Source of the DNA: Gillisia limnaea DSM 15749 | GTDB lineage: Bacteria > Bacteroidota > Bacteroidia > Flavobacteriales > Flavobacteriaceae | Assembly (NCBI RefSeq): GCF_000243235.1 | Contig: NZ_JH594606.1 | Location: 415,666-479,665, forward strand | DNA: 64,000 bases | Direction of reading: 5' to 3' | Shown here: positions 1 to 64,000 of the stretch, piece by piece | How positions within the stretch are numbered: the first letter of the stretch is position 1 | Layout: each line of letters begins with the position of its first letter | Notes under the pieces: generated by a model | The model's input: the letters and a program-made list of their open reading frames with translations, nothing else | Database searches by the model: none | Told to the model about the DNA's origin: nothing | Position numbers and translations under genes: made by a program

Positions 1-1602
1 ATCCATAATAGGATTTACCTCCCGCTGTAAAAGATCAAAAACCTTCTGTTCACTTGAAGCATTCAAACCTTCTGCCAATTCCGCCCTAAATTCAGCAATT
101 CTGAATCTAACCTGGTCATAAATTGGCAATTTTTCAATTTTGTATGCTTCATTTATAATATTTTCCAATAATTCCAACTGGCACTGAAGGTCTTTTTCAA
201 TCGAAGAATTTCGGGCATCTGAAGAAGCAATAATATCGATTTGTCCATATAAGGGATAGACATTTTTAAACGTTATATCCTTAAAAGAAGCCAACCCGTC
301 CTGGTCCTGATCCTTGATAAACTGTTTGGCCTCATTTTCAAAAATCCATAGAACACTGGGATGAATTGAAGTACATTCACTTTGAATTACAGCTTTTACC
401 CGGTTTTCAAATTCGGTTCGGTTTCGTTTTACCGCTGTTACTATATAAGGAAGTATGTCTTCCAGCTTGATTGCATTTATGCTGTTTAATTCATTTTTCC
501 TGGGAGATACCAGCTCCAAAACCCCTAACAATTCCTGCCCTTCTGCAATTGGTGCCAGGATACAACTTTTAATATCGTTTTCTTTTAAGTTTTGAGCCAG
601 CAAATTGTTATTCGACTTTTTAGCATATTCCTCAGCATTGGCGATGGTGAAATATCCTTGTTCTTTAACCAGCTGATTATAGGATTTTTTACAAATAAGC
701 TTTTCACAATCGGCTGAAGCTTCTTTATAAAGCATAAAACTTTGGGCATCCTGATTATTCATTCTCTCAAAGGTCCTCTCCAGTTTATTAAAAACTGTAA
801 AACCTACCCTAAGATCGGGGATTTTAAAAATAGACTGAAAGATTTCCTGAAATCTAAAAAGTTCAGCCCGACTGGAAGTCTCTTGATGCAGGAGGGTAGT
901 TTTTAGATCGGAAATAGCGTCGTCCACAGTTACATCGGTAAGATTGATGATGGTAAACCCTTTAAATATCCAGCTTTTTGGTGGGAATTTTTCTTTCCAT
1001 AAACTCACGTCTTCTATATTCTGAATGAGAACATCTACATCTTTTTCAGAGATCTCCTTTGCTCCTTCCCCAGGATCGATGTCTATAAAATCGGCATTTA
1101 GAGCTACTCTATAGTGCTTTAAAATCCCGTTTTCGTCCGGGATATCGTAATAAAGCGGTCTGGAAAAATCAATATTATAGCCATAATGGTGATTAAGAAC
1201 AAGAATGCATCCATAGATATAATACATATCCTCATTGAGGTTGCGCATTTCAAACTGATAATTATCACCCGCATTGTCAAGGATATTTCTAAAGCGCTTA
1301 GAGGAATTAAAAATCACATTTTGAAACGGCAGGGAGGCGGCTTTAATTTCGTTGTTGCTTAAAATATTAGGAAACAAATCATCAAGCAAAATGCGAATTG
1401 CATCTTTATTCTTACTTAAATCCTCAGGATTATCGATACCCTCCACCAGCTTTGGAAATGAGGAGATATAATCCAACACATTTTCGATATAATTCTTTGC
1501 TATACTGCTCTGTTCACTTTTCAGCTGAAGTTGATATTGCTCAACAACTTTATGGAAACTTATTTTAATATCTAATGGGAAATCCTCTAATTGATTCTTC
1601 AT
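1..1602 (-). CDS. GAF-domain protein, C-terminus beyond window
   Basis: The minus strand is open from an ATG at 1600-1602 to the left edge, giving 534 residues with no stop, so the 3' end of the gene lies outside the window. The protein starts MKNQLEDFPL, has no signal peptide or membrane segment and reads as cytoplasmic. A GAF-like core is visible around residues 300-400 (AEGQELLGVLELVSPR is the typical GAF strand pair). It resembles the long GAF-containing proteins of unknown role common in Flavobacteriia. No catalytic domain is visible in the part present, so a sensory or scaffold role is only an inference. It is divergent from the redoxin gene at 1762. Confidence 0.75.
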   Translation of the reverse strand, partial: MKNQLEDFPLDIKISFHKVVEQYQLQLKSEQSSIAKNYIENVLDYISSFPKLVEGIDNPEDLSKNKDAIRILLDDLFPNILSNNEIKAASLPFQNVIFNSSKRFRNILDNAGDNYQFEMRNLNEDMYYIYGCILVLNHHYGYNIDFSRPLYYDIPDENGILKHYRVALNADFIDIDPGEGAKEISEKDVDVLIQNIEDVSLWKEKFPPKSWIFKGFTIINLTDVTVDDAISDLKTTLLHQETSSRAELFRFQEIFQSIFKIPDLRVGFTVFNKLERTFERMNNQDAQSFMLYKEASADCEKLICKKSYNQLVKEQGYFTIANAEEYAKKSNNNLLAQNLKENDIKSCILAPIAEGQELLGVLELVSPRKNELNSINAIKLEDILPYIVTAVKRNRTEFENRVKAVIQSECTSIHPSVLWIFENEAKQFIKDQDQDGLASFKDITFKNVYPLYGQIDIIASSDARNSSIEKDLQCQLELLENIINEAYKIEKLPIYDQVRFRIAEFRAELAEGLNASSEQKVFDLLQREVNPIMD

Positions 1603-1711
1603 AAACTTTTAATATGAGATAAAATTACTCTTTCTTCCAGAGCCTTATTTCCTTTCACTTGAAATTAACATTTTTTTATATACTTCCTATAGCTATCTAT
1701 ATGGAGTTGTG

Positions 1712-1719
1712 TATTTTTG
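1712..1719 (+). promoter_or_regulatory. Bacteroidota -7 box for the redoxin gene
   Basis: TATTTTTG matches the TAnnTTTG consensus and lies 43 bases before the ATG at 1762. No clear TTG -33 element is present at the usual spacing, so the call is tentative. Its position argues for the internal ATG rather than an earlier TTG start. Confidence 0.4.
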
Positions 1720-1761
1720 CTGAATAAATTAAAAACAACAACTAAATATAAATTTCACCAA

Positions 1762-2877
1762 ATGAAACAGTTCTTAACAGCAATTATTATCCTTAGCATT
1801 TTGGGATGTCAGGAAGATCAAAAGGGATACTCCGTTTCCGGGGAACTAAAAAATGTTGAAGATGGCAAAATGGTTTATGTTTCAGAATTAGATCAAAATA
1901 TGCAACCTTCAAAAATTGATTCGGTTCAAATTAAAAATGGGGCATTCACATTGGATATGGCAGAAGTTGAACATCCAAATCTTAGTTTTCTTTCTGTTGA
2001 AGGATATAATGGAAATGTGATCTTTATTTCTGAAAATGAACCTATAAATTTTGAAATTTACAAAGACAGCCTTCCTACTTCGAAAGTAGATGGAGGAAAG
2101 GAAAATGAAGTTTTTTACACGTATCTGGATCATTTAAAAGACCTGAATAAAAGGGTTATGGAAATCCGGACCGGAATGCGTGAGGTGATGACCACTACAA
2201 GAGATTCTGCCGCAATGGCTGGATTTCAGCAACAAGAGGAAGAATTGCGTACCACCGATATGAATTTCAAGAAAAATTTTGTTGAAGAACACCCGGATAG
2301 ATTTGCATCTGTTCTTGTGCTTACGGATATGATGAATATGGGAGCTTCTGCAAATGAGGTAAAAGAACTCTATGGAACCTTATCTGAAAATGCAACTAAG
2401 AGCTCATTAGCGAAATCTTTGGAAGATAACCTTAGCAAACGGAGTGCAACAGATATAGGAAGTAAAGCACCGGAATTTTCTGCGCCAAATCCGGAGGGAG
2501 AACAAATTTCTTTAAAGGATTCAATGGGAAAAGTTACACTTATAGATTTTTGGGCTGCCTGGTGTAAGCCTTGTAGGGTGGAAAACCCGAATATTGTTAA
2601 GGTCTATAACAAATACCACGATATGGGCTTTAATATTATTGGAGTTTCTTTGGACCGCGAAGGTCAAAAAGACAAATGGATACAGGCAATAAAAGATGAC
2701 AATTTAACCTGGGCGCAGGTTTCAAACTTAAAATTCTGGCAGGAACCTGTTGCACAACTTTATGGAGTACAGGCGATTCCCGCTCAATTCATTATTGACG
2801 AAAACGGAATTATTGTAGCCAAAAACCTTAGAGGGGATGCTCTGGATGCAAAAGTGAAAGAATTGCTGGAGAAATAA
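1762..2877 (+). CDS. DUF4369/TlpA-like thioredoxin lipoprotein
   Basis: A 371-residue periplasm-facing lipoprotein. The start is set at 1762 because MKQFLTAIIILSILGC is a clean SPII signal with its lipobox cysteine at residue 16; the open frame extends upstream only through an unlikely TTG. The N-terminal half resembles DUF4369, a beta-rich domain often fused to redoxins in this phylum. The C-terminal half is an AhpC/TSA-like thioredoxin fold with the redox motif WCKPC (Cys268 and Cys271), followed by the cis-proline segment AIPAQF. Likely role is thiol-disulfide exchange in the periplasm, similar to TlpA/ResA; the substrate is unknown. The gene is single and ends in a strong hairpin. Confidence 0.85.
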   Translation: MKQFLTAIIILSILGCQEDQKGYSVSGELKNVEDGKMVYVSELDQNMQPSKIDSVQIKNGAFTLDMAEVEHPNLSFLSVEGYNGNVIFISENEPINFEIYKDSLPTSKVDGGKENEVFYTYLDHLKDLNKRVMEIRTGMREVMTTTRDSAAMAGFQQQEEELRTTDMNFKKNFVEEHPDRFASVLVLTDMMNMGASANEVKELYGTLSENATKSSLAKSLEDNLSKRSATDIGSKAPEFSAPNPEGEQISLKDSMGKVTLIDFWAAWCKPCRVENPNIVKVYNKYHDMGFNIIGVSLDREGQKDKWIQAIKDDNLTWAQVSNLKFWQEPVAQLYGVQAIPAQFIIDENGIIVAKNLRGDALDAKVKELLEK

Positions 2878-2897
2878 CCTATAAAACAAATCCAAAA

Positions 2898-2945
2898 AAA
2901 AAGACCCAAATCGTTTCTAAATCTAGAAGCGATTTGGGTCTTTTT
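2898..2945. terminator. Bidirectional terminator
   Basis: A long stem runs from an A-rich 5' side (AAAAAGACCCAAATCG) to its complement CGATTTGGGTCTTTTT, and pairing continues inward through TTTCTA/TAGAAG with one G-T pair to a 4-base loop. With A and T tracts on both sides it can end the redoxin transcript and the convergent SIMPL transcript. Confidence 0.85.
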
Positions 2946-3003
2946 CATTTAATGATCAGTAAAATAATGATCCCTAGTATACCAAAGAAGTTTTTTTAGA
3001 TTA

Positions 3004-3693
3004 CTATTTCAGTTCAAACCCAATAGTAACTTTAGCGCTAACTTCCATTTCTCCGGGAGCAAGTGTTTGCTGATCTCCGCCATCTGAACTGGCTTTCATC
3101 ATCTCCACTCCCCTGTACATTGGCGGAAAATAATTAACCTCATTCTCATTGATGGAAATCGCTTTTCCAATGCTTTGATTTAATGGAGCGGTATATTCCA
3201 CAGCCTTTCTTTGAGCATCCAGTACTGCTTTTTTCCTGGCTTCGCTCTTATGCTTTTCAATTTCCGAAGATTTGAACTGTATGCCATCGATCCTGTTAAG
3301 ACCTGCATTTAGTAAACCACTCATTATTTTCTCATACTTTTTAAGATCTTCCAATTCTATTGAAATAGACTGATTGGCTGCATAACTATATGTTTTCTCG
3401 TTATAATTATAGTTTTTGTTCAGATTAACGTAATCTGTCTGAATATTTTTCGCAGGAATTCCCTCCGATTTTAAATATTTTATAACCTTATCTACCACCA
3501 CATCATTCTTCCTTTTCACTTCCACAGCATCATCTCCTTCATGCTCTATTCTGGATTTTATGGTAACCTGGTCCGGTACCACTTTAACTATTCCCTCTCC
3601 GGTTACCATCACCATAGGAACCTGATTCACCTGCTGCGCCTGTAATCCCAAAGAGCTAATAACGGCCACGAATAAAATAAGTACTGTTTTCAT
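3004..3693 (-). CDS. SIMPL (DUF541) domain secreted protein
   Basis: A 229-residue protein with an N-terminal signal peptide (MKTVLILFVAVISSLGLQA) and one SIMPL/DUF541 domain over the rest. Family features visible are the early VTGEGIVKVVPDQ strand, the alternation of strands with KR-rich helices, and the A(R)KKAVLDAQRKA helix near residues 150-165. Family members are periplasmic or outer-membrane associated, often stress-induced, without a defined enzyme activity. It is a single gene sharing a terminator with the convergent redoxin gene. Confidence 0.8.
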   Translation of the reverse strand: MKTVLILFVAVISSLGLQAQQVNQVPMVMVTGEGIVKVVPDQVTIKSRIEHEGDDAVEVKRKNDVVVDKVIKYLKSEGIPAKNIQTDYVNLNKNYNYNEKTYSYAANQSISIELEDLKKYEKIMSGLLNAGLNRIDGIQFKSSEIEKHKSEARKKAVLDAQRKAVEYTAPLNQSIGKAISINENEVNYFPPMYRGVEMMKASSDGGDQQTLAPGEMEVSAKVTIGFELK

Positions 3694-3788
3694 ATTTGTT
3701 GTTTTTGTTTGTATATTTCAAGGGTACTCAAGTTTTGATTGCCCAATTTTAGGGTATTAATCAAAGCTTGAACCAAAGTGTTAACAAA

Positions 3789-4436
3789 TTAAATTTTTCC
3801 GGCCTTTTGAAGTATAAAAAGGATTAAAATAGGGACTGCCAGTAGGATTACCATTAATAAATGTTGCTGAAAAACCCAGGGAGCTAATAGTATTGTTATA
3901 ACGTAACCACCTACAGCTCCTCCAAAATGAGCATCGTGGCCTATATTATCCTGCCTTCGTTTCATTCCGTAAATAGTATATAAAAGATATCCAATTCCAA
4001 ATACATAGGCGGGAATAGGAATAATGAAAAATAAGCCAAGCATCATATCCGGTCTTAGCAGTATTGCAGAATACAAAACCCCCATTACTGCACCGCTGGC
4101 GCCTACCGCATTGTAATTCTCCTCATCCTTATGGAAGAAATAACTCAGCAAATTACCCAGAATCAAACTCGCGAGATATACCAATAAAAATCCAAGGGAA
4201 CCCATATCATTTAAAACAACATTTGCAAAGAAATACAGGGTAAGCATATTTACAAAAAGATGGGAAGAATCAACGTGCAAAAATCCGGATGTTAAAATTT
4301 GATATTTAGCTCCTCTTTTTATTTCTCCCGAGTTGAATTTATATTTTTCAAAGAAAAGTGTATCCTTAAAACCCTTAAATGAAATCAACACATTTAATCC
4401 GATAATAATTATAGTAATCAAACCCAAATCCCCCAT
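3789..4436 (-). CDS. Rhomboid family intramembrane serine protease
   Basis: A 215-residue polytopic membrane protein. Rhomboid signatures are the SHLFVNM segment (His59, Asn63), the nucleophile motif GASG (Ser114) and the TM6 motif AHFGGAVGG (His170), giving the Ser-His dyad that cleaves transmembrane substrates in the lipid bilayer. An upstream in-frame ATG at 4467-4469 would add 11 residues, but it sits at the edge of the minus-strand -7 box at 4458-4465, so the internal ATG is preferred. Divergent from the acyltransferase gene; the substrate is unknown. Confidence 0.85.
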   Translation of the reverse strand: MGDLGLITIIIIGLNVLISFKGFKDTLFFEKYKFNSGEIKRGAKYQILTSGFLHVDSSHLFVNMLTLYFFANVVLNDMGSLGFLLVYLASLILGNLLSYFFHKDEENYNAVGASGAVMGVLYSAILLRPDMMLGLFFIIPIPAYVFGIGYLLYTIYGMKRRQDNIGHDAHFGGAVGGYVITILLAPWVFQQHLLMVILLAVPILILFILQKAGKI

Positions 4437-4457
4437 AGATAGCTTTCTGTTTAGTGC

Positions 4458-4476
4458 CAAATATACCATATATTTG
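4458..4476. promoter_or_regulatory. Back-to-back divergent -7 boxes
   Basis: CAAATATA-CCA-TATATTTG is a perfect 8-bp inverted repeat. Each arm is a TAnnTTTG -7 element, one reading leftward to the rhomboid gene and one rightward to the acyltransferase gene, which begins 16 bases beyond. The two promoters can hardly be occupied together. Confidence 0.6.
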
Positions 4477-4492
4477 CTGAAATGTTTTGTGG

Positions 4493-5404
4493 ATGCAAGG
4501 ATTAGTTTTTTGGTTGGTTTACCCTTTTTTATGGCTTATTTCACGTTTGCCATTCCCCCTTTTCTACATGGTTTCCGACCTTGTTTTTTTCCTGGTTTAT
4601 CACATTCTTGGGTATCGAAAAAAAATTGTAATCGAAAACCTGGAACTTGTTTTTCCCGAAAAGTCTTCAGAAGAAATAAAAATAATTACGCGAAAATTTT
4701 ACATACATATGTGTGATATGTTTTTGGAAATGGTAAAAAGCATCTCCATTTCCAATAACCAGCTTAAACAACGTTTTACATTTACCAACCTGGAAGAAAT
4801 TGAACGCATTCGCAAAATGAATAAAAGCATAATTGTAATGTGCGGGCATTATGCAAGTTATGAATGGGCTAACTCCATACAATTATACGGTATTGATTAT
4901 AAAGCATTTGGAATATACAAGAAAATTAAAAACAAGCACTTTGATAAATTAGCAAAAGATATTCGCGCGAGGTTTAGTGCTGAACTTATTTCCAGCAGTG
5001 AGACTATTGGCAAAATTATACGCAATCAAAGGGAACGAATACCCGGAATATATTTTATGGTATCAGATCAATCCCCAAAACTGAGCCATTCTAAATTCTG
5101 GACAGAATTTATGGGCAGTACTGTTCCTGTTTTTATGGGGGCAGAAAAGCTGGCCACTAAACTGGATATAGCGGTGGTTTATATACAGGTAGAGAAGCTA
5201 AAACGAGGATATTATCAGGCTACTTTTATCAGGCTTTCCGATCATCCAAAGGAGGAACCTGCTTTTAAAATTACCGGAGACTATTTGACCGAATTGGAAA
5301 AACAAATAAGAAAAGCCCCTGAATATTACCTTTGGACACATAAAAGATGGAAACACCGAAATGCTTCCATCCCAAAAGATGCCGTGATATTTAAACGGGA
5401 TTAA
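4493..5404 (+). CDS. Lysophospholipid/lipid A acyltransferase (LpxL/HtrB family)
   Basis: A 303-residue inner-membrane acyltransferase. It has an N-terminal membrane-anchoring hydrophobic stretch (residues 5-40), the catalytic H-x4-E motif HYASYEW (His119, Glu124), the PGIYFMVSDQSP block and the C-terminal YYLWTHKRWKHR segment typical of late lipid A acyltransferases. It should transfer a secondary acyl chain from acyl-ACP to the lipid A precursor. ATG at 4493 is chosen over the TTG two codons upstream. Its stop overlaps the stop of the convergent glmM gene by four bases. Confidence 0.9.
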   Translation: MQGLVFWLVYPFLWLISRLPFPLFYMVSDLVFFLVYHILGYRKKIVIENLELVFPEKSSEEIKIITRKFYIHMCDMFLEMVKSISISNNQLKQRFTFTNLEEIERIRKMNKSIIVMCGHYASYEWANSIQLYGIDYKAFGIYKKIKNKHFDKLAKDIRARFSAELISSSETIGKIIRNQRERIPGIYFMVSDQSPKLSHSKFWTEFMGSTVPVFMGAEKLATKLDIAVVYIQVEKLKRGYYQATFIRLSDHPKEEPAFKITGDYLTELEKQIRKAPEYYLWTHKRWKHRNASIPKDAVIFKRD

Positions 5405-6786
5405 GCAACAATTTCTTCAATCTCACGTATCATTTTTTGAGCGAGCTTATCTGCTTCCTCCTGGCTTTTTGCCTCGGTATAAATTCTTATTATAGGTTCT
5501 GTATTGGATTTTCTAAGGTGCACCCAGTTTTCAGAAAAATCTATTTTCACTCCGTCAATTGTGGTGATCTCTTCTGAATTATGATTTTCCTGAACCTTTC
5601 TTAAAATCTCATCTACGTCCAGATCTGGAGTTAATTCTATCTTGTTTTTGCTCATAAAATATTGTGGATACGATTCCTTTATTTCGGAAACCAACATTTT
5701 CTTTTCTGCCAGGTATGTCAAAAATAAAGCTACTCCTACCAAACTGTCACGACCGTAATGAGATTCTGGATAAATAATCCCTCCGTTTCCTTCTCCCCCA
5801 ATAATTGCATTGGTATCCTTCATTAACTGAACAACATTCACTTCCCCCACAGCACTGGCCTGATATTTCTGACCATGGCTTAAGCTAAGGTCCCTTAAAG
5901 CACGTGAGGAGGACAAATTGCTAACCGTTGATCCCGGTGTTTTAGAAAGCACATAATCTGCGCAGGCAACCAAGGTATATTCTTCGCCAAACATCTGGCC
6001 TTTTTCATCTATAAGAGCGAGGCGATCCACATCTGGGTCTACCACGATCCCCAGGTCTGCATTTTCCTTAACAACTAGTTTTGAGATCTCTCCCAAATGC
6101 TCTTTTAGAGGTTCGGGATTATGGGGGAAATGACCGTTTGGCTCACAATATAATTCCACAACCTCAACCCCCATTTTCTTCAGCAATGCAGGGATGGCAA
6201 TCCCTCCGGTAGAATTTACGGCATCCACTACAACTTTAAACCCGGCTTTGGATACAGCTTCGGCATCAACAAGCTTTAGGTTTAAAACTTCTTCAATGTG
6301 CCTGTCTATATAATCTTCAATTACGCCAATTTTCCCAAGATCATCAACTTCAGCAAATAAAAATTCTTCATTTTCAGCATTTATAAGGATCTTTTCACCT
6401 TCGGCTCCATTTAAAAACTCTCCTTTATGATTCAGCAATTTCAATGCATTCCATTGTTTGGGATTATGGCTGGCGGTAAGTATGATCCCTCCATTGGCCT
6501 TTTCCATAGAGACTGCGATCTCAACAGTTGGGGTAGTTGAAAGTCCAACATCAACAATATCAATTCCCATCCCTACAAGGGTATTCATTACCAGATTTTG
6601 AACCATTGCTCCGCTTATTCTTGCATCTCTACCAAGAACCACTTTAAGTTTTTTACCCGGGTTTTCATTTTTTAACCAGGTTCCGTACGCTGCTGCAAAT
6701 TTTACGGTATCCAAGGGTGTTAAATTATCTCCCGGTTTGCCTCCTATGGTTCCTCTTATTCCTGAAATTGATTTTATTAAACTCAT
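5401..6786 (-). CDS. glmM: Phosphoglucosamine mutase
   Basis: A 461-residue cytoplasmic alpha-D-phosphohexomutase, most likely interconverting glucosamine-6-P and glucosamine-1-P for UDP-GlcNAc, and so peptidoglycan and lipid A, synthesis. Visible motifs are the phosphoserine loop TASHNPKQWNALK (Ser106), the metal site DPDVDR (Asp250, Asp252, Asp254), the sugar loop GEGNGG and the phosphate loop RKSNTEPIIR. Length is normal. Some flavobacterial members have broader phosphomannomutase activity, so substrate specificity is inferred. It overlaps the convergent acyltransferase stop by four bases. Confidence 0.9.
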   Translation of the reverse strand: MSLIKSISGIRGTIGGKPGDNLTPLDTVKFAAAYGTWLKNENPGKKLKVVLGRDARISGAMVQNLVMNTLVGMGIDIVDVGLSTTPTVEIAVSMEKANGGIILTASHNPKQWNALKLLNHKGEFLNGAEGEKILINAENEEFLFAEVDDLGKIGVIEDYIDRHIEEVLNLKLVDAEAVSKAGFKVVVDAVNSTGGIAIPALLKKMGVEVVELYCEPNGHFPHNPEPLKEHLGEISKLVVKENADLGIVVDPDVDRLALIDEKGQMFGEEYTLVACADYVLSKTPGSTVSNLSSSRALRDLSLSHGQKYQASAVGEVNVVQLMKDTNAIIGGEGNGGIIYPESHYGRDSLVGVALFLTYLAEKKMLVSEIKESYPQYFMSKNKIELTPDLDVDEILRKVQENHNSEEITTIDGVKIDFSENWVHLRKSNTEPIIRIYTEAKSQEEADKLAQKMIREIEEIVA

Positions 6787-7133
6787 CCTTTAAAAATTTG
6801 TTGATTGGTTGATTTGTTAATTTAATAATTTGTAAAATCGTAAAATCGTTAATTGGTTAATTTGAAAGATCGAAACATTGGAATTTGGGATTTGGGATTT
6901 TCGGCCCAGGGAATCATGTTCCTATCCATTTCCCCTAGTCTCTTCTTCATTCTTTCATATGAATTTTAACCCTAAACGTTAAACGTTAAAGCCTAAACGT
7001 TAAACTGAACTTTGGATGTTGAACTTTAAATTTTCCTCGCCTCCAAAAAGACAAATATACAAGCCTCTACCACCTATGCCCAAAACTTAACAGAAATTAA
7101 ACAGGAAAACACATAAATTAGTATCTTGTCCAA
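6787..7133. other. Intergenic stretch of short degenerate repeats
   Basis: No coding potential is seen. From 6795 to 6870 there are iterations of TTGATTGGTTGATTTGTTAAT-like steps and two AAATCG steps. Around 6970-7010 a second array repeats CTAAACGTTAAA three times. It is low-complexity, probably slipped-strand expansion; promoters for glmM and the AcpH-like gene were not recognised. Confidence 0.5.
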
Positions 7134-7724
7134 ATGAATTACCTGGCACATATTTATCTTTCCGGAGAGGACGAGCATTTGAAGATTGGGAATTTTATTG
7201 CAGACTCTGTAAAGGGCAGGAAGTTTATTGGCTTCCCGGAAAAAGTTAAAAATGGAATTATTCTGCACCGGGCAATGGATACTTTTACAGATTCTCATCC
7301 GGTAGTAAAAAAAAGTGTACACAGGTTATTTCCTGTTTACAGTCATTATAGTGCAGTAATTGTGGATATTTTATATGATCATTTCCTGGCCGCCAACTGG
7401 AGTAAATACTCAAAAGTACCCCTGGAAAAATATGTTGCTGAATTTTATGAACTATTAAATGATAATTTTGAAATTCTACCAAAGAAAGTAAAGGATTTCC
7501 TTCCTTATATGATCCGTGATAACTGGCTACTTAATTATGCTACTATTGAAGGGATTGGGATAATTCTTTTTCAAATGGATCAACGCACAAAAAACAGATC
7601 TAAGATGCAGCTTGCCACCACCGAATTAAAACTATATTATTCCGAATTTGAAGAAGAATTCAGGTCTTTTTTTACTGATTTGGAAAATTTTTGTAACGAA
7701 CAAATCACTAAACTTGAATCCTAA
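7134..7724 (+). CDS. AcpH-like acyl carrier protein phosphodiesterase
   Basis: A 196-residue cytoplasmic protein of the DUF479/AcpH family, a member of the HD-type phosphodiesterases. The start MNYLAHIYLS and the block HRAMDTFTDSHP (about residues 46-57) correspond to the metal-binding His/Asp positions, and the later DILYDHFLAANW supplies another conserved Asp-His pair. AcpH in E. coli removes 4'-phosphopantetheine from acyl carrier protein. Length matches the E. coli enzyme. The function here rests on family resemblance only. Confidence 0.8.
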   Translation: MNYLAHIYLSGEDEHLKIGNFIADSVKGRKFIGFPEKVKNGIILHRAMDTFTDSHPVVKKSVHRLFPVYSHYSAVIVDILYDHFLAANWSKYSKVPLEKYVAEFYELLNDNFEILPKKVKDFLPYMIRDNWLLNYATIEGIGIILFQMDQRTKNRSKMQLATTELKLYYSEFEEEFRSFFTDLENFCNEQITKLES

Positions 7725-7740
7725 CAGAGTACAATTCACT

Positions 7741-7826
7741 ACGAAATGAGCATAACGGGAATACGATATTAACACCGATAAAGCTATGCGAATTAATCCC
7801 GAGCTATCGGGAGACCATTAAAAAAC
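7741..7826 (+). repeat. Leader repeat, copy 1 (upstream of ggt)
   Basis: This segment starts GAAATGAGCATAACG and ends in CCCGAGCTATCGGGA plus an A-rich run, 15 bases before the ggt ATG. Its reverse complement recurs at 10201-10287 with roughly three quarters identity. Inside are a GCATA/TATGC outer stem and a CCCG/CGGG hairpin, so it could fold as RNA. Confidence 0.7.
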
Positions 7827-7841
7827 AATAAACAGCTACCT

Positions 7842-9542
7842 ATGAAAAAAATTATTTTATTCCTTGCTATCAGTCTGCTTTATTCCTGTAAAACTCCCCC
7901 ACCAACGGTTGTAGCAAAAGCTCCTGAGGTTGGACTTATTACAGATAAGGCCATGGTTGTTTCTGCACGTGCAGAAGCTTCAAAAATTGCAGCCGACATT
8001 ATGAAACAAGGCGGAAATGCGTTTGATGCGATGGTTGCTACAGAAATGGCACTCGCCGTAAGCTATCCATTTGCCGGCAGCCTTGGCGGTGGTGGTTTTA
8101 TGGTTTTTAGAAAAGCTAATGGAGAAATAGGAAGCCTTGATTTCAGGGAAAAAGCCCCACTTGCATCTTCTAAAAATATGTATCTGGATGAAAATGGAGA
8201 TCCGGTACCTGAAAAAAGTCAGTTAGGTTCGCTTGCTATAGGAGTACCTGGTACTGTAGCCGGAATATTTTCGGTTCATGAAAAACTGGGTTCTTTACCT
8301 ATTTCTAAAATCCTTACTCCGGTAATTGAACTGGCAAAAAGAGGATATGTAGTTACCGAAGGTCAGGCCGAAGGTTTAAATAATTACAAGTCAGAATTTA
8401 AGAAGGTTAACCACGAAGAGATCCTTTATACTAGAAGTTATTCCGCAGGAGATACCATAAAAAATCCAGCTCTGGCAAGAACTTTAGAAAAATTAATGAT
8501 CAATGGAAGAGATGAATATTACGGCGGTAGCACTGGTGAAACCCTTGTTAAATTCATTCAGGAAAATGGCGGGATCGTCACCCTGGAAGACCTTCTAAAC
8601 TATGAAACGGTTTGGAGAGAACCTGTAACTTTTAATTATAAAGACTTAAGAATAATTTCTATGGCACCTCCTTCCAGTGGTGGAATTGCATTAGCGCAAA
8701 TTATGAAAATGATCAATCCATATCCTATTGATGAATATGGTCATAATAACTTAAAATACATTCAAATACTCACAGAGGCTGAACGACGCGCTTATGCCGA
8801 TAGGAGTTTTTATTTAGGCGACCCAGATTTTTATGAAGTACCTGTAGAAACGCTAACCAGTGAAGCCTATTTAAAAGACCGGATGAGCAGTTTTAGTTTT
8901 CAGGAAGCCACCGCCTCCTCCAGCTTAAAGCATGGTCAAATTCCAGGGTATGAAAGTGAGGAAACCACCCACTACTCTATCGTAGACCAATTTGGAAATG
9001 CCATCGCTGTTACTTCAACTTTAAATGGCGCTTATGGCTCTAAGCTTTATGTTGAGGAATTAGGTTTCTTTCTGAATAATGAAATGGATGACTTCAGCGC
9101 AAAACCGGGAGTTCCAAATATGTTCGGGTTGATAGGAGCGGAAGCTAATTCTATTGAACCAGGAAAAAGAATGTTGAGTTCTATGACGCCAACAATTGTT
9201 GAAAAAAACGGCGAATTTTGGATGACAGTAGGAACACCAGGAGGTTCCACAATTATAACCTCCGTACTACAAACCATTCTTAATGTGGCAGAATTTGATA
9301 TGGGGATGCAGGAGGCTGTAAATGCTCCCCGCTTTCATCATCAATGGTTACCGGATGAGATTTGGTTTGAGCCAAATGCCTTTGATAAAACATTGCTGGA
9401 AAAACTAAAAATGAAAGGCTATAATGTTCAGGAAGGTAATTCCAGAATCATTGGAAAAGTAGATGCTATTCTTAGACTACCTAACGGCAAACTCGAAGGT
9501 GGAGCCGATAAACGCGGGGATGATACGGCCATTGGATTTTAG
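7842..9542 (+). CDS. ggt: Gamma-glutamyltransferase
   Basis: A 566-residue Ntn hydrolase, exported as a probable lipoprotein (MKKIILFLAISLLYSC). It hydrolyses or transfers the gamma-glutamyl group of glutathione and related compounds in the periplasm. The precursor should self-cleave before Thr375 in EETTHYSIVD, giving an alpha chain of ~358 residues after signal removal and a beta chain of ~192; the PPSSGG oxyanion/substrate loop is at about 276-281 and the SMTP and GTPGG loops follow. A decayed second copy of the 3' end lies at 10508-10820. Preceded by a structured repeat shared with the convergent lipoprotein gene. Confidence 0.92.
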   Translation: MKKIILFLAISLLYSCKTPPPTVVAKAPEVGLITDKAMVVSARAEASKIAADIMKQGGNAFDAMVATEMALAVSYPFAGSLGGGGFMVFRKANGEIGSLDFREKAPLASSKNMYLDENGDPVPEKSQLGSLAIGVPGTVAGIFSVHEKLGSLPISKILTPVIELAKRGYVVTEGQAEGLNNYKSEFKKVNHEEILYTRSYSAGDTIKNPALARTLEKLMINGRDEYYGGSTGETLVKFIQENGGIVTLEDLLNYETVWREPVTFNYKDLRIISMAPPSSGGIALAQIMKMINPYPIDEYGHNNLKYIQILTEAERRAYADRSFYLGDPDFYEVPVETLTSEAYLKDRMSSFSFQEATASSSLKHGQIPGYESEETTHYSIVDQFGNAIAVTSTLNGAYGSKLYVEELGFFLNNEMDDFSAKPGVPNMFGLIGAEANSIEPGKRMLSSMTPTIVEKNGEFWMTVGTPGGSTIITSVLQTILNVAEFDMGMQEAVNAPRFHHQWLPDEIWFEPNAFDKTLLEKLKMKGYNVQEGNSRIIGKVDAILRLPNGKLEGGADKRGDDTAIGF

Positions 9543-10186
9543 ATTGAACATAAATAAAATGGATCTGGATCGTCATATTCAATAAAATAAAATCCAAAAA
9601 CATTGGCCTGATCCCTTGTAAAACATAAAACTTCTATTGGTAAATAATGTTCTAAACCTTCTCTAATGTTTATTTCTAACGGTAAGGAATTAGATACAAG
9701 GGTATTTAATTGTATGGGATTATCTTCATTCCCTTTTCTTGGTGCCATCATTATAATTTGTGAATCTTTTCCACTATTATTTAACACTGCAAAATATTCC
9801 AGGGTATAAGTACCTACTGGTAACATTAACTTTTTATCTTCAACTGTATTCCAGGTATCCAAAATAGCGTCATTGTTTGTATCATAACCATTTGGGCTCA
9901 TTTCAAATTCATGAAATCCAGATTTACTATTACCATAAAAACAATTTCCTTGACTATCCTTTAATGCAATTCTCACCATTTTTAAAGATTTAGAGCAATC
10001 CATTTGTTTATAAGCGATTACTGTCCCCACACTTCGGGAATTTACTACAGGAACAGTTCCAAACGAAAGCATTCCAACACCATTTGGATTTTCTGAAATA
10101 ATAGTTGAATCATCATTTTTACTGCAGCTTGAAATTAAGAACAGAACTGCAAGAACAAACGAGTGTGAAATTTTAAGAGTTTTCAT
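9539..10186 (-). CDS. Small lipoprotein, N-terminal-module paralog
   Basis: A 215-residue lipoprotein (SPII signal ending LFLISSC). I do not recognise a named domain, but its body aligns by eye with the first ~200 residues of the three large lipoproteins at 13531-18320: MLSFGTVPV matches TLSFGALLN, YTLEYFAVLN matches YVLDYFAVYD, NSLPLEINIREGL matches NALPLAIDLRAGV, and VLCF...VFGFYFIEYDD matches VLCYDD..EYGYLFFEI. It is therefore a single-module member of that family, without the C-terminal extension. It overlaps the ggt stop by four bases on the opposite strand and has the same leader repeat as ggt. Confidence 0.7.
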   Translation of the reverse strand: MKTLKISHSFVLAVLFLISSCSKNDDSTIISENPNGVGMLSFGTVPVVNSRSVGTVIAYKQMDCSKSLKMVRIALKDSQGNCFYGNSKSGFHEFEMSPNGYDTNNDAILDTWNTVEDKKLMLPVGTYTLEYFAVLNNSGKDSQIIMMAPRKGNEDNPIQLNTLVSNSLPLEINIREGLEHYLPIEVLCFTRDQANVFGFYFIEYDDPDPFYLCSI

Positions 10187-10200
10187 AGGTGTTTTTTATG

Positions 10201-10287
10201 GTTTTTTAATTCTCTCCCGAAGCTAACGGGAGCAATTCGCATAAATTAATCGTTAATTGTTACATATTCGCGTTATGCTCATTTCAT
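10201..10287 (-). repeat. Leader repeat, copy 2 (upstream of small lipoprotein)
   Basis: Read on the minus strand this runs ATGAAATGAGCATAACG to CTCCCGTTAGCTTCGGGAG and then an A-rich run, ending 15 bases before the lipoprotein ATG. It is the inverted counterpart of 7741-7826. The distal hairpin (CTCCCG/CGGGAG) is longer than in copy 1. Confidence 0.7.
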
Positions 10288-10463
10288 ACTATTTTGATTT
10301 AAATAATTTGAAAAAATCCGAAAATGAATCAATCTCACTTCTGAAATTTCACAAATAGAATTAAGTAATTATAAAGGGGCCTTAAGGGGATATTTTTTTA
10401 CAGATTGAGGGAGATGGAAATTATCTGTAAGAGAAACTAAAATTAATGAAAAAGGATTGGTTT

Positions 10464-10492
10464 AAATAGGGGAAAAAACCCCTATTTTTTTT
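10464..10492 (+). terminator. Rho-independent terminator-like hairpin
   Basis: AAATAGGGG, a six-A loop and CCCCTATTT followed by a T run form a strong intrinsic terminator on the plus strand. No intact plus-strand gene ends just before it; it directly precedes the decayed ggt fragment, so it may be a relic or end an unseen small transcript. Confidence 0.65.
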
Positions 10493-10507
10493 ACTATAAA
10501 TTTCAAT

Positions 10508-10820
10508 TTTGGACGGCAGTGAGAATTCCCGGAGGTTCAACTACTAGCACATCCTTTATGCAAACAATTTTAAATGCGGAAGAATTTAAGATGAGGATGC
10601 CGGAAGCGGTAAATGCTCCACGATTACATCATTAATGGTTACCGGATGAAATTTGGTTTGAACCAAATGCGTTTGATTAAGGATTGCTTTAAAACCTACA
10701 GGAAAAAGGCTAATAATGTTCAGTAAGGAACTCAAAGATAATTGGAAAGGTGGAAGCAATTTTAAAATTACCGAATTGCAAACTGGAAGGCGGAGTAGAT
10801 AAACGCGTTGTTGCGTCTTA
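10508..10820 (+). pseudogene. Decayed 3' fragment of a second ggt
   Basis: This stretch matches the last third of the intact ggt (9225-9541) nearly base for base in places, for example GGTTACCGGATGAAATTTGG and the GGAGGTTC..AC run. Translation in the ggt frame is broken by stop codons (CATTAATGG in place of CATCAATGG, GATTAAGG in place of GATAAAAC) and small indels; the terminal DKR motif survives as GATAAACGCG. The 5' two thirds are missing. It is a relic of a tandem or dispersed ggt copy. Confidence 0.85.
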
Positions 10821-11063
10821 GTTCATTTTTTATATTTCTGTAAGTCAAAATAATAGCATGAATTAAAACATAATTATGTTAAAGTTTTGTACCGGGATTT
10901 AGTTAAAAATCTCCTAAAGAAAAGTGGGGAAATATTCCACACATAAATGGGCATTCTACAAAAAATCACACGTATAGCCATGTGTCGCTTAGAATCAGTT
11001 TAATACCTTTTGAACACAAAGTTAATAATTAAGGCTTCTATATATTTTTTCAATTAGATGCTA

Positions 11064-11096
11064 AAAAAAAAGGTCTGGTAAAACCAGACCTTTTTA
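11064..11096. terminator. Bidirectional terminator after the astacin gene
   Basis: AAAAAGGTCTGG, loop TAAAA, CCAGACCTTTTT. The stem has A and T tracts on both sides and lies about 20 bases past the stop of the minus-strand metalloprotease gene. Confidence 0.85.
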
Positions 11097-11114
11097 TAAA
11101 AATTACGTTAAAAA

Positions 11115-12161
11115 CTATCTATAGTACCAAATACCATTCACAAGTTTTACAGCCCGCATACCGTATGGGCCGTTGTAATACCAGTTATCGTAATAACGAA
11201 GAACGGTCAAACCGGCAATGGTATAATATTCCCCATTTATATAGGTAGGTTCTGTAGGAGACGTTGTAGATGGATACATTGATTTTATACCCTGCAAATC
11301 ACCATTTGAAAGGGAAGTTCTCTGAACTGAATAACTACTACCATTCGCTCTGGTGATAGTTGGTTGCCCATTATTCGAAAATGAATAAGGACCGTACATC
11401 ATGATAGAACCAAAATCCAAAGAGGAGGTATACTCTTTCCCATCAAATCCGCTTTGTGCATAGGTTTTAAAGTTATGCTCAGTTCCACTTTGAATGTTAT
11501 CCCATTGGATCGCTATATGACTGTCTCTGTCAATTCTGCTCTGTTCATGCCATAAACCAACAGCATGACCTATCTCGTGAATTGTACTTCCTGTGGTACA
11601 TCCGGAGGCCAGGCTAATGTTTTGCCTTCCTCCTACCATTCCTATATAGGAAGAACAACCAGAACCAGTAGTGAAATGAATGTAGTTGGATTGACTGGTC
11701 CTTTTTACAAATTTAAGGGAAGTATTTGATTCCCAATGACTTATGGCGTCGGAAACTCTTTTTTGATCGGGAAGATTTGAGTCAATCGCATAATAAACGG
11801 TATTATCAGGCCATCTGGCAGATGTTCTTCCAACACTCTTTTGCTGTGAAGGGGTTTCACCTTCTTCATAAACCAGTTTGACCTCACTTGAGGTTACCAT
11901 ATCTTCAGAGAAAATAATGTCTCCCTCGTAGATCAAATCTCCATCTATTTGTTCGACAGTGATTTTTTGACCTGCAAAATATACATCTTTAAGTTTTCCT
12001 GATTCTGTGGGGTAAGCCACTTCAACATTGGCTAATAGGGAAGTTGTTTCTGAAATTTGAGTAGTCTGCTCTTCTGTAAACTCCTGGTCGGTAATTTCGT
12101 CTTTTGTACAGGACAGAATAGCTAGGGCCGGTAATAAATACAATAAATGAGTCTTTCTCAT
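11115..12161 (-). CDS. Astacin-family (M12A) zinc metalloprotease lipoprotein
   Basis: A 348-residue secreted lipoprotein protease (signal LLYLLPALAILSC). Residues 20-110 look like a propeptide; the catalytic domain spans ~115-300 with the astacin zinc motif HEIGHAVGLWHE (His195, Glu196, His199, His205) and the Met-turn SIMMYG at 252-257. A short aromatic-rich tail follows (YYTIAGLTVLRYYDNWYY), not recognised. Relatives include flavastacin. It probably degrades extracellular protein or acts on cell-surface proteins. Single gene with its own terminator. Confidence 0.9.
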   Translation of the reverse strand: MRKTHLLYLLPALAILSCTKDEITDQEFTEEQTTQISETTSLLANVEVAYPTESGKLKDVYFAGQKITVEQIDGDLIYEGDIIFSEDMVTSSEVKLVYEEGETPSQQKSVGRTSARWPDNTVYYAIDSNLPDQKRVSDAISHWESNTSLKFVKRTSQSNYIHFTTGSGCSSYIGMVGGRQNISLASGCTTGSTIHEIGHAVGLWHEQSRIDRDSHIAIQWDNIQSGTEHNFKTYAQSGFDGKEYTSSLDFGSIMMYGPYSFSNNGQPTITRANGSSYSVQRTSLSNGDLQGIKSMYPSTTSPTEPTYINGEYYTIAGLTVLRYYDNWYYNGPYGMRAVKLVNGIWYYR

Positions 12162-12819
12162 AACTTGGGGTAAAGTTTTTAATGAACAAATTTTATTTAG
12201 TGTCCATAGGTTAATAATTTCTTAATGATCAGGGTTGTTTCAAACTTCATTCCATTATAATCATGCAAAGCGCTTTACAATTTCAATTATCCCTCTTCCA
12301 ATAAATTTTTGTAGGAAAAACTTATTAGAAACTGAATAACTGGAAAAAAATCCAAACATTTTATACAAATTCGGGGGGAGAAATCTGTACAGAACTTTAA
12401 CTTAAGTTTAGCTAAACTACATAAAAAATGTTAACGTCCAATTTTTTTTGTAAGAAATTTATTTCAGGTTATGGCAAATTATCCATTTTGGATCGCTTAA
12501 AGGTAAAATTAGACGATAAAAAACACTGCTCACTTTCTAATTTCCTCTACCAAAAAATGAATGAAAATTCATTTTATTACTGCTAAAAATTTTTAATTGT
12601 AACAGTATATAATTTTATTATGAAACTTTTTATTTAAAAATTATCTGAATCTGTTTTGGCGAATACGGTTGAAAATTTCCATAAAATTTCCAAGTGGAGG
12701 ATATGTTAAATTTATCCCTGTAGAATGATTTTTTTGGAAACAAATGTGTTATTTTTTTGGGTCAATTCAAATTAAGATGTAATTCTCCTTTATGACAAAG
12801 GAAAATCTACTACATCCTT
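12162..12819. other. AT-rich intergenic region upstream of the protease
   Basis: No gene recognised. The stretch is strongly AT-rich with frequent stops in all frames. It holds the upstream control region of the astacin gene, but no convincing TAnnTTTG box could be placed. Confidence 0.4.
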
Positions 12820-13290
12820 TCATCCGGCTTTTTGGGTCAAGCCACTGAAGTAATTAATTAACAGCAAACAATAGCAGAACCGACTCAGGAATTCAAGCTA
12901 TATACTCACCAATTAACGAAATGGAAGAATGATTTTCAGACAATGCAGGTAAGATATTTCGTATCGGTCAATCAATCGACAGCTTCAGAAGTATGAAAAA
13001 TAGCAGTATAACCTACCACTAAATAGGCGAACTCAAGGTAGAGGAGGATTGGTTAAAACAAAGGCGCTATTATTTCCAATGTATTACGTGGAGCATTTCG
13101 AAAGGGATAGGTACACGATAAACATATGCAGACAATGCGAGCTGCTGAAAAATCACGCAGCACTTATTGATTATACCCACTTCAAACCTACAGAGAAGAG
13201 GCTTTAATTTGATGCAAATCTTAGACGAGATTTACTTGTAAGATCCTATTCTTGACAGGCGCATGATCAAAGAATAATGCAATGGAATAA
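12820..13290 (+). pseudogene. IS3-family transposase remnant (orfA/orfB)
   Basis: Translated pieces in changing frames match IS3-group transposases. QTIAEPTQEFKLYTHQLTKW is the orfA helix-turn-helix; IGELKVEEDWLKQRR is the orfA leucine-zipper tail; RQCELLK..RSTYY-like and PTEKRLNLMQILDEIYL, then DPILDRRMI, are the start of orfB. Many stops and frameshifts separate them, and the DDE catalytic region and terminal inverted repeats are absent. It is an old, inactive insertion between the protease and the lipoprotein cluster. Confidence 0.75.
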
Positions 13291-13403
13291 AATTAGAGTT
13301 ACGAAATTTCCTTCCAAAGTTTAAGAAACCTCTGCATTAATACCTTTACAAAACCTTCATTCTACACCTAACCATTTTGTCCATTACATCAAATCTATAA
13401 AAA

Positions 13404-13436
13404 TAAAAAAGCTGCCCAAATTAATTGGACAGCCTT
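13404..13436 (-). terminator. Terminator of the lipoprotein cluster
   Basis: On the minus strand GGCTGTCCAA, TTAA loop, TTTGGGCAGC and a T-rich tail (TTTTTTATTTTT) form an intrinsic terminator with one mismatch, about 95 bases after the stop at 13531. Confidence 0.75.
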
Positions 13437-13530
13437 GTCTATTAACACCGGGTTTAACCGGTTGTCAATGAGACTAACTTCGCGATTTGGTCATCCCCCC
13501 GGTTGACCAACCGCTCGGTTATTCTTATTA

Positions 13531-15087
13531 CTATTGGCAAATATTTGCTGAAAATTCTACAGATAGAGGATAATCTAATCCATCTGGAAAGGTATTCAGG
13601 TCAATTTCATACGTGATACTAAAATCATTTTCGCCTATATTTTCTACACAAATTTGAGTATTTACAAAAGCTGGCAAAGAAATTTCAGCATCTGTCGCAA
13701 CCCATCCTTCGAATAAATCTACGGAAATCAAGATATTATTAACACCTGAAGCTTCGAGGTCAAAAGTGATTGTACCTACTTCATTTCCATCATCCAGCAA
13801 TGGATAAAAAGGATCTTGTCCCACAGGTAAATTTGGATCTAAATCAACCGATTGTGTAAAGGTTAATGTATCACATCCTTCCCCTGGCGCAGGGATACAG
13901 CCATTATCTACAGGACACCCATTTTCTCCTGCCGGCCCTGAAACTCCTGCTTCGGTTGGACAATCATCTTCAGAGTTAATTATGTTGTCGCCATCACAAT
14001 CAAAAGATCCCCAATTTGGATTATCTTCATCACACTTGTTTAAGGTCCCATCATTATCACAATCTGCAGAAGGATTTGTAGGGTCACATTCATTACCATT
14101 ACCCGGGTCATCCTCCAATAGATCGGGAACATCACCCATGTTACAATTTCCCTCCCTGAAGTGGAAGTACTCTGTGGTACCATCGTCTACATTCAATGCT
14201 CTAACATCGGCATCAGTGATAACACCGGCGCGAATCACCTCTTCGGTCACATCCCCATAAGCATCAGAATTAAGCAATGTAATTTCAAAATAATACTCAT
14301 CTTCACCCTCAGTATCTGGCAAAGCAAAACATACAGGTTCCGCGTAGGCATCCCCATTATCATAAGTACCCGTTACATTTGGTATATCAGTATAAAGGAT
14401 CGTTCCGGAAGAACTGTTTCCAGACCATACACTTACACTATAAGAAGCAGGGTAATGTCTTCCATCATCATCACAGTAGTTACCAAAAATACAGAATTTG
14501 ATAGCCTCATTTTGATCAATTTCGAAGAATAAATATCCATATTCATTTACAAAACGATCATCATAACACAGCACGTCTACTTCAACGTATTTTTTCACAC
14601 CTGCACGAAGGTCAATAGCGAGTGGCAGTGCATTATCTACAAAGGCTGAAAGATCATCCTCGTCCCCACCCATAGGGGCCAGCCATATTAAAGTTCCACT
14701 TTCATCGTAAACGGCAAAATAATCCAAAACATACTCATCGGGATTCAACTCCAGTTCGGAATCTTCCTTAGTGAACATTTGACCATTTGCAAGGTCTACA
14801 CGAAGTCTTTCCTCCCCGTTTGCCCATTCAATACTTTCCCCATCCAGGGAAAGACCAATCACAACATAATCTGCTGTTCCTTCTGTACATTCAGGCACGC
14901 CATCTAAAAAGCCAAGATGAGCTTTATTAGCTGCACGGTTTGTTGTGAGGTCATTTAAAAGTGCCCCAAAAGACAAAGTCGCTTTTTCCGGGTCAAGGTT
15001 CTGGACTCCGGCCTCCTCTTTGCTACAAGAGGAAAATATCATTACAAATATTGCCAAAAAGGCAATATTGAGTTTGAAATTTTTCAT
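13531..15087 (-). CDS. Modular lipoprotein with TSP3-like calcium repeats (paralog 3)
   Basis: A 518-residue lipoprotein (signal ends MIFSSC). Residues ~30-325 are the module shared with the genes at 15165 and 16740 (TLSFGALLN, LPLAIDLRAGV, VDVLCYDDRFVNEYGYLFFE, PASYSVSVWSG, EYYFEITLLNSD, HFREG). Then follow Asp/Cys-rich thrombospondin type 3 repeats, ~330-395 (DCDNDGTLNKCDEDNPNW, DCDGDNIINSEDDCP), which usually bind calcium and form a stiff spacer. The last ~120 residues are a beta-sandwich-like domain not recognised. Likely displayed on the outer membrane. Third in a row of three paralogs. Confidence 0.8.
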   Translation of the reverse strand: MKNFKLNIAFLAIFVMIFSSCSKEEAGVQNLDPEKATLSFGALLNDLTTNRAANKAHLGFLDGVPECTEGTADYVVIGLSLDGESIEWANGEERLRVDLANGQMFTKEDSELELNPDEYVLDYFAVYDESGTLIWLAPMGGDEDDLSAFVDNALPLAIDLRAGVKKYVEVDVLCYDDRFVNEYGYLFFEIDQNEAIKFCIFGNYCDDDGRHYPASYSVSVWSGNSSSGTILYTDIPNVTGTYDNGDAYAEPVCFALPDTEGEDEYYFEITLLNSDAYGDVTEEVIRAGVITDADVRALNVDDGTTEYFHFREGNCNMGDVPDLLEDDPGNGNECDPTNPSADCDNDGTLNKCDEDNPNWGSFDCDGDNIINSEDDCPTEAGVSGPAGENGCPVDNGCIPAPGEGCDTLTFTQSVDLDPNLPVGQDPFYPLLDDGNEVGTITFDLEASGVNNILISVDLFEGWVATDAEISLPAFVNTQICVENIGENDFSITYEIDLNTFPDGLDYPLSVEFSANICQ

Positions 15088-15116
15088 AATTATTAAAATT
15101 TTAGTTAGTAGTAAAA

Positions 15117-15158
15117 TAATAATTAACTGGTCAGGAAATTCCTGGCCAGTTAATTATT
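15117..15158. terminator. Perfect-type hairpin between paralogs 2 and 3
   Basis: AATAATTAACTGG..CAGGAA pairs with TTCCTG..CCAGTTAATTATT over some 20 bases with one mismatch. It lies directly after the stop of the gene at 15165 and before the start of the gene at 15087, so it may end or attenuate readthrough. Confidence 0.65.
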
Positions 15159-15164
15159 CCACAA

Positions 15165-16619
15165 TTAGTTAGTACAGTTTGACACCTCTCCACAAGCTAC
15201 AGGAAGTGTTGCCTGATAACTACCATCTACCATTCTTCCATGAGCAACTACAACTAAATTCTCCCAATTTGATATTGAAAGGCCACTTATATTGAAAGTT
15301 CTTTGATAAATGTATGAACCATCGGAACTTGCCATAGGGAAATCTCCATTTTCAAAATCAAGTGGAAGCAGAACTGGACCATAGAATGGCAATCCCTCAG
15401 CGATGCTTATAAGTCCATTACCATCAGTATCTGCAGAAGCAGGAGGACAGGTAGCATTAGCCCCGCTATCTAATCCATGGATATGCTGTGGATGCATCTG
15501 GTTAGGAGTTACACCGGCAGCAAGAACTGTTGCCTTTAATACATTACCCTTAACCTGGAAATAAGCAAAAACTGATGAATTAGACCCATTAAGTGAATTA
15601 GCACAAGTTTTGTAATACATCTCTTCATCTAAAGGATTTTCAAAAATCGGTACGTTATCTTCTCCATCACATCCTTCACGGAAATGGAAGTATTCAAGAT
15701 TGTTCTCACCGTCAAAGAAAGTTCTAACAACATCATCGGTAATCGAACCTCTTCTGATTACTCTTTCTACTACATCACCGTACTCATCAGAATTTAGCAA
15801 AGTAATTTCAAAATAATACTCGTCCTCACCCGCTGTATCTGGCAAAGCAAAACACAATGGTTCAGCATAGAAATCCCCATTGTCATAAGTTCCTGTTACA
15901 TTTTGTACCTCATTATAAAGCACAGTTCCGGAAGAGTCATCTCCAGACCATACATTTACACTATAGGAAGCGGGAAAGTGTCTTCCACCATCTGAAGGAG
16001 GACAAACATTTCCGAAAATACAAAATTTGATAGCCTCGTTTTCATTGATGTCGAAGAATAAATATCCATATTCATTTACAAAACGATCGTCATAACACAG
16101 CACGTCTACTTCAACATATTTTTTCACACCTGCACGAAGGTCAATAGCAAGTGGCAGTGGGTTATCTACAAAATTGGAAAGGTCATCATCATCCCCACCC
16201 ATAGGTGCAATCCAGATCATGGTCCCATCAGCAGTAAACACAGCAAAATAGTCTAATGAATAGTTTCCAGGCTCCAATTCCAGTTCAGAATCCTCTTCAG
16301 TAAACATTTGGCCATTTACCAAATCTACACGATAGGCATTTCCTTCTCCATCATCCCCAACAACGTTAGCTCCGTCACGGGATAGGATTATTTCAACATA
16401 GGCCGCTGTTCCTTCTGAGCATTCGGGAACACCGTCTAAAAAGCCAATATGGCCTTTCGTAGCGGCACGGTCACTTATAAGATCATTTAGTAAAGCCCCG
16501 AAGGATAAGGTAGCCATATTATCGGGATCATTGCCTGTTGTAGCTTCCTCTTTACTACAAGAGGTAAAGATCATTGCAAAGGCGGCCAGATAGGCTATTT
16601 TTAGTTTAAAGTTTTTCAT
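15165..16619 (-). CDS. Modular lipoprotein with CHRD-like C-terminus (paralog 2)
   Basis: A 484-residue lipoprotein (signal ends MIFTSC). The N-terminal ~310 residues are very similar to the paralogs at 13531 and 16740. Instead of TSP3 repeats, the C-terminal ~160 residues carry MHPQHIHG and a later VVVAHGRMVDGSYQATLPVAC, resembling the CHRD/superoxide-dismutase-like fold in which such His-rich strands occur; whether it binds metal is unknown. A DTDGNGLISIAEG loop resembles an EF-hand/dockerin calcium loop. Middle gene of three, separated by hairpins on both sides. Confidence 0.8.
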   Translation of the reverse strand: MKNFKLKIAYLAAFAMIFTSCSKEEATTGNDPDNMATLSFGALLNDLISDRAATKGHIGFLDGVPECSEGTAAYVEIILSRDGANVVGDDGEGNAYRVDLVNGQMFTEEDSELELEPGNYSLDYFAVFTADGTMIWIAPMGGDDDDLSNFVDNPLPLAIDLRAGVKKYVEVDVLCYDDRFVNEYGYLFFDINENEAIKFCIFGNVCPPSDGGRHFPASYSVNVWSGDDSSGTVLYNEVQNVTGTYDNGDFYAEPLCFALPDTAGEDEYYFEITLLNSDEYGDVVERVIRRGSITDDVVRTFFDGENNLEYFHFREGCDGEDNVPIFENPLDEEMYYKTCANSLNGSNSSVFAYFQVKGNVLKATVLAAGVTPNQMHPQHIHGLDSGANATCPPASADTDGNGLISIAEGLPFYGPVLLPLDFENGDFPMASSDGSYIYQRTFNISGLSISNWENLVVVAHGRMVDGSYQATLPVACGEVSNCTN

Positions 16620-16693
16620 GATTTAATAGTTTAGATTAATAATATATTTAGAATGGTTAATAAAATATTTATTCATTTAATTTGAATAATTAA

Positions 16694-16728
16694 GTAACCA
16701 CCCGAGGTTTAAAAGATCGGGTGGTTAT
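16694..16728. terminator. Hairpin between paralogs 1 and 2
   Basis: AACCACCCGA and TCGGGTGGTT form a perfect 10-bp stem with an 11-base loop, about 12 bases past the stop of the gene at 16740. The T tract on the minus strand is weak, so attenuation rather than full termination is possible. Confidence 0.6.
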
Positions 16729-16739
16729 ATTAATTAAGT

Positions 16740-18320
16740 TTAATTACAAGTATCACCCGCATGAACAATTACCCAGAAACTACTATCTGAACTAGTTCTT
16801 GTTAAAGTGAAGTTTGTTTCACTGTCCCCAACCTCATCATTTCGGTTGTATTGGCCTGGACTTTTAGCAATATTTCCAGGACTGTCTTCACTTAGATAAA
16901 CATGAAGGTCTGAAATTGTAAAGCCAGTGTTTAGGTCTATATCAAATTCTACTTGATCACCAGTTGCGGTAATGGTTACTGTTCCTGCCAATACTCCTTT
17001 GCTGGTATCATTTTGGCCGGCACCTCTCCAAAAGTTGAAGACTTGAGTAGTACCATCTGCAGTATCAAAATTTTCTGCCCATCCCCAACGATTAGAATTT
17101 GAAATATTATTTATTTGTGTATCACCAAACATAAATGCGGTACCACATCCAGTTGGAGGTGTTACTAAAGGACAACCATCATTACTTTCTGGTCCAGCTT
17201 CAGTAGGACACCCATCACAAGCATCTCCTATACCGTCGCCATCTGAATCTGCCTGATCAGGATTGGCAGTTTGTGGACAGTTATCCTGAGCGTCAGGAAT
17301 ACAATCTCCATCCATATCACCGCTCGTAGGAACACCCGGAGTACAAGTTGGGTTCCCTCCAATTGGAATTCCACCTGGGCATCCAAATCTTAAATGCTCG
17401 TAATCAACATTGTCATCTCCATCAAAATTGGCAATAATATCAGCCATTGTTAGAGTTCCACTAGTAACAGTGATTGGAACTGTTCCATAATTTTCTGGCC
17501 AGCTTAGCAATGTCAATTCATAATATAAATATGGCTCATCCATATCATCATTGCTTGGTAAGGCAAAGCATAAAGGAGAAGCGTAGTAATCTCCTGTATC
17601 CGCATATTGCCCAGTAAAGTTTTCTACATCGGTGTACAGCATTTGGCCGGTATTATCTGTACCGCTCCAGATGCTTACGCTATATCTTGCAGGAAAATCT
17701 CTTCCGGCTTGTTCAGGAGGACAAACGTTAACGAAGAAACAAAATTTAACAGCTTGCTCTGGATTCAGTTCAAAGAATAAATAACCATATTCATTCACAT
17801 CCCGGTCATCAAAACATAAAACAGATACGTCTACATATTTTTTAACTCCGGCACCTAGATTAATTGCTAAAGGCAATGGATCTTCTACGAAATTGGCTAA
17901 TTCACCTCCTGTTTTTGGAGCAATCCAAATCAATTCATCTGCCGCATTGTATACTGCAAAATGATCAAGGGAATAGACTCCTGGAACCAATTGCAGTTCA
18001 GGAACTTCCATTGTAAATAATTGGTTGTTGACAAGGTTTATGCTAAAGGGAGTCCCTATACTTCCTACAACATCGCCTTCAGCATTAGAGAGGACTATTT
18101 GAACATAGTCTGGAGTGGTATCAGAACAAATTGGGATACCATTTTCCTGTTGCTTCAATGCGGCACGTGCATTGTCCAGATTATCCAAAAGAGGAGCAAA
18201 GGACAGCGTAGCCAGTTCCTGGTCTGGACCGTCTATGCTAGAGTTTTCATCTTTACTACAGGAAGTAAAGACCATCGCAAAAATTGCCAGATAGGCAACG
18301 CAAAATTTAAAATTTTTCAT
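16740..18320 (-). CDS. Modular lipoprotein with TSP3 repeats (paralog 1)
   Basis: A 526-residue lipoprotein (signal ends MVFTSC) with the same N-terminal module over ~30-330. TSP3-type repeats follow (DMDGDCIPDAQDNCPQ, DSDGDGIGDACDGCP), then a ~135-residue C-terminal domain (TGTVTITATG-like strands, DLHVYLSEDSPGN, FWVIVHAGDTCN), unlike the C-termini of the other two. First gene of the array after the LuxR-type regulator. A surface or matrix protein is the likely role; no enzyme motif is visible. Confidence 0.8.
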   Translation of the reverse strand: MKNFKFCVAYLAIFAMVFTSCSKDENSSIDGPDQELATLSFAPLLDNLDNARAALKQQENGIPICSDTTPDYVQIVLSNAEGDVVGSIGTPFSINLVNNQLFTMEVPELQLVPGVYSLDHFAVYNAADELIWIAPKTGGELANFVEDPLPLAINLGAGVKKYVDVSVLCFDDRDVNEYGYLFFELNPEQAVKFCFFVNVCPPEQAGRDFPARYSVSIWSGTDNTGQMLYTDVENFTGQYADTGDYYASPLCFALPSNDDMDEPYLYYELTLLSWPENYGTVPITVTSGTLTMADIIANFDGDDNVDYEHLRFGCPGGIPIGGNPTCTPGVPTSGDMDGDCIPDAQDNCPQTANPDQADSDGDGIGDACDGCPTEAGPESNDGCPLVTPPTGCGTAFMFGDTQINNISNSNRWGWAENFDTADGTTQVFNFWRGAGQNDTSKGVLAGTVTITATGDQVEFDIDLNTGFTISDLHVYLSEDSPGNIAKSPGQYNRNDEVGDSETNFTLTRTSSDSSFWVIVHAGDTCN

Positions 18321-18373
18321 AATGTTAATTGTTTTTGTTAATATATAGAATGGTTAAAAATTAATTTTCTAAA

Positions 18374-18386
18374 ACCTCGTCGAGGT
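18374..18386. promoter_or_regulatory. Inverted repeat upstream of lipoprotein array
   Basis: ACCTCGTCGAGGT is a perfect 6-bp inverted repeat around one base, 54 bases ahead of the lipoprotein start at 18320. A second, looser inverted repeat (ATAATAAG/CTTATTAT) lies at 18431-18475. Either could be an operator or leader structure; the binding protein is unknown. Confidence 0.35.
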
Positions 18387-18540
18387 GTGTATTTTTACTT
18401 TATATATAGTGTAAAATTTATCCTACTTAGATAATAAGAAGCGTAGTGGGGGTGATCCTTATTATTTGAAGTAAATGTAACTTCATAATAGCTGATTAAA
18501 AATGGGTGAATTCCCCCTTTTTTCTCAGTTATTGTTATTC

Positions 18541-19554
18541 TTAGGTGACTTTTACATTGATTAAATCGTGATTAATGGCGTAAATAATGCTTTCAAGAAT
18601 GGTATCAGAATTGGTGCGTTTAATGATATTTGCCCTATGCTTTTCTATGGTTTTTGGCGAAATGAACAAGGTTTCTGAAATTTCCTTCGTTTTGTAGCCC
18701 TTGCACAAAAGCAGGATGATTTCTTTTTCTCTTTTACTGAAATTGAAAGTGGTTTGTATGCTGTTTTCCTCAAAACATTTCTCTACCAGATCAGATTTAC
18801 TACCTACCTGGTCGCTTAATTCCAAATTTTCCGAATAATGTATCATCATAATAAATTGACCGTCTATCATCCTATCCAGTTTGGAGAAACTGATTTTTGC
18901 TTCACGAATTTTCCCGTTACTCAATCGTAGGGATGTTTTTGTATTGGCTTGCATGTGCTTTCCCTTGGAAAAGTTTCGCAAACTCGTTTTAACTTTGGCT
19001 TTATTTTCACAATGAACAAAATCGGTAAGCTTAAGGCCATCGGTTTTATGCACTTTAAAACTATGTTTAAAAGCATCGTTCATGGCTATGATATTTTCCT
19101 GCTGTAACAGAACTACCGGATTCTCCATTATATTAAAGAGTCCTAAAAAAGCATCTTTCCAATAATTGGTCAAGGTTCGCCCATTAGACACAAATTCCAG
19201 CAATTCATCACATAAACAAGCTGTAGAAATGGTAGTATAAAAGGTTTGATCCACCAGATCATTATAGGTCTCTTCAATTAAGGTCCTTTCCAAAGCCTCG
19301 CCATAAATGATTAAATGACTTTTTTTCAAGAAATGGGTAGATCGGAAATTGCCGAGATTTCTAAGGCCTTTTAAATTTAAAGAGGTTTGGTCTATGAGGA
19401 TAATATCCGGTAAAAGCTTTAATGCGGTAGAGTATCCCGTGTGCAAAGAATTCACCGCGTGAATTACAAATTGAACACTTAAGCCTTCTTTCAAGTCAGC
19501 GGTCAATTTTTTCTGACTACTAATGATCAACAAATGTTTTTTTTCTGTTTTCAT
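18541..19554 (-). CDS. LuxR-type regulator with degenerate receiver and PAS-like domain
   Basis: A 337-residue cytoplasmic regulator. The ATG at 19554 is chosen because MKTEKKHLLIISSQKK begins a receiver-like fold; a longer frame upstream adds 41 unlikely residues. The receiver keeps an aspartate (DIILIDQ, about residue 53) but lacks the acidic pair after strand 1 (IISSQKK), so normal phosphorylation is doubtful. A PAS-like region spans ~140-250. The C-terminus is a LuxR helix-turn-helix (SKREKEIILLLCKGYKTKEI, then FISPKTIEKHRANI). It lies just upstream of, and in the same direction as, the lipoprotein array, its probable target. Confidence 0.8.
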   Translation of the reverse strand: MKTEKKHLLIISSQKKLTADLKEGLSVQFVIHAVNSLHTGYSTALKLLPDIILIDQTSLNLKGLRNLGNFRSTHFLKKSHLIIYGEALERTLIEETYNDLVDQTFYTTISTACLCDELLEFVSNGRTLTNYWKDAFLGLFNIMENPVVLLQQENIIAMNDAFKHSFKVHKTDGLKLTDFVHCENKAKVKTSLRNFSKGKHMQANTKTSLRLSNGKIREAKISFSKLDRMIDGQFIMMIHYSENLELSDQVGSKSDLVEKCFEENSIQTTFNFSKREKEIILLLCKGYKTKEISETLFISPKTIEKHRANIIKRTNSDTILESIIYAINHDLINVKVT

Positions 19555-20038
19555 CCCTAAATTAATTTTAATACACATCCAACCTTTCAGATTATACAAA
19601 CTGAGATTTGGAAGAATAAATAATATTTGAGTGCCGTTAGCGGACACAGTTAATCCGGGGGGATCAACAAAAAACAAGGGTATTATTTTAATTGTGGGGT
19701 TGAAATCAATAAAATACTTGGGGGGAGTTTTACATTATAAATATAGGGGAAATTACCCATGAATCTTTAAAAAATAAGTAATATTATCCTGACAAACAAG
19801 ATGTTAAAAACTTGTTCTAAAAAGTTAATCTTCAGATTAAATTCATTTTTTTTTAACATTGACCTCCTAAACTAGGATTTTGTTAAAATAGTTAGATCTA
19901 AAAAGACGTCAAATTCTATAATAAAACCTTTTTTTTAGGAATCTTTTTGGTCATTATTATTTAATAAGATCTAAAGAATTTACCTATTAATTAACAACGC
20001 CGGATGCGGGCTTTCTTTTTAGTTAGCAACAGTTTAAG
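19555..20038. other. Intergenic region between regulator and uvrA
   Basis: About 480 bases without a recognisable gene. It is AT-rich with several short G runs (for example near 19657 and 19721). It must hold the divergent promoters of the regulator and uvrA; only the uvrA -7 box was found. Confidence 0.4.
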
Positions 20039-20046
20039 TACCTTTG
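20039..20046 (+). promoter_or_regulatory. uvrA -7 box
   Basis: TACCTTTG matches TAnnTTTG. Transcription would begin near 20052, which supports an ATG at 20055 or 20064 and excludes the longer frame beginning at 20004. Confidence 0.5.
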
Positions 20047-20054
20047 CCCCTTTG

Positions 20055-22895
20055 ATGAAAAATATGGCTAAAGCTGAAGAGAATATAGAAGTATTAGGGG
20101 CCAGGGTTCATAATTTAAAAAATATTGATGTAACCATCCCCCGGGAAAAATTGGTTGTTATTACAGGGCTTTCGGGATCGGGTAAATCCTCCCTTGCCTT
20201 CGATACCATTTATGCAGAAGGACAACGCAGGTATATCGAAACTTTTTCGGCCTATGCCCGTCAGTTTCTGGGGGGAATGGAGCGTCCCGATGTTGATAAA
20301 ATAGAAGGATTGTCTCCAGTAATTGCCATAGAACAAAAAACTACGAGTAAAAATCCACGGAGTACCGTTGGTACCATTACTGAAATTTATGATTTCCTGA
20401 GATTGCTGTTTGCAAGAACCGCAGATGCCTACAGTTATAACACCGGCGAAAAAATGGTGAGTTATAATGATGAGCAAATTAAGGAACTTATCATTAAAGA
20501 CTTTAAAGATAAACGCATCAGCATTTTATCTCCTGTAGTGCGGTCGCGGAAGGGTCATTATCGGGAACTCTTTGAGCAAATTTCCAAACAAGGATTTGTA
20601 AAAGTCCGTACCGATGGGGAAATACGCGACCTTATAAAGGGAATGAAGCTGGACCGTTATAAAATGCATGATATTGAGATCGTGGTGGACCGCCTGAAGA
20701 TCGATGAAAAAGCAGAGTCCCAAAAGCGACTGGAAGAGAGCATAAAAACCGCGATGTACCACGGGGAAGATGTGTTGATGGTTATGGAGCAGGAAAGTGG
20801 TGATATTCGCTATTTTAGCCGAAATTTAATGTGTCCTACTTCCGGGGTTTCCTACCCCAATCCCGAGCCAAATAATTTTTCGTTCAACTCACCAAAAGGA
20901 GCTTGTCCAACTTGTAACGGAATAGGTACCCTGCATAAAGTGAATGTTGATAAACTTATTCCAAATAAAAGCCTTTCCATTAAAAAGGGAGCAATTGCCC
21001 CACACGGCCCACAAAAGAAAAACTGGGTTTTTTCTCAATTGGAACTCATCGCAGAAAGATTCGACTTTAAACTTAGTGATCCCGTAGAATCCATTCCGGA
21101 ACCTGCACTGGATATGATCTTATATGGAGGAAAGGAAAAATTTTCAAAACAATCTGAAACCCTTGGGATCACAAGGGATTATAAAATAGATTTTGAAGGA
21201 GTGGCTACTTTTATTGAAGCTACTTTTAACAACAACGATTCAACTTCCCTGAAACGATGGGCCAAGGAATATATGGACAAAATTGAATGTCCGGATTGTG
21301 AAGGAAGCAGACTGAAAAAAGAGTCGCTGTATTTCAAGATTAACGATCAAAACATCGCCGAACTGGCTCAAAAAGACATCACCGATCTGGCCGAATGGTT
21401 TGGGAATTTAAACGATAAGCTTTCAGAGAAGCAACTTTTGATCGCTACTGAAGTTATAAAAGAAATAAGGACCCGGCTTCAATTTTTGGTGGATGTAGGC
21501 TTAACCTATCTTTCATTGAACAGAGGTTCAAAATCCCTTTCCGGTGGGGAAGCACAACGTATCCGCCTCGCTACTCAAATAGGTTCGCAATTAGTTGGTG
21601 TCCTTTATATTCTTGACGAACCCAGCATTGGTTTACATCAAAGAGACAATGAAAAACTCATCAATTCACTAATTTCACTACGCGACCTTGGGAATTCTGT
21701 TATTGTGGTAGAACACGATAAGGATATGATAGAACGGGCAGATCATGTTATAGATATTGGTCCTCATGCAGGAAGACATGGCGGTGAAATCATTAGTGAA
21801 GGAACTCCAGCAGAAATAAAAAAACACAATACCATTACCGCCAAATATTTAAATGGTACAATGGAGATCGAAGTTCCAAAAGAGCGAAGAAAAGGAAATG
21901 GAAAATATCTTATCCTGAAAGGTGCTACCGGGAACAACCTTAAAAATGTATCCATAAAAATTCCTTTAGGTCAAATGATTGCTGTTACAGGTGTTTCAGG
22001 AAGTGGGAAATCTACTCTTATCAATGAGACCCTTTACCCTATTATGAATGCCTTTTATTTTAATGGCGTAAAAGTTCCCATGCCTTATAAAAGTATAAAA
22101 GGACTGGAGCATTTAGATAAAGTTATCGACATTAATCAATCGCCTATTGGAAGAACTCCACGGTCTAATCCGGCAACCTACACAGGGGTATTTTCTGAAA
22201 TAAGAACGCTGTTTGCAAAAACTCCTGAAGCGATGATCCGGGGCTACAAACCGGGAAGATTTAGCTTTAATGTAAAAGGGGGTAGATGTGAAACCTGCAG
22301 AGGCGGAGGATTACGGGTAATCGAGATGAATTTCCTGCCGGATGTTTATGTGGAATGCGAAACCTGCCAGGGGAAACGATTTAACCGCGAAACCCTGGAA
22401 ATACGATACAAAGGAAAATCAATTTCAGATGTACTGGAAATGACCATAAATGAGGCAACCCCATTTTTTGAGTTAATTCCAAAGATTTACAGGAAATTGA
22501 AAACCATACAGGATGTTGGGTTAGGATATATTACATTGGGCCAGCAAAGCACAACCCTTTCCGGAGGGGAAGCCCAAAGGATAAAACTGGCAACCGAACT
22601 TTCAAAACGCGATACAGGAAATACGTTTTATATATTAGATGAACCTACCACAGGACTTCATTTTGAAGATATACGTGTTTTAATGGATGTATTAAATAGA
22701 TTAGCCGATAAAGGGAATACCGTTGTGATCATTGAACATAATATGGATGTGATTAAAATGTCCGATTATATTATCGATATTGGATACGAAGGAGGAAAGA
22801 ATGGCGGGGATGTTGTTGCAAGCGGTTCACCGGAAGAAGTAGCCAAAGATAAAAAGAGTTATACCGCACAATACCTGAGAAAAGAATTACATTAA
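20055..22895 (+). CDS. uvrA: Excinuclease ABC subunit A
   Basis: A 946-residue DNA damage sensor of nucleotide excision repair, working as a dimer that loads UvrB at lesions. Two ABC modules are present, with Walker A motifs GLSGSGKSS and GVSGSGKST, signatures LSGGEAQRIRLA and LSGGEAQRIKLA, and Walker B YILDEPSIGLH and YILDEPTTGLH. Zinc fingers are visible as CPTC..CPxC-type pairs: CPDC in the first module and CETCRGGG..CETCQG in the second. ATG at 20064 (MAKAEEN) is an equally good start. The LOG-family gene follows 15 bases later. Confidence 0.95.
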   Translation: MKNMAKAEENIEVLGARVHNLKNIDVTIPREKLVVITGLSGSGKSSLAFDTIYAEGQRRYIETFSAYARQFLGGMERPDVDKIEGLSPVIAIEQKTTSKNPRSTVGTITEIYDFLRLLFARTADAYSYNTGEKMVSYNDEQIKELIIKDFKDKRISILSPVVRSRKGHYRELFEQISKQGFVKVRTDGEIRDLIKGMKLDRYKMHDIEIVVDRLKIDEKAESQKRLEESIKTAMYHGEDVLMVMEQESGDIRYFSRNLMCPTSGVSYPNPEPNNFSFNSPKGACPTCNGIGTLHKVNVDKLIPNKSLSIKKGAIAPHGPQKKNWVFSQLELIAERFDFKLSDPVESIPEPALDMILYGGKEKFSKQSETLGITRDYKIDFEGVATFIEATFNNNDSTSLKRWAKEYMDKIECPDCEGSRLKKESLYFKINDQNIAELAQKDITDLAEWFGNLNDKLSEKQLLIATEVIKEIRTRLQFLVDVGLTYLSLNRGSKSLSGGEAQRIRLATQIGSQLVGVLYILDEPSIGLHQRDNEKLINSLISLRDLGNSVIVVEHDKDMIERADHVIDIGPHAGRHGGEIISEGTPAEIKKHNTITAKYLNGTMEIEVPKERRKGNGKYLILKGATGNNLKNVSIKIPLGQMIAVTGVSGSGKSTLINETLYPIMNAFYFNGVKVPMPYKSIKGLEHLDKVIDINQSPIGRTPRSNPATYTGVFSEIRTLFAKTPEAMIRGYKPGRFSFNVKGGRCETCRGGGLRVIEMNFLPDVYVECETCQGKRFNRETLEIRYKGKSISDVLEMTINEATPFFELIPKIYRKLKTIQDVGLGYITLGQQSTTLSGGEAQRIKLATELSKRDTGNTFYILDEPTTGLHFEDIRVLMDVLNRLADKGNTVVIIEHNMDVIKMSDYIIDIGYEGGKNGGDVVASGSPEEVAKDKKSYTAQYLRKELH

Positions 22896-22910
22896 AATAT
22901 AAAAACATTG

Positions 22911-23600
22911 ATGAGGACAAAACAAGGAACCAAAGCCTGGAATGAAATAAAAACCAATGATTCCTGGGCCATTTTCAAAATAATGGGGGAATTTGTAAAG
23001 GGATATGAGAAACTAAGCCAGATTGGCCCCTGCGTCTCCATCTTTGGCTCCGCCAGAACAAAGCCGGATCAAAAATATTATAAGTTAACTGAAAAAATAG
23101 CCCAAAAAATAGTAGATCACGGCTATGGAGTTATTACAGGAGGTGGCCCCGGAATAATGGAAGCAGGAAATAAAGGTGCCCATCTTGCGGGCGGAACTTC
23201 CGTAGGATTAAACATTGACCTGCCTTTTGAGCAACATGACAATCCATACATCGATTCAAATAAAAATGTGGATTTTGATTATTTTTTCGTTCGTAAGGTA
23301 ATGTTCGTTAAATACTCCCAGGGATTCGTTGTGATGCCCGGCGGTTTTGGTACACTCGATGAACTTTTTGAAGCCATCACCCTTATTCAAACCAATAAAA
23401 TAGATAAATTCCCAATTATTTTGGTAGGGACCGAATATTGGAGCGGACTGCTGGAATGGATACGTAACACACTACAGGACGAATTTGAAAACATAAGCGA
23501 TGGCGATATAGACCTGGTTCAATTGGTGGATACCGAAGACGAAGTAATAGAAATCCTTGATAAATTCTATGATGAATATAATTTGAGTCCTAATTTTTAA
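22911..23600 (+). CDS. LOG-family (TIGR00730) nucleotide 5'-monophosphate ribohydrolase-like protein
   Basis: A 229-residue Rossmann-like protein with GSARTKP, GGGPGIMEA (about residues 83-91) and the signature PGGFGTLDELFE, the active-site region of LOG and YgdH/PpnN-like proteins. Family members cleave the N-glycosidic bond of nucleotide monophosphates; annotation as lysine decarboxylase is a historic error. Which nucleotide is used here is unknown. ATG at 22911 is used; a TTG lies directly in front. Probably co-transcribed with uvrA. Confidence 0.88.
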   Translation: MRTKQGTKAWNEIKTNDSWAIFKIMGEFVKGYEKLSQIGPCVSIFGSARTKPDQKYYKLTEKIAQKIVDHGYGVITGGGPGIMEAGNKGAHLAGGTSVGLNIDLPFEQHDNPYIDSNKNVDFDYFFVRKVMFVKYSQGFVVMPGGFGTLDELFEAITLIQTNKIDKFPIILVGTEYWSGLLEWIRNTLQDEFENISDGDIDLVQLVDTEDEVIEILDKFYDEYNLSPNF

Positions 23601-23634
23601 AGAAGCCCATTCATACTATTTTTATTACTTGAAT

Positions 23635-23642
23635 TATTTTTG
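23635..23642 (+). promoter_or_regulatory. -7 box of the M1-like gene
   Basis: TATTTTTG fits TAnnTTTG and leaves a leader of about 45 bases before the TTG start at 23693. No clear -33 element was seen. Confidence 0.4.
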
Positions 23643-23692
23643 AGCATAATTAACCATACCCTGGTTTACTAATCTTTTAAAGTCTGTACCTA

Positions 23693-26509
23693 TTGAAACT
23701 TAAAGGTAATTTATTGGTCCTTTTCTCATTGTTGGCCCTTAGTACTTGCTTTGGGCAAACTACCATGAATATAACCGCGGTTTTAAATGATTCCATTCAA
23801 ACATTTAATATTCAGCAGGAAATCTTATACGAGAATTCCGGAGAGGATACACTTAGCGTTATATATCTAAATGATTGGGCCAACAGTTATAAGGACAAAA
23901 GCACTCCATTGGCCAAAAGATTTGCTGAAGACTACATTCGAAGATTCCATTTTGCAAGATCTGGAGAACGGGGATCTACCAAAATTTATAGTATCACAGA
24001 TGAGAATGTACAGCTATACTCCTGGGAACGGCCGGAAGAAAACCCCGATTTAATCCGTGTAAATTTACCACGACCATTATTGCCGGGTAAAAAAGCAACC
24101 ATCAATCTACTCTATCAGGTAAAAGTTCCTTCAGAAAAATTTACCCGATTTGGGTATGACGATCTTGGAAATTATAAACTTAAATACTGGTACATCACCC
24201 CGGCAGTTTATAATGGGGAATGGCAGTTATACAGTGATAAAAACCTAGGAAATCAATATGCAGCACCTGCGAATATCAATATTAAACTTTCCACACGTCC
24301 TTATTTATATGTAGCCTCGCCCCTAAAAACAGAGCGACTTGTAACTGAAGATAAATATAAAACCACCTATTTAACTGGTAAGAATACGGTTACTTCAGAT
24401 CTATTCCTTACTAAATCCTATAGATTTGACGCAATTTTGGTAAACAAAAAAGAGGTATTGACCAATCTTGAAGATGAAAATCTAAACCCTCAAATGAAAG
24501 GCTTTATAATAGACAGGATCCTCAAGTTTCTGGAACAAAGGCTTGGCTCTTATCCACATGAAAGCCTAATGATTACAAGGGAGGATTACCTAAATAATCC
24601 GGTTTATGGATTAAATCAATTACCCAGGTTTATACGGCCTTTCCCGGACGGGTTTCAATATGATATTAAGCAATTAAAAGCGATCACCAATCAATATCTT
24701 AAAAACACCATTCTTCTAAATCCAAGGAAAGAACAATGGGTTTATGATGCCATTCAAATTTCATTGATGCGGGATTATGTGGATACGTATTATCCTAAGA
24801 TGAAAGTCCTTGGGAGTTTGAGTAATATTATAGGTATCAAATGGTTTCATGCTGCCGATCTTGAATTTAACGATCAATATCCTTTTCTATACCTACATAT
24901 GGCCAGGATGAACCTGGATCAGCCGCTTTCCACCGCGCAGGATTCCTTGGTGAAATTTAATCAGAATATTGCCAATGCCTATAAAGCCGGAGCAGGCTTA
25001 AAATATGTTGACGCATTTTTGGAAACAGATGCGGTTAAAAACTCCATTTCTGAATTTTATAAGACAAATCTCCTGAAACCTTCTAATGAGTTTGATTTTC
25101 TTGAGATCCTTCAAAAAAATGCACAAAAGGATATTTCCTGGTTTTATAAAGATTTTGTAAAAACGAACCAGAAAATTGATTTCAAAATCTCAGGATTAAA
25201 AAAATCCCCGGACTCATTAAAGGTTACCATAAAAAACAAAAGAAATAATGCCATGCCCGTATCGCTTTACGGCCTTAAGGACGGCGAAATAGTTTACAAA
25301 ACCTGGGTTGAGGACTTAGGAGAAGCTAAGGAAGTAACAATTCCAAGAGATAATATAGATCGTCTGGCACTTAATTATGAAGGTGAGATTCCCGAGTTAA
25401 ATCAACGGGATAATTATAAGGGAGTAACAAAACTCTTAAATAAGCCAATTCAATTCCGATTGTTGCAGGATGTGGAGGATCCAAGGTATAATCAATTATT
25501 CTTCATGCCCGAATTTTCATACAACCTGTATGATGGTATTGCCATTGGACCTAAATTATATAATAAGACGATTCTTAACCGAAATTTTGATTTTAAGATT
25601 TCCCCAAAATTTGGTTTTAACAGTAAAACCATTGTGGGATCCGCTTCGATTGCCAATACTCATTATTATGATGATCAGGATCTTTTTGCCCTGCGCTATG
25701 GAATTGGTGGCACGCGTTTTTCCTATGGATTTGATTTGTTCTATGAAAAGTTCACGCCTTATCTGGGATTCTATTTCAGGAATTCATATCTACGGGATAA
25801 TGAGCGCCAAAGCCTTTTTCTGCGGAATGTGAATGTTAACCAGGACCTTGATCCTTTAAACCCTGTAGAACAACCGGAGTACAATGTATTTAATGTTCGT
25901 TACAATTACAGCGATACGAATCTTGTAGATTATATCTCCGCCGGGATCGATTACCAAATCGCAAAAAATTTCAGCAAGGTTGCCCTGGACGTGGAATACC
26001 GAAAGCTTTTTAAGAACAACAGGCAAATAAATCTCCGGATGTTTGCCGGTACCTTTATTTATAATGATGAAAGGGACAATGATTATTTCAGCTTCGCACT
26101 GGACCGTCCAACCGATTACCTTTTTGATTATAATTACTACGGAAGAAGTCAGGCCAGTGGTTTGTTTAGTCAACAAATCATCCCGGCAGAAGGTGGATTT
26201 AAATCACAGTTAGAACCCGAATTCGCAAATCAATGGATGACCACCTTTAACGCGAATACCAACATTTGGAAGTGGATCTTTGCCTATGGAGATGTAGGAT
26301 TGGTTAAAAACAAAGGTCAAGATGCCAAATTTCTGTATGATTCGGGCGTGAGAATGAGTTTGGTTCAGGATTATTTCGAAGTTTACTTTCCTGTTTATTC
26401 TAATTTAGGATGGGAAATTGCCCAGGAGAATTACGATCAAAAAATTAGATTTATTGTCACTTTAGATATTAATACGCTGTTAAGACTCTTCACAAGACAA
26501 TGGTATTAA
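23693..26509 (+). CDS. Inactive M1-peptidase-like protein with outer-membrane beta-barrel C-terminus
   Basis: A 938-residue exported protein. Translation from TTG is accepted because it starts the signal peptide MKLKGNLLVLFSLLALSTCFGQ directly and no nearby ATG would keep it. Residues ~25-450 have the layout of an M1 aminopeptidase, but the HExxH zinc motif is replaced (around 325-335, KAITNQYLKN) and the WxxEG segment reads WVYDAI, so peptidase activity is not expected. From ~590 the chain turns into alternating amphipathic strands rich in Tyr/Phe and ends in FTRQWY, with a terminal aromatic residue as in outer-membrane barrels. Role unknown; a receptor or export function is an inference. 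Confidence 0.75.
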   Translation: MKLKGNLLVLFSLLALSTCFGQTTMNITAVLNDSIQTFNIQQEILYENSGEDTLSVIYLNDWANSYKDKSTPLAKRFAEDYIRRFHFARSGERGSTKIYSITDENVQLYSWERPEENPDLIRVNLPRPLLPGKKATINLLYQVKVPSEKFTRFGYDDLGNYKLKYWYITPAVYNGEWQLYSDKNLGNQYAAPANINIKLSTRPYLYVASPLKTERLVTEDKYKTTYLTGKNTVTSDLFLTKSYRFDAILVNKKEVLTNLEDENLNPQMKGFIIDRILKFLEQRLGSYPHESLMITREDYLNNPVYGLNQLPRFIRPFPDGFQYDIKQLKAITNQYLKNTILLNPRKEQWVYDAIQISLMRDYVDTYYPKMKVLGSLSNIIGIKWFHAADLEFNDQYPFLYLHMARMNLDQPLSTAQDSLVKFNQNIANAYKAGAGLKYVDAFLETDAVKNSISEFYKTNLLKPSNEFDFLEILQKNAQKDISWFYKDFVKTNQKIDFKISGLKKSPDSLKVTIKNKRNNAMPVSLYGLKDGEIVYKTWVEDLGEAKEVTIPRDNIDRLALNYEGEIPELNQRDNYKGVTKLLNKPIQFRLLQDVEDPRYNQLFFMPEFSYNLYDGIAIGPKLYNKTILNRNFDFKISPKFGFNSKTIVGSASIANTHYYDDQDLFALRYGIGGTRFSYGFDLFYEKFTPYLGFYFRNSYLRDNERQSLFLRNVNVNQDLDPLNPVEQPEYNVFNVRYNYSDTNLVDYISAGIDYQIAKNFSKVALDVEYRKLFKNNRQINLRMFAGTFIYNDERDNDYFSFALDRPTDYLFDYNYYGRSQASGLFSQQIIPAEGGFKSQLEPEFANQWMTTFNANTNIWKWIFAYGDVGLVKNKGQDAKFLYDSGVRMSLVQDYFEVYFPVYSNLGWEIAQENYDQKIRFIVTLDINTLLRLFTRQWY

Positions 26510-26591
26510 TAAATTTTTAGTTGTACCTTATCAGCCTTGGGGATAATGAATTTTTAAGAAGCTACATTATAGAATTCTTAATAAATACTAA

Positions 26592-26636
26592 AAAAACCTC
26601 TTTTAATTATAGAATCAATAATTAAAAGAGTTTTTA
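26592..26636. terminator. Terminator between M1-like gene and E1 gene
   Basis: AAAACCTCTTTTAATTAT pairs with ATAATTAAAAGAGTTTTT around a 7-base loop. A 5' A tract and 3' T tract make it usable in both directions. Confidence 0.8.
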
Positions 26637-26672
26637 AATGGAGATAGCAAAAATTTATTGCCTTTTATTGAA

Positions 26673-26703
26673 TTGTATTTATCCATAGATTTCGTTACAT
26701 TTG
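26673..26703 (+). promoter_or_regulatory. Promoter of the E1 fusion gene
   Basis: TTG at 26673-26675 and TACATTTG at 26696-26703 are 20 bases apart, which fits the Bacteroidota -33/-7 arrangement. The ATG follows 20 bases after the -7 box. This is the best complete promoter in the window. Confidence 0.65.
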
Positions 26704-26723
26704 TTACACTCTAAAATAATTTC

Positions 26724-29135
26724 ATGCAAAGCGAAACACAATCCAAAGAATCCATTTCTTTTGAAGATTTTAAAACAGAGGTTTTAAAAGACTATAAACT
26801 CGCAGTCACCAGCCGTGAATGCAGTCTATTGGGAAGACGTGAGGTACTTACCGGAAAAGCCAAATTTGGAATTTTTGGAGATGGAAAAGAAATCCCTCAA
26901 CTGGCGATGGCCAAAGTCTTTAAAAATGGAGATTTCAGATCCGGATATTATAGGGATCAAACTTTTATGATGGCCATTGGAGCCTTGAATATTCAGCAAT
27001 TTTTTGCAGGGCTTTACGCCGATACTTCTATAGAAAACGAACCTATGTCTGCCGGAAGACAAATGGGTGGACACTTTACAACACATAGCTTAAATGAGGA
27101 CGGAAGCTGGAGAAATTTAATGCAGCAAAAAAATTCCAGTGCCGACATTTCCCCTACAGCCGGGCAGATGCCTAGATTATTAGGTTTGGCGCAAGCTTCA
27201 AAAATTTATAGAAATGTAGAAGGAATAAATTCTGAAAAATTTTCAGAAAATGGAAATGAAATTGCCTGGGGAACCATAGGAAATGCCAGTACAAGCGAAG
27301 GTCATTTTTGGGAAGCTATCAACGCAGCGGGAGTTTTACAGGTGCCAATGGTGATGAATGTTTGGGATGATGAATACGGCATCTCTGTTCACGCAAAATA
27401 CCAAACTACAAAAGAAAATATCTCTGAGATTCTAAAAGGATTCCAACGGGACGAAGACAATAAAGGATACGAAATAATAATTGTAAATGGCTGGGATTAT
27501 GTAGCTCTTGTAGAAGCTTATGAAAATGCCTCTAAAATTGCGAGAAAATCTCACTCTCCTGTATTGATCCACGTTAAGGAACTCACACAACCCCAGGGAC
27601 ATTCTACTTCCGGTTCTCACGAACGCTATAAAGATGCGGAACGATTGGCATGGGAACGGGAACATGATTGTAATGTTAAATTTCGGGAATGGGTAATCGA
27701 AAATAATTTCGCTACCGCCGAAGAATTGGATGAAATTGATAGCGATATCAAAAAACAGGTAAGGGATGGAAAAAAAGCGGCCTGGGTTGCTTATACAGAT
27801 CCTATGAAAATAAAGATGAAGGAGCTTTTACCTTTATTGGATCAGGCGGCAAAAGCCAGTGAAAACAAGGAAGCCATTCTATCTTTCAAAAAGGAGATCT
27901 CAGAGATCCAGGAGCCATTGAAAAAAGATCTTTTGATAGCGGCCAGAAAAAGTCTACGCTATTTAACAGGAACCAAAAGTGATGCCCGAACCCAACTTAT
28001 CACTTGGATAGCGAAATACACCAACGATTCCCAACCTGAATACAGCAGCAATCTATACAGCGAATCTGCGGAAAATGCAATTTATATAGATGAGGTAAAA
28101 CCTGTTTATGCTGATGATTCCAAAGAAGTAGATGCCAGGATCATCCTTCGTGATAATTTTGATAAAATATTTGAAAACAAGCCTGAAACCTTGATTTTTG
28201 GAGAAGATGCGGGTGAAATTGGGGATGTAAACCAGGGGCTGGAAGGACTTCAGGAAAAATACGGAAAGTTACGCGTAGCCGATGTTGGTATTCGGGAAGC
28301 TACAATCCTTGGACAGGGAATTGGAATGGCCATGCGAGGATTGAGACCTATTGCCGAAATTCAATACCTGGATTATGTGCTGTATGCCTTACAAATTATG
28401 AGTGATGATCTTGCAACCCTGCAATATCGTACCAAAGGAAAACAAAAAGCACCACTTATTGTACGAACCCGGGGACACAGACTGGAAGGGATTTGGCATA
28501 GTGGCTCACCAATGGGTGCTCTTGTTCATTTATTGAGAGGAATGCACATCCTGGTACCTAGAAATATGACCAAAGCCGCCGGATTCTATAATACTTTACT
28601 GGAAGGTGATGAGCCTGCATTGGTTGTAGAATGTCTTAATGGATACAGGTTAAAAGAAAAACTCCCAACCAATATGGGAGAATTTAGAACCCCTATTGGA
28701 GTTGTGGAAACCATAAAAGAAGGAAAAGATATCACGCTGGTTTCCTATGGCTCGACATTAAGACTTGTAGAACAAGCAGCCAAAGAACTGCAGGAATCAG
28801 GTATTAATGCCGAGATCATCGATGTGCAGTCGCTGCTACCATTCGATCTTAATAAAGATATTGTTAAGAGTGTGGCAAAAACAAATAGATTGTTGGTAAT
28901 AGATGAAGATGTTCCGGGAGGAGCTTCTGCCTATATCTTACAACAAATTATAGAGGAACAAAACGCATATATTCATTTAGACAGCAAGCCTCAAACCCTG
29001 GCAGCAAAACCACACAGACCGGCCTACGGTACAGATGGAGATTATTTCTCCAAACCTTCTGCTGAAGATATCTTTGAAAAGGTGTATGCTATTATGAATG
29101 AGGCGAACCCGGAAAAATACCCTGGATTAAAATAA
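26724..29135 (+). CDS. 2-oxoacid dehydrogenase E1, fused alpha and beta subunits
   Basis: An 803-residue thiamine-diphosphate enzyme, cytoplasmic. Residues ~15-380 are the E1 alpha part, with the ThDP/Mg region GTIGNASTSEGHFWEAI and the HAKYQTT phosphorylation-loop-like region; residues ~465-800 are the E1 beta part (transketolase-like pyrimidine-binding domain, FGEDAGEIGDVNQGL, then the transketolase C domain, VDVQSLLPFD-like). This fusion is the usual Bacteroidota form of the branched-chain or related 2-oxoacid dehydrogenase E1; substrate choice between branched-chain acids, pyruvate and acetoin cannot be read off. The E2/E3 genes are not in the window. Confidence 0.88.
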   Translation: MQSETQSKESISFEDFKTEVLKDYKLAVTSRECSLLGRREVLTGKAKFGIFGDGKEIPQLAMAKVFKNGDFRSGYYRDQTFMMAIGALNIQQFFAGLYADTSIENEPMSAGRQMGGHFTTHSLNEDGSWRNLMQQKNSSADISPTAGQMPRLLGLAQASKIYRNVEGINSEKFSENGNEIAWGTIGNASTSEGHFWEAINAAGVLQVPMVMNVWDDEYGISVHAKYQTTKENISEILKGFQRDEDNKGYEIIIVNGWDYVALVEAYENASKIARKSHSPVLIHVKELTQPQGHSTSGSHERYKDAERLAWEREHDCNVKFREWVIENNFATAEELDEIDSDIKKQVRDGKKAAWVAYTDPMKIKMKELLPLLDQAAKASENKEAILSFKKEISEIQEPLKKDLLIAARKSLRYLTGTKSDARTQLITWIAKYTNDSQPEYSSNLYSESAENAIYIDEVKPVYADDSKEVDARIILRDNFDKIFENKPETLIFGEDAGEIGDVNQGLEGLQEKYGKLRVADVGIREATILGQGIGMAMRGLRPIAEIQYLDYVLYALQIMSDDLATLQYRTKGKQKAPLIVRTRGHRLEGIWHSGSPMGALVHLLRGMHILVPRNMTKAAGFYNTLLEGDEPALVVECLNGYRLKEKLPTNMGEFRTPIGVVETIKEGKDITLVSYGSTLRLVEQAAKELQESGINAEIIDVQSLLPFDLNKDIVKSVAKTNRLLVIDEDVPGGASAYILQQIIEEQNAYIHLDSKPQTLAAKPHRPAYGTDGDYFSKPSAEDIFEKVYAIMNEANPEKYPGLK

Positions 29136-29158
29136 TAAGTCGTTAGACAAATCAGAAT

Positions 29159-29206
29159 AAAAAAGCCACGAGTCCGCTACCAAAAGTTAGTGAATTCGTG
29201 GCTTAA
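29159..29206. terminator. Terminator between E1 and PH-domain genes
   Basis: AAGCCACGA pairs with TTCGTGGCTT with a partly paired interior (CTA/TAG). It stands between two convergent genes and can serve both. Confidence 0.7.
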
Positions 29207-29218
29207 CTATTTACTTAT

Positions 29219-30736
29219 TTACATCCATCCTTTGCTGGCAGTTTCAATTTTAAAGAGAATATAATTTAGATATGGAACTATTTTTTTATCCACCGCTCTA
29301 AACGAAACATCCCCACCGGCAGTATGAAATGTAATATTACAAACATTTCTTTTCTTATACCAAATTGGCTGTATAACACTTAAAGATTGTAATTTATAGG
29401 TTTCCACCGTTTCTTCCTTCTTATTCCATACGCCAGATTTCAAGCGGAGAAAATCATCAGAGATCTGTAATTTTTTAGAGCTGAAAAGTTTGAGCTGCCA
29501 GATAATTCCTATAATAAAATAGATCCCGACCATTACTGTCCAGGTATTAAATGCAATAAAATCTGTGAAAATTGGAAAAAAAGCACTGAGCGCTATTGGC
29601 AGAAAAACCGACTGGAACATCTGGCGGAATAATAAGATCCTGTCTGGAAGAAAAGTTTTCTCCAGGCTAACTTCGACGCTGGCATCAGCATACACGAAGG
29701 ATTTTATCTTTTCAACCGTTGTTTCACCAAGACCCGGAATTTTAATCTTCGATTTTTCCAGGGTATTTTCACTGCTTGCAAGGGAAAAACGCGCCTCGTA
29801 TAAATTTAGCCACTTTTGAACAGGATTGGTCGTGACCTGTAATAGCTGAATTCGTCTGGGTTGCAATGAAATCTTTGTATTGGTTTTTAATCCCATTTCA
29901 AGTTCAAGACTGTTTTTGCTTTGCTGAAGTTTAAGTCCGTAGTATTTGATAAAAACCTCAACAACCGTAATAATCATACTTAGCAGCAACATCATGATGG
30001 CGATAATAACAAAAACTCCCACAGATTCCAGAAGTCCTGGAATTTGGTTCAACTGCTCATCAAGATCTTCAGAATAATCTTCTACAAAAGGCCTTAATTC
30101 ATTGAAAATAGTCGAAAAAAACACAAAAATCAGAGCAAGTCCACGCAGGTAATTGGTACTAAAACCTATTTTTAAAAGATCGGAAAAATTTAATTTATGC
30201 GTCCATAAAACCTCCTTGTTGGCAGGATCTTCCAATTCTTCAGTCTCAGTTTCAGCTATTGCAGCATCCTTTTTCACCTTTATCAACAGGGCTGAGAGTT
30301 TATCTGCCTTTTCCTTTGAAATAGCTTTTATACTTATCTCTTTATCGCTGCTGCCAGCAGTTTCAATAACCAGACTATATACATTTATAATACGCTGTAG
30401 GATAGAACGCTTTAAATATACCTGTTGAATTTTGTCGAAGGGAACCGCGATATCTTCGGTAGAAAAAACGCCTTTTTGAAGCATGAATTCTTCTTTGGAA
30501 TAATCTATATGAAATAAAAACTTCCTGTAATACCAGTAACTATAGATAAGTGCAAATATCGCTAAAATGCTTATCCCCAGTCCTACAAAAAACAAGATCC
30601 TTCCTCCCGGGCTTTTAAGCAGAAAATAAACCCCAAGTACCCAAAATCCCTTTACAAATTTATAGATGGTCGTGAGAAAAATAAGCAACACCCCTATCCC
30701 CGATTGACGCTGGGGTGTAGAAAAATCAGCTCTCAT
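29219..30736 (-). CDS. Bacterial PH-domain membrane protein (YdbT-like)
   Basis: A 505-residue inner-membrane protein with three pairs of transmembrane segments (about 12-75, 195-265 and 375-425) and bPH2 domains after each pair. The pattern DIAVPFDKIQQVYLKRSILQ is typical of bPH2 (YdbT/YdbS) domains, and TKISLQPRRIQLLQVTTNPVQ repeats it in the second domain. Start overlaps the smaller PH-domain gene by 11 bases, so the two are translated together and probably form a complex, as ydbS-ydbT pairs do elsewhere. Function is not known in detail; membrane or envelope stress is inferred. Confidence 0.82.
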   Translation of the reverse strand: MRADFSTPQRQSGIGVLLIFLTTIYKFVKGFWVLGVYFLLKSPGGRILFFVGLGISILAIFALIYSYWYYRKFLFHIDYSKEEFMLQKGVFSTEDIAVPFDKIQQVYLKRSILQRIINVYSLVIETAGSSDKEISIKAISKEKADKLSALLIKVKKDAAIAETETEELEDPANKEVLWTHKLNFSDLLKIGFSTNYLRGLALIFVFFSTIFNELRPFVEDYSEDLDEQLNQIPGLLESVGVFVIIAIMMLLLSMIITVVEVFIKYYGLKLQQSKNSLELEMGLKTNTKISLQPRRIQLLQVTTNPVQKWLNLYEARFSLASSENTLEKSKIKIPGLGETTVEKIKSFVYADASVEVSLEKTFLPDRILLFRQMFQSVFLPIALSAFFPIFTDFIAFNTWTVMVGIYFIIGIIWQLKLFSSKKLQISDDFLRLKSGVWNKKEETVETYKLQSLSVIQPIWYKKRNVCNITFHTAGGDVSFRAVDKKIVPYLNYILFKIETASKGWM

Positions 30737-31253
30737 CTTCAGCGATCTTTTTAGCCAGGGATTCCTTTAGCCGTACTGCAAGTTCCGGTTCCAGACCAGG
30801 AATTTGAATATCGCCGCCGCTTCCTCCGGCTGTAAATATATTTAGGGTCGCAATTCCAAAAAATTTATCCAGAACTCCCCTTGATATGGTAGCATGCTGA
30901 ATCCTGTTAAAAGGAACTACGGTAGTTCTGCTTATAAGATACCCCCTTCTATATAAAACATCTCTTTCCCGAATAGCATAGCCGTATTCATCCTGCATTT
31001 TGATGCTATTCCAAAGTTTAAAACCAAAAAATAATACAAAAAAGACGATCCCGGAATAGATGTAATAGGTTTCTATTTGATAATAAAACAGCAATGCAAC
31101 AACTATTAAAACTATTACAAGGAATATTCCAGATTCCACCAAAACTTTTTTAAGATATTGAGCAGAAATAGGATTAAAATTAACCTCCTCATAATTGGGA
31201 AGGGAACTCAGGTCTATTTCTTTATTCGAAAAATTTTCCATTAAGGAAGCCAT
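30726..31253 (-). CDS. Bacterial PH-domain membrane protein (YdbS-like)
   Basis: A 175-residue protein with two membrane helices (about 35-80) and one bPH2 domain (DVLYRRGYLISRTTVVPFNR, then IQHATISRGVLDKFFG). It precedes the larger YdbT-like gene, overlapping it by 11 bases, and its own start overlaps the menB stop by 13 bases. This puts the pair in the menB transcript. Confidence 0.82.
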   Translation of the reverse strand: MASLMENFSNKEIDLSSLPNYEEVNFNPISAQYLKKVLVESGIFLVIVLIVVALLFYYQIETYYIYSGIVFFVLFFGFKLWNSIKMQDEYGYAIRERDVLYRRGYLISRTTVVPFNRIQHATISRGVLDKFFGIATLNIFTAGGSGGDIQIPGLEPELAVRLKESLAKKIAEDES

Positions 31254-32080
31254 TTTTTGACAAAATTAGGTTTTCTTTTTTCCAGAAAGGCATCCCTTCC
31301 TTCTTTGGCCTCATCGGTCATATAAGCCAATCGGGTTGCTTCCCCTGCAAAAACCTGTTGTCCCACCATGCCATCATCGGTAAGGTTCATCGCGAATTTC
31401 AACATTTTTATGGAGGTTGGGGATTTTGCAAGGATTTCCTGGGCCCATTCAAAAGCGGTATTTTCAAGTTCCTCGTGAGGAATTACGGCATTCACCATTC
31501 CCATTTCAAAAGCTTCCTGGGCAGAATAATTCCTTCCTAAAAAGAAAATTTCCCTGGCGCGTTTTTGGCCTACCATTTTGGCGAGATAAGCAGATCCATA
31601 TCCTCCGTCAAAACTGGTGACATCCGCATCGGTTTGTTTGAAAATCGCATGCTCCTTACTGGCAAGGCTTAGATCACACACCACATGCAAACTATGCCCG
31701 CCGCCAACAGCCCAGCCGGGAACTACTGCGATCACAGCTTTTGGCATAAATCGTATTAAACGTTGGACTTCAAGAATATTAAGCCTGTGCATCCCGTCCT
31801 CACCAACATATCCCTGATGGCCTCTCGCCTTCTGGTCTCCGCCGCTGCAAAAGGAATACACTCCGTCTTTGGAAGAAGGTCCTTCTGCCGATAATAAAAC
31901 CACGCCTATAGAAGTATCTTCCTGTGCATCGTAAAAAGCCTGATACAATTCACTGGTGGTTTTTGGCCTGAACGCATTCCTAACATCCGGACGGTTAAAG
32001 GCTATCCTCGCAACTCCATTTGCCTTTTTATAGGTGATATCTTCAAATTCTTTTACCGTTTTCCAATCAATGATATTCAT
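31241..32080 (-). CDS. menB: 1,4-dihydroxy-2-naphthoyl-CoA synthase
   Basis: A 279-residue crotonase-fold enzyme that closes the ring of o-succinylbenzoyl-CoA in menaquinone synthesis. MenB-specific signs are CSGGDQKARGHQGY, the oxyanion loop VPGWAVGGGHSLHVVCDLS and the TSFDGGYGSAYLAKMVGQK segment. Length is normal. Together with menD, menF and a thioesterase in this 6-kb stretch it covers part of the pathway; menC, menE and menA are not here. Confidence 0.95.
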   Translation of the reverse strand: MNIIDWKTVKEFEDITYKKANGVARIAFNRPDVRNAFRPKTTSELYQAFYDAQEDTSIGVVLLSAEGPSSKDGVYSFCSGGDQKARGHQGYVGEDGMHRLNILEVQRLIRFMPKAVIAVVPGWAVGGGHSLHVVCDLSLASKEHAIFKQTDADVTSFDGGYGSAYLAKMVGQKRAREIFFLGRNYSAQEAFEMGMVNAVIPHEELENTAFEWAQEILAKSPTSIKMLKFAMNLTDDGMVGQQVFAGEATRLAYMTDEAKEGRDAFLEKRKPNFVKKWLP

Positions 32081-32212
32081 ATGCTTTGTTTTACCGTAAA
32101 AATAGGATTTTAAAGTTAAATGTACGGTTTCCTTTTCATCTTAAAATATCAATTGGATAGCCGGATTACCAATCATATTTAATTATAGAATGCTCTTTAG
32201 CACAATTCTTGA

Positions 32213-32220
32213 TATATTTG
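32213..32220 (+). promoter_or_regulatory. -7 box of small secreted protein gene
   Basis: TATATTTG fits TAnnTTTG and lies 14 bases before the ATG at 32235, which supports that start over one 45 bases upstream. Confidence 0.5.
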
Positions 32221-32234
32221 AAAAAACTTCAGAA

Positions 32235-32723
32235 ATGAAAAAAATAGGAATACTTTTCTTTTTTATCTTCATATCCTATTTCGGAACTGCCCAGGAAATC
32301 CCTGCTGTTACCGATGCTTCTTCAGAATTTATTATTAAAAGAATCGAAATTATTCCCTCTTTAAGCATTTTATCGCCTGAAATTCCCAACACCGGAAATT
32401 TCAAAATACGAAGTGTAAATTTTGATCCTGAAAATGAATCCCGCGAAGTAAATATGGCCGAATTCATGGCACGGGAAAGAAGGATGAAATCAAGAACGGT
32501 GCAACTCGCTCCTCCGGTACAGTTGCCTCAAAAGGATAACTCCATTTCCGTAGGTCGCAATACCGATTGGAATACAAGTCCGCGGTTTTTTAACCAATCA
32601 TTCAGCCCTGAACTTCCCGGAAGCGGAACCAGAAATGCTGTTTACAGGAATGCTGCTGAAGGGACGGGACATTATTACCTTACACGGTACAATCCTTTTG
32701 CCAGAAGAGGTTATAATTATTGA
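32235..32723 (+). CDS. Secreted protein of unknown function
   Basis: A 162-residue protein from the ATG at 32235 with signal peptide MKKIGILFFFIFISYFGTAQ. The mature part is short, polar and low in regular motifs, with Arg-rich segments and a C-terminal RYNPFARRGYNY. I recognise no domain. Its stop overlaps the stop of the convergent CvfB-like gene. Preceded by a -7 box that fixes the start. Confidence 0.7.
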   Translation: MKKIGILFFFIFISYFGTAQEIPAVTDASSEFIIKRIEIIPSLSILSPEIPNTGNFKIRSVNFDPENESREVNMAEFMARERRMKSRTVQLAPPVQLPQKDNSISVGRNTDWNTSPRFFNQSFSPELPGSGTRNAVYRNAAEGTGHYYLTRYNPFARRGYNY

Positions 32724-33556
32724 TCTTTTTTAAGATAGATCCCGTCTTCCTTAATATCTATAAGGCGTTGCTTGTATAAAGTACCAATCGCCTTTTTAAA
32801 GCTTTTTTTACTCATTTGAAGTGTTCTCTGGATTTCCTGCGGGGAAGATTTATCGGTGAGTTTTAGATGACCTCCCTTAAGTGCTATTTCATTCAATATA
32901 TCCTGAGCGTTGGGCTCAATACTTCTATATCCCGGACGCTGCAAGGTGATGTCTATTTTCCCGTCCGGCCTTGTTTTCTTAACCCATGCCTTTAAACGGT
33001 CCCCGGGTTGCATATCCTGAAAAATATCATCCTTAAAGATCAAACCCTGATGCAGTTCATTCACGATTACATTCATTCCAAGATCTGTAGGATTTGCTAC
33101 AATAATATCCACTTCCTCAAAAGGTTCTACCGTTAATTCTGTATTATCTAAAAAAGCATTGGTTTTACTGGAAGCAACCAATCGATTGGTCTCCTGGTCC
33201 AAATAACAAAAAACCAGGTACCAGCTCTCTTTCCGCATTTTTGAAGCCATCTCGCGATAAGGAACAAAAAGATGTTTTTCCAGCCCCCAGTCCAAAAAAG
33301 CGCCAATATCAGATACTTCCACGCACTTTAAATAAGCGAATTCGTCAAGCTTAACATAAGGCGTTAATGTAGTAGCAACCGGCCTTTCCTGATGATCCAG
33401 ATAAACAAAGACCTGTATCTCATCTTCCAAATTAAAGGTTTCCGGTTTATATTTATTAGGCAGTAAGACCTCATCCCCTTCGTCATTTCTCAAAAATAAT
33501 CCGGGTTCCGTATCACGGTCAATTATCATCGTATGGTATTCACCAATTGTCAGCAT
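32717..33556 (-). CDS. S1-domain RNA-binding protein (CvfB family)
   Basis: A 279-residue cytoplasmic protein with tandem S1-like OB folds (GLFLRNDEGDEVLLPNKY, then CVEVSDIGAFLDWGLEKHLF, then ITLQRPGYRSIEP) and a C-terminal winged helix, about 215-279 (LTDKSSPQEIQRTLQMSKKS, KKAIGTLYKQRLI). This is the CvfB/YitL architecture; relatives bind RNA, and in Staphylococcus affect virulence gene expression. Sits between menB and menD but no menaquinone role is implied. Confidence 0.88.
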   Translation of the reverse strand: MLTIGEYHTMIIDRDTEPGLFLRNDEGDEVLLPNKYKPETFNLEDEIQVFVYLDHQERPVATTLTPYVKLDEFAYLKCVEVSDIGAFLDWGLEKHLFVPYREMASKMRKESWYLVFCYLDQETNRLVASSKTNAFLDNTELTVEPFEEVDIIVANPTDLGMNVIVNELHQGLIFKDDIFQDMQPGDRLKAWVKKTRPDGKIDITLQRPGYRSIEPNAQDILNEIALKGGHLKLTDKSSPQEIQRTLQMSKKSFKKAIGTLYKQRLIDIKEDGIYLKKDQ

Positions 33557-33625
33557 AGCTAAATTTTAAAACGCAAAGATACTTTAATAAAAAAGATTTC
33601 CCCCTTTTGAAAATTATCTGTCTCT

Positions 33626-35359
33626 TCAGGATTTCATAAAACTAAAGTACTCCAGTAAAACCTCATCATTAATTTGACGCGGAGTAAAGATTTCCAGTAA
33701 CTTTGGCTTTTCTGAAACTTCATAAAATCCATGTAAGGCTTCACTGATCTCTTCGGAATTTTTAGCTGAAAGATATTCAATGTCATACAATTCACATACA
33801 GGTTTTGTATTCATTTGATGTATGGTTTCAAAATACGTATCAAAATTTTCGGTATTTTTATTTCCCGGAAGAATTCTAAAAATCCCACCGCCTTCATTGT
33901 TCAGAACAATTATTCTGAAGTTTTTTGGAATGTAATTGTTCCACAGTCCGTTGCTGTCATAGAAAAAGCTAAGATCACCGCATATTAGCAAAGTAGGATC
34001 TTCATTGATGAGCGCAGCTCCTACAGCGGTAGAAACGCTTCCATCTATCCCGCTCGTGCCGCGATTACAAAACAACTTCTGAGATTCGTCCCATTTAAAA
34101 AGTTGTGCATACCTAACCGTAGCGCTATTTCCAAGCTGTACATTATACTTTTTTGGAACCGTTGGCACAATTGCCTGCATTGCTTTAAAGTCGGAATATT
34201 GGATTTCCTGCACATATAGATCGTGCCGCTCCTGTCTTTTTTTCCTGATATTTTTCCAATGAGAAGCATAATCGCTATTCCCTTTTTCAAGCAACGGATG
34301 AAACTTCCTGAAAAAGGAATTGATGGAAGTCTCAAAATGCTTGTTTAAACAGAAGAAAGTATTGTATGCCTTTTTAGGATCCACGTGCCAGTGATGTTCC
34401 GGCTGAAAATTGCGAAGAAAAGACTTGATCTTTTTTGAAACTATCATCCCCCCGAAGCTTAGTAATATATCCGGCCTTAAAGCCTCAAATTGTTTTGCTG
34501 CATCTTCGCTTCTTTCAACAGGGCCTATCAGGGTATCTATACGGGTAAAGATTTCCGGGTGATTTAAATTTGAAGTGGTTTCGGTCAACACCAACACCGA
34601 TTCATCCTGAGCGAGAAAATCCAGGAATTTCTGTTCCAGCACATTTGGCTGGGCAACCCCCACAATCACAATTTTTCGCTTGGCCTTGTTCCAGATTTCG
34701 GCATAGGCTGACAGTTCCTTTTCAGAATAATCCCGTTCCCGGATTTCCGGCAGGATCTGCAAGGGGTTGACCGATGCTTTTTCTACCATGTCATACAACG
34801 GCTCATAAAAAGGCACATTAATATGAACCGGACCCTTTCCTTCCAAAGCTTTATTCAGTGCAAGATTGATCTCCCGTTCATTGTGTTTTTGAGATTCAAA
34901 TTGTTTCTGCTGTAATTTTTTATCTGCAGAGGTATTCTCCAGCACGATTTCAGAATAGAGATTGGCGGAATACAGGATATGGTTCTCGAATACATTTTTT
35001 TGTCTAATGGTTTGTCCATCTCCAATATCTATACGTTCTATTGGGCGGTCTGCGGAAATCACCACCAAAGGAATATCGCTGTAAAAAGCTTCTGCCACTG
35101 CTGGATAATAATTCAACAATGCCGATCCGGAAGTACAGACCAACGCGACTGCTTGTTGAAGTTGTTGTGCCATCCCCAATGCAAAAAATGCTGCACAACG
35201 CTCATCTACAATGCTGTATGCTTTAATTTCGGGATGATGGGTAAAGCCAATGGTTAATGGTGCATTTCGTGAACCCGGGGAAATCACAACATGTTTAATT
35301 TTTTTTGATACGCACAAAGCAACTATAGACTGAGCTACGGGAATTTTGGAATATTTCAC
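33626..35359 (-). CDS. menD: SEPHCHC synthase (MenD)
   Basis: A 577-residue ThDP-dependent enzyme joining isochorismate and 2-oxoglutarate in menaquinone synthesis. Signs are the N-terminal VVISPGSRNAPLTIGF, VCTSGSALLNYYPAVAEA, the DRP.E block and the C-terminal NRGTSGIDGSVSTAVGAA and ICGDLSFFYDSNGL ThDP site. The start is GTG (35357-35359), directly followed by KYSKIPVAQ, with no usable ATG nearby. Downstream of menF, with a 126-base gap. Confidence 0.95.
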   Translation of the reverse strand: MKYSKIPVAQSIVALCVSKKIKHVVISPGSRNAPLTIGFTHHPEIKAYSIVDERCAAFFALGMAQQLQQAVALVCTSGSALLNYYPAVAEAFYSDIPLVVISADRPIERIDIGDGQTIRQKNVFENHILYSANLYSEIVLENTSADKKLQQKQFESQKHNEREINLALNKALEGKGPVHINVPFYEPLYDMVEKASVNPLQILPEIRERDYSEKELSAYAEIWNKAKRKIVIVGVAQPNVLEQKFLDFLAQDESVLVLTETTSNLNHPEIFTRIDTLIGPVERSEDAAKQFEALRPDILLSFGGMIVSKKIKSFLRNFQPEHHWHVDPKKAYNTFFCLNKHFETSINSFFRKFHPLLEKGNSDYASHWKNIRKKRQERHDLYVQEIQYSDFKAMQAIVPTVPKKYNVQLGNSATVRYAQLFKWDESQKLFCNRGTSGIDGSVSTAVGAALINEDPTLLICGDLSFFYDSNGLWNNYIPKNFRIIVLNNEGGGIFRILPGNKNTENFDTYFETIHQMNTKPVCELYDIEYLSAKNSEEISEALHGFYEVSEKPKLLEIFTPRQINDEVLLEYFSFMKS

Positions 35360-35485
35360 AGAATTTCTGTTTTTAAAAAACTTGAACTGAACCTCGCAAC
35401 GTATAGAAACCTGTGAGGTCCCCGGTGGAGGTTATAATCAATCAAAATTACGATTTCAAAAGGTTTTTATCCCAAATTTTAAACC

Positions 35486-36628
35486 TTATTTAAGAAGCAC
35501 TGCCTTCATGGTTTCAGCCTTATTTTGGGTTTCCACCCACTCTGCCTCTGGATCGCTGTCTTTTGTAATTCCGCCGCCAACGAACAAAACGGCCTGCTTC
35601 TCTTCAAACTTCATACATCGCAGGTTTACAAATAAATTCGAAGTGGTTATAATACTTGCATACGCCTGGTTTTCCTGATTCCTTCGGTTCCCGCTACGTT
35701 TGATTTCCTTCTTCAAATTGAGTTCTCCTAAAAATCCGGAGTAATATTCCCTGTCGTAATTTTCATTTTCCAGGATGAAGTTTTTGGCGGGTTCCTTTGG
35801 AAGTCCGCAAATGGCAGGAGTTGGATGAATTACAGAGATCAACTTTCCCAAATCTTGAGATTCCGGATATAAAAATCCGGAGATATTGGTTTTTAAATGC
35901 AGTAAATTCCCGGCTTTAGCTGTAAAAGGATGAGATTTTTCGATCTTCTCAACAAAGGGTTTTAAATTCTCCATAATAGAATCGGTAACAAATTGCTGTT
36001 CCTGCTTTTCCTTTTGCCCCCAAACAACCTCCATTTCTCCCGCATATTTTACAGTTCCTGCAAGTGCCATCGTTTTAAACCGGTTCCGCTCAATTTCAAG
36101 TAAGGTTTCGGGAGTTGCACCAAGCCATAATCCCGTTTCCGGATGAAACCATATATATACAAGCGCTGTTGGATACAACTGGAGTAATTCCTGAAAAATT
36201 TTTATAGAATCCCGTCCTTGTAGTTTAACAGATTCCCGCCTTGAAAGCACCACCTTTTTAAAAATCCCTTTTTTTATTTGCTCTATCCCCTTTTCCACTA
36301 AAGCTACATGCTGCTTCCGGGCCGTTTCAACTTCAATTTCAGCGATAGATGAATTCCTGAAATCTTTGTCAATTTCTGAAAGATCAATGTTGGTTTCCAG
36401 AAATTCAGATTGAGCTGCAGGAATAAGGAATTTAGGTTTATTGGCAGCAAAAGGAGCGAATACAAAGCCGCTTTCAGAAAAATTCAGGATTTTATAGGTT
36501 TCAGAATTAGATTGCAGAAATGCTTTTATTTCCCCTGTAGGCGTCGATGGTTTTTTATAAGCTACAAAAGGCAATTTCTTCTCCAGCTGAAACCGAAGTT
36601 TATCAAAAAATTCTTCAGAAGTGATCAT
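35486..36628 (-). CDS. menF: Isochorismate synthase
   Basis: A 380-residue chorismate-binding enzyme of the MenF/EntC type, making isochorismate from chorismate. Conserved blocks are FKKVVLSRRE, WLGATPETLLEI, MALAGTVKYAG, SVIHPTPAICGLPKEPA, YDREYYSGFLGEL and FVGGGITKDSDPEAEW with the catalytic acid residues. It directly follows the thioesterase gene (stop and start adjacent) and precedes menD, so it serves menaquinone rather than siderophore synthesis. Confidence 0.92.
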   Translation of the reverse strand: MITSEEFFDKLRFQLEKKLPFVAYKKPSTPTGEIKAFLQSNSETYKILNFSESGFVFAPFAANKPKFLIPAAQSEFLETNIDLSEIDKDFRNSSIAEIEVETARKQHVALVEKGIEQIKKGIFKKVVLSRRESVKLQGRDSIKIFQELLQLYPTALVYIWFHPETGLWLGATPETLLEIERNRFKTMALAGTVKYAGEMEVVWGQKEKQEQQFVTDSIMENLKPFVEKIEKSHPFTAKAGNLLHLKTNISGFLYPESQDLGKLISVIHPTPAICGLPKEPAKNFILENENYDREYYSGFLGELNLKKEIKRSGNRRNQENQAYASIITTSNLFVNLRCMKFEEKQAVLFVGGGITKDSDPEAEWVETQNKAETMKAVLLK

Positions 36629-37048
36629 TTATTTCTTTTTAGGCAACGCGATGGTTGTCAATTTTACCAGGGAGACCAGATTATCTTCAACATCTGTAAT
36701 TCGTATATTCCATAGCTGAGTGGTTCTTCCTTTGTGAATAAATGTTGCTTTTGCAAATACATATCCTTCAGAAATACTTTTTATATGATTGGCAGAAATT
36801 TCAATGCCGCGGATATAAAAATCTTCAGCATCCATAAAAATATGAGAAGCCACACTGCCAACACTTTCGGCCAATGCCACACTTGCACCCCCGTGCAGGA
36901 CTCCGTCCGGTTGGTGGACCCTGGACGTCACCGGCATCCTGGCGGTAACAAAATCGTCTCCTATATCTGTAAATTCTATATTCAGGGTTTCCATCAAAGT
37001 GTTTTTAGACATTTCATTACACTTTGCCAGAATTTCTTGTTTCTCCAT
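36629..37048 (-). CDS. Hotdog-fold thioesterase, probably DHNA-CoA thioesterase
   Basis: A 139-residue PaaI/YdiI-like hotdog thioesterase. The active-site segment QPDGVLHGGASVALAESVGS has the HGG loop and catalytic glutamate (about residue 63) of the DHNA-CoA hydrolase type. It is the first gene of the unit with menF and menD, which points to hydrolysis of DHNA-CoA in menaquinone synthesis. Related enzymes act on other aryl-CoA esters, so the assignment rests on context. Confidence 0.8.
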   Translation of the reverse strand: MEKQEILAKCNEMSKNTLMETLNIEFTDIGDDFVTARMPVTSRVHQPDGVLHGGASVALAESVGSVASHIFMDAEDFYIRGIEISANHIKSISEGYVFAKATFIHKGRTTQLWNIRITDVEDNLVSLVKLTTIALPKKK

Positions 37049-37449
37049 TCCTATTAAGATTGTTTTCTTTGTAAAAATACAAAACGCGGTCTGAAAAATG
37101 AACTTTTAACTGGAATCCCATTTTTTATATTAGGAAGAATAGCCGGATTCCTTGTTCCAATAAAATAAACATCAATTTTTAGGTAATTATGTATTATATT
37201 AGATCCCTGTACCCCTTAAATATATGCTTTCTGATGCCAGGAAGGTTCCCATCCCCTCCCCCAAAAACTCCTACTTGTCCTTTTGAGATTTATTTAATTA
37301 AAAAACACAATGACAAACGTACCTTTTTTGACCGACAATTTTTTCCTTAGATTTATTTCGGAAGTTTTCTCAAAGGATAGGAGCTTCAGGCATACCTCAG
37401 AATCCATTCTGGTTTTAATCCTTCCCTTGGACTTAAATAACTTTATAAG
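37049..37449. other. Divergent intergenic region
   Basis: About 400 bases between the men operon and the LytTR regulator. No gene recognised. It holds the promoters of both units; no clear TAnnTTTG pair was found. Confidence 0.4.
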
Positions 37450-38196
37450 ATGACTCAACCTATTCAAATATTAGTAGTTGAGGATGAAATGATCATCGCG
37501 GCCAATATTTCCATGCAGCTTACAGAAATGGGGTATGAAGTTTCAGGAATTATTCCCAGGGGGGAAGACGCCATAAGCCATATTAAAAACAACCTCCCGG
37601 ATATTGTGTTGATTGACATTCAACTTAAGGGAGAATTAGATGGAATAGAGACCGCCCAAAAGATGCAGGAATTCCATAATAATCTTGCCATTATCTACCT
37701 TACAGCAAATGCGGATGAGGCAAATTTTAACAGGGCTAAATTAACCCGTCCTTATGCTTTTATCTCCAAACCCTTTAAAAAATTAGATTTACAACGCAGT
37801 ATTGAGCTTACAATTCATCAATTAAAAAGTAATATCACTACCCCATCCAATGATTCTAAAAATGGGGCTTCCTCCTATATTTTAAAAGATTGCCTTTTTG
37901 TTAGACACCGTGAGACTATGGTAAAGTTAGATATTAAGGACATTCGGTATATTCAGGCAGAACGCAATTATTGCAGGATATTTTCAAATGAAAAGGAATA
38001 TTTGATAGTGACCACGCTTAAAGACATGGACGAAAAACTACCTCAAAAACATTTTTTAAGAATTCATAGATCTTACATTATCAATCTCTCCCAAATAGAC
38101 GAGATAGGCGGTACTCACGTAGTTATTTCCAGAAAAGCAATTCCTATGACTAAAGGAATGCGCACCGAGCTCTTAACAAGGCTACAGACCATCTAG
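37450..38196 (+). CDS. LytTR response regulator
   Basis: A 248-residue regulator. The receiver keeps the acidic pair (Glu11-Asp12), the phosphoacceptor Asp56 (VLIDIQLKG) and the lysine of AFISKPF. The C-terminal ~100 residues are a LytTR DNA-binding domain (DIRYIQAERNYCRIF, FLRIHRSYIINLSQI). It lies just upstream of a TPR/HisKA_2 kinase, the likely partner. A decayed copy of the same gene follows that kinase at 40596. Likely targets are the exported-protein genes downstream. Confidence 0.9.
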   Translation: MTQPIQILVVEDEMIIAANISMQLTEMGYEVSGIIPRGEDAISHIKNNLPDIVLIDIQLKGELDGIETAQKMQEFHNNLAIIYLTANADEANFNRAKLTRPYAFISKPFKKLDLQRSIELTIHQLKSNITTPSNDSKNGASSYILKDCLFVRHRETMVKLDIKDIRYIQAERNYCRIFSNEKEYLIVTTLKDMDEKLPQKHFLRIHRSYIINLSQIDEIGGTHVVISRKAIPMTKGMRTELLTRLQTI

Positions 38197-38345
38197 CTTA
38201 CCAAAAGGTACTTTGGGAACTTAATTAACCCCTTAGGACATTTTTAGGTTGCTTTCATCATAAGCTACTTGTTTTTAGATTTATACAGATTTACTTTTCT
38301 ATGAAATCAACTTAAAATCAGGAAATCATGAAAACCTGATTGCAA
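38170..38345 (+). repeat. Duplicated RR-3'-end/leader segment, copy A
   Basis: From the last codons of the LytTR gene this runs through ACTTTGGGAACTTAATT and CTACTTGTTTTTAGATTTAT to an ATGAAAACCTGA. The same order recurs at 40880-41045, where it leads into the intact gene at 41036. Here the reading frame stops after three codons. Confidence 0.75.
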
Positions 38346-38448
38346 ATAACAAAGGTTAAAACGATGTGTCTGCCGGAATAAAAAAGGAAGTCATTGGGTA
38401 GCCATATTACAAGCACCTTAATATCTATTATAATCTATCGCTTAGTGT

Positions 38449-40596
38449 ATGAAAGAACCTGTTAATATTTTACCGCCACCAGAATTAAGGGAATTTTTTA
38501 CCGGCTATGGCATTTTGGAAATTCCCAATGGAGTTGAAAATCCCTGCACATCCAAACCTATTGACTTAAATGGGACCAATATTCCTAGTCTTAATATAGG
38601 TAACATTATAATTGCCAAAAAAGAAGGTAAAGACCATTATAAGCATTCTTTCATGGCAACCGAACAGGTTTCCCAAACAGAATATTTCAGAAATGTTGGG
38701 CAAATAAGAATACTGCTCATCATTTTTCACCTGCTTTTTATGTTTTTTCACACTCACTCTGGTTTTTCACAGGATTCAAATGTGAAAGATTTGAATTCCA
38801 TTTTTGAATGGCTGGATATACATGAAAAAATACCTGCAGACTCCACTCAGCTAGGCGTGAATTCACATAAAGCTGTATTGCTGTCCAAAAAACTGAATAA
38901 CCAAAACGCCCTTGCTAAATCTTATTTACATCTGGCATATTATCACAAAGAATACTCAAAACTAGATTCTTCATTGGTTTACACCCTACAGGCAAAGGAT
39001 ATTTACAGCGCTTTAAAAAATGATTTAGACCTCGCCAAATCCTATCTAGCCTTAAAGGTAGTTTATACCCTCCAAACAGAGTATGGCCAGGCCACAGAAC
39101 AAGCTTATAAAGCTTTGGAGATTTTCCAAAAATTAAACAATCAAAAAGGAATTGCACAAAGCTACACACATATTTGTGGATTATTATATTACGAAAACGA
39201 ATATAGAACAGGAATCGATTTTTGCAACAAAGCCATTGAAATACTGGAAAATTTAGATTCAAAGGAAGATTTGGCATTGTCCTACCATAATAAAGCTTTT
39301 AACCAACTTTTTTCAGGAGATGATCTCAAAGATGCATTAGCAAATATTAATACAGCAATTAACCTTTACAATAGCATAGGTGAAAATGGTATTCCTTTAA
39401 TGGCATCCATAAACTGGCGTGGAAATATATACAAATATATGGGAGAGTATAAAGCCGCCATTGCCGATTACCAGGCGAATTTTGATAGATCAAGAGAAAT
39501 GGGTCTGCAACGATACCTCATCCCTTCTTTGGGTAATATTGGCCACGTGCTTTTAATGCAGGGAAAATATGAAGAAGCCCTCCCCTATAATTTAGAAGCC
39601 ATTGATATTATGATAAAAACAGGAAGAATAAGAAATCTTTGGGAAAACTATATGCACGTATCGTCAATTTATGAGTCCATGGGTGATTACAAAAATGCAT
39701 TGATATATAACAGGCTTTATGCAAGTGCATTTACAGAACTCAAAGAACGCGCCATCCAAAGTTTGGATGGTGAAATTCAGGCTAAATATGAAACCGGGCA
39801 AAAAAATGCCACCATCATCTTTCAAAATGAAAAAATAGCACAACAGCGCATAACACAAACTCTCTATATAATTCTCGTGGGTTTATTGGCATTTATTCTT
39901 TTTGGATTGTTCTATTATTACAATAAGCGCCAAAAGCGAAACAAAGAATTACTCGCATTAAATAACCAGTTAGATATCAAAAACAAGCAAAATGAATTGC
40001 TCCTTAAAGAAATTCACCACCGCGTAAAAAATAATTTAGAATTGGTTAAAAGTTTGATTTCGCTACAATCAGCCCAATTGGAAGATTCCGCAACCAAAGA
40101 TGTGATGATAGCCAGTCAAAACAGGGTACAATCCATGGCCATCATACATCAAAAATTATATCAGGGAGAAAATCCGGGAAGCATAGAAATGAAGGATTAT
40201 TTCCTAAATCTGGGCGAAGGCATCTTAGACACCTTTAATGCAGAAGATAAAGTGAAAATTGAATGCGTCATGGACAGCCTGGAGCTGGATGTGGACACGG
40301 CAGTGCCCATTGGTTTGATAGTTAATGAACTACTTACAAACGCCTTAAAATATGCGTTTCCTGAAGACAGAGATGGAACCATTCAAATAAGTTTATTCCA
40401 ATCAACACCGGAGACCTTATCCTTAACAGTGGCTGATAACGGTGTGGGTAAAATTATTGGGTTATCACCCCGGGGAACCGGTTTTGGCTCGAAATTAATA
40501 GATTTATTGACACAACAACTCAATGGCAGCATGATGGAAAATACTGAAAATGGCACTTTGGTAGAGTTTCAATTTAAAATCAAGAATGCAGCCTGA
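38449..40596 (+). CDS. TPR-containing HisKA_2 sensor histidine kinase
   Basis: A 715-residue membrane sensor. A hydrophobic signal or membrane segment lies at ~86-104, then six to seven TPR-like repeats (~120-450), a membrane helix (~475-495, LYIILVGLLAFILFGLF), the HisKA_2 helix LKEIHHRVKNNLELV (His523) and the HATPase domain (VNELLTNALKYAF, DNGVG). The first ~68 residues (MKEPVNILPP...) are unusual for the family; an ATG at 38653 would remove them. Paralog of the kinase at 51421. Probable partner of the LytTR regulator. Confidence 0.88.
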   Translation: MKEPVNILPPPELREFFTGYGILEIPNGVENPCTSKPIDLNGTNIPSLNIGNIIIAKKEGKDHYKHSFMATEQVSQTEYFRNVGQIRILLIIFHLLFMFFHTHSGFSQDSNVKDLNSIFEWLDIHEKIPADSTQLGVNSHKAVLLSKKLNNQNALAKSYLHLAYYHKEYSKLDSSLVYTLQAKDIYSALKNDLDLAKSYLALKVVYTLQTEYGQATEQAYKALEIFQKLNNQKGIAQSYTHICGLLYYENEYRTGIDFCNKAIEILENLDSKEDLALSYHNKAFNQLFSGDDLKDALANINTAINLYNSIGENGIPLMASINWRGNIYKYMGEYKAAIADYQANFDRSREMGLQRYLIPSLGNIGHVLLMQGKYEEALPYNLEAIDIMIKTGRIRNLWENYMHVSSIYESMGDYKNALIYNRLYASAFTELKERAIQSLDGEIQAKYETGQKNATIIFQNEKIAQQRITQTLYIILVGLLAFILFGLFYYYNKRQKRNKELLALNNQLDIKNKQNELLLKEIHHRVKNNLELVKSLISLQSAQLEDSATKDVMIASQNRVQSMAIIHQKLYQGENPGSIEMKDYFLNLGEGILDTFNAEDKVKIECVMDSLELDVDTAVPIGLIVNELLTNALKYAFPEDRDGTIQISLFQSTPETLSLTVADNGVGKIIGLSPRGTGFGSKLIDLLTQQLNGSMMENTENGTLVEFQFKIKNAA

Positions 40597-40905
40597 TGGA
40601 GAATCGTGCAAAAATATTGATTGCGGAAGACGAAATGCTATCATACAAAATATGGTCAGGAAGTTCTGGAACCAGTTAAACGAAAAAACTAAAACACAAT
40701 TTTAGTTGATGGTTAAGGTATAAAATAATCCTATATTAGTGCCGGTTCTCTTTTTCCAACAGCCAGGATAATTTGGCGAATTTTAACAGGGCTAAATTAC
40801 CCCATCCCCGTGCCTTTGTCTCCAAACCCTTTAAAAAAATTAGATTTACAATGTGGTATTGGGCTTGAGCTAAGAACTCTTAATAAGGCTACAGACCATT
40901 TAGCT
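40596..40905 (+). pseudogene. Decayed LytTR response regulator copy
   Basis: The ATG overlaps the kinase stop by one base (TGATG) and opens MENRAKILIAEDEML, the start of a receiver. After a breakdown, 40777-40860 matches the intact regulator (AATTTTAACAGGGCTAAATT..., then CTCCAAACCCTTTAAAAAA), and after an internal deletion of most of the LytTR domain the 3' end reappears (CTCTTAATAAGGCTACAGACC). Stops and indels rule out function. It was probably a regulator co-translated with the kinase. Confidence 0.85.
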
Positions 40906-41045
40906 AAGCAAAAATGCGCTTTGGGAACTTAATTGCCCTCTTAGGACATTCTCAGGCAGGCTTCATCCTAAACTACTTGTTTTCAGGTTTATACACACTT
41001 ACCTTGTTGTTAAATCAACTAAAAACCAAAGAATTATGAAAACAG
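40880..41045 (+). repeat. Duplicated leader segment, copy B (promoter region of 41036)
   Basis: Homologous to 38170-38345 by eye with about three quarters identity, including TTTGGGAACTTAATT, CTTAGGACATT and ACTACTTGTTTTCAGGTTTATACA. The conserved TTG then TA-rich box (TACCTTG) is a candidate promoter for the gene at 41036. Confidence 0.7.
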
Positions 41046-41806
41046 TAAATCTTATTGCTTTGCTCTCTATAGCAATGCTTTCGCAAACAAATGTACTCCT
41101 TGCCCAAAATGCCAATACAACGCAGGCATATTGGATCCATGAAGATCAGGTAAAACCTTCTATGGTCATGGAATATGAAGAGGTAAGTAAAGACTTTATT
41201 GCAGCATGCAAGGAACATGATCTTAAAGATGCGGACTGGTCTACCGCAAGTATCGACGACGGTACCTATTTAAGCATTTCGCCCATCACAAACATGGCCG
41301 ATTTCGATAAGAATCCCCTGGCGCCTTTAGCCGAAAAAATGGGTGAAGAAAAATTCCGCTCCCTTTTTACCCGGTTTGACAAATGCTATGATGTTCACAG
41401 GAACTATGTAGTTCATTTGATCAATGACATGTCTTATATGCCCAACGGGATTACCCCCAATACCCCCGGAGAGGATTATAGAAAATGGCATTACCTATAT
41501 GTTACCCCAGAAAATGTTGCAAACCTTCGAGATAAGATAAAGGATATAAAAGCCCTATATGAGAAAAAAGGAGCCAAAGAATACTTTAGGGTCTATCGCA
41601 GTGGCTTTGGTACCCCTGGGGATTACTTCCTTGTGGTAATTTCAGCAAAGGATGCGCAATCGTACGCTAAAACTTCCGCGGAAACTGATGTGCTTATGGG
41701 AGAAGAAGGCGAGAAATTATTCGATGAAATGATGAAATATGTTCATAAATATGAACCTAAAACTGGACGTATGCGTCCCGATCTGGGTTATGTGGCAAAA
41801 CTATAA
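41036..41806 (+). CDS. Secreted two-domain alpha/beta-barrel-like protein (unknown)
   Basis: A 256-residue exported protein (signal peptide to about residue 24, ...TNVLLAQ). The mature protein seems built of two halves, each with strand-helix-strand patterns and Tyr/Trp-rich strands (TQAYWIHEDQVKPSMVMEY; then RKWHYLYVTPENVANLRDKI), resembling dimeric alpha/beta-barrel (NIPSNAP/ABM-like) folds. No catalytic motif is evident. Two more exported proteins of similar length and layout follow at 44038 and 44964. First intact gene of the island after the regulators. Confidence 0.65.
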   Translation: MKTVNLIALLSIAMLSQTNVLLAQNANTTQAYWIHEDQVKPSMVMEYEEVSKDFIAACKEHDLKDADWSTASIDDGTYLSISPITNMADFDKNPLAPLAEKMGEEKFRSLFTRFDKCYDVHRNYVVHLINDMSYMPNGITPNTPGEDYRKWHYLYVTPENVANLRDKIKDIKALYEKKGAKEYFRVYRSGFGTPGDYFLVVISAKDAQSYAKTSAETDVLMGEEGEKLFDEMMKYVHKYEPKTGRMRPDLGYVAKL

Positions 41807-41927
41807 CACATCAAAAAATAACAGGTGAAACATCCATTAGAAAAATTTTCTCACACAGAAGAATGATCATATGGATGTTACTACCGATAGCTATAGGGAG
41901 TCCACTCAAACACAATACTATAAACAG

Positions 41928-42344
41928 ATGAAAACCTTACAGATATATTTATTTCTTATAGTGCCTGTTTTGTCTACTTCAAACAATCTACAGGGACAAA
42001 ACAATAACAACCAGGAAATAATAAAAAACATATATGATGTCGTACAAAACCATAGTAAAACATCCAATGATCTGGCAGCTTTAACCCCTGGGATAAAATG
42101 GGATGAAGTAATAAACCCTAAGGAAATGAATGACAGGGACAATATTACATTCCCTGCGGTTATGCAAAACCAATGGGGACATGTTTTATTTAACAAGATT
42201 ATTTTTCAGGAAGTTGAACAGGATAAGGTTTTAGTCACCGGAACAGTAAATGGGCGCCAACCATCAGAATGTGAATTTGTCTCAACCCGCTTTAAACATT
42301 ACTGGACCATTAAGGATGGGCAGGTAATAAAATTTTTAGAATAA
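41928..42344 (+). CDS. Secreted NTF2/SnoaL-like protein
   Basis: A 138-residue exported protein; ATG at 41928 is used because it begins the signal peptide MKTLQIYLFLIVPVLSTSNNLQG. The remainder looks like a divergent NTF2/SnoaL cone fold, most clearly at the end (VLVTGTVNGR..., then FKHYWTIKDGQVIKFLE). Function unknown. Followed 18 bases later by another NTF2-like gene. Confidence 0.6.
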   Translation: MKTLQIYLFLIVPVLSTSNNLQGQNNNNQEIIKNIYDVVQNHSKTSNDLAALTPGIKWDEVINPKEMNDRDNITFPAVMQNQWGHVLFNKIIFQEVEQDKVLVTGTVNGRQPSECEFVSTRFKHYWTIKDGQVIKFLE

Positions 42345-42362
42345 TCATTTAAAATAAAAATC

Positions 42363-42890
42363 ATGAAAAAACTAATATTATTAGGACTTGCAATACTACT
42401 CTTTACAGCCTGTGGTAAGAAAGATACACGCTACACGCAACAATCACCGGAGATAGACAGCTATAAAAAAGTTATTGAATCCTATGAAAAACAGGATTGG
42501 GAAGCTATGGCTAAATATTATGCAGATACAGCAAAAATCATGAACAATGTAATGGAGAAAGATGCCCAAACCTTTGCACAATTAATCGCCCAGAACAAGG
42601 AAGATGCAGCTTTGTTTTCCAGTTGGGATTTTGTAGATGCCGAATCTGAATATGAAATGGTTGTGACCGATGATGGGGAAACCTGGGTAAACTTTTGGGG
42701 CCTTTGGCAAGCCACTTTAAAAGCAAACAATCAATTGTACGAAATACCTGCACATATTACCGCGCGGTTTGTGGATGGTAAAATTGTAAGGGAAAACGGT
42801 TATTGGGATATATCAAAAATTGTATCCGATATACAAACCCTTGAGAATGCAGAAAAAAGCCAGTTGGAAGATGATTCAGTAAAAGAATAA
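42363..42890 (+). CDS. NTF2/SnoaL-like lipoprotein
   Basis: A 175-residue lipoprotein (signal MKKLILLGLAILLFTAC). Residues ~30-150 follow the NTF2/SnoaL pattern: an opening helix pair (SYKKVIESYEKQDWEAMAKYYADTAKI), then four strands with WVNFWGLWQATLK and HITARFVDGKIVRENGYWD. Closely spaced with the preceding gene. Such domains can be enzymes or ligand binders; no active-site residue can be assigned. Confidence 0.7.
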   Translation: MKKLILLGLAILLFTACGKKDTRYTQQSPEIDSYKKVIESYEKQDWEAMAKYYADTAKIMNNVMEKDAQTFAQLIAQNKEDAALFSSWDFVDAESEYEMVVTDDGETWVNFWGLWQATLKANNQLYEIPAHITARFVDGKIVRENGYWDISKIVSDIQTLENAEKSQLEDDSVKE

Positions 42891-42966
42891 AACCTTCAGG
42901 AAAACAGTAATTATTAATTAAGCCTAACAGGTTTTAAGAACCTGCAAGGCTATTCAAACCAGGATT

Positions 42967-43905
42967 ATGAAAACAGCAGGAATTATAGGTGGCTCAGGAT
43001 TTATAGGAAGCTATATAACCCGAAAATTTTTGGCAGAAGGATACAGGGTAAAAGTCTCGGTTACCGATATAAGCAAAAGTGAAAAGTACCAGCATCTTTT
43101 CGATTTCAAAAATTCTGACAATCTCAATATTCGCGGATTAAAACTAGAGGATATAGATACCTTACAGGATTTTATAAAGGATTGTGAAATTGTGGTACAC
43201 AGCGGTACTCCCTTTCAACTGGATGTTAAAGATCCAAAAAAAGAACTTTTAGATCCTACTATAAAAGGAACTGAAAATTTTCTTGAAGCTATAAGTCAGG
43301 CGCCAAATGTTGAAAAAGTGGTTTTCATAGCATCTGTAGCGGCCTGGAATACAGAATTCCCTATGCCGGCAGGCAGTAAAAGTTTTACAGATACATTCGA
43401 CGAACACGACACGAGATTCACTAGCGAACAGAGTCATCCCTATTGCCAGGCAAAATTTATTGCCAATCAAACGGTTGAGCAGTTTATAAAATCCCATCCC
43501 AATCTTAGGTATGAAATAACGACTGTGTCGCCCGTTTCGGTTATGGGAAAATCGTTATCATCCCGGGAAGACTCAACTTCCACCGGCATTCAATTTCTCA
43601 TCAAAAACAAGATTGCCCCAGATGATTTTATAAAATCGCTCTATGACAATGATGTACCCTTTGCGCTAGTTGATGTAGCCGACGTAGCAAACGCCACTTA
43701 CAAAGCAGCAACCACCAAAGGCTTACACGGTAAAGATTACCTCTTAACCAGTGAAACCTATAAAGTCTCTGATATTCACGAGATGCTCAACCATAGGGAA
43801 CCCAAAGAAAAAGGGCAGGTCATTTATATAAATAAGCTGGCAAAAACCGATTTAGAGATGCAATTCAGGCCGGTAAAGAAAACTTTGAACAGTTATTCAA
43901 CCTAA
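42967..43905 (+). CDS. NAD(P)-dependent epimerase/dehydratase-like (extended SDR)
   Basis: A 312-residue cytoplasmic enzyme of the extended or atypical SDR class. The N-terminal GGSGFIGSYI binds NAD(P); a Ser/Thr-rich VFIASVAAW strand and YCQAK (Tyr-x3-Lys, about residues 160-164) form the active site. Nearest types are dihydroflavonol-reductase-like or aldehyde-reductase-like SDRs. It is unusual as a cytoplasmic enzyme among exported neighbours. Substrate unknown. Confidence 0.82.
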   Translation: MKTAGIIGGSGFIGSYITRKFLAEGYRVKVSVTDISKSEKYQHLFDFKNSDNLNIRGLKLEDIDTLQDFIKDCEIVVHSGTPFQLDVKDPKKELLDPTIKGTENFLEAISQAPNVEKVVFIASVAAWNTEFPMPAGSKSFTDTFDEHDTRFTSEQSHPYCQAKFIANQTVEQFIKSHPNLRYEITTVSPVSVMGKSLSSREDSTSTGIQFLIKNKIAPDDFIKSLYDNDVPFALVDVADVANATYKAATTKGLHGKDYLLTSETYKVSDIHEMLNHREPKEKGQVIYINKLAKTDLEMQFRPVKKTLNSYST

Positions 43906-44037
43906 CAACAGGCAAAATGAAAGCATCAAAATCCATTATTCCTATCCAATTGCTTTTTGATTTGAAATTCGCCGCTTCAATTTCCAATGACGCTATTAAA
44001 AAATACTGAAAAACCACATTAATTTAAAATCTATATC

Positions 44038-44820
44038 ATGAAAAAATTACTAATTCTTATCGCACTACTATTGTTGAGCAACCAAGGTTTCGCACAGGAC
44101 AAACTTTATTTAATATTCGAGTTTATGAAAGTGGACAATGAGCAGGAAGCAGCTTATATGGAAACGGAAGCATTTTGGGAGAAAATTCAGGAACAACGGG
44201 TTAAAAATGGTGATATTTTGGGATGGGACCTTTGGAGTTTGCAACCCGGAGGAGAGGATCAGGGATATCAATACCTAACGGTAAACCTTTATAACGATCC
44301 TCTCAAAATGATGAGCAACGCAGGGAATTTTGAGACGGCTCTAAAAACGGCTTATCCCAACATGTCTGAAGATGATCTCAATAAAAAATTTGAAAATACC
44401 GCAAAATCGAGGGGCCTGGCAAAACGCGTATATCTTGAGCAAATAGCCACTACAAAAGGCAACTTTGATATGCCTTTGGGCACAGTTGCAGGAATAAATT
44501 TAATGAAAGTATCTAATGGAGATTATGAGAAATACGAAAAATTTGAAACAGAAATTTTCCAGCCTATGCATCAAAAAGAGGTTGATGCGGGAATCAGGGG
44601 AAATTGGGGTTTGCTGCGGTATATGTTGCCGGTTGGAAGTGATGTTTACGCCTCCCATATAACAGTAGACATGTACAAGGATTACAATCAATTATTTAAT
44701 GTAGGAGCCACAGATGGACCAGCAATGTCTGAAGATCAAATTCAAAAAATTCAGGGAGGTTTAGCAACGAGGGATCTGAAATATAAATATATGGCTACAC
44801 TTATAAGAAAGGTGCGATAA
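44038..44820 (+). CDS. Secreted two-domain alpha/beta-barrel-like protein (unknown)
   Basis: A 260-residue exported protein (signal MKKLLILIALLLLSNQGFAQ). Two halves are visible: LYLIFEFMKVDNEQEAAYME to NLYNDPLKMM, and PLGTVAGINLMKVSNGDYEK to TVDMYKDYNQLF. Each opens with a strand and a helix carrying acidic and aromatic residues, as in NIPSNAP/ABM-like folds. No named family assigned. Its layout parallels the proteins at 41036 and 44964. Confidence 0.62.
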   Translation: MKKLLILIALLLLSNQGFAQDKLYLIFEFMKVDNEQEAAYMETEAFWEKIQEQRVKNGDILGWDLWSLQPGGEDQGYQYLTVNLYNDPLKMMSNAGNFETALKTAYPNMSEDDLNKKFENTAKSRGLAKRVYLEQIATTKGNFDMPLGTVAGINLMKVSNGDYEKYEKFETEIFQPMHQKEVDAGIRGNWGLLRYMLPVGSDVYASHITVDMYKDYNQLFNVGATDGPAMSEDQIQKIQGGLATRDLKYKYMATLIRKVR

Positions 44821-44963
44821 AAATTAAAATTATTACAAAGCTAATTTCTAAAATTCGAAAATCAAGAAATTACCAGAGATAAATTACCATTAACTCTCCT
44901 GTAAATTAAGTGCATAAATTTTAACCAGTCATTCGCTTCCAGCGAAGACAAAAACTAAACATT

Positions 44964-45734
44964 ATGAGAAAAATAATCTTTACGATGCTTTTATTGCCGT
45001 TTTTGGCACTATCGCAAAACAGTACCGAATACGGAGTATTCGAAAATGCACTATTAACGCCTAACCCAACTCAAATTAGCCAATTTGAAAAAGGAATTAC
45101 TGCACATAACAAAAAATTTCACGGTGATGGCCCTTACGGGGCACGTGTTTATTGGATTTCCAACGGGCCAAACACAGGTAATTATGTATGGTCCATGGGA
45201 CCTTTTCCGTGGAGCTCTTTAGATAACAGACCCGCCCAAGAAGAAGGTCATGATGCTGATTGGAATAATAATGTAGCTCCATACATGACAGCCGAAAGTG
45301 GCACCCAGAGCTATTGGCGTGGACACAATGAACTCTCAAGGTTCCCAAAAGACTTCACCATTAAGAATTTGTTGGTAGATTATTACGACGTCAAACGATT
45401 CAAAATGGATGATGCCAAGAAATTAGTCGAAAAAGTAAATAAAGTATATGCCGAAAAAAGTCAGGAGGACACGTATGGCATTTACACCAACGAATTTGGA
45501 AGCACCAAAGAAGGTCGCGATTTAGCAGTTATTTCATTTTTTGATAAATCAGGTTGGTTAAGTCGGGACAATGACTTTGCCACAAAATATGAAAGTTTAT
45601 ATGGTAAAGGCAGTTGGGAACAATTCGGAAAAGATTGGTTTGCCGTGACCGACGGCGGTGAAAGTGAACTTTGGATTTTCCGTCCAGATTTGAGTGGCAT
45701 CAGTGGCGATGTAAAAGTTGCCGAAAGGGAATAA
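44964..45734 (+). CDS. Secreted two-domain alpha/beta-barrel-like protein (unknown)
   Basis: A 256-residue exported protein (signal MRKIIFTMLLLPFLALSQ). First half: FEKGITAHNKKFHGDGPYGA and a Trp-rich block (NYVWSMGPFPWSSLDNRP, DADWNNNVAPY). Second half: NLLVDYYDVKRFKMDDAKKL to DLAVISFFDKSGWL. No catalytic motif recognised. Ends in an intrinsic terminator, so it closes the first transcription unit of the island. Confidence 0.62.
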   Translation: MRKIIFTMLLLPFLALSQNSTEYGVFENALLTPNPTQISQFEKGITAHNKKFHGDGPYGARVYWISNGPNTGNYVWSMGPFPWSSLDNRPAQEEGHDADWNNNVAPYMTAESGTQSYWRGHNELSRFPKDFTIKNLLVDYYDVKRFKMDDAKKLVEKVNKVYAEKSQEDTYGIYTNEFGSTKEGRDLAVISFFDKSGWLSRDNDFATKYESLYGKGSWEQFGKDWFAVTDGGESELWIFRPDLSGISGDVKVAERE

Positions 45735-45746
45735 AACAAATAAGAT

Positions 45747-45783
45747 AAATGTACGGTTTGGCAAAGCTGTTCCGTACATTTTC
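45747..45783 (+). terminator. Intrinsic terminator inside the island
   Basis: AAATGTACGG and CCGTACATTT form a 10-bp stem around a 15-base loop, followed by a short T run, 13 bases after the stop at 45734. Confidence 0.75.
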
Positions 45784-45857
45784 TAATAATGGAAGTTTTA
45801 AGAATTCAAAAACAATTCTGATGCAACTAAAAATCTTTAAAATCACACCAGTTTCTT

Positions 45858-46290
45858 TATGAGCTTTCCTTTCATGCAGGGGCAAAGTAGTTATCCGCAT
45901 AGCAAATATGGAACAGCTATAGCAGGGATACCGTCCGCAAAAGAAGCTTTCAAAAACGAAATATGGCAGATGGAAGGACAATACTATAAGTAAGTTCAAA
46001 ACAATAATACTATATCCTATAAAGAATTGTGGCACGAAGACTCTATGTGCCATCCAAGTTTTGGCGATCTGGTTTCCAACAAAAACGGCATTGCTGTTTG
46101 GAAAACAAAACTACATAAGAACCTAAACTTAAAATTCAATTATGACCTTCTGAAAAAAGGCGTGAACGCCAAAGATGATTTGGTTTTGGTTTTTAAGATG
46201 TCGATAATATCTATGCTTACAAAAAAAATGGTACGGAAGGGAACTTTCATGTTTACGCGCACCTGGAAAAAACATGGAGACATCTAATTG
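45858..46290 (+). pseudogene. Decayed coding remnant of unknown identity
   Basis: A reading frame from ATG 45858 (MSFPFMQGQSSYPHSKYG) has an in-frame TAA at ~45990, resumes (KELWHEDSMCHPSFGDLVSN, then NLNLKFNYDLLKKG) and shifts frame near 46197 into DVDNIYAYKKNGTEGNFHVY and TWRHLIDSWRNGR. The amino acid composition across the breaks is protein-like and continuous, so this looks like one gene with a stop and a frameshift. I do not recognise the family. Confidence 0.55.
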
Positions 46291-46421
46291 ATAGTTGGCG
46301 GAATGGCCGATAAAAAGAAGTAAAAATAGGTTTTCATCCTCTGAATTGCTGCCCCTTGCAGGACCGTCGAATGCAGCAATTGCTATAAAATAATTTATTA
46401 ACCATTAAATATTGAGTTGAA

Positions 46422-46838
46422 ATGAAATCATACGAACCTGAAAAACCTGAAACACCAGAATATTTCCAACTTCGACCAGAAGTTGAAAAAGCATTTGGAT
46501 ATTCCCACGCAGTAAAAATCGGGAACCATATAAAAATTTCCGGAGCCGTGAGTATGGATGACCAGGGCAATCCAACCGCTGTAGGCGATTTTGAACAGCA
46601 AATGAAAAATTGTTATTCTGATCTCGGGAAGATCCTGAAAAAATACGGATGCACATTTGATAATGTGATTGTGGAAAATGTCTTTACAACCAAAATGCCC
46701 TTGTTTCTTGAGCATGCCGCCTACAGAAATTCTATATATAAAAACCACTTTCCAACAGGTTCCTGGCTTGGTGTGAAGGATTTAGCCCTACCAGAATTTA
46801 TGATAGAAATAGAACTGGAAGTACATAAAGCAGAATAA
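46422..46838 (+). CDS. RidA/YjgF-family protein
   Basis: A 138-residue cytoplasmic RidA-family protein. Typical blocks are HAVKIGNHIKISGAVSMDD, the helix DFEQQMKNCYSDLGKILKK, VENVFTTKM and the C-terminal FMIEIELEVHKAE. Classical RidA enzymes hydrolyse reactive enamines/imines using an Arg and Glu near the C-terminus; here the equivalent segment reads LPEFMIEIELEV, without the usual RxxVEIE arginine, so deaminase activity is uncertain and it may be an Rid subfamily member with another role. Confidence 0.82.
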   Translation: MKSYEPEKPETPEYFQLRPEVEKAFGYSHAVKIGNHIKISGAVSMDDQGNPTAVGDFEQQMKNCYSDLGKILKKYGCTFDNVIVENVFTTKMPLFLEHAAYRNSIYKNHFPTGSWLGVKDLALPEFMIEIELEVHKAE

Positions 46839-46885
46839 AATTACAAAATATACCTATTCATTTTTAACCATTAATTATTAGGATC

Positions 46886-47725
46886 ATGAAGCATTCAAAA
46901 ATTATACAGACATTATTACTTTTCGTTCTCATTGCACTGCCATCATCTACAGCTATAGCACAGAATGCTGAAGTGGAAAAAATACATCAATTGTACATCA
47001 ATACCATTAAATCGGCTAATCTCAACAATTTAGATGCACTATATACACAAGATGCTTCCATAAGAAATTCTGACGGAAGCATGGTCTCAGGTTTGGACAA
47101 TATCAAAGCACAATATAAGGATGTGTTTTCCTCGGGAAAATATAGCATTACCTTAAAAACCATGGATGAAGCAGTACTGGATAAGGAGTACATCTTTGTA
47201 AGCGGTTCTTATGTTTATACCAAAATGGATGAGCCAAAAATGGTTTTAAAAGGTGAATTTGTGAACACCCTAAAAAAAGTAATGGGAGATTGGAAAATCT
47301 ACAAAAGCTATCGCTATTCTGAAAATACAAATAACGCTAGTGTGGTTGATGGTTTGTACAAAGCCTTTGCCGTAGGCGATGTGCCTTCAGTTTTGGGTGC
47401 TATGGATGCTGGAATCGTTTGGAACGAAGCCGAAGGCAATGCCTACGCAGATGGCAATCCTTACATAGGCCCTGATGCTGTATTAAATGGTGTTTTTGCC
47501 AGAGTGATTGGAGATCATGAATACTTCACCCTAGAAGATATCAAATTGCACGAGATGAGCAATAACAAAGTACTCGCCACCTTACGCTACAATGCCAAAA
47601 ACAAAGCAACCGGCAAAGCCTATAACGCAGAGGTTGCTCATTTGTGGACTTTAAGAGACGGAAAGATTATCGCCTTTCAACAGTATGTAGATACCAAGAA
47701 ACTTGCAGATGCAGAGAAAAAATAA
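46886..47725 (+). CDS. Secreted protein with two tandem NTF2/SnoaL-like domains
   Basis: A 279-residue exported protein (signal to about residue 26, ...SSTAIAQ). Domain 1 (~28-148) is DUF4440/SnoaL-like: IHQLYINTIKSANLNNLDAL then YTQDASIRNSDGSM. Domain 2 (~152-275) is SnoaL-like: GLYKAFAVGDVPSVLGAMDA, then HLWTLRDGKIIAFQQYVDTK. The 3' end (QQYVDTKKLADAE) recurs in decayed form at 49303-49341. The dehydrogenase gene follows 26 bases later. Confidence 0.75.
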   Translation: MKHSKIIQTLLLFVLIALPSSTAIAQNAEVEKIHQLYINTIKSANLNNLDALYTQDASIRNSDGSMVSGLDNIKAQYKDVFSSGKYSITLKTMDEAVLDKEYIFVSGSYVYTKMDEPKMVLKGEFVNTLKKVMGDWKIYKSYRYSENTNNASVVDGLYKAFAVGDVPSVLGAMDAGIVWNEAEGNAYADGNPYIGPDAVLNGVFARVIGDHEYFTLEDIKLHEMSNNKVLATLRYNAKNKATGKAYNAEVAHLWTLRDGKIIAFQQYVDTKKLADAEKK

Positions 47726-47751
47726 TACACCAAACAAAAAAAAGTATAAAA

Positions 47752-48606
47752 ATGAAAACTGCACTAATTACAGGAACAAGCAAAGGCATCGGCCTTGAAA
47801 CCGCATTGGCATTCGGACGCGCAGGGTACAAAGTATTTGCGACCATGCGAAATCCAGCTATGGCCGACGATTTTAGACAAAAAATAAATACAGAATCCCT
47901 TGACATCAGTATTTCAGAAATGGATGTGGATTCCGATGCATCAGTTAAACAGTGTATCAATGGCATCATCCAAAAGCATGGACAAATCGATGTACTGGTC
48001 AACAATGCAGGCATCGAACGTCATGGTTCTATCGAAGAATTGGCAATGGACGATTTCAAAGCCATTATGGAAACCAATTATTTTGGAGTACTGCGATGTA
48101 CGAAGACATTGATACCACAAATGAGGAAGAATCGAAAGGGCTGTATTATTAATGTTGCTTCCGTTGCCGGACATATTTCCAACAGTCCATTGGGTGCTTA
48201 TGCCGCAAGCAAATTTGCACTCGAGGCCGTTAGTGAGGCACTTGCCCAAGAAGTAAAACCTTTTAACATTAGGGTTGCCATTGTGGAACCAGGAATCATA
48301 AACACACAAATGGCCAATGATCTTTCAGTTGATGGGAACTCAATTTATCCACATTCCAAACGTATGGCAGGATTATTTTCAGCATCCCTTCAAACGCCAA
48401 CACCACCAACACTAGTGGCAGACAAGATTTTGGAAATCGCAGAAAGCAACACTTGGAAATTAAGACATCCTGTTGGTCCTGATGCTGAACCCTTCATTCA
48501 ATGGAGAAGGTCATTGACCGATGAAGAATGGGTGGATTGGAATGCCGCCAATGATGACGATTGGTATGAAGCAGTTCAAAATACATTTGGATTGGATGCC
48601 AGATAG
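47752..48606 (+). CDS. Classical short-chain dehydrogenase/reductase
   Basis: A 284-residue cytoplasmic SDR. The cofactor motif TGTSKGIG (residues 7-14), the NNAG motif, the SVAG strand (catalytic Ser) and YAASK (Tyr and Lys) are all present. ATG 47752 is taken; the frame opens further upstream only inside the previous gene. The C-terminal ~50 residues are duplicated as a 156-bp fragment at 49142. Substrate unknown. Confidence 0.9.
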   Translation: MKTALITGTSKGIGLETALAFGRAGYKVFATMRNPAMADDFRQKINTESLDISISEMDVDSDASVKQCINGIIQKHGQIDVLVNNAGIERHGSIEELAMDDFKAIMETNYFGVLRCTKTLIPQMRKNRKGCIINVASVAGHISNSPLGAYAASKFALEAVSEALAQEVKPFNIRVAIVEPGIINTQMANDLSVDGNSIYPHSKRMAGLFSASLQTPTPPTLVADKILEIAESNTWKLRHPVGPDAEPFIQWRRSLTDEEWVDWNAANDDDWYEAVQNTFGLDAR

Positions 48607-48676
48607 ATGATATTTCCGCACTTTGCCGGGACCAAAAAGAGTGCAAATGCGGATAACAAATGGCACGTATCAATGG

Positions 48677-48723
48677 AATAAAAATAGTACGGACAAGCCG
48701 AAAACCGGTCAGAGTAGGCAAAA
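48677..48723 (+). repeat. 47-bp direct repeat, copy 1
   Basis: An exact 47-base sequence (core GTACGGACAAGCCG and CCGGTCAGAGTAGGC) stands 18 bases before the ATG at 48742; the identical sequence is at 49550-49596, 19 bases before the ATG at 49616. The position makes it a leader or promoter shared by both genes. Confidence 0.85.
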
Positions 48724-48741
48724 CTTTAAATATCAGAAATC

Positions 48742-49011
48742 ATGAAAAAAACAATCGTAACGAGACACAGAGTAGGAAATTTTGACACTTGGCTAAAAGG
48801 CCACCAAGACAGACTCGATATATTTGGTCCTGCAATGTCAGGCCTTAAAACGTTTCAGGATGCCAATGATCCCAATTCGGTAGTTATGGTTATAGAAGTT
48901 ACCGATATGGACAAGTTTGAAGCTATCTTAAAGGACCCTTCAAACGATACTCTGAAAAAGAAACATACAGTATTGGAGCCAATCACTCTTTCTATGCAAG
49001 TAGAGCCTTAA
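48742..49011 (+). CDS. Small ABM-like (dimeric alpha/beta barrel) protein
   Basis: An 89-residue cytoplasmic protein. Layout is one ferredoxin-like alpha/beta barrel half: TIVTRHRVGNFDTWLKGHQD (strand and helix), SGLKTFQDANDPNSVVMVIE, DMDKFEAILKDPSNDTLKKK, ending ITLSMQV. This resembles antibiotic-biosynthesis-monooxygenase-like folds. No active residue assigned. Preceded by the 47-bp repeat. Confidence 0.65.
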   Translation: MKKTIVTRHRVGNFDTWLKGHQDRLDIFGPAMSGLKTFQDANDPNSVVMVIEVTDMDKFEAILKDPSNDTLKKKHTVLEPITLSMQVEP

Positions 49012-49141
49012 GTATTAGGAATTGCTTTTAGTTTATGTATTACTAATGCATAAGTCTATGAATAGTATCAATAATTTCATGAACGGATGGATAGCAAAAA
49101 CTAAATGTTGATTCGTTTTATATCAAGAATAGAAATTATTT

Positions 49142-49297
49142 GAAATTAAGACATCCTGTGGGTCCAGATGCTGAACCCTTCATTCAATGGAGAAGGTCAA
49201 TGACAGATGAAGCATGGGTGGATTGGAATGCTGTCAATGATGATGATTGGTATGAAGCGATTCAAAATACATTTGGATTGGATGGAAGATAGATGAT
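49142..49297 (+). pseudogene. Duplicated 3' fragment of the SDR gene
   Basis: 156 bases nearly identical (about 90 percent by eye) to 48456-48611, covering the SDR C-terminus to its stop, with the same terminal AGATAGATGAT. The upstream three quarters of the gene are missing. Directly after it, 49303-49341 resembles the 3' end of the double NTF2 gene (CAATATGCAGATACTAAAAA). Confidence 0.88.
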
Positions 49298-49549
49298 TAA
49301 TCGGCAATATGCAGATACTAAAAAAAGTGGTGATGCCGAGAATATAATAGATACAGAGTATTTATAATACAGACTATTAAAGTAACGTGAATAATGGATA
49401 AGTCTGAAAAGACCGGATTTTTCTTTTCCCCGGCTCTCTAAAGGGCGGAAAAATCCTCAAATACAATTATGGTTGAGAAAATTATTACCCTTTAGGGCTA
49501 GGGAAATATAATTTTCGGCTTAAAAAGGTTAATCCCCTATTCAGATTAT

Positions 49550-49596
49550 AATAAAAATAGTACGGACAAGCCGAAAACCGGTCAGAGTAGGCAAAA
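49550..49596 (+). repeat. 47-bp direct repeat, copy 2
   Basis: Identical to 48677-48723. It ends 19 bases before the ATG of the lipoprotein gene at 49616. Confidence 0.85.
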
Positions 49597-49615
49597 AACT
49601 AAATATTCAAAAAAA

Positions 49616-50143
49616 ATGAACACAAAGAACTTTTTTAAACTTGCAACGGTAGTCCTTGCAACGTCCATTTTCACTATTGGTTGTAACTCGCAACCTGATA
49701 AAAAAACTGCCGATGAACCAGCTGTAACGGCACAACCAGCAGTTGTTAAGGCCGATATGGCCAGTATAAAAGCCGAGATACAAGCCTTGGAAAGTGCGTG
49801 GGCAGCAGCTGATAATGCTCGTGATGTAAATGCAGTTGCCGCTTTTTATTCTGAAGATGCGGTGAGTATGTCCAATAATGCCCCGATGGCAAAAGGAAAA
49901 GCTGCTATCCAAAAGGAACTAGAAGTAGGTATGGCAAAAAAAGCTGAAGGTGAAACTGTTTCCTACAATACCCTTGAGGTATTTGGTGATGAAAACACAG
50001 TGACCGAGATTGGCACATCAACATCCAAAGATGCATCGGGCAAAGTAAGCAGATCGGGCAAATATATGGCGATCTGGGAAAAGCGTGACGGAAAATATAT
50101 ATGCATCAGGGACATCTACAATGATGACACTTTAGTAAAATAG
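49616..50143 (+). CDS. DUF4440/SgcJ-like NTF2-fold lipoprotein
   Basis: A 175-residue lipoprotein (signal ends TIGC). After a Pro/Ala/Thr-rich linker, residues ~48-172 are a DUF4440-type NTF2 domain: IKAEIQALESAWAAADNARD, VAAFYSEDAVSM, KGKAAIQKEL, SGKYMAIWEKRDGKYICIRD. Such domains are compact and may bind small hydrophobic ligands. It ends with a strong terminator, so it closes the second unit of the island. Confidence 0.8.
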   Translation: MNTKNFFKLATVVLATSIFTIGCNSQPDKKTADEPAVTAQPAVVKADMASIKAEIQALESAWAAADNARDVNAVAAFYSEDAVSMSNNAPMAKGKAAIQKELEVGMAKKAEGETVSYNTLEVFGDENTVTEIGTSTSKDASGKVSRSGKYMAIWEKRDGKYICIRDIYNDDTLVK

Positions 50144-50154
50144 TTTAAAAGTAT

Positions 50155-50211
50155 GTGTTTATACCGAGAGCGTATTTTGAATTGCCCCCTCGGTATAAAC
50201 ACTATTTTTTT
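50155..50211 (+). terminator. Intrinsic terminator
   Basis: GTGTTTATACCGAG pairs exactly with CTCGGTATAAACAC over 14 bp around a 20-base loop and is followed by a T tract. Confidence 0.85.
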
Positions 50212-50318
50212 GTCAAAAATTAATGTTCCAAAACAAACACATGATGATTTTCAGAAGTTTTTGGGATGTCAGATTGCAAAGTATCATTCCTATAAAAACT
50301 TCGAATAAAAGTATCCTT

Positions 50319-50414
50319 ATGAAAAAAATAATCCTATTCTTTATGGCCATTTCCTTTTTTGTAATCCTCCTAGCACAAGAAACCAACACTTTTATTTTTA
50401 ACCATATCGCATAA
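50319..50414 (+). pseudogene. Orphan signal-peptide fragment
   Basis: ATG at 50319 gives MKKIILFFMAISFFVILLAQ and then only ~11 residues before a stop. It reads as the start of an exported protein whose body is lost, next to the decayed transporter gene. Confidence 0.4.
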
Positions 50415-50448
50415 TCAATAAAAAGGATTTACTTTTAGAAATAAATTG

Positions 50449-51069
50449 ATTTTAAGCCTATTAGCACTGACGTTTGCAGGTGTTACTTATGGTTTAATTG
50501 CGCTAGGTTGAGGTTTTAATGAAATGTCTGCCTGCTTTTCCGTTTTAGGCTTGGCTTGTGGCAGTATTGCTGGCTTTAGCTTAAATAAAACTACCGAAGT
50601 TTATCTAGACGTTTTAAAGAAATGGTTTTTGCGGCATTAATTATTGGGTTAGCAAATAGTGTATCTGTTATTTCAAAGGATGGGATGGTGATTGATTCTA
50701 TCGTTAACGGACTATTCGGTCCTTTAGAGCATCTTCCGGCAGCTTTATCGGCAGTGCTAATGATGGTCTCATGCCGTGAGACATTTTCCGATACCTAGCA
50801 CCTCAGGCCATGCAATTTTAACCATGCCAATCCTAAGCCCTTTCGCAGATTTAATTGGCTTATCGCGGCAAGTTTGTGTGCTTGCGTATCAGTATGGTGC
50901 CATTATGATGGATTTAATTGTACCCACCAATGGCGCTACAATGGCGGTAATTGCATTGGCTGGTATCAACTATAAAAATTGGTTGAAATTTATTGTTAAA
51001 CCAGTTTTAATTATGCTGGGTATTGGAGCTGTGGTGATTTTAAGAGCCGTACAAATTGGATATAGTTAA
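50449..51069 (+). pseudogene. Decayed YfcC-type membrane transporter (3' part)
   Basis: Across three frames the translation gives a continuous C-terminal half of a YfcC/DcuC-like carrier: LILSLLALTFAGVTYGLIAL, an in-frame TGA in place of a Trp codon, FSVLGLACGSIAGFSLNKTT, a frameshift near 50615, EMVFAALIIGLANSVSVISK, a second shift near 50775, then HFPIPSTSGHAILTMPILSP and YQYGAIMMDLIVPTNGATMA. The N-terminal half is missing. It would have carried peptides or carboxylates; now non-functional. Confidence 0.82.
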
Positions 51070-51141
51070 AAGTAGACGAATGCTACAGCTAGTTAAAACA
51101 CCCTTTTTAGACCATTTTATACTTAAAATTGAAAGTAAACT

Positions 51142-51443
51142 ATGATTAAATTCTTCCGAAACATCCGCAAAAAACTCATAGAGCAAGGCAAAACCACCAA
51201 ATATCTCAAATACGCAATTGGCGAAATCATCCTCGTGATTGTTGGGATTTTAATTGCGTTGAGTATTAACAATTGGAACGACCAAAAAAACAAAACACCA
51301 GAGAGGTTGCCTATTTGAAAAACCTGCACGACGATGTTGCTTCCCAAATAAGAACATTTGAATTCAACTTGAAAATGGAAACAATTATTATTAGCGATGT
51401 AAATGATATTTTACAGCACATCATACAGCCTTATGCACTTTAA
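51142..51443 (+). pseudogene. DUF6090-like gene, frameshifted and truncated
   Basis: MIKFFRNIRKKLIEQGKTTK, then YLKYAIGEIILVIVGILIAL, is the typical start of the DUF6090 membrane proteins of Flavobacteriia. A frameshift near 51298 stops the frame; the next frame resumes with TREVAYLKNLHDDVASQIRT and ends inside the 3' end of the opposite-strand kinase gene. The normal protein is about 250 residues; only ~100 remain. Confidence 0.8.
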
Positions 51444-53382
51444 ATTCAAATAAATACTGTGTTCCAGGGGTGTGAATAACCTGCCTAGTCCCATCCAGCT
51501 GCTTGGTAAGCAGTTCAATAAGTTTTTTGCCAAAGCCCGTGCCTTTTATGGGTCCATCCCTGGTTTGTCCAATGCCGTTATCCTTTACTAATAATTGAAT
51601 ATTTTCAGCAGATTTCCGGCTTAAATCAATAGTGATAACCCCTTGCCTTTCATTTGGAAACGCGTATTTAAGGCTATTGGTTAGTAGTTCGTTCACTATT
51701 AATCCTAAAGGCACGGCGGTGTCTACGTCCAGATGCAGTTCCGCCATTTTATAGTTGATTTTAATGCGTTCCTCTTCCCCAAAAGAATCCAAAATGTGAG
51801 TGCCAAGATTGAAAAAATAGTCCTTCATCTCAATGGTGGAAAGATGGTTGCTTTGGTATAACCGCTGGTGAATAATACTCATAGAATACACCCTGTTTTG
51901 GCTCTCTTTCATGGCACTCACTACATTGGGATCTTTAACTTGAGCGGTTTGAAGTGCCAAAAGACTGGAAACCACTTCGAGATTGTTTTTAACTCTATGA
52001 TGGATTTCCTTCAGTAAAAACTCCTTTTCTTTATTTTGTTTCCTCAAACGCTTATTTTTCTTCCTGTTATTCCTGAAACTAATAAATAACACCAATAAAA
52101 ACAGTAACAACAAGCTTGCAATTAGGCTAATAAGATTCTGACTCGTTTTTTGTTGTAGCAGTTTTGTTTCCTGAAGTTGTATTGTATTCTCTTTTTGGGC
52201 AACTTCAAACTCGGTTTGAAGCCGGGAGATTCGTTGATCTGCTTCCGCGGTGAAGACAATTCTATTCAGGGAATCATATTCAGAAAATGCTTTATAAGCC
52301 TCTTGATACTGCTCATTCTTAGCATAAGCTTTCCCCAGGCTATTATAGGCTTTACTTAGAAAAAATCCGTCTCCAAAATTTGGAGTAGCTACCTCGATTG
52401 ATTTTTGAATATTTTCTATGGCGCCCGGATAGTTTCCGTTGTCACTTTGCAGCTCCCCAACAGAAAGATAAGAACGCATCAGCATAAAAGCGTTATCCAG
52501 AAGATAGGCGTATTTTATAGCGTTCTTTCCGGCCTCTTCGGCTTTGTTTAGTTGATTCAAAAACGCATAAAGATCTACAAGGGAAATATAAACATCGCTT
52601 AAATTATTATAAAAACCATAGTGTTCCCCAATCTCTATAGAACGTTCATAGTATTCCATAGCTTTATCATACTGTTTAAGGCTTAAGTAATTGTTGCCAA
52701 CGATATAAAGTGTGAAATCGTAATCAAGATCGTTCAATCCAAGTTCTTCAAAGAAAGAAAGTGACTTTAAGCCATATTCCAAACCTTCCTCATATTTACC
52801 CTGCTTCCAAAACAGGTTGCTAAGATCGCTATAGGCAATTCCAAGTGCTTTTTTGTCATTTAGTTTTTCTCCTAATCGGAAAGTTTTCAGGGCATAATCT
52901 GCTGCTCGTCCCAGTTGTCCCCGGCGTTCATACACATAGCCCAACTGGGTATTAAGGAAAGCAAAATCGGTTTCTTCAACTTTTTTGGCAGCCTCCAGCA
53001 GGATTACCTCCGCAGTATCCAGTTTTTCCTGTCTTAATAAAATTGCACCCTGGGTAATTTGAAATCTCCCGTGCCAGAGACCATTGTTCTTCTCATTAGT
53101 GAGTTTCAAACCTTTTTCGGTAAAACCTAAGGCTGTGGTCAGGTTTCTTGTATGCCAGTAATAGGCCAGATCATTTAAAACAGTAAATTTTAAGGTATCT
53201 GTTTCAATTTTATCCAAAGCATCTTCCAGAATCTGCAAATAGGAAACATCAAAATCATCGGTTTCTACAAATACCTTTTTGTAAGGATCAGGTTTACTGA
53301 AATCGAAGATCTGCCCATTGCCGGATGAGCTAAAAAGCACTACAAAGAAAAGCGCTAAAATGATATTTTTTCCTGTAATCAA
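51421..53382 (-). CDS. TPR-containing HisKA_2 sensor histidine kinase
   Basis: A 653-residue sensor paralogous to 38449. It starts with TTG (53380-53382), followed by the signal ITGKNIILALFFVVLFSSS; an in-frame TAA lies three codons upstream and no ATG is near. TPR repeats fill ~60-400, a membrane helix lies at ~415-435 (LISLIASLLLLFLLVLFISF), and the kinase part has LKEIHHRVKNNLEVV and VNELLTNSLKYAF with DNGIG. No response regulator lies beside it, so it may signal to the LytTR regulator at 37450. It marks the right edge of the exported-protein island. Confidence 0.88.
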   Translation of the reverse strand: MITGKNIILALFFVVLFSSSGNGQIFDFSKPDPYKKVFVETDDFDVSYLQILEDALDKIETDTLKFTVLNDLAYYWHTRNLTTALGFTEKGLKLTNEKNNGLWHGRFQITQGAILLRQEKLDTAEVILLEAAKKVEETDFAFLNTQLGYVYERRGQLGRAADYALKTFRLGEKLNDKKALGIAYSDLSNLFWKQGKYEEGLEYGLKSLSFFEELGLNDLDYDFTLYIVGNNYLSLKQYDKAMEYYERSIEIGEHYGFYNNLSDVYISLVDLYAFLNQLNKAEEAGKNAIKYAYLLDNAFMLMRSYLSVGELQSDNGNYPGAIENIQKSIEVATPNFGDGFFLSKAYNSLGKAYAKNEQYQEAYKAFSEYDSLNRIVFTAEADQRISRLQTEFEVAQKENTIQLQETKLLQQKTSQNLISLIASLLLLFLLVLFISFRNNRKKNKRLRKQNKEKEFLLKEIHHRVKNNLEVVSSLLALQTAQVKDPNVVSAMKESQNRVYSMSIIHQRLYQSNHLSTIEMKDYFFNLGTHILDSFGEEERIKINYKMAELHLDVDTAVPLGLIVNELLTNSLKYAFPNERQGVITIDLSRKSAENIQLLVKDNGIGQTRDGPIKGTGFGKKLIELLTKQLDGTRQVIHTPGTQYLFEFKVHKAV

Positions 53383-53645
53383 GGGTGTTTACAATAAAAA
53401 TTGAAATTTAAATATACAACTAAATACCTGTTATTCAATGTCTTGTGGATTTCTGAACATTATAATATTCAAGAGAATTTGAAGAACCTCATCTTAGAAA
53501 CCGCCAGGGGTTTTAAAAAGATAACTATTTGGCTCAACCGCTATTTTTAGGGTAAAGAAATTAAGGCAACCGGACAAAATTATTAGTCCTCCGTCCTATA
53601 ACAGTTTTATAATCGATTTGTTATTCCTTAATTAGGGTTGCTTTA

Positions 53646-53664
53646 AACTTCTAAACCAGAAGTT
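53646..53664. promoter_or_regulatory. Inverted repeat before the Crp/Fnr gene
   Basis: AACTTCT-AAACC-AGAAGTT is a perfect 7-bp inverted repeat 35 bases before the ATG at 53700. Crp-type regulators bind such dyads; autoregulation is possible but not shown. The rest of 53383-53699 holds no gene. Confidence 0.4.
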
Positions 53665-53699
53665 CAAAGTTGAAAATATTGATACTAAAGGATCGGGCT

Positions 53700-54416
53700 A
53701 TGACAAGGGAATCAATTTTAAACTATAAATATCGTGAGATATTAAGTGAATGCGATTTACTGAAGTCCCTTGATAAAGAAACCTCCAATACTTTTCTGGG
53801 ACTCTTCAAGGAAGAAAAGTGGCCAAAAAACACCTGCATCCTGAACCCGGAAAAGTTATCTTTAAAATTTTACATAGTACTTTCGGGAAGGGTGAAAATG
53901 TATCAGGTAGATCCATTTTCAGGAAAAGAACTTACACTTTTCTTGCTAAGCAAATGCGACTTTTTCGATATATTCTGTCTTCTTGATAGCAGGGCACATA
54001 CCATTTATTATGAAAGCCTTGATGACGTCACTGTACTTGCTGCACCCATGGAAAATTTAAGAAATTGGCTTCATAAAAACCCTAATGAGTATGTAAACCT
54101 ATTGCCATATGCAGGTAAACAATTGAGGCTGTTGGAAAATTCCCTTTTCGAAATGACCTTTAACGACATCTCCACCCGACTTTTGAAATTACTTATAAAA
54201 AATGTGAACCAAGATTCCCGGGATTTGGAATACATTCATGATTTACCAGATAAGGAAATAGCACACCTGTTAGGATCTACAAGGGCGGTAGTAAACAGCC
54301 ATTTACAGCGCCTTAAGCACAATGGTTCCATAAAGCTATCCAGAAACAAAATGGAAGTGCGGGATCTTGGTATCCTGGTACACATGTTAAAATGCCAAAA
54401 AATGGATTCAACATAA
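53700..54416 (+). CDS. Crp/Fnr-family transcription regulator
   Basis: A 238-residue regulator with a cyclic-nucleotide-binding-like beta roll (~15-130: KFYIVLSGRVKMYQVDPFSG) and a C-terminal winged helix-turn-helix (~155-235: LPDKEIAHLLGSTRAVVNSH). No Cys cluster for an FeS centre is evident, and the ligand is unknown. ATG 53700 is preferred to a TTG ten codons upstream. Convergent with the MFS transporter gene. Confidence 0.88.
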   Translation: MTRESILNYKYREILSECDLLKSLDKETSNTFLGLFKEEKWPKNTCILNPEKLSLKFYIVLSGRVKMYQVDPFSGKELTLFLLSKCDFFDIFCLLDSRAHTIYYESLDDVTVLAAPMENLRNWLHKNPNEYVNLLPYAGKQLRLLENSLFEMTFNDISTRLLKLLIKNVNQDSRDLEYIHDLPDKEIAHLLGSTRAVVNSHLQRLKHNGSIKLSRNKMEVRDLGILVHMLKCQKMDST

Positions 54417-54696
54417 GGATCGATTCTTTCGATAAATTTTGATGTTTCCCGAGGTGGAAAAAAAGGAACCAACCAACTTTCTTAAATCCTAATATAGCGC
54501 AACCTCCCAAAGGCACAGGAGGTCGGTTACAGCAAAACTTACATAATCGGCAAATCAATCATGAACATCGGGGAAAGTCCGTCCGCCGGAACGGTACGGG
54601 CAGTACGGCCCGAAAGAAATTCACTTCTGGCATCCCGTATAATAAATTGTATTTACCGGGAAAGCGGAAGCGAAAATGCATCGCCCACTTCTCCTC
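54417..54696. other. GC-richer intergenic segment with hairpins
   Basis: No gene recognised. It is richer in GC than its surroundings between 54565 and 54615 and contains the inverted repeats ACCTCC/GGAGGT (54502-54523) and CGGGC/GCCCG (54597-54612). These may be terminator or relic structures of the two convergent genes. Confidence 0.35.
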
Positions 54697-55962
54697 TTAT
54701 TCTACTGCTCCAACTTCCGACTTTCGCTGTTCTTTCTGTATTCGTCGCACGTCCTTTTTCAGCAAAAAAGAAATTACCAAAGCAATTGAAATGAGTACAA
54801 TGAAAAGGTAAAAGACGGGAACATAGCTTCCTGTAAAGGCATATATCTGGGAGACAAGGGTGGGCCCTATGAGCCCTCCCAGGGACCAGGTTGTTAAAAG
54901 ATAGCCGTGTATAGCTCCAAGTTCCCTGGTTCCAAAAAGATCAGCTATAAAGGCCGGGAGATTTGAGAATCCACCACCATAACAGCTTACCACCAGGAAG
55001 ATGAGTATTTGAAAAAGCAGGGCACTGGAAATATTGGGGAGGGAAATAAATGCTACCAGTTGTATTACAAAAAATATAATATAGACAACGGGTCGGGAAA
55101 GATAATCTGATGCTGCTGCCCAGCCTATCCTGCCGGCACCGTTAAAGATCCCCATAAGCCCTACCATCACGGCAGCACTTGCGGCAGTTAATCCGCCAAT
55201 GGTTTGTGCCATGGGGGAAGCGACAGAGATCATCATGATCCCCGCACTGGTATTGATCAACATAATGGTCCAAAGCATCCAGAAGTGTTTTGTCAACACC
55301 GCTTTTTTTGCTGTAAGGGAGGAGAGATCCCGTAATACCATTCTGGTGCTCAAAGTAGCCTTTTCCTTCATACCTTCCGGGAGCCAGTCTTTTGGAGGTG
55401 GTGCTATATACACAGCCCCAAGGGACATGAAAAGAAAGTAACAACTTCCCAGAATATAGAATGTGGTTGATATTCCAACAGATTCCATAAGGGACGCTGC
55501 CAAGGGAGCCGTAATTAGGGCTCCGGCACCAAAGCCCAGTACCGCCATCCCTGTTGCCAGTCCGCGGCGGTCCGGAAACCACTTTACCAGGGTAGATACC
55601 GGCGCGATATAACCAATACCCAATCCTATTCCGCTTAGAAGTCCATAGGAGAGAATGAACATTGGCAGGGAATCAATAGACACTGCCAAACCCGAACCTG
55701 CCTGACCCAGACCAAACAGTACGGCCGCTATCATAGCCGATTTCGTTGGCCCGCTTCTTTCAACAAACCTTCCAAAAACTGCAGCCGATGCCCCGCCAAG
55801 GGTCATCATTACCGTAAAGGCTATGGTGACAGAAGAGATAGTCCAGCCAAGAGTATTTACCAGCGGCATGGTGTAAACACTATAGGCGTATGCAGCACCA
55901 ATGGAGAGGTGGATACAAATAGCAGACAAGGCGATTAACCACCTGTTTTTATTATTTTTCAC
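54697..55962 (-). CDS. OFA-family MFS transporter (oxalate/formate antiporter type)
   Basis: A 421-residue protein with 12 membrane helices. OFA-type signs are the N-terminal GAAYAYSVYTMPL, TLGGASAAVFGRFVERSGPTK between helices 2 and 3, GLGIGYIAPVSTLVKWFPDRRGLATGMAVLGFG and NGAGRIGWAAASDYLSRP in the second half. Family members exchange monocarboxylates or dicarboxylates; true oxalate/formate exchange is shown for only a few. No decarboxylase gene is nearby, so the substrate stays open. Confidence 0.88.
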   Translation of the reverse strand: MKNNKNRWLIALSAICIHLSIGAAYAYSVYTMPLVNTLGWTISSVTIAFTVMMTLGGASAAVFGRFVERSGPTKSAMIAAVLFGLGQAGSGLAVSIDSLPMFILSYGLLSGIGLGIGYIAPVSTLVKWFPDRRGLATGMAVLGFGAGALITAPLAASLMESVGISTTFYILGSCYFLFMSLGAVYIAPPPKDWLPEGMKEKATLSTRMVLRDLSSLTAKKAVLTKHFWMLWTIMLINTSAGIMMISVASPMAQTIGGLTAASAAVMVGLMGIFNGAGRIGWAAASDYLSRPVVYIIFFVIQLVAFISLPNISSALLFQILIFLVVSCYGGGFSNLPAFIADLFGTRELGAIHGYLLTTWSLGGLIGPTLVSQIYAFTGSYVPVFYLFIVLISIALVISFLLKKDVRRIQKEQRKSEVGAVE

Positions 55963-56165
55963 GAAATTGTTGGTTTAATGATTGGATGTTCAGTTGTGCT
56001 ATATTTAGACCATTCAATAACTAATTAATTCCTTAAAAATCCTAAAATAATTTGAAAGAGAATTTTTTTTATGAAAATTGTATTTTTCATAATAAAATCA
56101 AAAACAAATGTTAATTTTATGCTTTTAACTCTGCATCCCTACTGCAAAAGCAAGCTATTTATCCA

Positions 56166-57984
56166 ATGAACAAAGTATTTCCTCTGGCATTAGTAAGCCT
56201 TATACTATTTTCTTGTGAACCTGAAATCGAGGCACCGCCACAAGTGGAACCTCCAACAACCGCACAGCCTCCACCTACTGGGCCTGAAGCCAATTATTCC
56301 TTTTCGGTAAATAATGTTTCTCCTCCAAAAAATGATATTGGGGATACCATTACCATACAGGGTGCAAATTTTAGCAGAGATGTCATCCTTACTCTCGGCT
56401 CCTGTATTTGTTAACGATACATTTTTAAAGTTCAGAATCCCATTTGGAGACTACGATCCATTTGATTTCGAGCTACAATTCAAAAATAATTTAGGTGAAG
56501 AAGTGGTCCTTCACAACCCATTCGAACTTTATGCCCCTGTAATAGATTCCATACCCGGGTCTTTTGGATTTAGAGAAACAGTGGTTCTTTACGGGAAACA
56601 TCTTACTAATTCTCCAAGTAACAAGAATAATATTTTATTCCTCGATGAAATAGATATCGAAGTTTCGCAGCACAGTAAGGATTCCATAGTTTTTACTCTT
56701 CCCTGGCAAGTGCAAAAATATCAATATGATGTACTGGTGAAGGCCCAGTTACAGGAAGTTACAAAACTTGGTGGATTACAGGTTGCCGCTCCGCAATTGG
56801 ACAGTGTTTCAAAAAAGGATGTGGAAATTGGTGAGCAAGTAACTATTTATGGTTCCTATTTTTATCCCTATCAACCCAATCTTAATCATATTTACTTTCA
56901 AGGTAACCGGGCAGAAGTTTTGGAGGCCTACCGCGACTCCCTGGTGATAAAAATTCCTATGGGACCTTATAAGTCTCGTTATATTAATAATTTAAAAATT
57001 AGCCTTTTCGAAAAAGAGGTCACTCTGGATGTTGATCTTAACCTCACCAGCACCTGGTATATGTACGGATTCAAAAGAAGTAGTGATATCTCAAATTTCA
57101 ATGGGGTAGGCGAAGTTACAGACTGGGGCTTTTGGGCTAATAACGCTTACTATTTGAACGTCTACCGCCAATATGAAAATCATCAAATAAGGAATGATGT
57201 ATTGTACAGGTACACGCCTGAAACAGATAACTGGGAGGAGATAGATCTTCCCATACCACCGGAAAATTTGAAAGATGCTGAGGTATTGCAATTCTTTCCC
57301 CTCCAAGGCTCCAATATTGTCTATCTCTATATTAACCAGGCAGAAAATAATTTTTATAAATTCAATATTAAAACCGGTGAGCTTTTACAGCTAAAAGATT
57401 TTGCAGCTCGTGATTTTCTGCAAATCGCCACCGGGTTCTTTGCAAATGGCAATTTTTATTTAGGACTCGGCTATACCAGTAATCCTTCTCAAGTCTCCAA
57501 CAAAAAATTCTGGAGATACAGTGAAGGTGCAAACTCCTGGACAGAGATTACCTCCATGCCGGATGTTCACGATACCTGGCCCCGGTTTGGCACAAGCCTC
57601 TTTAAGAATGGTAATACGGTATATATAGGGAATGGTCACGAGCAGGCATATGATTTCTGGGAATTTTCTCCCAATGAGACCTGGACCCGCAAAAGTGATG
57701 TCCAGAACCCGTCTGGCAATACTGTAGATGTACAAAACGGTACCAGTGGTTTTTATTATGATTATTTGCGTAGCAATTTTTGGGAGTTTGATATACCGTC
57801 CAACCTATGGACAAAAAGAGAAGACCTTAAAATAAAAGGTTACCCTTATGGGCATGAGACAATGTTCATCCATGACAATTATGTTTATTTTGTGGTGTAT
57901 CTCAATGATTACGGGCCTGATGGAACCCCCTTTTTCAGGTATGACCAGGCGATACTAAGAACCGAACTTTCAAATTTTAACTAA
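56166..57984 (+). pseudogene. Frameshifted IPT/TIG-kelch lipoprotein
   Basis: The first frame (56166-56414, lipobox LFSC, then Pro-rich linker and the IPT/TIG start VSPPKNDIGDTITIQGANFS) stops early; the frame shifted by one base from about 56385 continues with PVFVNDTFLKFRIPFGDYDP to 57984. Joined, they give a ~605-residue lipoprotein: IPT/TIG domains (~45-300) and kelch-like repeats (WRYSEGANSWTEITSMPDVH, FWEFSPNETWTRKSD). The second frame alone would lack the signal peptide. A real mutation, an assembly error or programmed shift cannot be told apart here. Confidence 0.75.
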
Positions 57985-57985
57985 G

Positions 57986-60031
57986 TTGAAAAATTGTAAA
58001 TTTTTACTGCTACCATTATTGTTATTATCCTTTGCCTGTGAACCTGAAGGGGAAGTTTCCAACACGCCAAATGAAAAACTGGAGATTACTGCTGTAGAAG
58101 TGCCGGAGGAGGGCGGGGTGAAATTAAAAGCAAAATATACCGGAGGTGCATCTATTGGGACTTCTGAAAGCGGCTTTTTAATCTCCACGACAGAAGCACC
58201 CAACCCGTCCGGCTCTATAGATCTTCAGGGAACCATTGCCGGAAACGAAATATATTTTGCAACAACCGGAAATCTTATCTATAATACCCAATATTACGTC
58301 CGTGCTTATATCAAACATTCTGAAACGAGGATCTTATATAGTGATATTAAATCTTTTGTTTCCCTGGGAAGTAAATTGCTTGAGATATCCATTATTGAGA
58401 AAGGCCTTCTGCAGGATACGGTAAGGATAAGCGGAAAATATTTCACAGAAAACAGCCATTATATATCTGTTCATTTTGATGGCCATCGTGCCTCGGTTAT
58501 AAGATCTAATGACAGTATTATAAATTGTCTGGTACCGGCGAACATACAGCGATATGATCCTGTTGTAAAGGTAGATGTCTATGGAAAAACCGCAACCTAT
58601 AATGACTTTGCTCTTTTTACACCTACCATAACCAGTCTATCTGAGAATACTGCAGGGCTGGGGGATACTCTAACTATACATGGTGATTATTTTGACTTTG
58701 AGAATTCCCGGAACAAAGTCCTGGTGGGTGAAAAAGAAACAATAATCCTTAGTTCCTCCAGGCAAGCCATAACCTTTGTGCTCCCTACTAGTCTTGCAGT
58801 CTCTACCAATGCGGTAAAGCTTTTGAGTCAGCTCCAGGAAACAACTTTTTCAGGTACAGTAAAAATACAAAAACCGGTTATAAATTCCATTCCCGGGAAT
58901 ATCAGAGCCTATGAAACTATTGAAATTGCAGGTGAAGATTTTAGTAAGGAAAAAGCGGAAAACGAGGTCTTCTTCGGTGAAAACCTTGCGGAAGTGCTTG
59001 AGGCTTCCAGCACAAAGCTCATCGTAAGGGTTCCAATTGGACCCTACGAAAACCGGAGCCCAAAGCTTAGAATAGAACTTATGGATTACATTGTGGCATT
59101 CGAGGGAGAAGTAAAGCTTAAGGATGTTTGGCTGTTCAAAAACAAGCTTACGGCCAACATTAATTCAAGGGGATCACAATATTTTGTTCACAATAATTTG
59201 GGTTATACTTTTGAAAGAGAAGATGAGAACTCAAGGTTTAAAGTGCATGTGCTTGATCCTGATAAAGAAAGCTGGTCTAACTTCTATGTCACATATCCCC
59301 GCACAGCGATACAGCAGGAAGATATGGCCATCGTCTATAATAAACAGAGCGGAAGGATCTTCTTCTATTTTTCTGCTGAAGAAAAGAACTTTTATGAATT
59401 TTCCCTACAAACCAAATCCTTCAGCCTAAAAAAAGATTATCCGGGTGTGGCCCGCGGCGCCTCTGCGGTGTTTTCCATTCACAATAATATATATCTTGGA
59501 TTTGGCAGATTTATGCACGCCACCGGATATGAAGATGTGGCGCCATTGTCACATTTTTGGAGCTATAATCCTGATACAGATGAATGGAAACAAATGGCAG
59601 ATTTCCCTCTACAAGGTTCAAGATCAGATGTTTCATCTTTTATTATTGGAGATAAAGCTTACGTGGGCAACGGTGCATCACATACCGGAAATAATGATTT
59701 CTGGAGGTACTACCCTGCTTCAAATACCTGGGACCGCATGGCAGATTTTCCGGGTGCCCGGACCTACACCTCATTTTTTGAATTAGACGGAAAGGCCTAT
59801 GTATATTTTGGAACCGTATTAACAGGTAATCCAGATGAAACTGCCTTTAGGTATGATCCGACTGCAAATGAATGGATTATCCTGGATCCTGTAAATGACC
59901 TTTACTACACTTATTTCATTTATCCCGATGCTTCAATCGCCCTTAGATTTAAGGATGCCGTGTATCTGGGCATTTTAAGCTGGCCCCATTATGAATTTTT
60001 TAAGGCAGATCTTAGCAAGCTAAAAATGTAA
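57986..60031 (+). CDS. IPT/TIG and kelch-repeat lipoprotein
   Basis: A 681-residue lipoprotein paralogous to the preceding gene, starting with TTG one base after its stop; the TTG opens the signal KNCKFLLLPLLLLSFAC directly. Residues ~30-115 are a fibronectin-like module, ~125-370 three IPT/TIG domains (ITSLSENTAGLGDTLTIHGD; INSIPGNIRAYETIEIAGED) and ~380-670 kelch-type repeats (FWRYYPASNTWDRMADFPGA). Likely surface-exposed and ligand-binding, in the style of polysaccharide- or adhesion-related lipoproteins. Translationally coupled to the gene before it. Confidence 0.82.
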   Translation: MKNCKFLLLPLLLLSFACEPEGEVSNTPNEKLEITAVEVPEEGGVKLKAKYTGGASIGTSESGFLISTTEAPNPSGSIDLQGTIAGNEIYFATTGNLIYNTQYYVRAYIKHSETRILYSDIKSFVSLGSKLLEISIIEKGLLQDTVRISGKYFTENSHYISVHFDGHRASVIRSNDSIINCLVPANIQRYDPVVKVDVYGKTATYNDFALFTPTITSLSENTAGLGDTLTIHGDYFDFENSRNKVLVGEKETIILSSSRQAITFVLPTSLAVSTNAVKLLSQLQETTFSGTVKIQKPVINSIPGNIRAYETIEIAGEDFSKEKAENEVFFGENLAEVLEASSTKLIVRVPIGPYENRSPKLRIELMDYIVAFEGEVKLKDVWLFKNKLTANINSRGSQYFVHNNLGYTFEREDENSRFKVHVLDPDKESWSNFYVTYPRTAIQQEDMAIVYNKQSGRIFFYFSAEEKNFYEFSLQTKSFSLKKDYPGVARGASAVFSIHNNIYLGFGRFMHATGYEDVAPLSHFWSYNPDTDEWKQMADFPLQGSRSDVSSFIIGDKAYVGNGASHTGNNDFWRYYPASNTWDRMADFPGARTYTSFFELDGKAYVYFGTVLTGNPDETAFRYDPTANEWIILDPVNDLYYTYFIYPDASIALRFKDAVYLGILSWPHYEFFKADLSKLKM

Positions 60032-60143
60032 AATATACCTAGAATACGTCAACCTTAAAGTGCAGTGATATAATCATCAAAGAAGAATTTACTATCGGCA
60101 TATAAGTTACAGAAGATAATTTTCCTGGCAGGGAAGGCGTTAT

Positions 60144-60513
60144 ATGTTCGCGGAAATAGTGCTGGCCAACCGGTTTGTCCTTTATTTGAGTCATACTGTT
60201 TATTCGCTGGCTTCTATGGTAAGCGCGATATTACTCCCATCCGGACATGGAAGTTGGTTGTCTTCAGGATTAAAATTATCACTTACAGACATACGCAAAA
60301 TTGTACCGTTCATGATTTTCCTTTTGCCGTTGTATGCCGGATATTGCCATGGCTGTTACTGGAAAGCATATGTTTTTCAATTTGGGCAATATGGTGGTTT
60401 CCCTGTTACTCATAAGTCTCCCTTCCTTTTTTATGGGAATACCTTTCCCTCTGGGAGTGCATTTTCTGGTAAAAAGGCTTTTCCGAAAAAACCTAAAAAG
60501 CCTGTCAGACTGA
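60144..60513 (+). pseudogene. Decayed spermidine-synthase-like membrane protein
   Basis: MFAEIVLANRFVLYLSHTVY, then SLASMVSAILLPSGHGSWLS, matches the membrane part of spermidine-synthase-like fusion proteins. A frameshift near 60340 leads into GNMVVSLLLISLPSFFMGIP, then FPLGVHFLVKRLF. The synthase core is missing. It is a short C-terminal relic with no function. Confidence 0.6.
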
Positions 60514-60771
60514 GCGGTAGTTCCCAAAGCTTAAAAGTTTTTTTGTATTTCAAAGACCTGGTCGAAGTGTGACGAAGATTTTCCCAATATACCAAAATCT
60601 CTTTTTTTGCTACCACCCCACTTTCCCGCTCGTTTACGGAAATCCGTAAGGAAAATCCCCCTCCCGGTTTTACCTTTATGTCCACAGAAAAAGTACCGGT
60701 AAATAATCACTTTTTTGTTAGGAAAAAAGTAAGGATTGATCCCGGATCTTATCTGTTAAGAAAAATAGGAT

Positions 60772-61068
60772 ATGAAACTATTGCTTCTGTCATGTATCAG
60801 GATGTATTGGAAATGGGTGCCCGTTCCCCAACGCGGTTCCTGCCTCTTTTCAACAACCTGTTCCCATTATATTTATGAACAAACCAATGACCTGGGGTTT
60901 CTAGCCGGGCTAAAAGCCTTTGGCTTCAGATACAGAAACTGCCGGGAGGGTTATTCGCTTTTTAAGAATCCCGTCACCGGGAAAACCCAAATGGTCCTTA
61001 GAACCAACCAGATTATTGGAGAAGATGAAATTTCACCAAGTTTTTTGAGTAAGAAGAGCTGTGCGTAA
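60772..61068 (+). CDS. yidD: YidD-like membrane protein insertion efficiency factor
   Basis: A 98-residue protein with the YidD layout: an N-terminal amphipathic segment (MKLLLLSCIRMYWKW), the signature FSTTCSHYIYEQ and a central GLKAFGFRYRNC. Family members assist YidC-dependent insertion. The CRF/PTCS motif is altered to CLF/TTCS and the C-terminal 25 residues are longer than usual, so this is a divergent member. It is isolated from rnpA and yidC. Confidence 0.7.
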   Translation: MKLLLLSCIRMYWKWVPVPQRGSCLFSTTCSHYIYEQTNDLGFLAGLKAFGFRYRNCREGYSLFKNPVTGKTQMVLRTNQIIGEDEISPSFLSKKSCA

Positions 61069-61385
61069 GAAGGAAATGGGTTTGGTTTTATAGCTACATT
61101 GCTTGTTTTTGGCTAATTATTAAAATTTAATCTTGAAGCTCATAAAACACTTAAATCTAAAACCTTCATTTTTCTTTCAAAACCAAACGACATCTTGCTA
61201 ACGTCAAATCCTGCTGCCTCCACTCCCATCTTCTTGATACAAATCAATGAGATATGAGAAAACCGGAGATCATTTTCAGATTGATGGATACATGCTATGG
61301 ATAAGTCAATTTTGATTTTATTTCGGGCTTATAAATAGCAAAAGCTCCGGGTTCCGGAGCTTTTGCAGTTTGATTGGTTAATTAG
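61069..61385. other. Intergenic region between YidD-like and MBG genes
   Basis: No gene recognised apart from the hairpin at 61338-61366. The stretch separates two convergent genes. Confidence 0.4.
61338..61366. terminator. Terminator of the MBG-repeat gene
   Basis: GCAAAAGCTCCGG, GTT loop, CCGGAGCTTTTGC: a perfect 13-bp stem placed about 20 bases after the minus-strand stop at 61386. Confidence 0.85.
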
Positions 61386-64000
61386 TTATTCAATAATTAT
61401 TTGCCTGTCATAGGAATTTCCCCGGTCTGTACTTAATTTCAGGATATACACCCCGCTCATTAGGTTCTTACGAAGGAATTCAACTTCATATTGCTGACTG
61501 GCTTTCACGTTTCCGGAGAACAACCTGTCCACCTCCCGGCCGTTGAAGTCATAAACCCTAAGCACTACCGCAGCATCCTCAAGCAGGCTAAATCTCACTT
61601 TGGCATCGGTTCTCACAGGGTTAGGCGCAACAGCCATACTCTCAAGGATCTCAACAAACAAGGGCTCGCTGCTTACTGCCAAGATTGGTTTTTCATTAAC
61701 TTCAGCAGTTTTGTTATTGCCTTTTGGTTTGTGTATCACGATAGAGCCACCACCTAGAACTGTTGCGTCATTAGAATTTTCGTCAGATATCCACTGGTTA
61801 TCATATAAAACTTCTGAAGAATTGTGTTTCCAAATCTTAATTCGGAACTTATCCACTCCGCCACCGCCGGAAACATCACCATCCACGGCAATCAACAGGA
61901 ATTTATGAGTACCCGTTCCATTAACAGTACCAACTCCTCGGTAGGTTGCTTTAGCTCCTGAAATAACAAGTGACATAGCATCGTGAGACAGACCCTTCAG
62001 GTGAAGATCACCTGCCTGGAACTGGAAGTTTGTATTTCCATCCACTTCAGTCATATTGTTTTTCCCTGTCTTGTACTTGGCGTTGAATCCAAAATTAGCC
62101 TTTCCTTCAGCAGGTGATTGAGCACCCATATTACCGGCTACAGAATAAATCCAACCTCCTCCAGTTACAAATCCGCCGTTTGGATCATAGACTGGTAAAT
62201 AAGCTTCAGAACTTGAACATCCCCCTCCGGCCACAGCCGTTACTTTGTATACGTCGGATGGCAGGCCAGACACAGTAACTGTAGCTATTCCATTGGTTCC
62301 GGTTGTAGTAGTATAAGACTGTGCAAAAGTGCCAGCATTGGTATTATTATATTCTGATAATGTAAATGTTACACTTACCCCTGCTACTGCGGGGGTCACC
62401 TGCGCTGAAAGTGTGGCAGTTGATCCCAATTGAACAGGATTGCTGCTTGCACTGGCGTCGATAGTTACTCCGATTACTGTTAAAGTACCATCAATATATT
62501 CAAAGCTATAGTTATTGTCTTCTCCTCCGGCGGCTGTGATAACATAACTAGTTCCAGTACTTGTTACTACTGCTGTAGTTGAAGTGGTTGGTTTGATCTC
62601 CAGCACACCTTCATTCTCACCATTTACAAAACCGCTATAAGCTACTTTTAGTTCTGGATTAACTTGGCCGCAGAATTTTGAATTGTCAACTGCGGTAACG
62701 GTAAGTTGAGCCTTCTTAATCAAATTATCAACTGTACCGCTTGTAGCTTCATAGTTTGTGTTTCCATCAAAACTCCAGGCATCTCCAGTATAGTCATCAG
62801 CATTCGTATGAGTAGTTTCGCTTACATCCATTAATCCTGTTAGATCTGCAGGAGTCGACTCAACACCAACAGCTGTGAAAGCTGAAGTGTGAGATTCTCC
62901 ATCATAGGTAATATCATATTGAGTCACTGTAATTTGTGCATTAGCTTTTCCAATTACGATAGCTGCAGTTCCTGAGTCATTATTATAGTTTCCGGTTACA
63001 TCAGTGAAAATCCAGTTGGCTGTGCCTCCGGGAACATTCGTGAAGCTAGCACCAAGATCAAGTCCGGCCAAAGCCTCTCCTTCTATTCCTGTAGCGGTTC
63101 CTGAAGCTCCGTGAGCCTGTCCGTCATAAACATCATCATAACCTGTTACTGAAATATCAGCGTTGGCTTTTCCAATGACGATCTGAACTGAACCAGAATC
63201 ATTATTATAGTTACCAGTCTCATCAGTGAAAGTCCAGTTGGCTGTGCCTCCGGGAACATTCGTGAAGCTAGCACCAAGATCAAGTCCGGCTAAAGCCTCT
63301 CCTTCTATTCCTGTAGCGGTTCCTGAAGCTCCGTGAGCCTGTCCGTCATAAACATCATCATAACCTGTTACTGAAATATCAGCGTTGGCTTTGCCAATTG
63401 CAAAGTCTTCGCTGTCTGATGAAGCCAAATGGTTTGCACTTTCAGCATAAGAATAACTTGCATTGGCTGTTCCTGCATTGGTATTGTTTGCATAAACCGG
63501 AGCTGGAGTCAAATCCAATCCACCTGCGCCTGTTACACTTACCGTGGCTGGCGTCTGTGCCGAACCTGTATAAGTGAATGGTCCGCCGTTGATCGTTACA
63601 ACAGTTGTTGAAGCTGCTTTGCCTATTGTAAAGTCTTCGCTGCCTGATGAAGCCAAGTGGTTGGCACTTTCAGCATAAGAGTAACTTGCATTCGCTGTAC
63701 CTGCATTAATGTTGTTTGCATAAGTAGCATCTGGAGTCAGATCCAATCCGCCTGCACCTGTTACACTTACCGTGGCTGGCGTCTGTGCCGAACCTGTATA
63801 AGTGAATGGTCCGCCGTTGATAGTTACAACAGTTGTTGAAGCTGCTTTGCCTATTGTAAAGTCTTCGCTGTCTGATGAAGCCAAATGGTTTGCACTTTCA
63901 GCATAAGAATAACTTGCATTGGCTGTTCCTGCATTGGTATTGTTTGCATAAACCGGAGCTGGAGTCAAATCCAATCCACCTGCGCCTGTTACACTTACCG
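61386..64000 (-). CDS. MBG-repeat surface protein with T9SS sorting domain (5' part beyond window)
   Basis: The frame is open to the right edge, so only the last ~871 residues are seen. From the N-terminal side: three copies (one partial) of a 76-residue unit (SEDFTIGKAASTTVVTINGG, PFTYTGSAQTPATVSVTGAG), two copies of a 74-residue unit (ADISVTGYDDVYDGQAHGAS), further MBG-type modules, an Ig-like domain (~520-600), a beta-rich region with GGFVTGGGWIYS and a C-terminal T9SS type A sorting domain (MAVAPNPVRTDAKVRFSLLE to YDRQIIIE). It should be exported by the type IX system and anchored or released as an adhesin-like protein. Confidence 0.85.
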   Translation of the reverse strand, partial: VSVTGAGGLDLTPAPVYANNTNAGTANASYSYAESANHLASSDSEDFTIGKAASTTVVTINGGPFTYTGSAQTPATVSVTGAGGLDLTPDATYANNINAGTANASYSYAESANHLASSGSEDFTIGKAASTTVVTINGGPFTYTGSAQTPATVSVTGAGGLDLTPAPVYANNTNAGTANASYSYAESANHLASSDSEDFAIGKANADISVTGYDDVYDGQAHGASGTATGIEGEALAGLDLGASFTNVPGGTANWTFTDETGNYNNDSGSVQIVIGKANADISVTGYDDVYDGQAHGASGTATGIEGEALAGLDLGASFTNVPGGTANWIFTDVTGNYNNDSGTAAIVIGKANAQITVTQYDITYDGESHTSAFTAVGVESTPADLTGLMDVSETTHTNADDYTGDAWSFDGNTNYEATSGTVDNLIKKAQLTVTAVDNSKFCGQVNPELKVAYSGFVNGENEGVLEIKPTTSTTAVVTSTGTSYVITAAGGEDNNYSFEYIDGTLTVIGVTIDASASSNPVQLGSTATLSAQVTPAVAGVSVTFTLSEYNNTNAGTFAQSYTTTTGTNGIATVTVSGLPSDVYKVTAVAGGGCSSSEAYLPVYDPNGGFVTGGGWIYSVAGNMGAQSPAEGKANFGFNAKYKTGKNNMTEVDGNTNFQFQAGDLHLKGLSHDAMSLVISGAKATYRGVGTVNGTGTHKFLLIAVDGDVSGGGGVDKFRIKIWKHNSSEVLYDNQWISDENSNDATVLGGGSIVIHKPKGNNKTAEVNEKPILAVSSEPLFVEILESMAVAPNPVRTDAKVRFSLLEDAAVVLRVYDFNGREVDRLFSGNVKASQQYEVEFLRKNLMSGVYILKLSTDRGNSYDRQIIIE
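62930..63395 (-). repeat. 222-bp tandem repeats encoding MBG module B
   Basis: Two near-identical copies with a 222-base period (the motif ACCTGTTACTGAAATATC is at 63141 and 63363). The only differences seen are scattered single bases, which suggests recent duplication or gene conversion. Confidence 0.85.
63400..64000 (-). repeat. 228-bp tandem repeats encoding MBG module A
   Basis: At least 2.6 copies with a 228-base period (TGATGAAGCCAA is at 63417, 63645 and 63873); copies 1 and 3 are more alike than either is to copy 2. The array continues beyond the right edge. Confidence 0.88.

What the first reader, a model, noticed from the sequence alone, without database searches (positions are those of the whole stretch)
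37450..53382. Island of exported NTF2-like and barrel-like proteins bracketed by paralogous TPR sensor kinases
Between two paralogous TPR/HisKA_2 kinases, with one LytTR regulator, lie four exported NTF2/SnoaL-like proteins (41928, 42363, 46886, 49616), three exported ~256-260 residue proteins with two similar halves (41036, 44038, 44964), two SDR enzymes, a RidA-type protein and an ABM-like protein. None are typical of a known pathway in this combination. The pattern suggests a signal-controlled system for a small, possibly hydrophobic or reactive molecule handled in the periplasm, with redox steps in the cytoplasm; the molecule is unknown. This is the best candidate for an undescribed system here.
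Basis: partly seen in the sequence, partly recalled or inferred. Interest (0 to 1): 0.72.

Follow-up and report, generated by a model that had tools for sequence, protein, structure and literature searches.

The report
Flavobacterial LytTR regulon of exported barrels
This stretch of a bacterial genome carries a regulator, two sensor kinases and a set of small proteins, most of them predicted to be exported, that recur together in related bacteria behind one shared DNA motif, so they are likely switched on together to process an unknown small molecule.

Summary
What ties them is a predicted operator of three direct repeats (TTCGATAA, TTCGGACA, TTCGTCCT) exactly 21 bp apart, followed at fixed distance by a -7-type promoter box. 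In the window's own 3.97-Mb genome the only two strong copies lie in the island, before HK1 and before the exported protein at 41036. Across 249 family genomes, 48 of 51 with an orthologue of the LytTR regulator have the operator, against 1 of 198 without. Searching by operator alone returns the same protein kinds: the first gene is a tandem-ABM, NTF2-like or SDR relative in 47 of 58 cases. Two of the three ~256-260-residue proteins are predicted tandem dimeric alpha/beta barrels, nearest to anthrone-oxidase-like, PenE and sulfur oxygenase reductase structures. Binding, activation, catalysis and substrate are inferred. Best reading: a LytTR two-component regulon, not described in the papers I could search, for extracytoplasmic processing of an aromatic or polyketide-like molecule.

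The parts
37450..38196 (+). LytTR response regulator (receiver + LytTR), predicted activator of the regulon
   Evidence: Pfam Response_reg 4e-20, LytTR 1.9e-19; orthologue in 51 of 249 family genomes, 48 of them with the operator
38212..38259 (+). operator copy 1, between regulator and HK1
   Evidence: profile R1 E 7.4e-5 in own genome; PWM 32.5; inside a 133-nt direct repeat shared with copy 2
38449..40596 (+). HK1, TPR/HisKA_2 sensor kinase
   Evidence: Pfam; 34.5% to HK2
40755..40866 (+). remnant of the regulator's 3' half, left by duplication
   Evidence: blastx to RR family; repeats D3, D6, D7
40920..40971 (+). operator copy 2, before 41036, with TACCTTG at 41000 in the -7 position
   Evidence: R1 E 3.9e-5; PWM 36.9; sequence
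41036..41806 (+). barA: predicted exported, predicted tandem dimeric alpha/beta barrel (ABM-like) protein
41928..42344 (+). predicted exported small protein, weak SnoaL/NTF2 signal
   Evidence: SnoaL_2 E 0.2 only; family in 6 of 42 sources
42363..42890 (+). NTF2/SnoaL protein with lipoprotein-like start
   Evidence: SnoaL_2 4.4e-6, above cut-off
42967..43905 (+). extended SDR (epimerase / 3-beta-HSD type), no signal peptide
   Evidence: Pfam Epimerase 2.3e-19; family in 12 of 42 sources, 0 of 12 with signal-peptide-like start
43972..44028 (+). short remnant resembling an exported cupin-like protein of relatives
   Evidence: blastx E 0.003 to family F18, itself only Cupin_2 E 0.069; weak
44038..44820 (+). 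barB: predicted exported, predicted tandem dimeric alpha/beta barrel protein
44964..45734 (+). barC: predicted exported, barA-like
   Evidence: hhalign to barA probability 90.7; NIPSNAP only E 0.13; not modelled
46422..46838 (+). Rid-family protein; lipoprotein-like in most relatives, no signal here
   Evidence: Ribonuc_L-PSP 4.3e-19; 8 of 13 family members with signal-peptide-like start, this one not
46886..47725 (+). predicted exported double NTF2 protein; conserved C-terminal SnoaL_2 domain
   Evidence: SnoaL_2 1.5e-15, DUF4440 3e-10
47752..48606 (+). classical SDR
   Evidence: adh_short 3.3e-57
48742..49011 (+).
   Evidence: family in 4 of 42 sources
49139..49342 (+). duplicate of the SDR (47752) tail
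   Evidence: 204-nt repeat, 86%; blastx 82%
49616..50143 (+). NTF2 protein (DUF4440) with lipoprotein-like start
   Evidence: DUF4440 4.9e-14
51142..51309 (+). DUF6090-like N-terminal remnant; intact DUF6090 genes follow the operator elsewhere
   Evidence: blastx 3e-18; DUF6090 in 7 of 84 operator-downstream proteins
51421..53382 (-). HK2, TPR/HisKA_2 kinase, orthologue of the kinase in relatives
   Evidence: Pfam; 58-80% identity where nearly its full length matches in relatives' islands
53546..53598 (+). weak third operator, TTAATTAG at 53628 in the -7 position, before the Crp-type gene
   Evidence: PWM 15.7; sequence; not reported by R1
53670..54416 (+). Crp/FNR-type regulator, possible regulon member
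   Evidence: cNMP_binding 4.9e-9, HTH_Crp_2 1.3e-7

Best explanation
The island is one unit of a predicted regulon that recurs across Flavobacteriaceae, in which a TPR sensor kinase likely phosphorylates the LytTR regulator, which is predicted to bind three direct repeats 21 bp apart and switch on predicted-exported tandem-barrel and NTF2-like proteins that would chemically process an aromatic or polyketide-like small molecule outside the cytoplasm. Shown by sequence: the recurring gene set, the repeated motif, its fixed spacing to a -7-type box, its confinement (strong copies) to the island in this genome, and its co-occurrence with the regulator. Predicted: the barrel folds and export. Inferred: phosphorylation, binding, activation, catalysis, the substrate and the signal. 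The SDR enzymes lack signal peptides, so their steps would be cytoplasmic; HK1 behind operator copy 1 would give feedback.
For: Gene set: of 42 sources (window + 41 loci) the families occur in: 44038-type 40, RR 25, HK 22, 41036-type 21, 42363-type 14, Rid 13, SDR-42967 12, 44964-type 11. Operator: 32 of 155 upstream regions of island families, 0 of 385 of other genes in the same loci, spacer constant in 32 of 32. Window genome: two sites, E 3.9e-5 and 7.4e-5, both in the island, next E 0.95. Co-occurrence 48 of 51 v. 1 of 198, Fisher 1.5e-46. Content found by operator alone: in 37 genomes none of whose sites went into the model, 47 of 58 operators with a gene have as first gene a tandem-ABM (25), NTF2-type (20) or SDR (2) relative (two of the 47 are trivial, as G242's locus was also in the reference set as L040); of 29 operators more than 10 kb from the regulator, on another contig, or in G300 where no regulator orthologue was found, 17 still do. 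First gene signal-peptide-like in 48 of 58. Two columns of the -7 box, outside the matrix, reach 1.5 and 1.9 bits. SnoaL_2 in 11 of 84 operator-downstream proteins; not among the 25 commonest families of 84 control proteins. Published LytTR operators (PlnC/D) are two 9-bp repeats with a 12-bp spacer, i.e. 21 bp apart, directly upstream of the promoter (PMC2714321, passages read). Aromatic theme: further operator-downstream genes include O-methyltransferase, arylsulfotransferase, molybdopterin oxidase, RPE65-type oxygenase, EthD, cyclase.
Against: No binding, expression or activity data. Operator and regulator are often neighbours, so part of the co-occurrence is linkage; 'another contig' in a draft genome does not prove distance. 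Three regulator genomes lack a detected operator (G009, G255, G264) and one operator genome lacks the regulator (G300). Four Lutibacter loci keep the gene set with neither regulator nor operator in the stretch fetched, carrying a large sensor-like protein instead (the rest of those genomes was not searched). Twelve loci hold 44038 without the regulator or other island genes at useful identity: seven Christiangramia, L026, L028, L029, L037, L038. 11 of 58 first genes match no island family. The aromatic theme rests on family names of genes in other genomes, several of them not first in line; other targets (SMP-30, patatin, DUF6090, TPR-adenylate cyclases, discoidin-like, subtilase) do not point to aromatics. 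Fold similarity does not show function. The signal-peptide call is a home-made rule.
Confidence: 0.6

Rival explanations
1. The same regulon, but a general envelope or starvation response: the exported barrels and NTF2 proteins bind or scavenge many small molecules, or are structural, rather than forming a pathway for one compound class.
For: Operator-downstream genes are diverse (SMP-30, patatin, DUF6090, TPR-adenylate cyclases, a subtilase); gene order and content vary from locus to locus.
Against: The first genes are mostly of two kinds, tandem-ABM and NTF2 (45 of 58), with SDRs following repeatedly; both folds are typical of small-molecule enzymes (recalled).
Confidence: 0.25
2. A biosynthetic cluster: the exported barrels, cyclase-like NTF2 proteins, SDRs and O-methyltransferases tailor a secreted metabolite made by the cell.
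For: Nearest folds and families include tailoring enzymes of aromatic polyketides (anthrone oxidase-like, PenE, SnoaL, Methyltransf_2).
Against: No ketosynthase, acyl carrier protein or other scaffold-making enzyme among the 17 window genes scanned; tailoring enzymes of known clusters act in the cytoplasm (recalled).
Confidence: 0.12
3. The operator belongs to another regulator that is co-inherited with the LytTR gene.
For: Operator and LytTR gene are often adjacent, and four Lutibacter loci carry the gene set with a different sensor.
Against: 25 of 63 operators (G300's four set aside) lie more than 10 kb from the regulator or on another contig in genomes that have it; repeat spacing matches LytTR operators.
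Confidence: 0.07
4. A chance accumulation of unrelated exported genes.
For: Remnants and duplications show an unstable region.
Against: Recurrence and shared operator.
Confidence: 0.01

Closest known systems
LytTR two-component systems with direct-repeat operators (PlnC/PlnD; AgrA recalled)
   Same: Receiver + LytTR regulator; direct repeats 21 bp apart just upstream of the promoter (PMC2714321 passages)
   Different: A third upstream repeat; HisKA_2 kinase with TPR region instead of the peptide-sensing kinase type (recalled); targets are exported barrel and NTF2 proteins, not bacteriocins or toxins
Tandem ABM / dimeric alpha/beta barrel proteins (anthrone oxidase-like 5f9p, PenE 9kdp, sulfur oxygenase reductase, 2pgc)
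   Different: 5-14% sequence identity in those alignments; predicted signal peptide; no Pfam family
SnoaL/NTF2 cyclase-like proteins
   Same: Pfam domain above cut-off in three of four
   Different: Predicted exported or lipoprotein; one C-terminal domain is joined to different N-terminal parts (cupin-like, DUF4440, NTF2) in different genera
Aromatic polyketide tailoring gene sets
   Same: Mix of ABM-like, SnoaL, SDR and, in relatives, O-methyltransferase
   Different: No scaffold-making enzymes among the genes scanned; export signals

Membership tests
LytTR two-component system | receiver domain joined to LytTR DNA-binding domain | tested here: met
LytTR two-component system | direct-repeat operator, 21 bp start to start, upstream of target promoters | tested here: met
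   by sequence; compared with PMC2714321
LytTR two-component system | histidine kinase encoded with the regulator | tested here: met
LytTR two-component system | regulator binds the operator and activates | not testable with these tools
   co-occurrence only
Tandem ABM / dimeric alpha/beta barrel proteins | two ferredoxin-like halves forming the barrel fold | tested here: met
   predicted models of 44038 and 41036
Tandem ABM / dimeric alpha/beta barrel proteins | match to a Pfam ABM, NIPSNAP or EthD model above cut-off | tested here: not met
   none above cut-off for 41036, 44038, 44964, 48742
Tandem ABM / dimeric alpha/beta barrel proteins | monooxygenase activity | not testable with these tools
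   no assay
SnoaL/NTF2 superfamily | SnoaL_2 or DUF4440 domain above cut-off | tested here: met
   42363, 46886, 49616; not 41928
Type II polyketide biosynthetic cluster | ketosynthase/chain-length factor and acyl carrier protein | tested here: not met
   absent from the 17 window genes scanned
Polysaccharide utilisation locus | SusC/SusD pair with glycan-degrading enzymes | tested here: not met
   absent from the 17 window genes scanned

The most novel reading that the evidence does not exclude
Flavobacteriaceae carry a dedicated extracytoplasmic pathway in which exported tandem-ABM oxygenases and NTF2 cyclases or isomerases act on phenolic or polyketide-like molecules outside the cytoplasm, under a LytTR system with a three-repeat operator: aromatic tailoring chemistry moved out of the cytoplasm and put under external sensing.
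Probability: 0.3. Interest if true: 0.85.

Novelty: new variant of a known kind. Interest (0 to 1): 0.7.

Why it matters
It turns a list of hypothetical proteins into a testable regulon: one regulator, one operator and a recurrent set of targets in about a fifth of the family's genomes sampled (49 of 249). Protein families without a Pfam entry, and DUF6090, gain a regulatory context, and the operator can be used to find further members. If the exported barrels are enzymes, oxidative aromatic chemistry usually placed in the cytoplasm would occur in the periplasm or outer membrane of widespread bacteria.

Tried and rejected
Chance accumulation: rejected. Naming from Pfam/NCBIfam alone: no family above cut-off for the three ~256-residue proteins or 48742. 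Sequence comparison of 44038 with 41036 and 44964: only the signal peptide and a weak N-terminal match, so their kinship rests on folds. An operator-like look of the 57-nt leader shared by 48742 and 49616 (48677, 49550): it is a segmental repeat and is not among the 12 best matrix hits of the window. A fourth matrix hit at 34557 inside menD scores 8.8, near the best background score of 8.3. One of the 20 control stretches did hold a strong site (L067, 37.0), before a gene that looks by eye like a prolyl oligopeptidase, in G040, a genome with many operators; I count it as a real site, not as background. Literature: seven searches listed no paper that describes this regulon by title or abstract, and none of the papers held contains DUF6090; the library is open-licence PMC only. 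PMC10197871 (passages read) reports LytTR-regulator and kinase mutations in F. johnsoniae co-evolved with Burkholderia thailandensis; I did not test whether that regulator is this one. PMC6222199 and PMC5395568: passages read, not informative here. Closest-structure lists also name heme-binding relatives (chlorite dismutase, HemQ); heme binding was not tested.

Rows dropped or limited: L036 left out of the family counts (same record as L010); L011-L015 left out of clustering as weak-hit loci. A4 used 21 of 26 full-length sites to thin close relatives. In one search, operator-downstream proteins under 80 or over 1200 residues were left out, at most four per operator kept, and the 84 control proteins were drawn from 340. 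Five of 63 operators had no gene by the 350-bp rule. The family search was 249 genomes drawn evenly from a larger group, with Infernal's stricter filters. Same-genus stretches: 10 taken of 13 other genomes with a menD match. First-gene labels such as the 44964 type include distant matches of 25-40% identity. Foldseek and VIA tables show 50 rows each. The family label Flavobacteriaceae for the unnamed group f1 rests on G052 and G242 matching named records of Maribacter (L036) and Pareuzebyella (L040).
Full report

THE GENE SET RECURS. Searching genome contigs with 44038 alone gave 40 loci; two more came from whole genomes. In the window plus 41 of these loci the families count as follows: 44038-type 40, regulator 25, kinase 22, 41036-type 21, 42363-type 14, Rid 13, SDR-42967 12, 44964-type 11, SDR-47752 6, 41928-type 6, 49616-type 5, 48742-type 4. 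Named hosts include Salegentibacter, Maribacter, Arenibacter, Pricia, Confluentibacter, Lutibacter and Flavobacterium. In 20 stretches of 20 kb from relatives no island protein matched at 40% identity or more; the matches listed are at 22-34%. Loci also carry further predicted-exported proteins: cupin-like (Cupin_2 E 0.069 only), VOC-like (by eye), NTF2 and ABM-type. One C-terminal SnoaL_2 domain is fused to a DUF4440, a cupin-like or an NTF2 part in different genera. Twelve loci, among them seven of Christiangramia, have 44038 without the set.

PLACE IN THE GENOME. Of 13 other same-genus genomes with a menD match I took the flanking 20 kb in 10: all 10 keep menD, menF and the thioesterase, none holds an island gene there. 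None of 15 other genomes of the genus has 44038 (some are incomplete). One (G010) has a regulator orthologue, operators and 41036-type genes at another place. The island is therefore patchy; lateral gain is likely but not proven.

THE OPERATOR. Comparing upstream regions in these loci gave a motif present in 32 of 155 island-family upstreams and 0 of 385 others, with a constant 14-base gap between GGACA and the following half in 32 of 32. On 78 sites, and again on 63 sites from genomes not used to build it, the consensus is three direct repeats TTCGATAA, TTCGGACA, TTCGTCCT starting at columns 2, 23 and 44, exactly 21 bp apart, then a T[a/t]..TT box at fixed distance. That box lies outside the scoring matrix, so its information (columns of 1.2, 1.0, 1.5 and 1.9 bits on the 63 sites) is independent support. 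Operator end to start codon is 85 bp in the median (58 operators). LytTR regulators PlnC/D bind two 9-bp repeats with a 12-bp spacer directly upstream of the promoter (PMC2714321, passages read): the same 21-bp step.

SPECIFICITY. In the window's genome the profile gives two sites, 40920 (E 3.9e-5) and 38212 (E 7.4e-5), and then nothing better than E 0.95. Both have a -7-like box at the right distance (TACCTTG, TACTTTT). A weaker third site at 53546 (matrix score 15.7; in the 20 control stretches the best scores are 8.3 and one strong site of 37.0, which I take as real) has TTAATTAG at the same distance and lies before the Crp-type gene 53670; it did not appear in the profile search, so I treat it as suggestive.

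THE REGULATOR TRACKS THE OPERATOR. Of 249 family genomes, 51 have a regulator orthologue (E 1e-60 or better) and 49 the operator (E 1e-3 or better); 48 have both (Fisher 1.5e-46, which treats genomes as independent). Exceptions: G009, G255 and G264 (regulator only), G300 (operator only). In a first set of 99 relatives, overlapping the second, 13 of 14 regulator genomes had it, and 2 of 85 others gave weak partial matches. In the locus set, 25 of 25 loci with a regulator orthologue have the operator and 1 of 17 without (L028, a 5-kb contig; part of these trained the matrix, and L036 repeats L010). Four Lutibacter loci lack both within the stretch fetched and carry a ~1377-residue sensor-like protein instead (not Pfam-tested). 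Because regulator and operator are often adjacent, linkage explains part of this. But 29 of 63 further operators are more than 10 kb from the regulator, on another contig, or in G300 (four of the 29), and 17 of the 27 of these with a gene still precede a tandem-ABM or NTF2 gene.

WHAT THE OPERATOR CONTROLS. Taking operators in 37 further genomes without looking at gene content, 47 of 58 first genes belong to island families: tandem-ABM 25, NTF2-type 20, SDR 2; 11 match none. Two of the 47 come from G242, whose locus (L040) was in the reference set. 48 of 58 first genes have a signal-peptide-like start. Among 84 operator-downstream proteins in the first relatives, SnoaL_2 occurs in 11, DUF6090 in 7, Epimerase in 6 and adenylate/guanylate cyclase in 3; in 84 control proteins none of these is among the 25 commonest families. 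Signal-peptide-like starts: 50 v. 27 of 84. Other operator-downstream genes include O-methyltransferase, a molybdopterin oxidase pair, cyclase, EthD, GMC oxidoreductase, arylsulfotransferase, RPE65-type oxygenase with a flavin oxidase, SMP-30 and glucose/sorbosone dehydrogenase, some of them third or later in line. Many are typical of aromatic or terpenoid chemistry (recalled); several are not.

LOCAL HISTORY. A 133-nt repeat (38203 / 40911) and three shorter ones show that the regulator's 3' end plus operator were duplicated around HK1; the copy before 41036 keeps a regulator remnant. A second duplication copied the tail of SDR 47752 and a 57-nt leader before 49616. In two of five Salegentibacter loci (L019, L024) the HK2-type kinase at the far end is the only one found, so HK2 is likely the original partner.

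MECHANISM AND CERTAINTY. I commit to: TPR kinase, then LytTR regulator, then operator, then exported tandem-barrel and NTF2 proteins plus cytoplasmic SDRs, processing an aromatic or polyketide-like molecule. The regulon I hold at about 0.9; small-molecule chemistry about 0.65; the aromatic class alone about 0.4. The 0.6 given above is for the regulon with extracytoplasmic small-molecule processing; the rivals overlap with it and with each other. Nothing here was measured.

NOVELTY. LytTR systems and both folds are known; I found no description of this target set, the three-repeat operator or its spread in seven searches of the open-licence library. I call it a new variant of a known kind.

Noticed in passing
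L141, L148, L149 (G040, G057): Operators precede TPR proteins; 3 of the 84 operator-downstream proteins scanned carry an adenylate/guanylate cyclase domain (one seen directly, L141:2918), some next to small exported proteins and HD-like proteins: a possible cyclic-nucleotide branch, and the window has a Crp-type gene behind a weak operator.
   Followed up: partly
window 38203-38335 and 40911-41043: Segmental duplication of regulator 3' end and operator around HK1, leaving a relic start codon of the 41036-type gene at 38328 before HK1.
   Followed up: yes
window 48453-48656 / 49139-49342 and 48677 / 49550: Second segmental duplication: SDR tail and a 57-nt leader shared by genes 48742 and 49616.
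   Followed up: partly
window 50595-51042: Decayed piece of a ~500-residue protein (like L025:18724), beside a DUF6090-like remnant.
   Followed up: no
window 46422-46838: The Rid protein has W where I recall the catalytic Arg of RidA; most relatives look like lipoproteins, this copy has no signal.
   Followed up: no
L021, L022, L027, L049 (Lutibacter): Gene set kept while regulator and operator are absent from the stretch fetched and a ~1377-residue sensor-like protein lies upstream: a possible regulator swap.
   Followed up: partly
window 56166-57984: Two overlapping frames look by eye like one lipoprotein gene with a frame break.
   Followed up: no
L158 (G040), L043: Several DUF6090-type genes side by side, some behind operator-like sites in L158.
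   Followed up: no
L023, L038: Loci titled Lentimicrobium and Cyclobacteriaceae MAGs hold 44038-type genes (L023 with regulator, kinase and operator): either spread beyond the family or binning errors.
   Followed up: no
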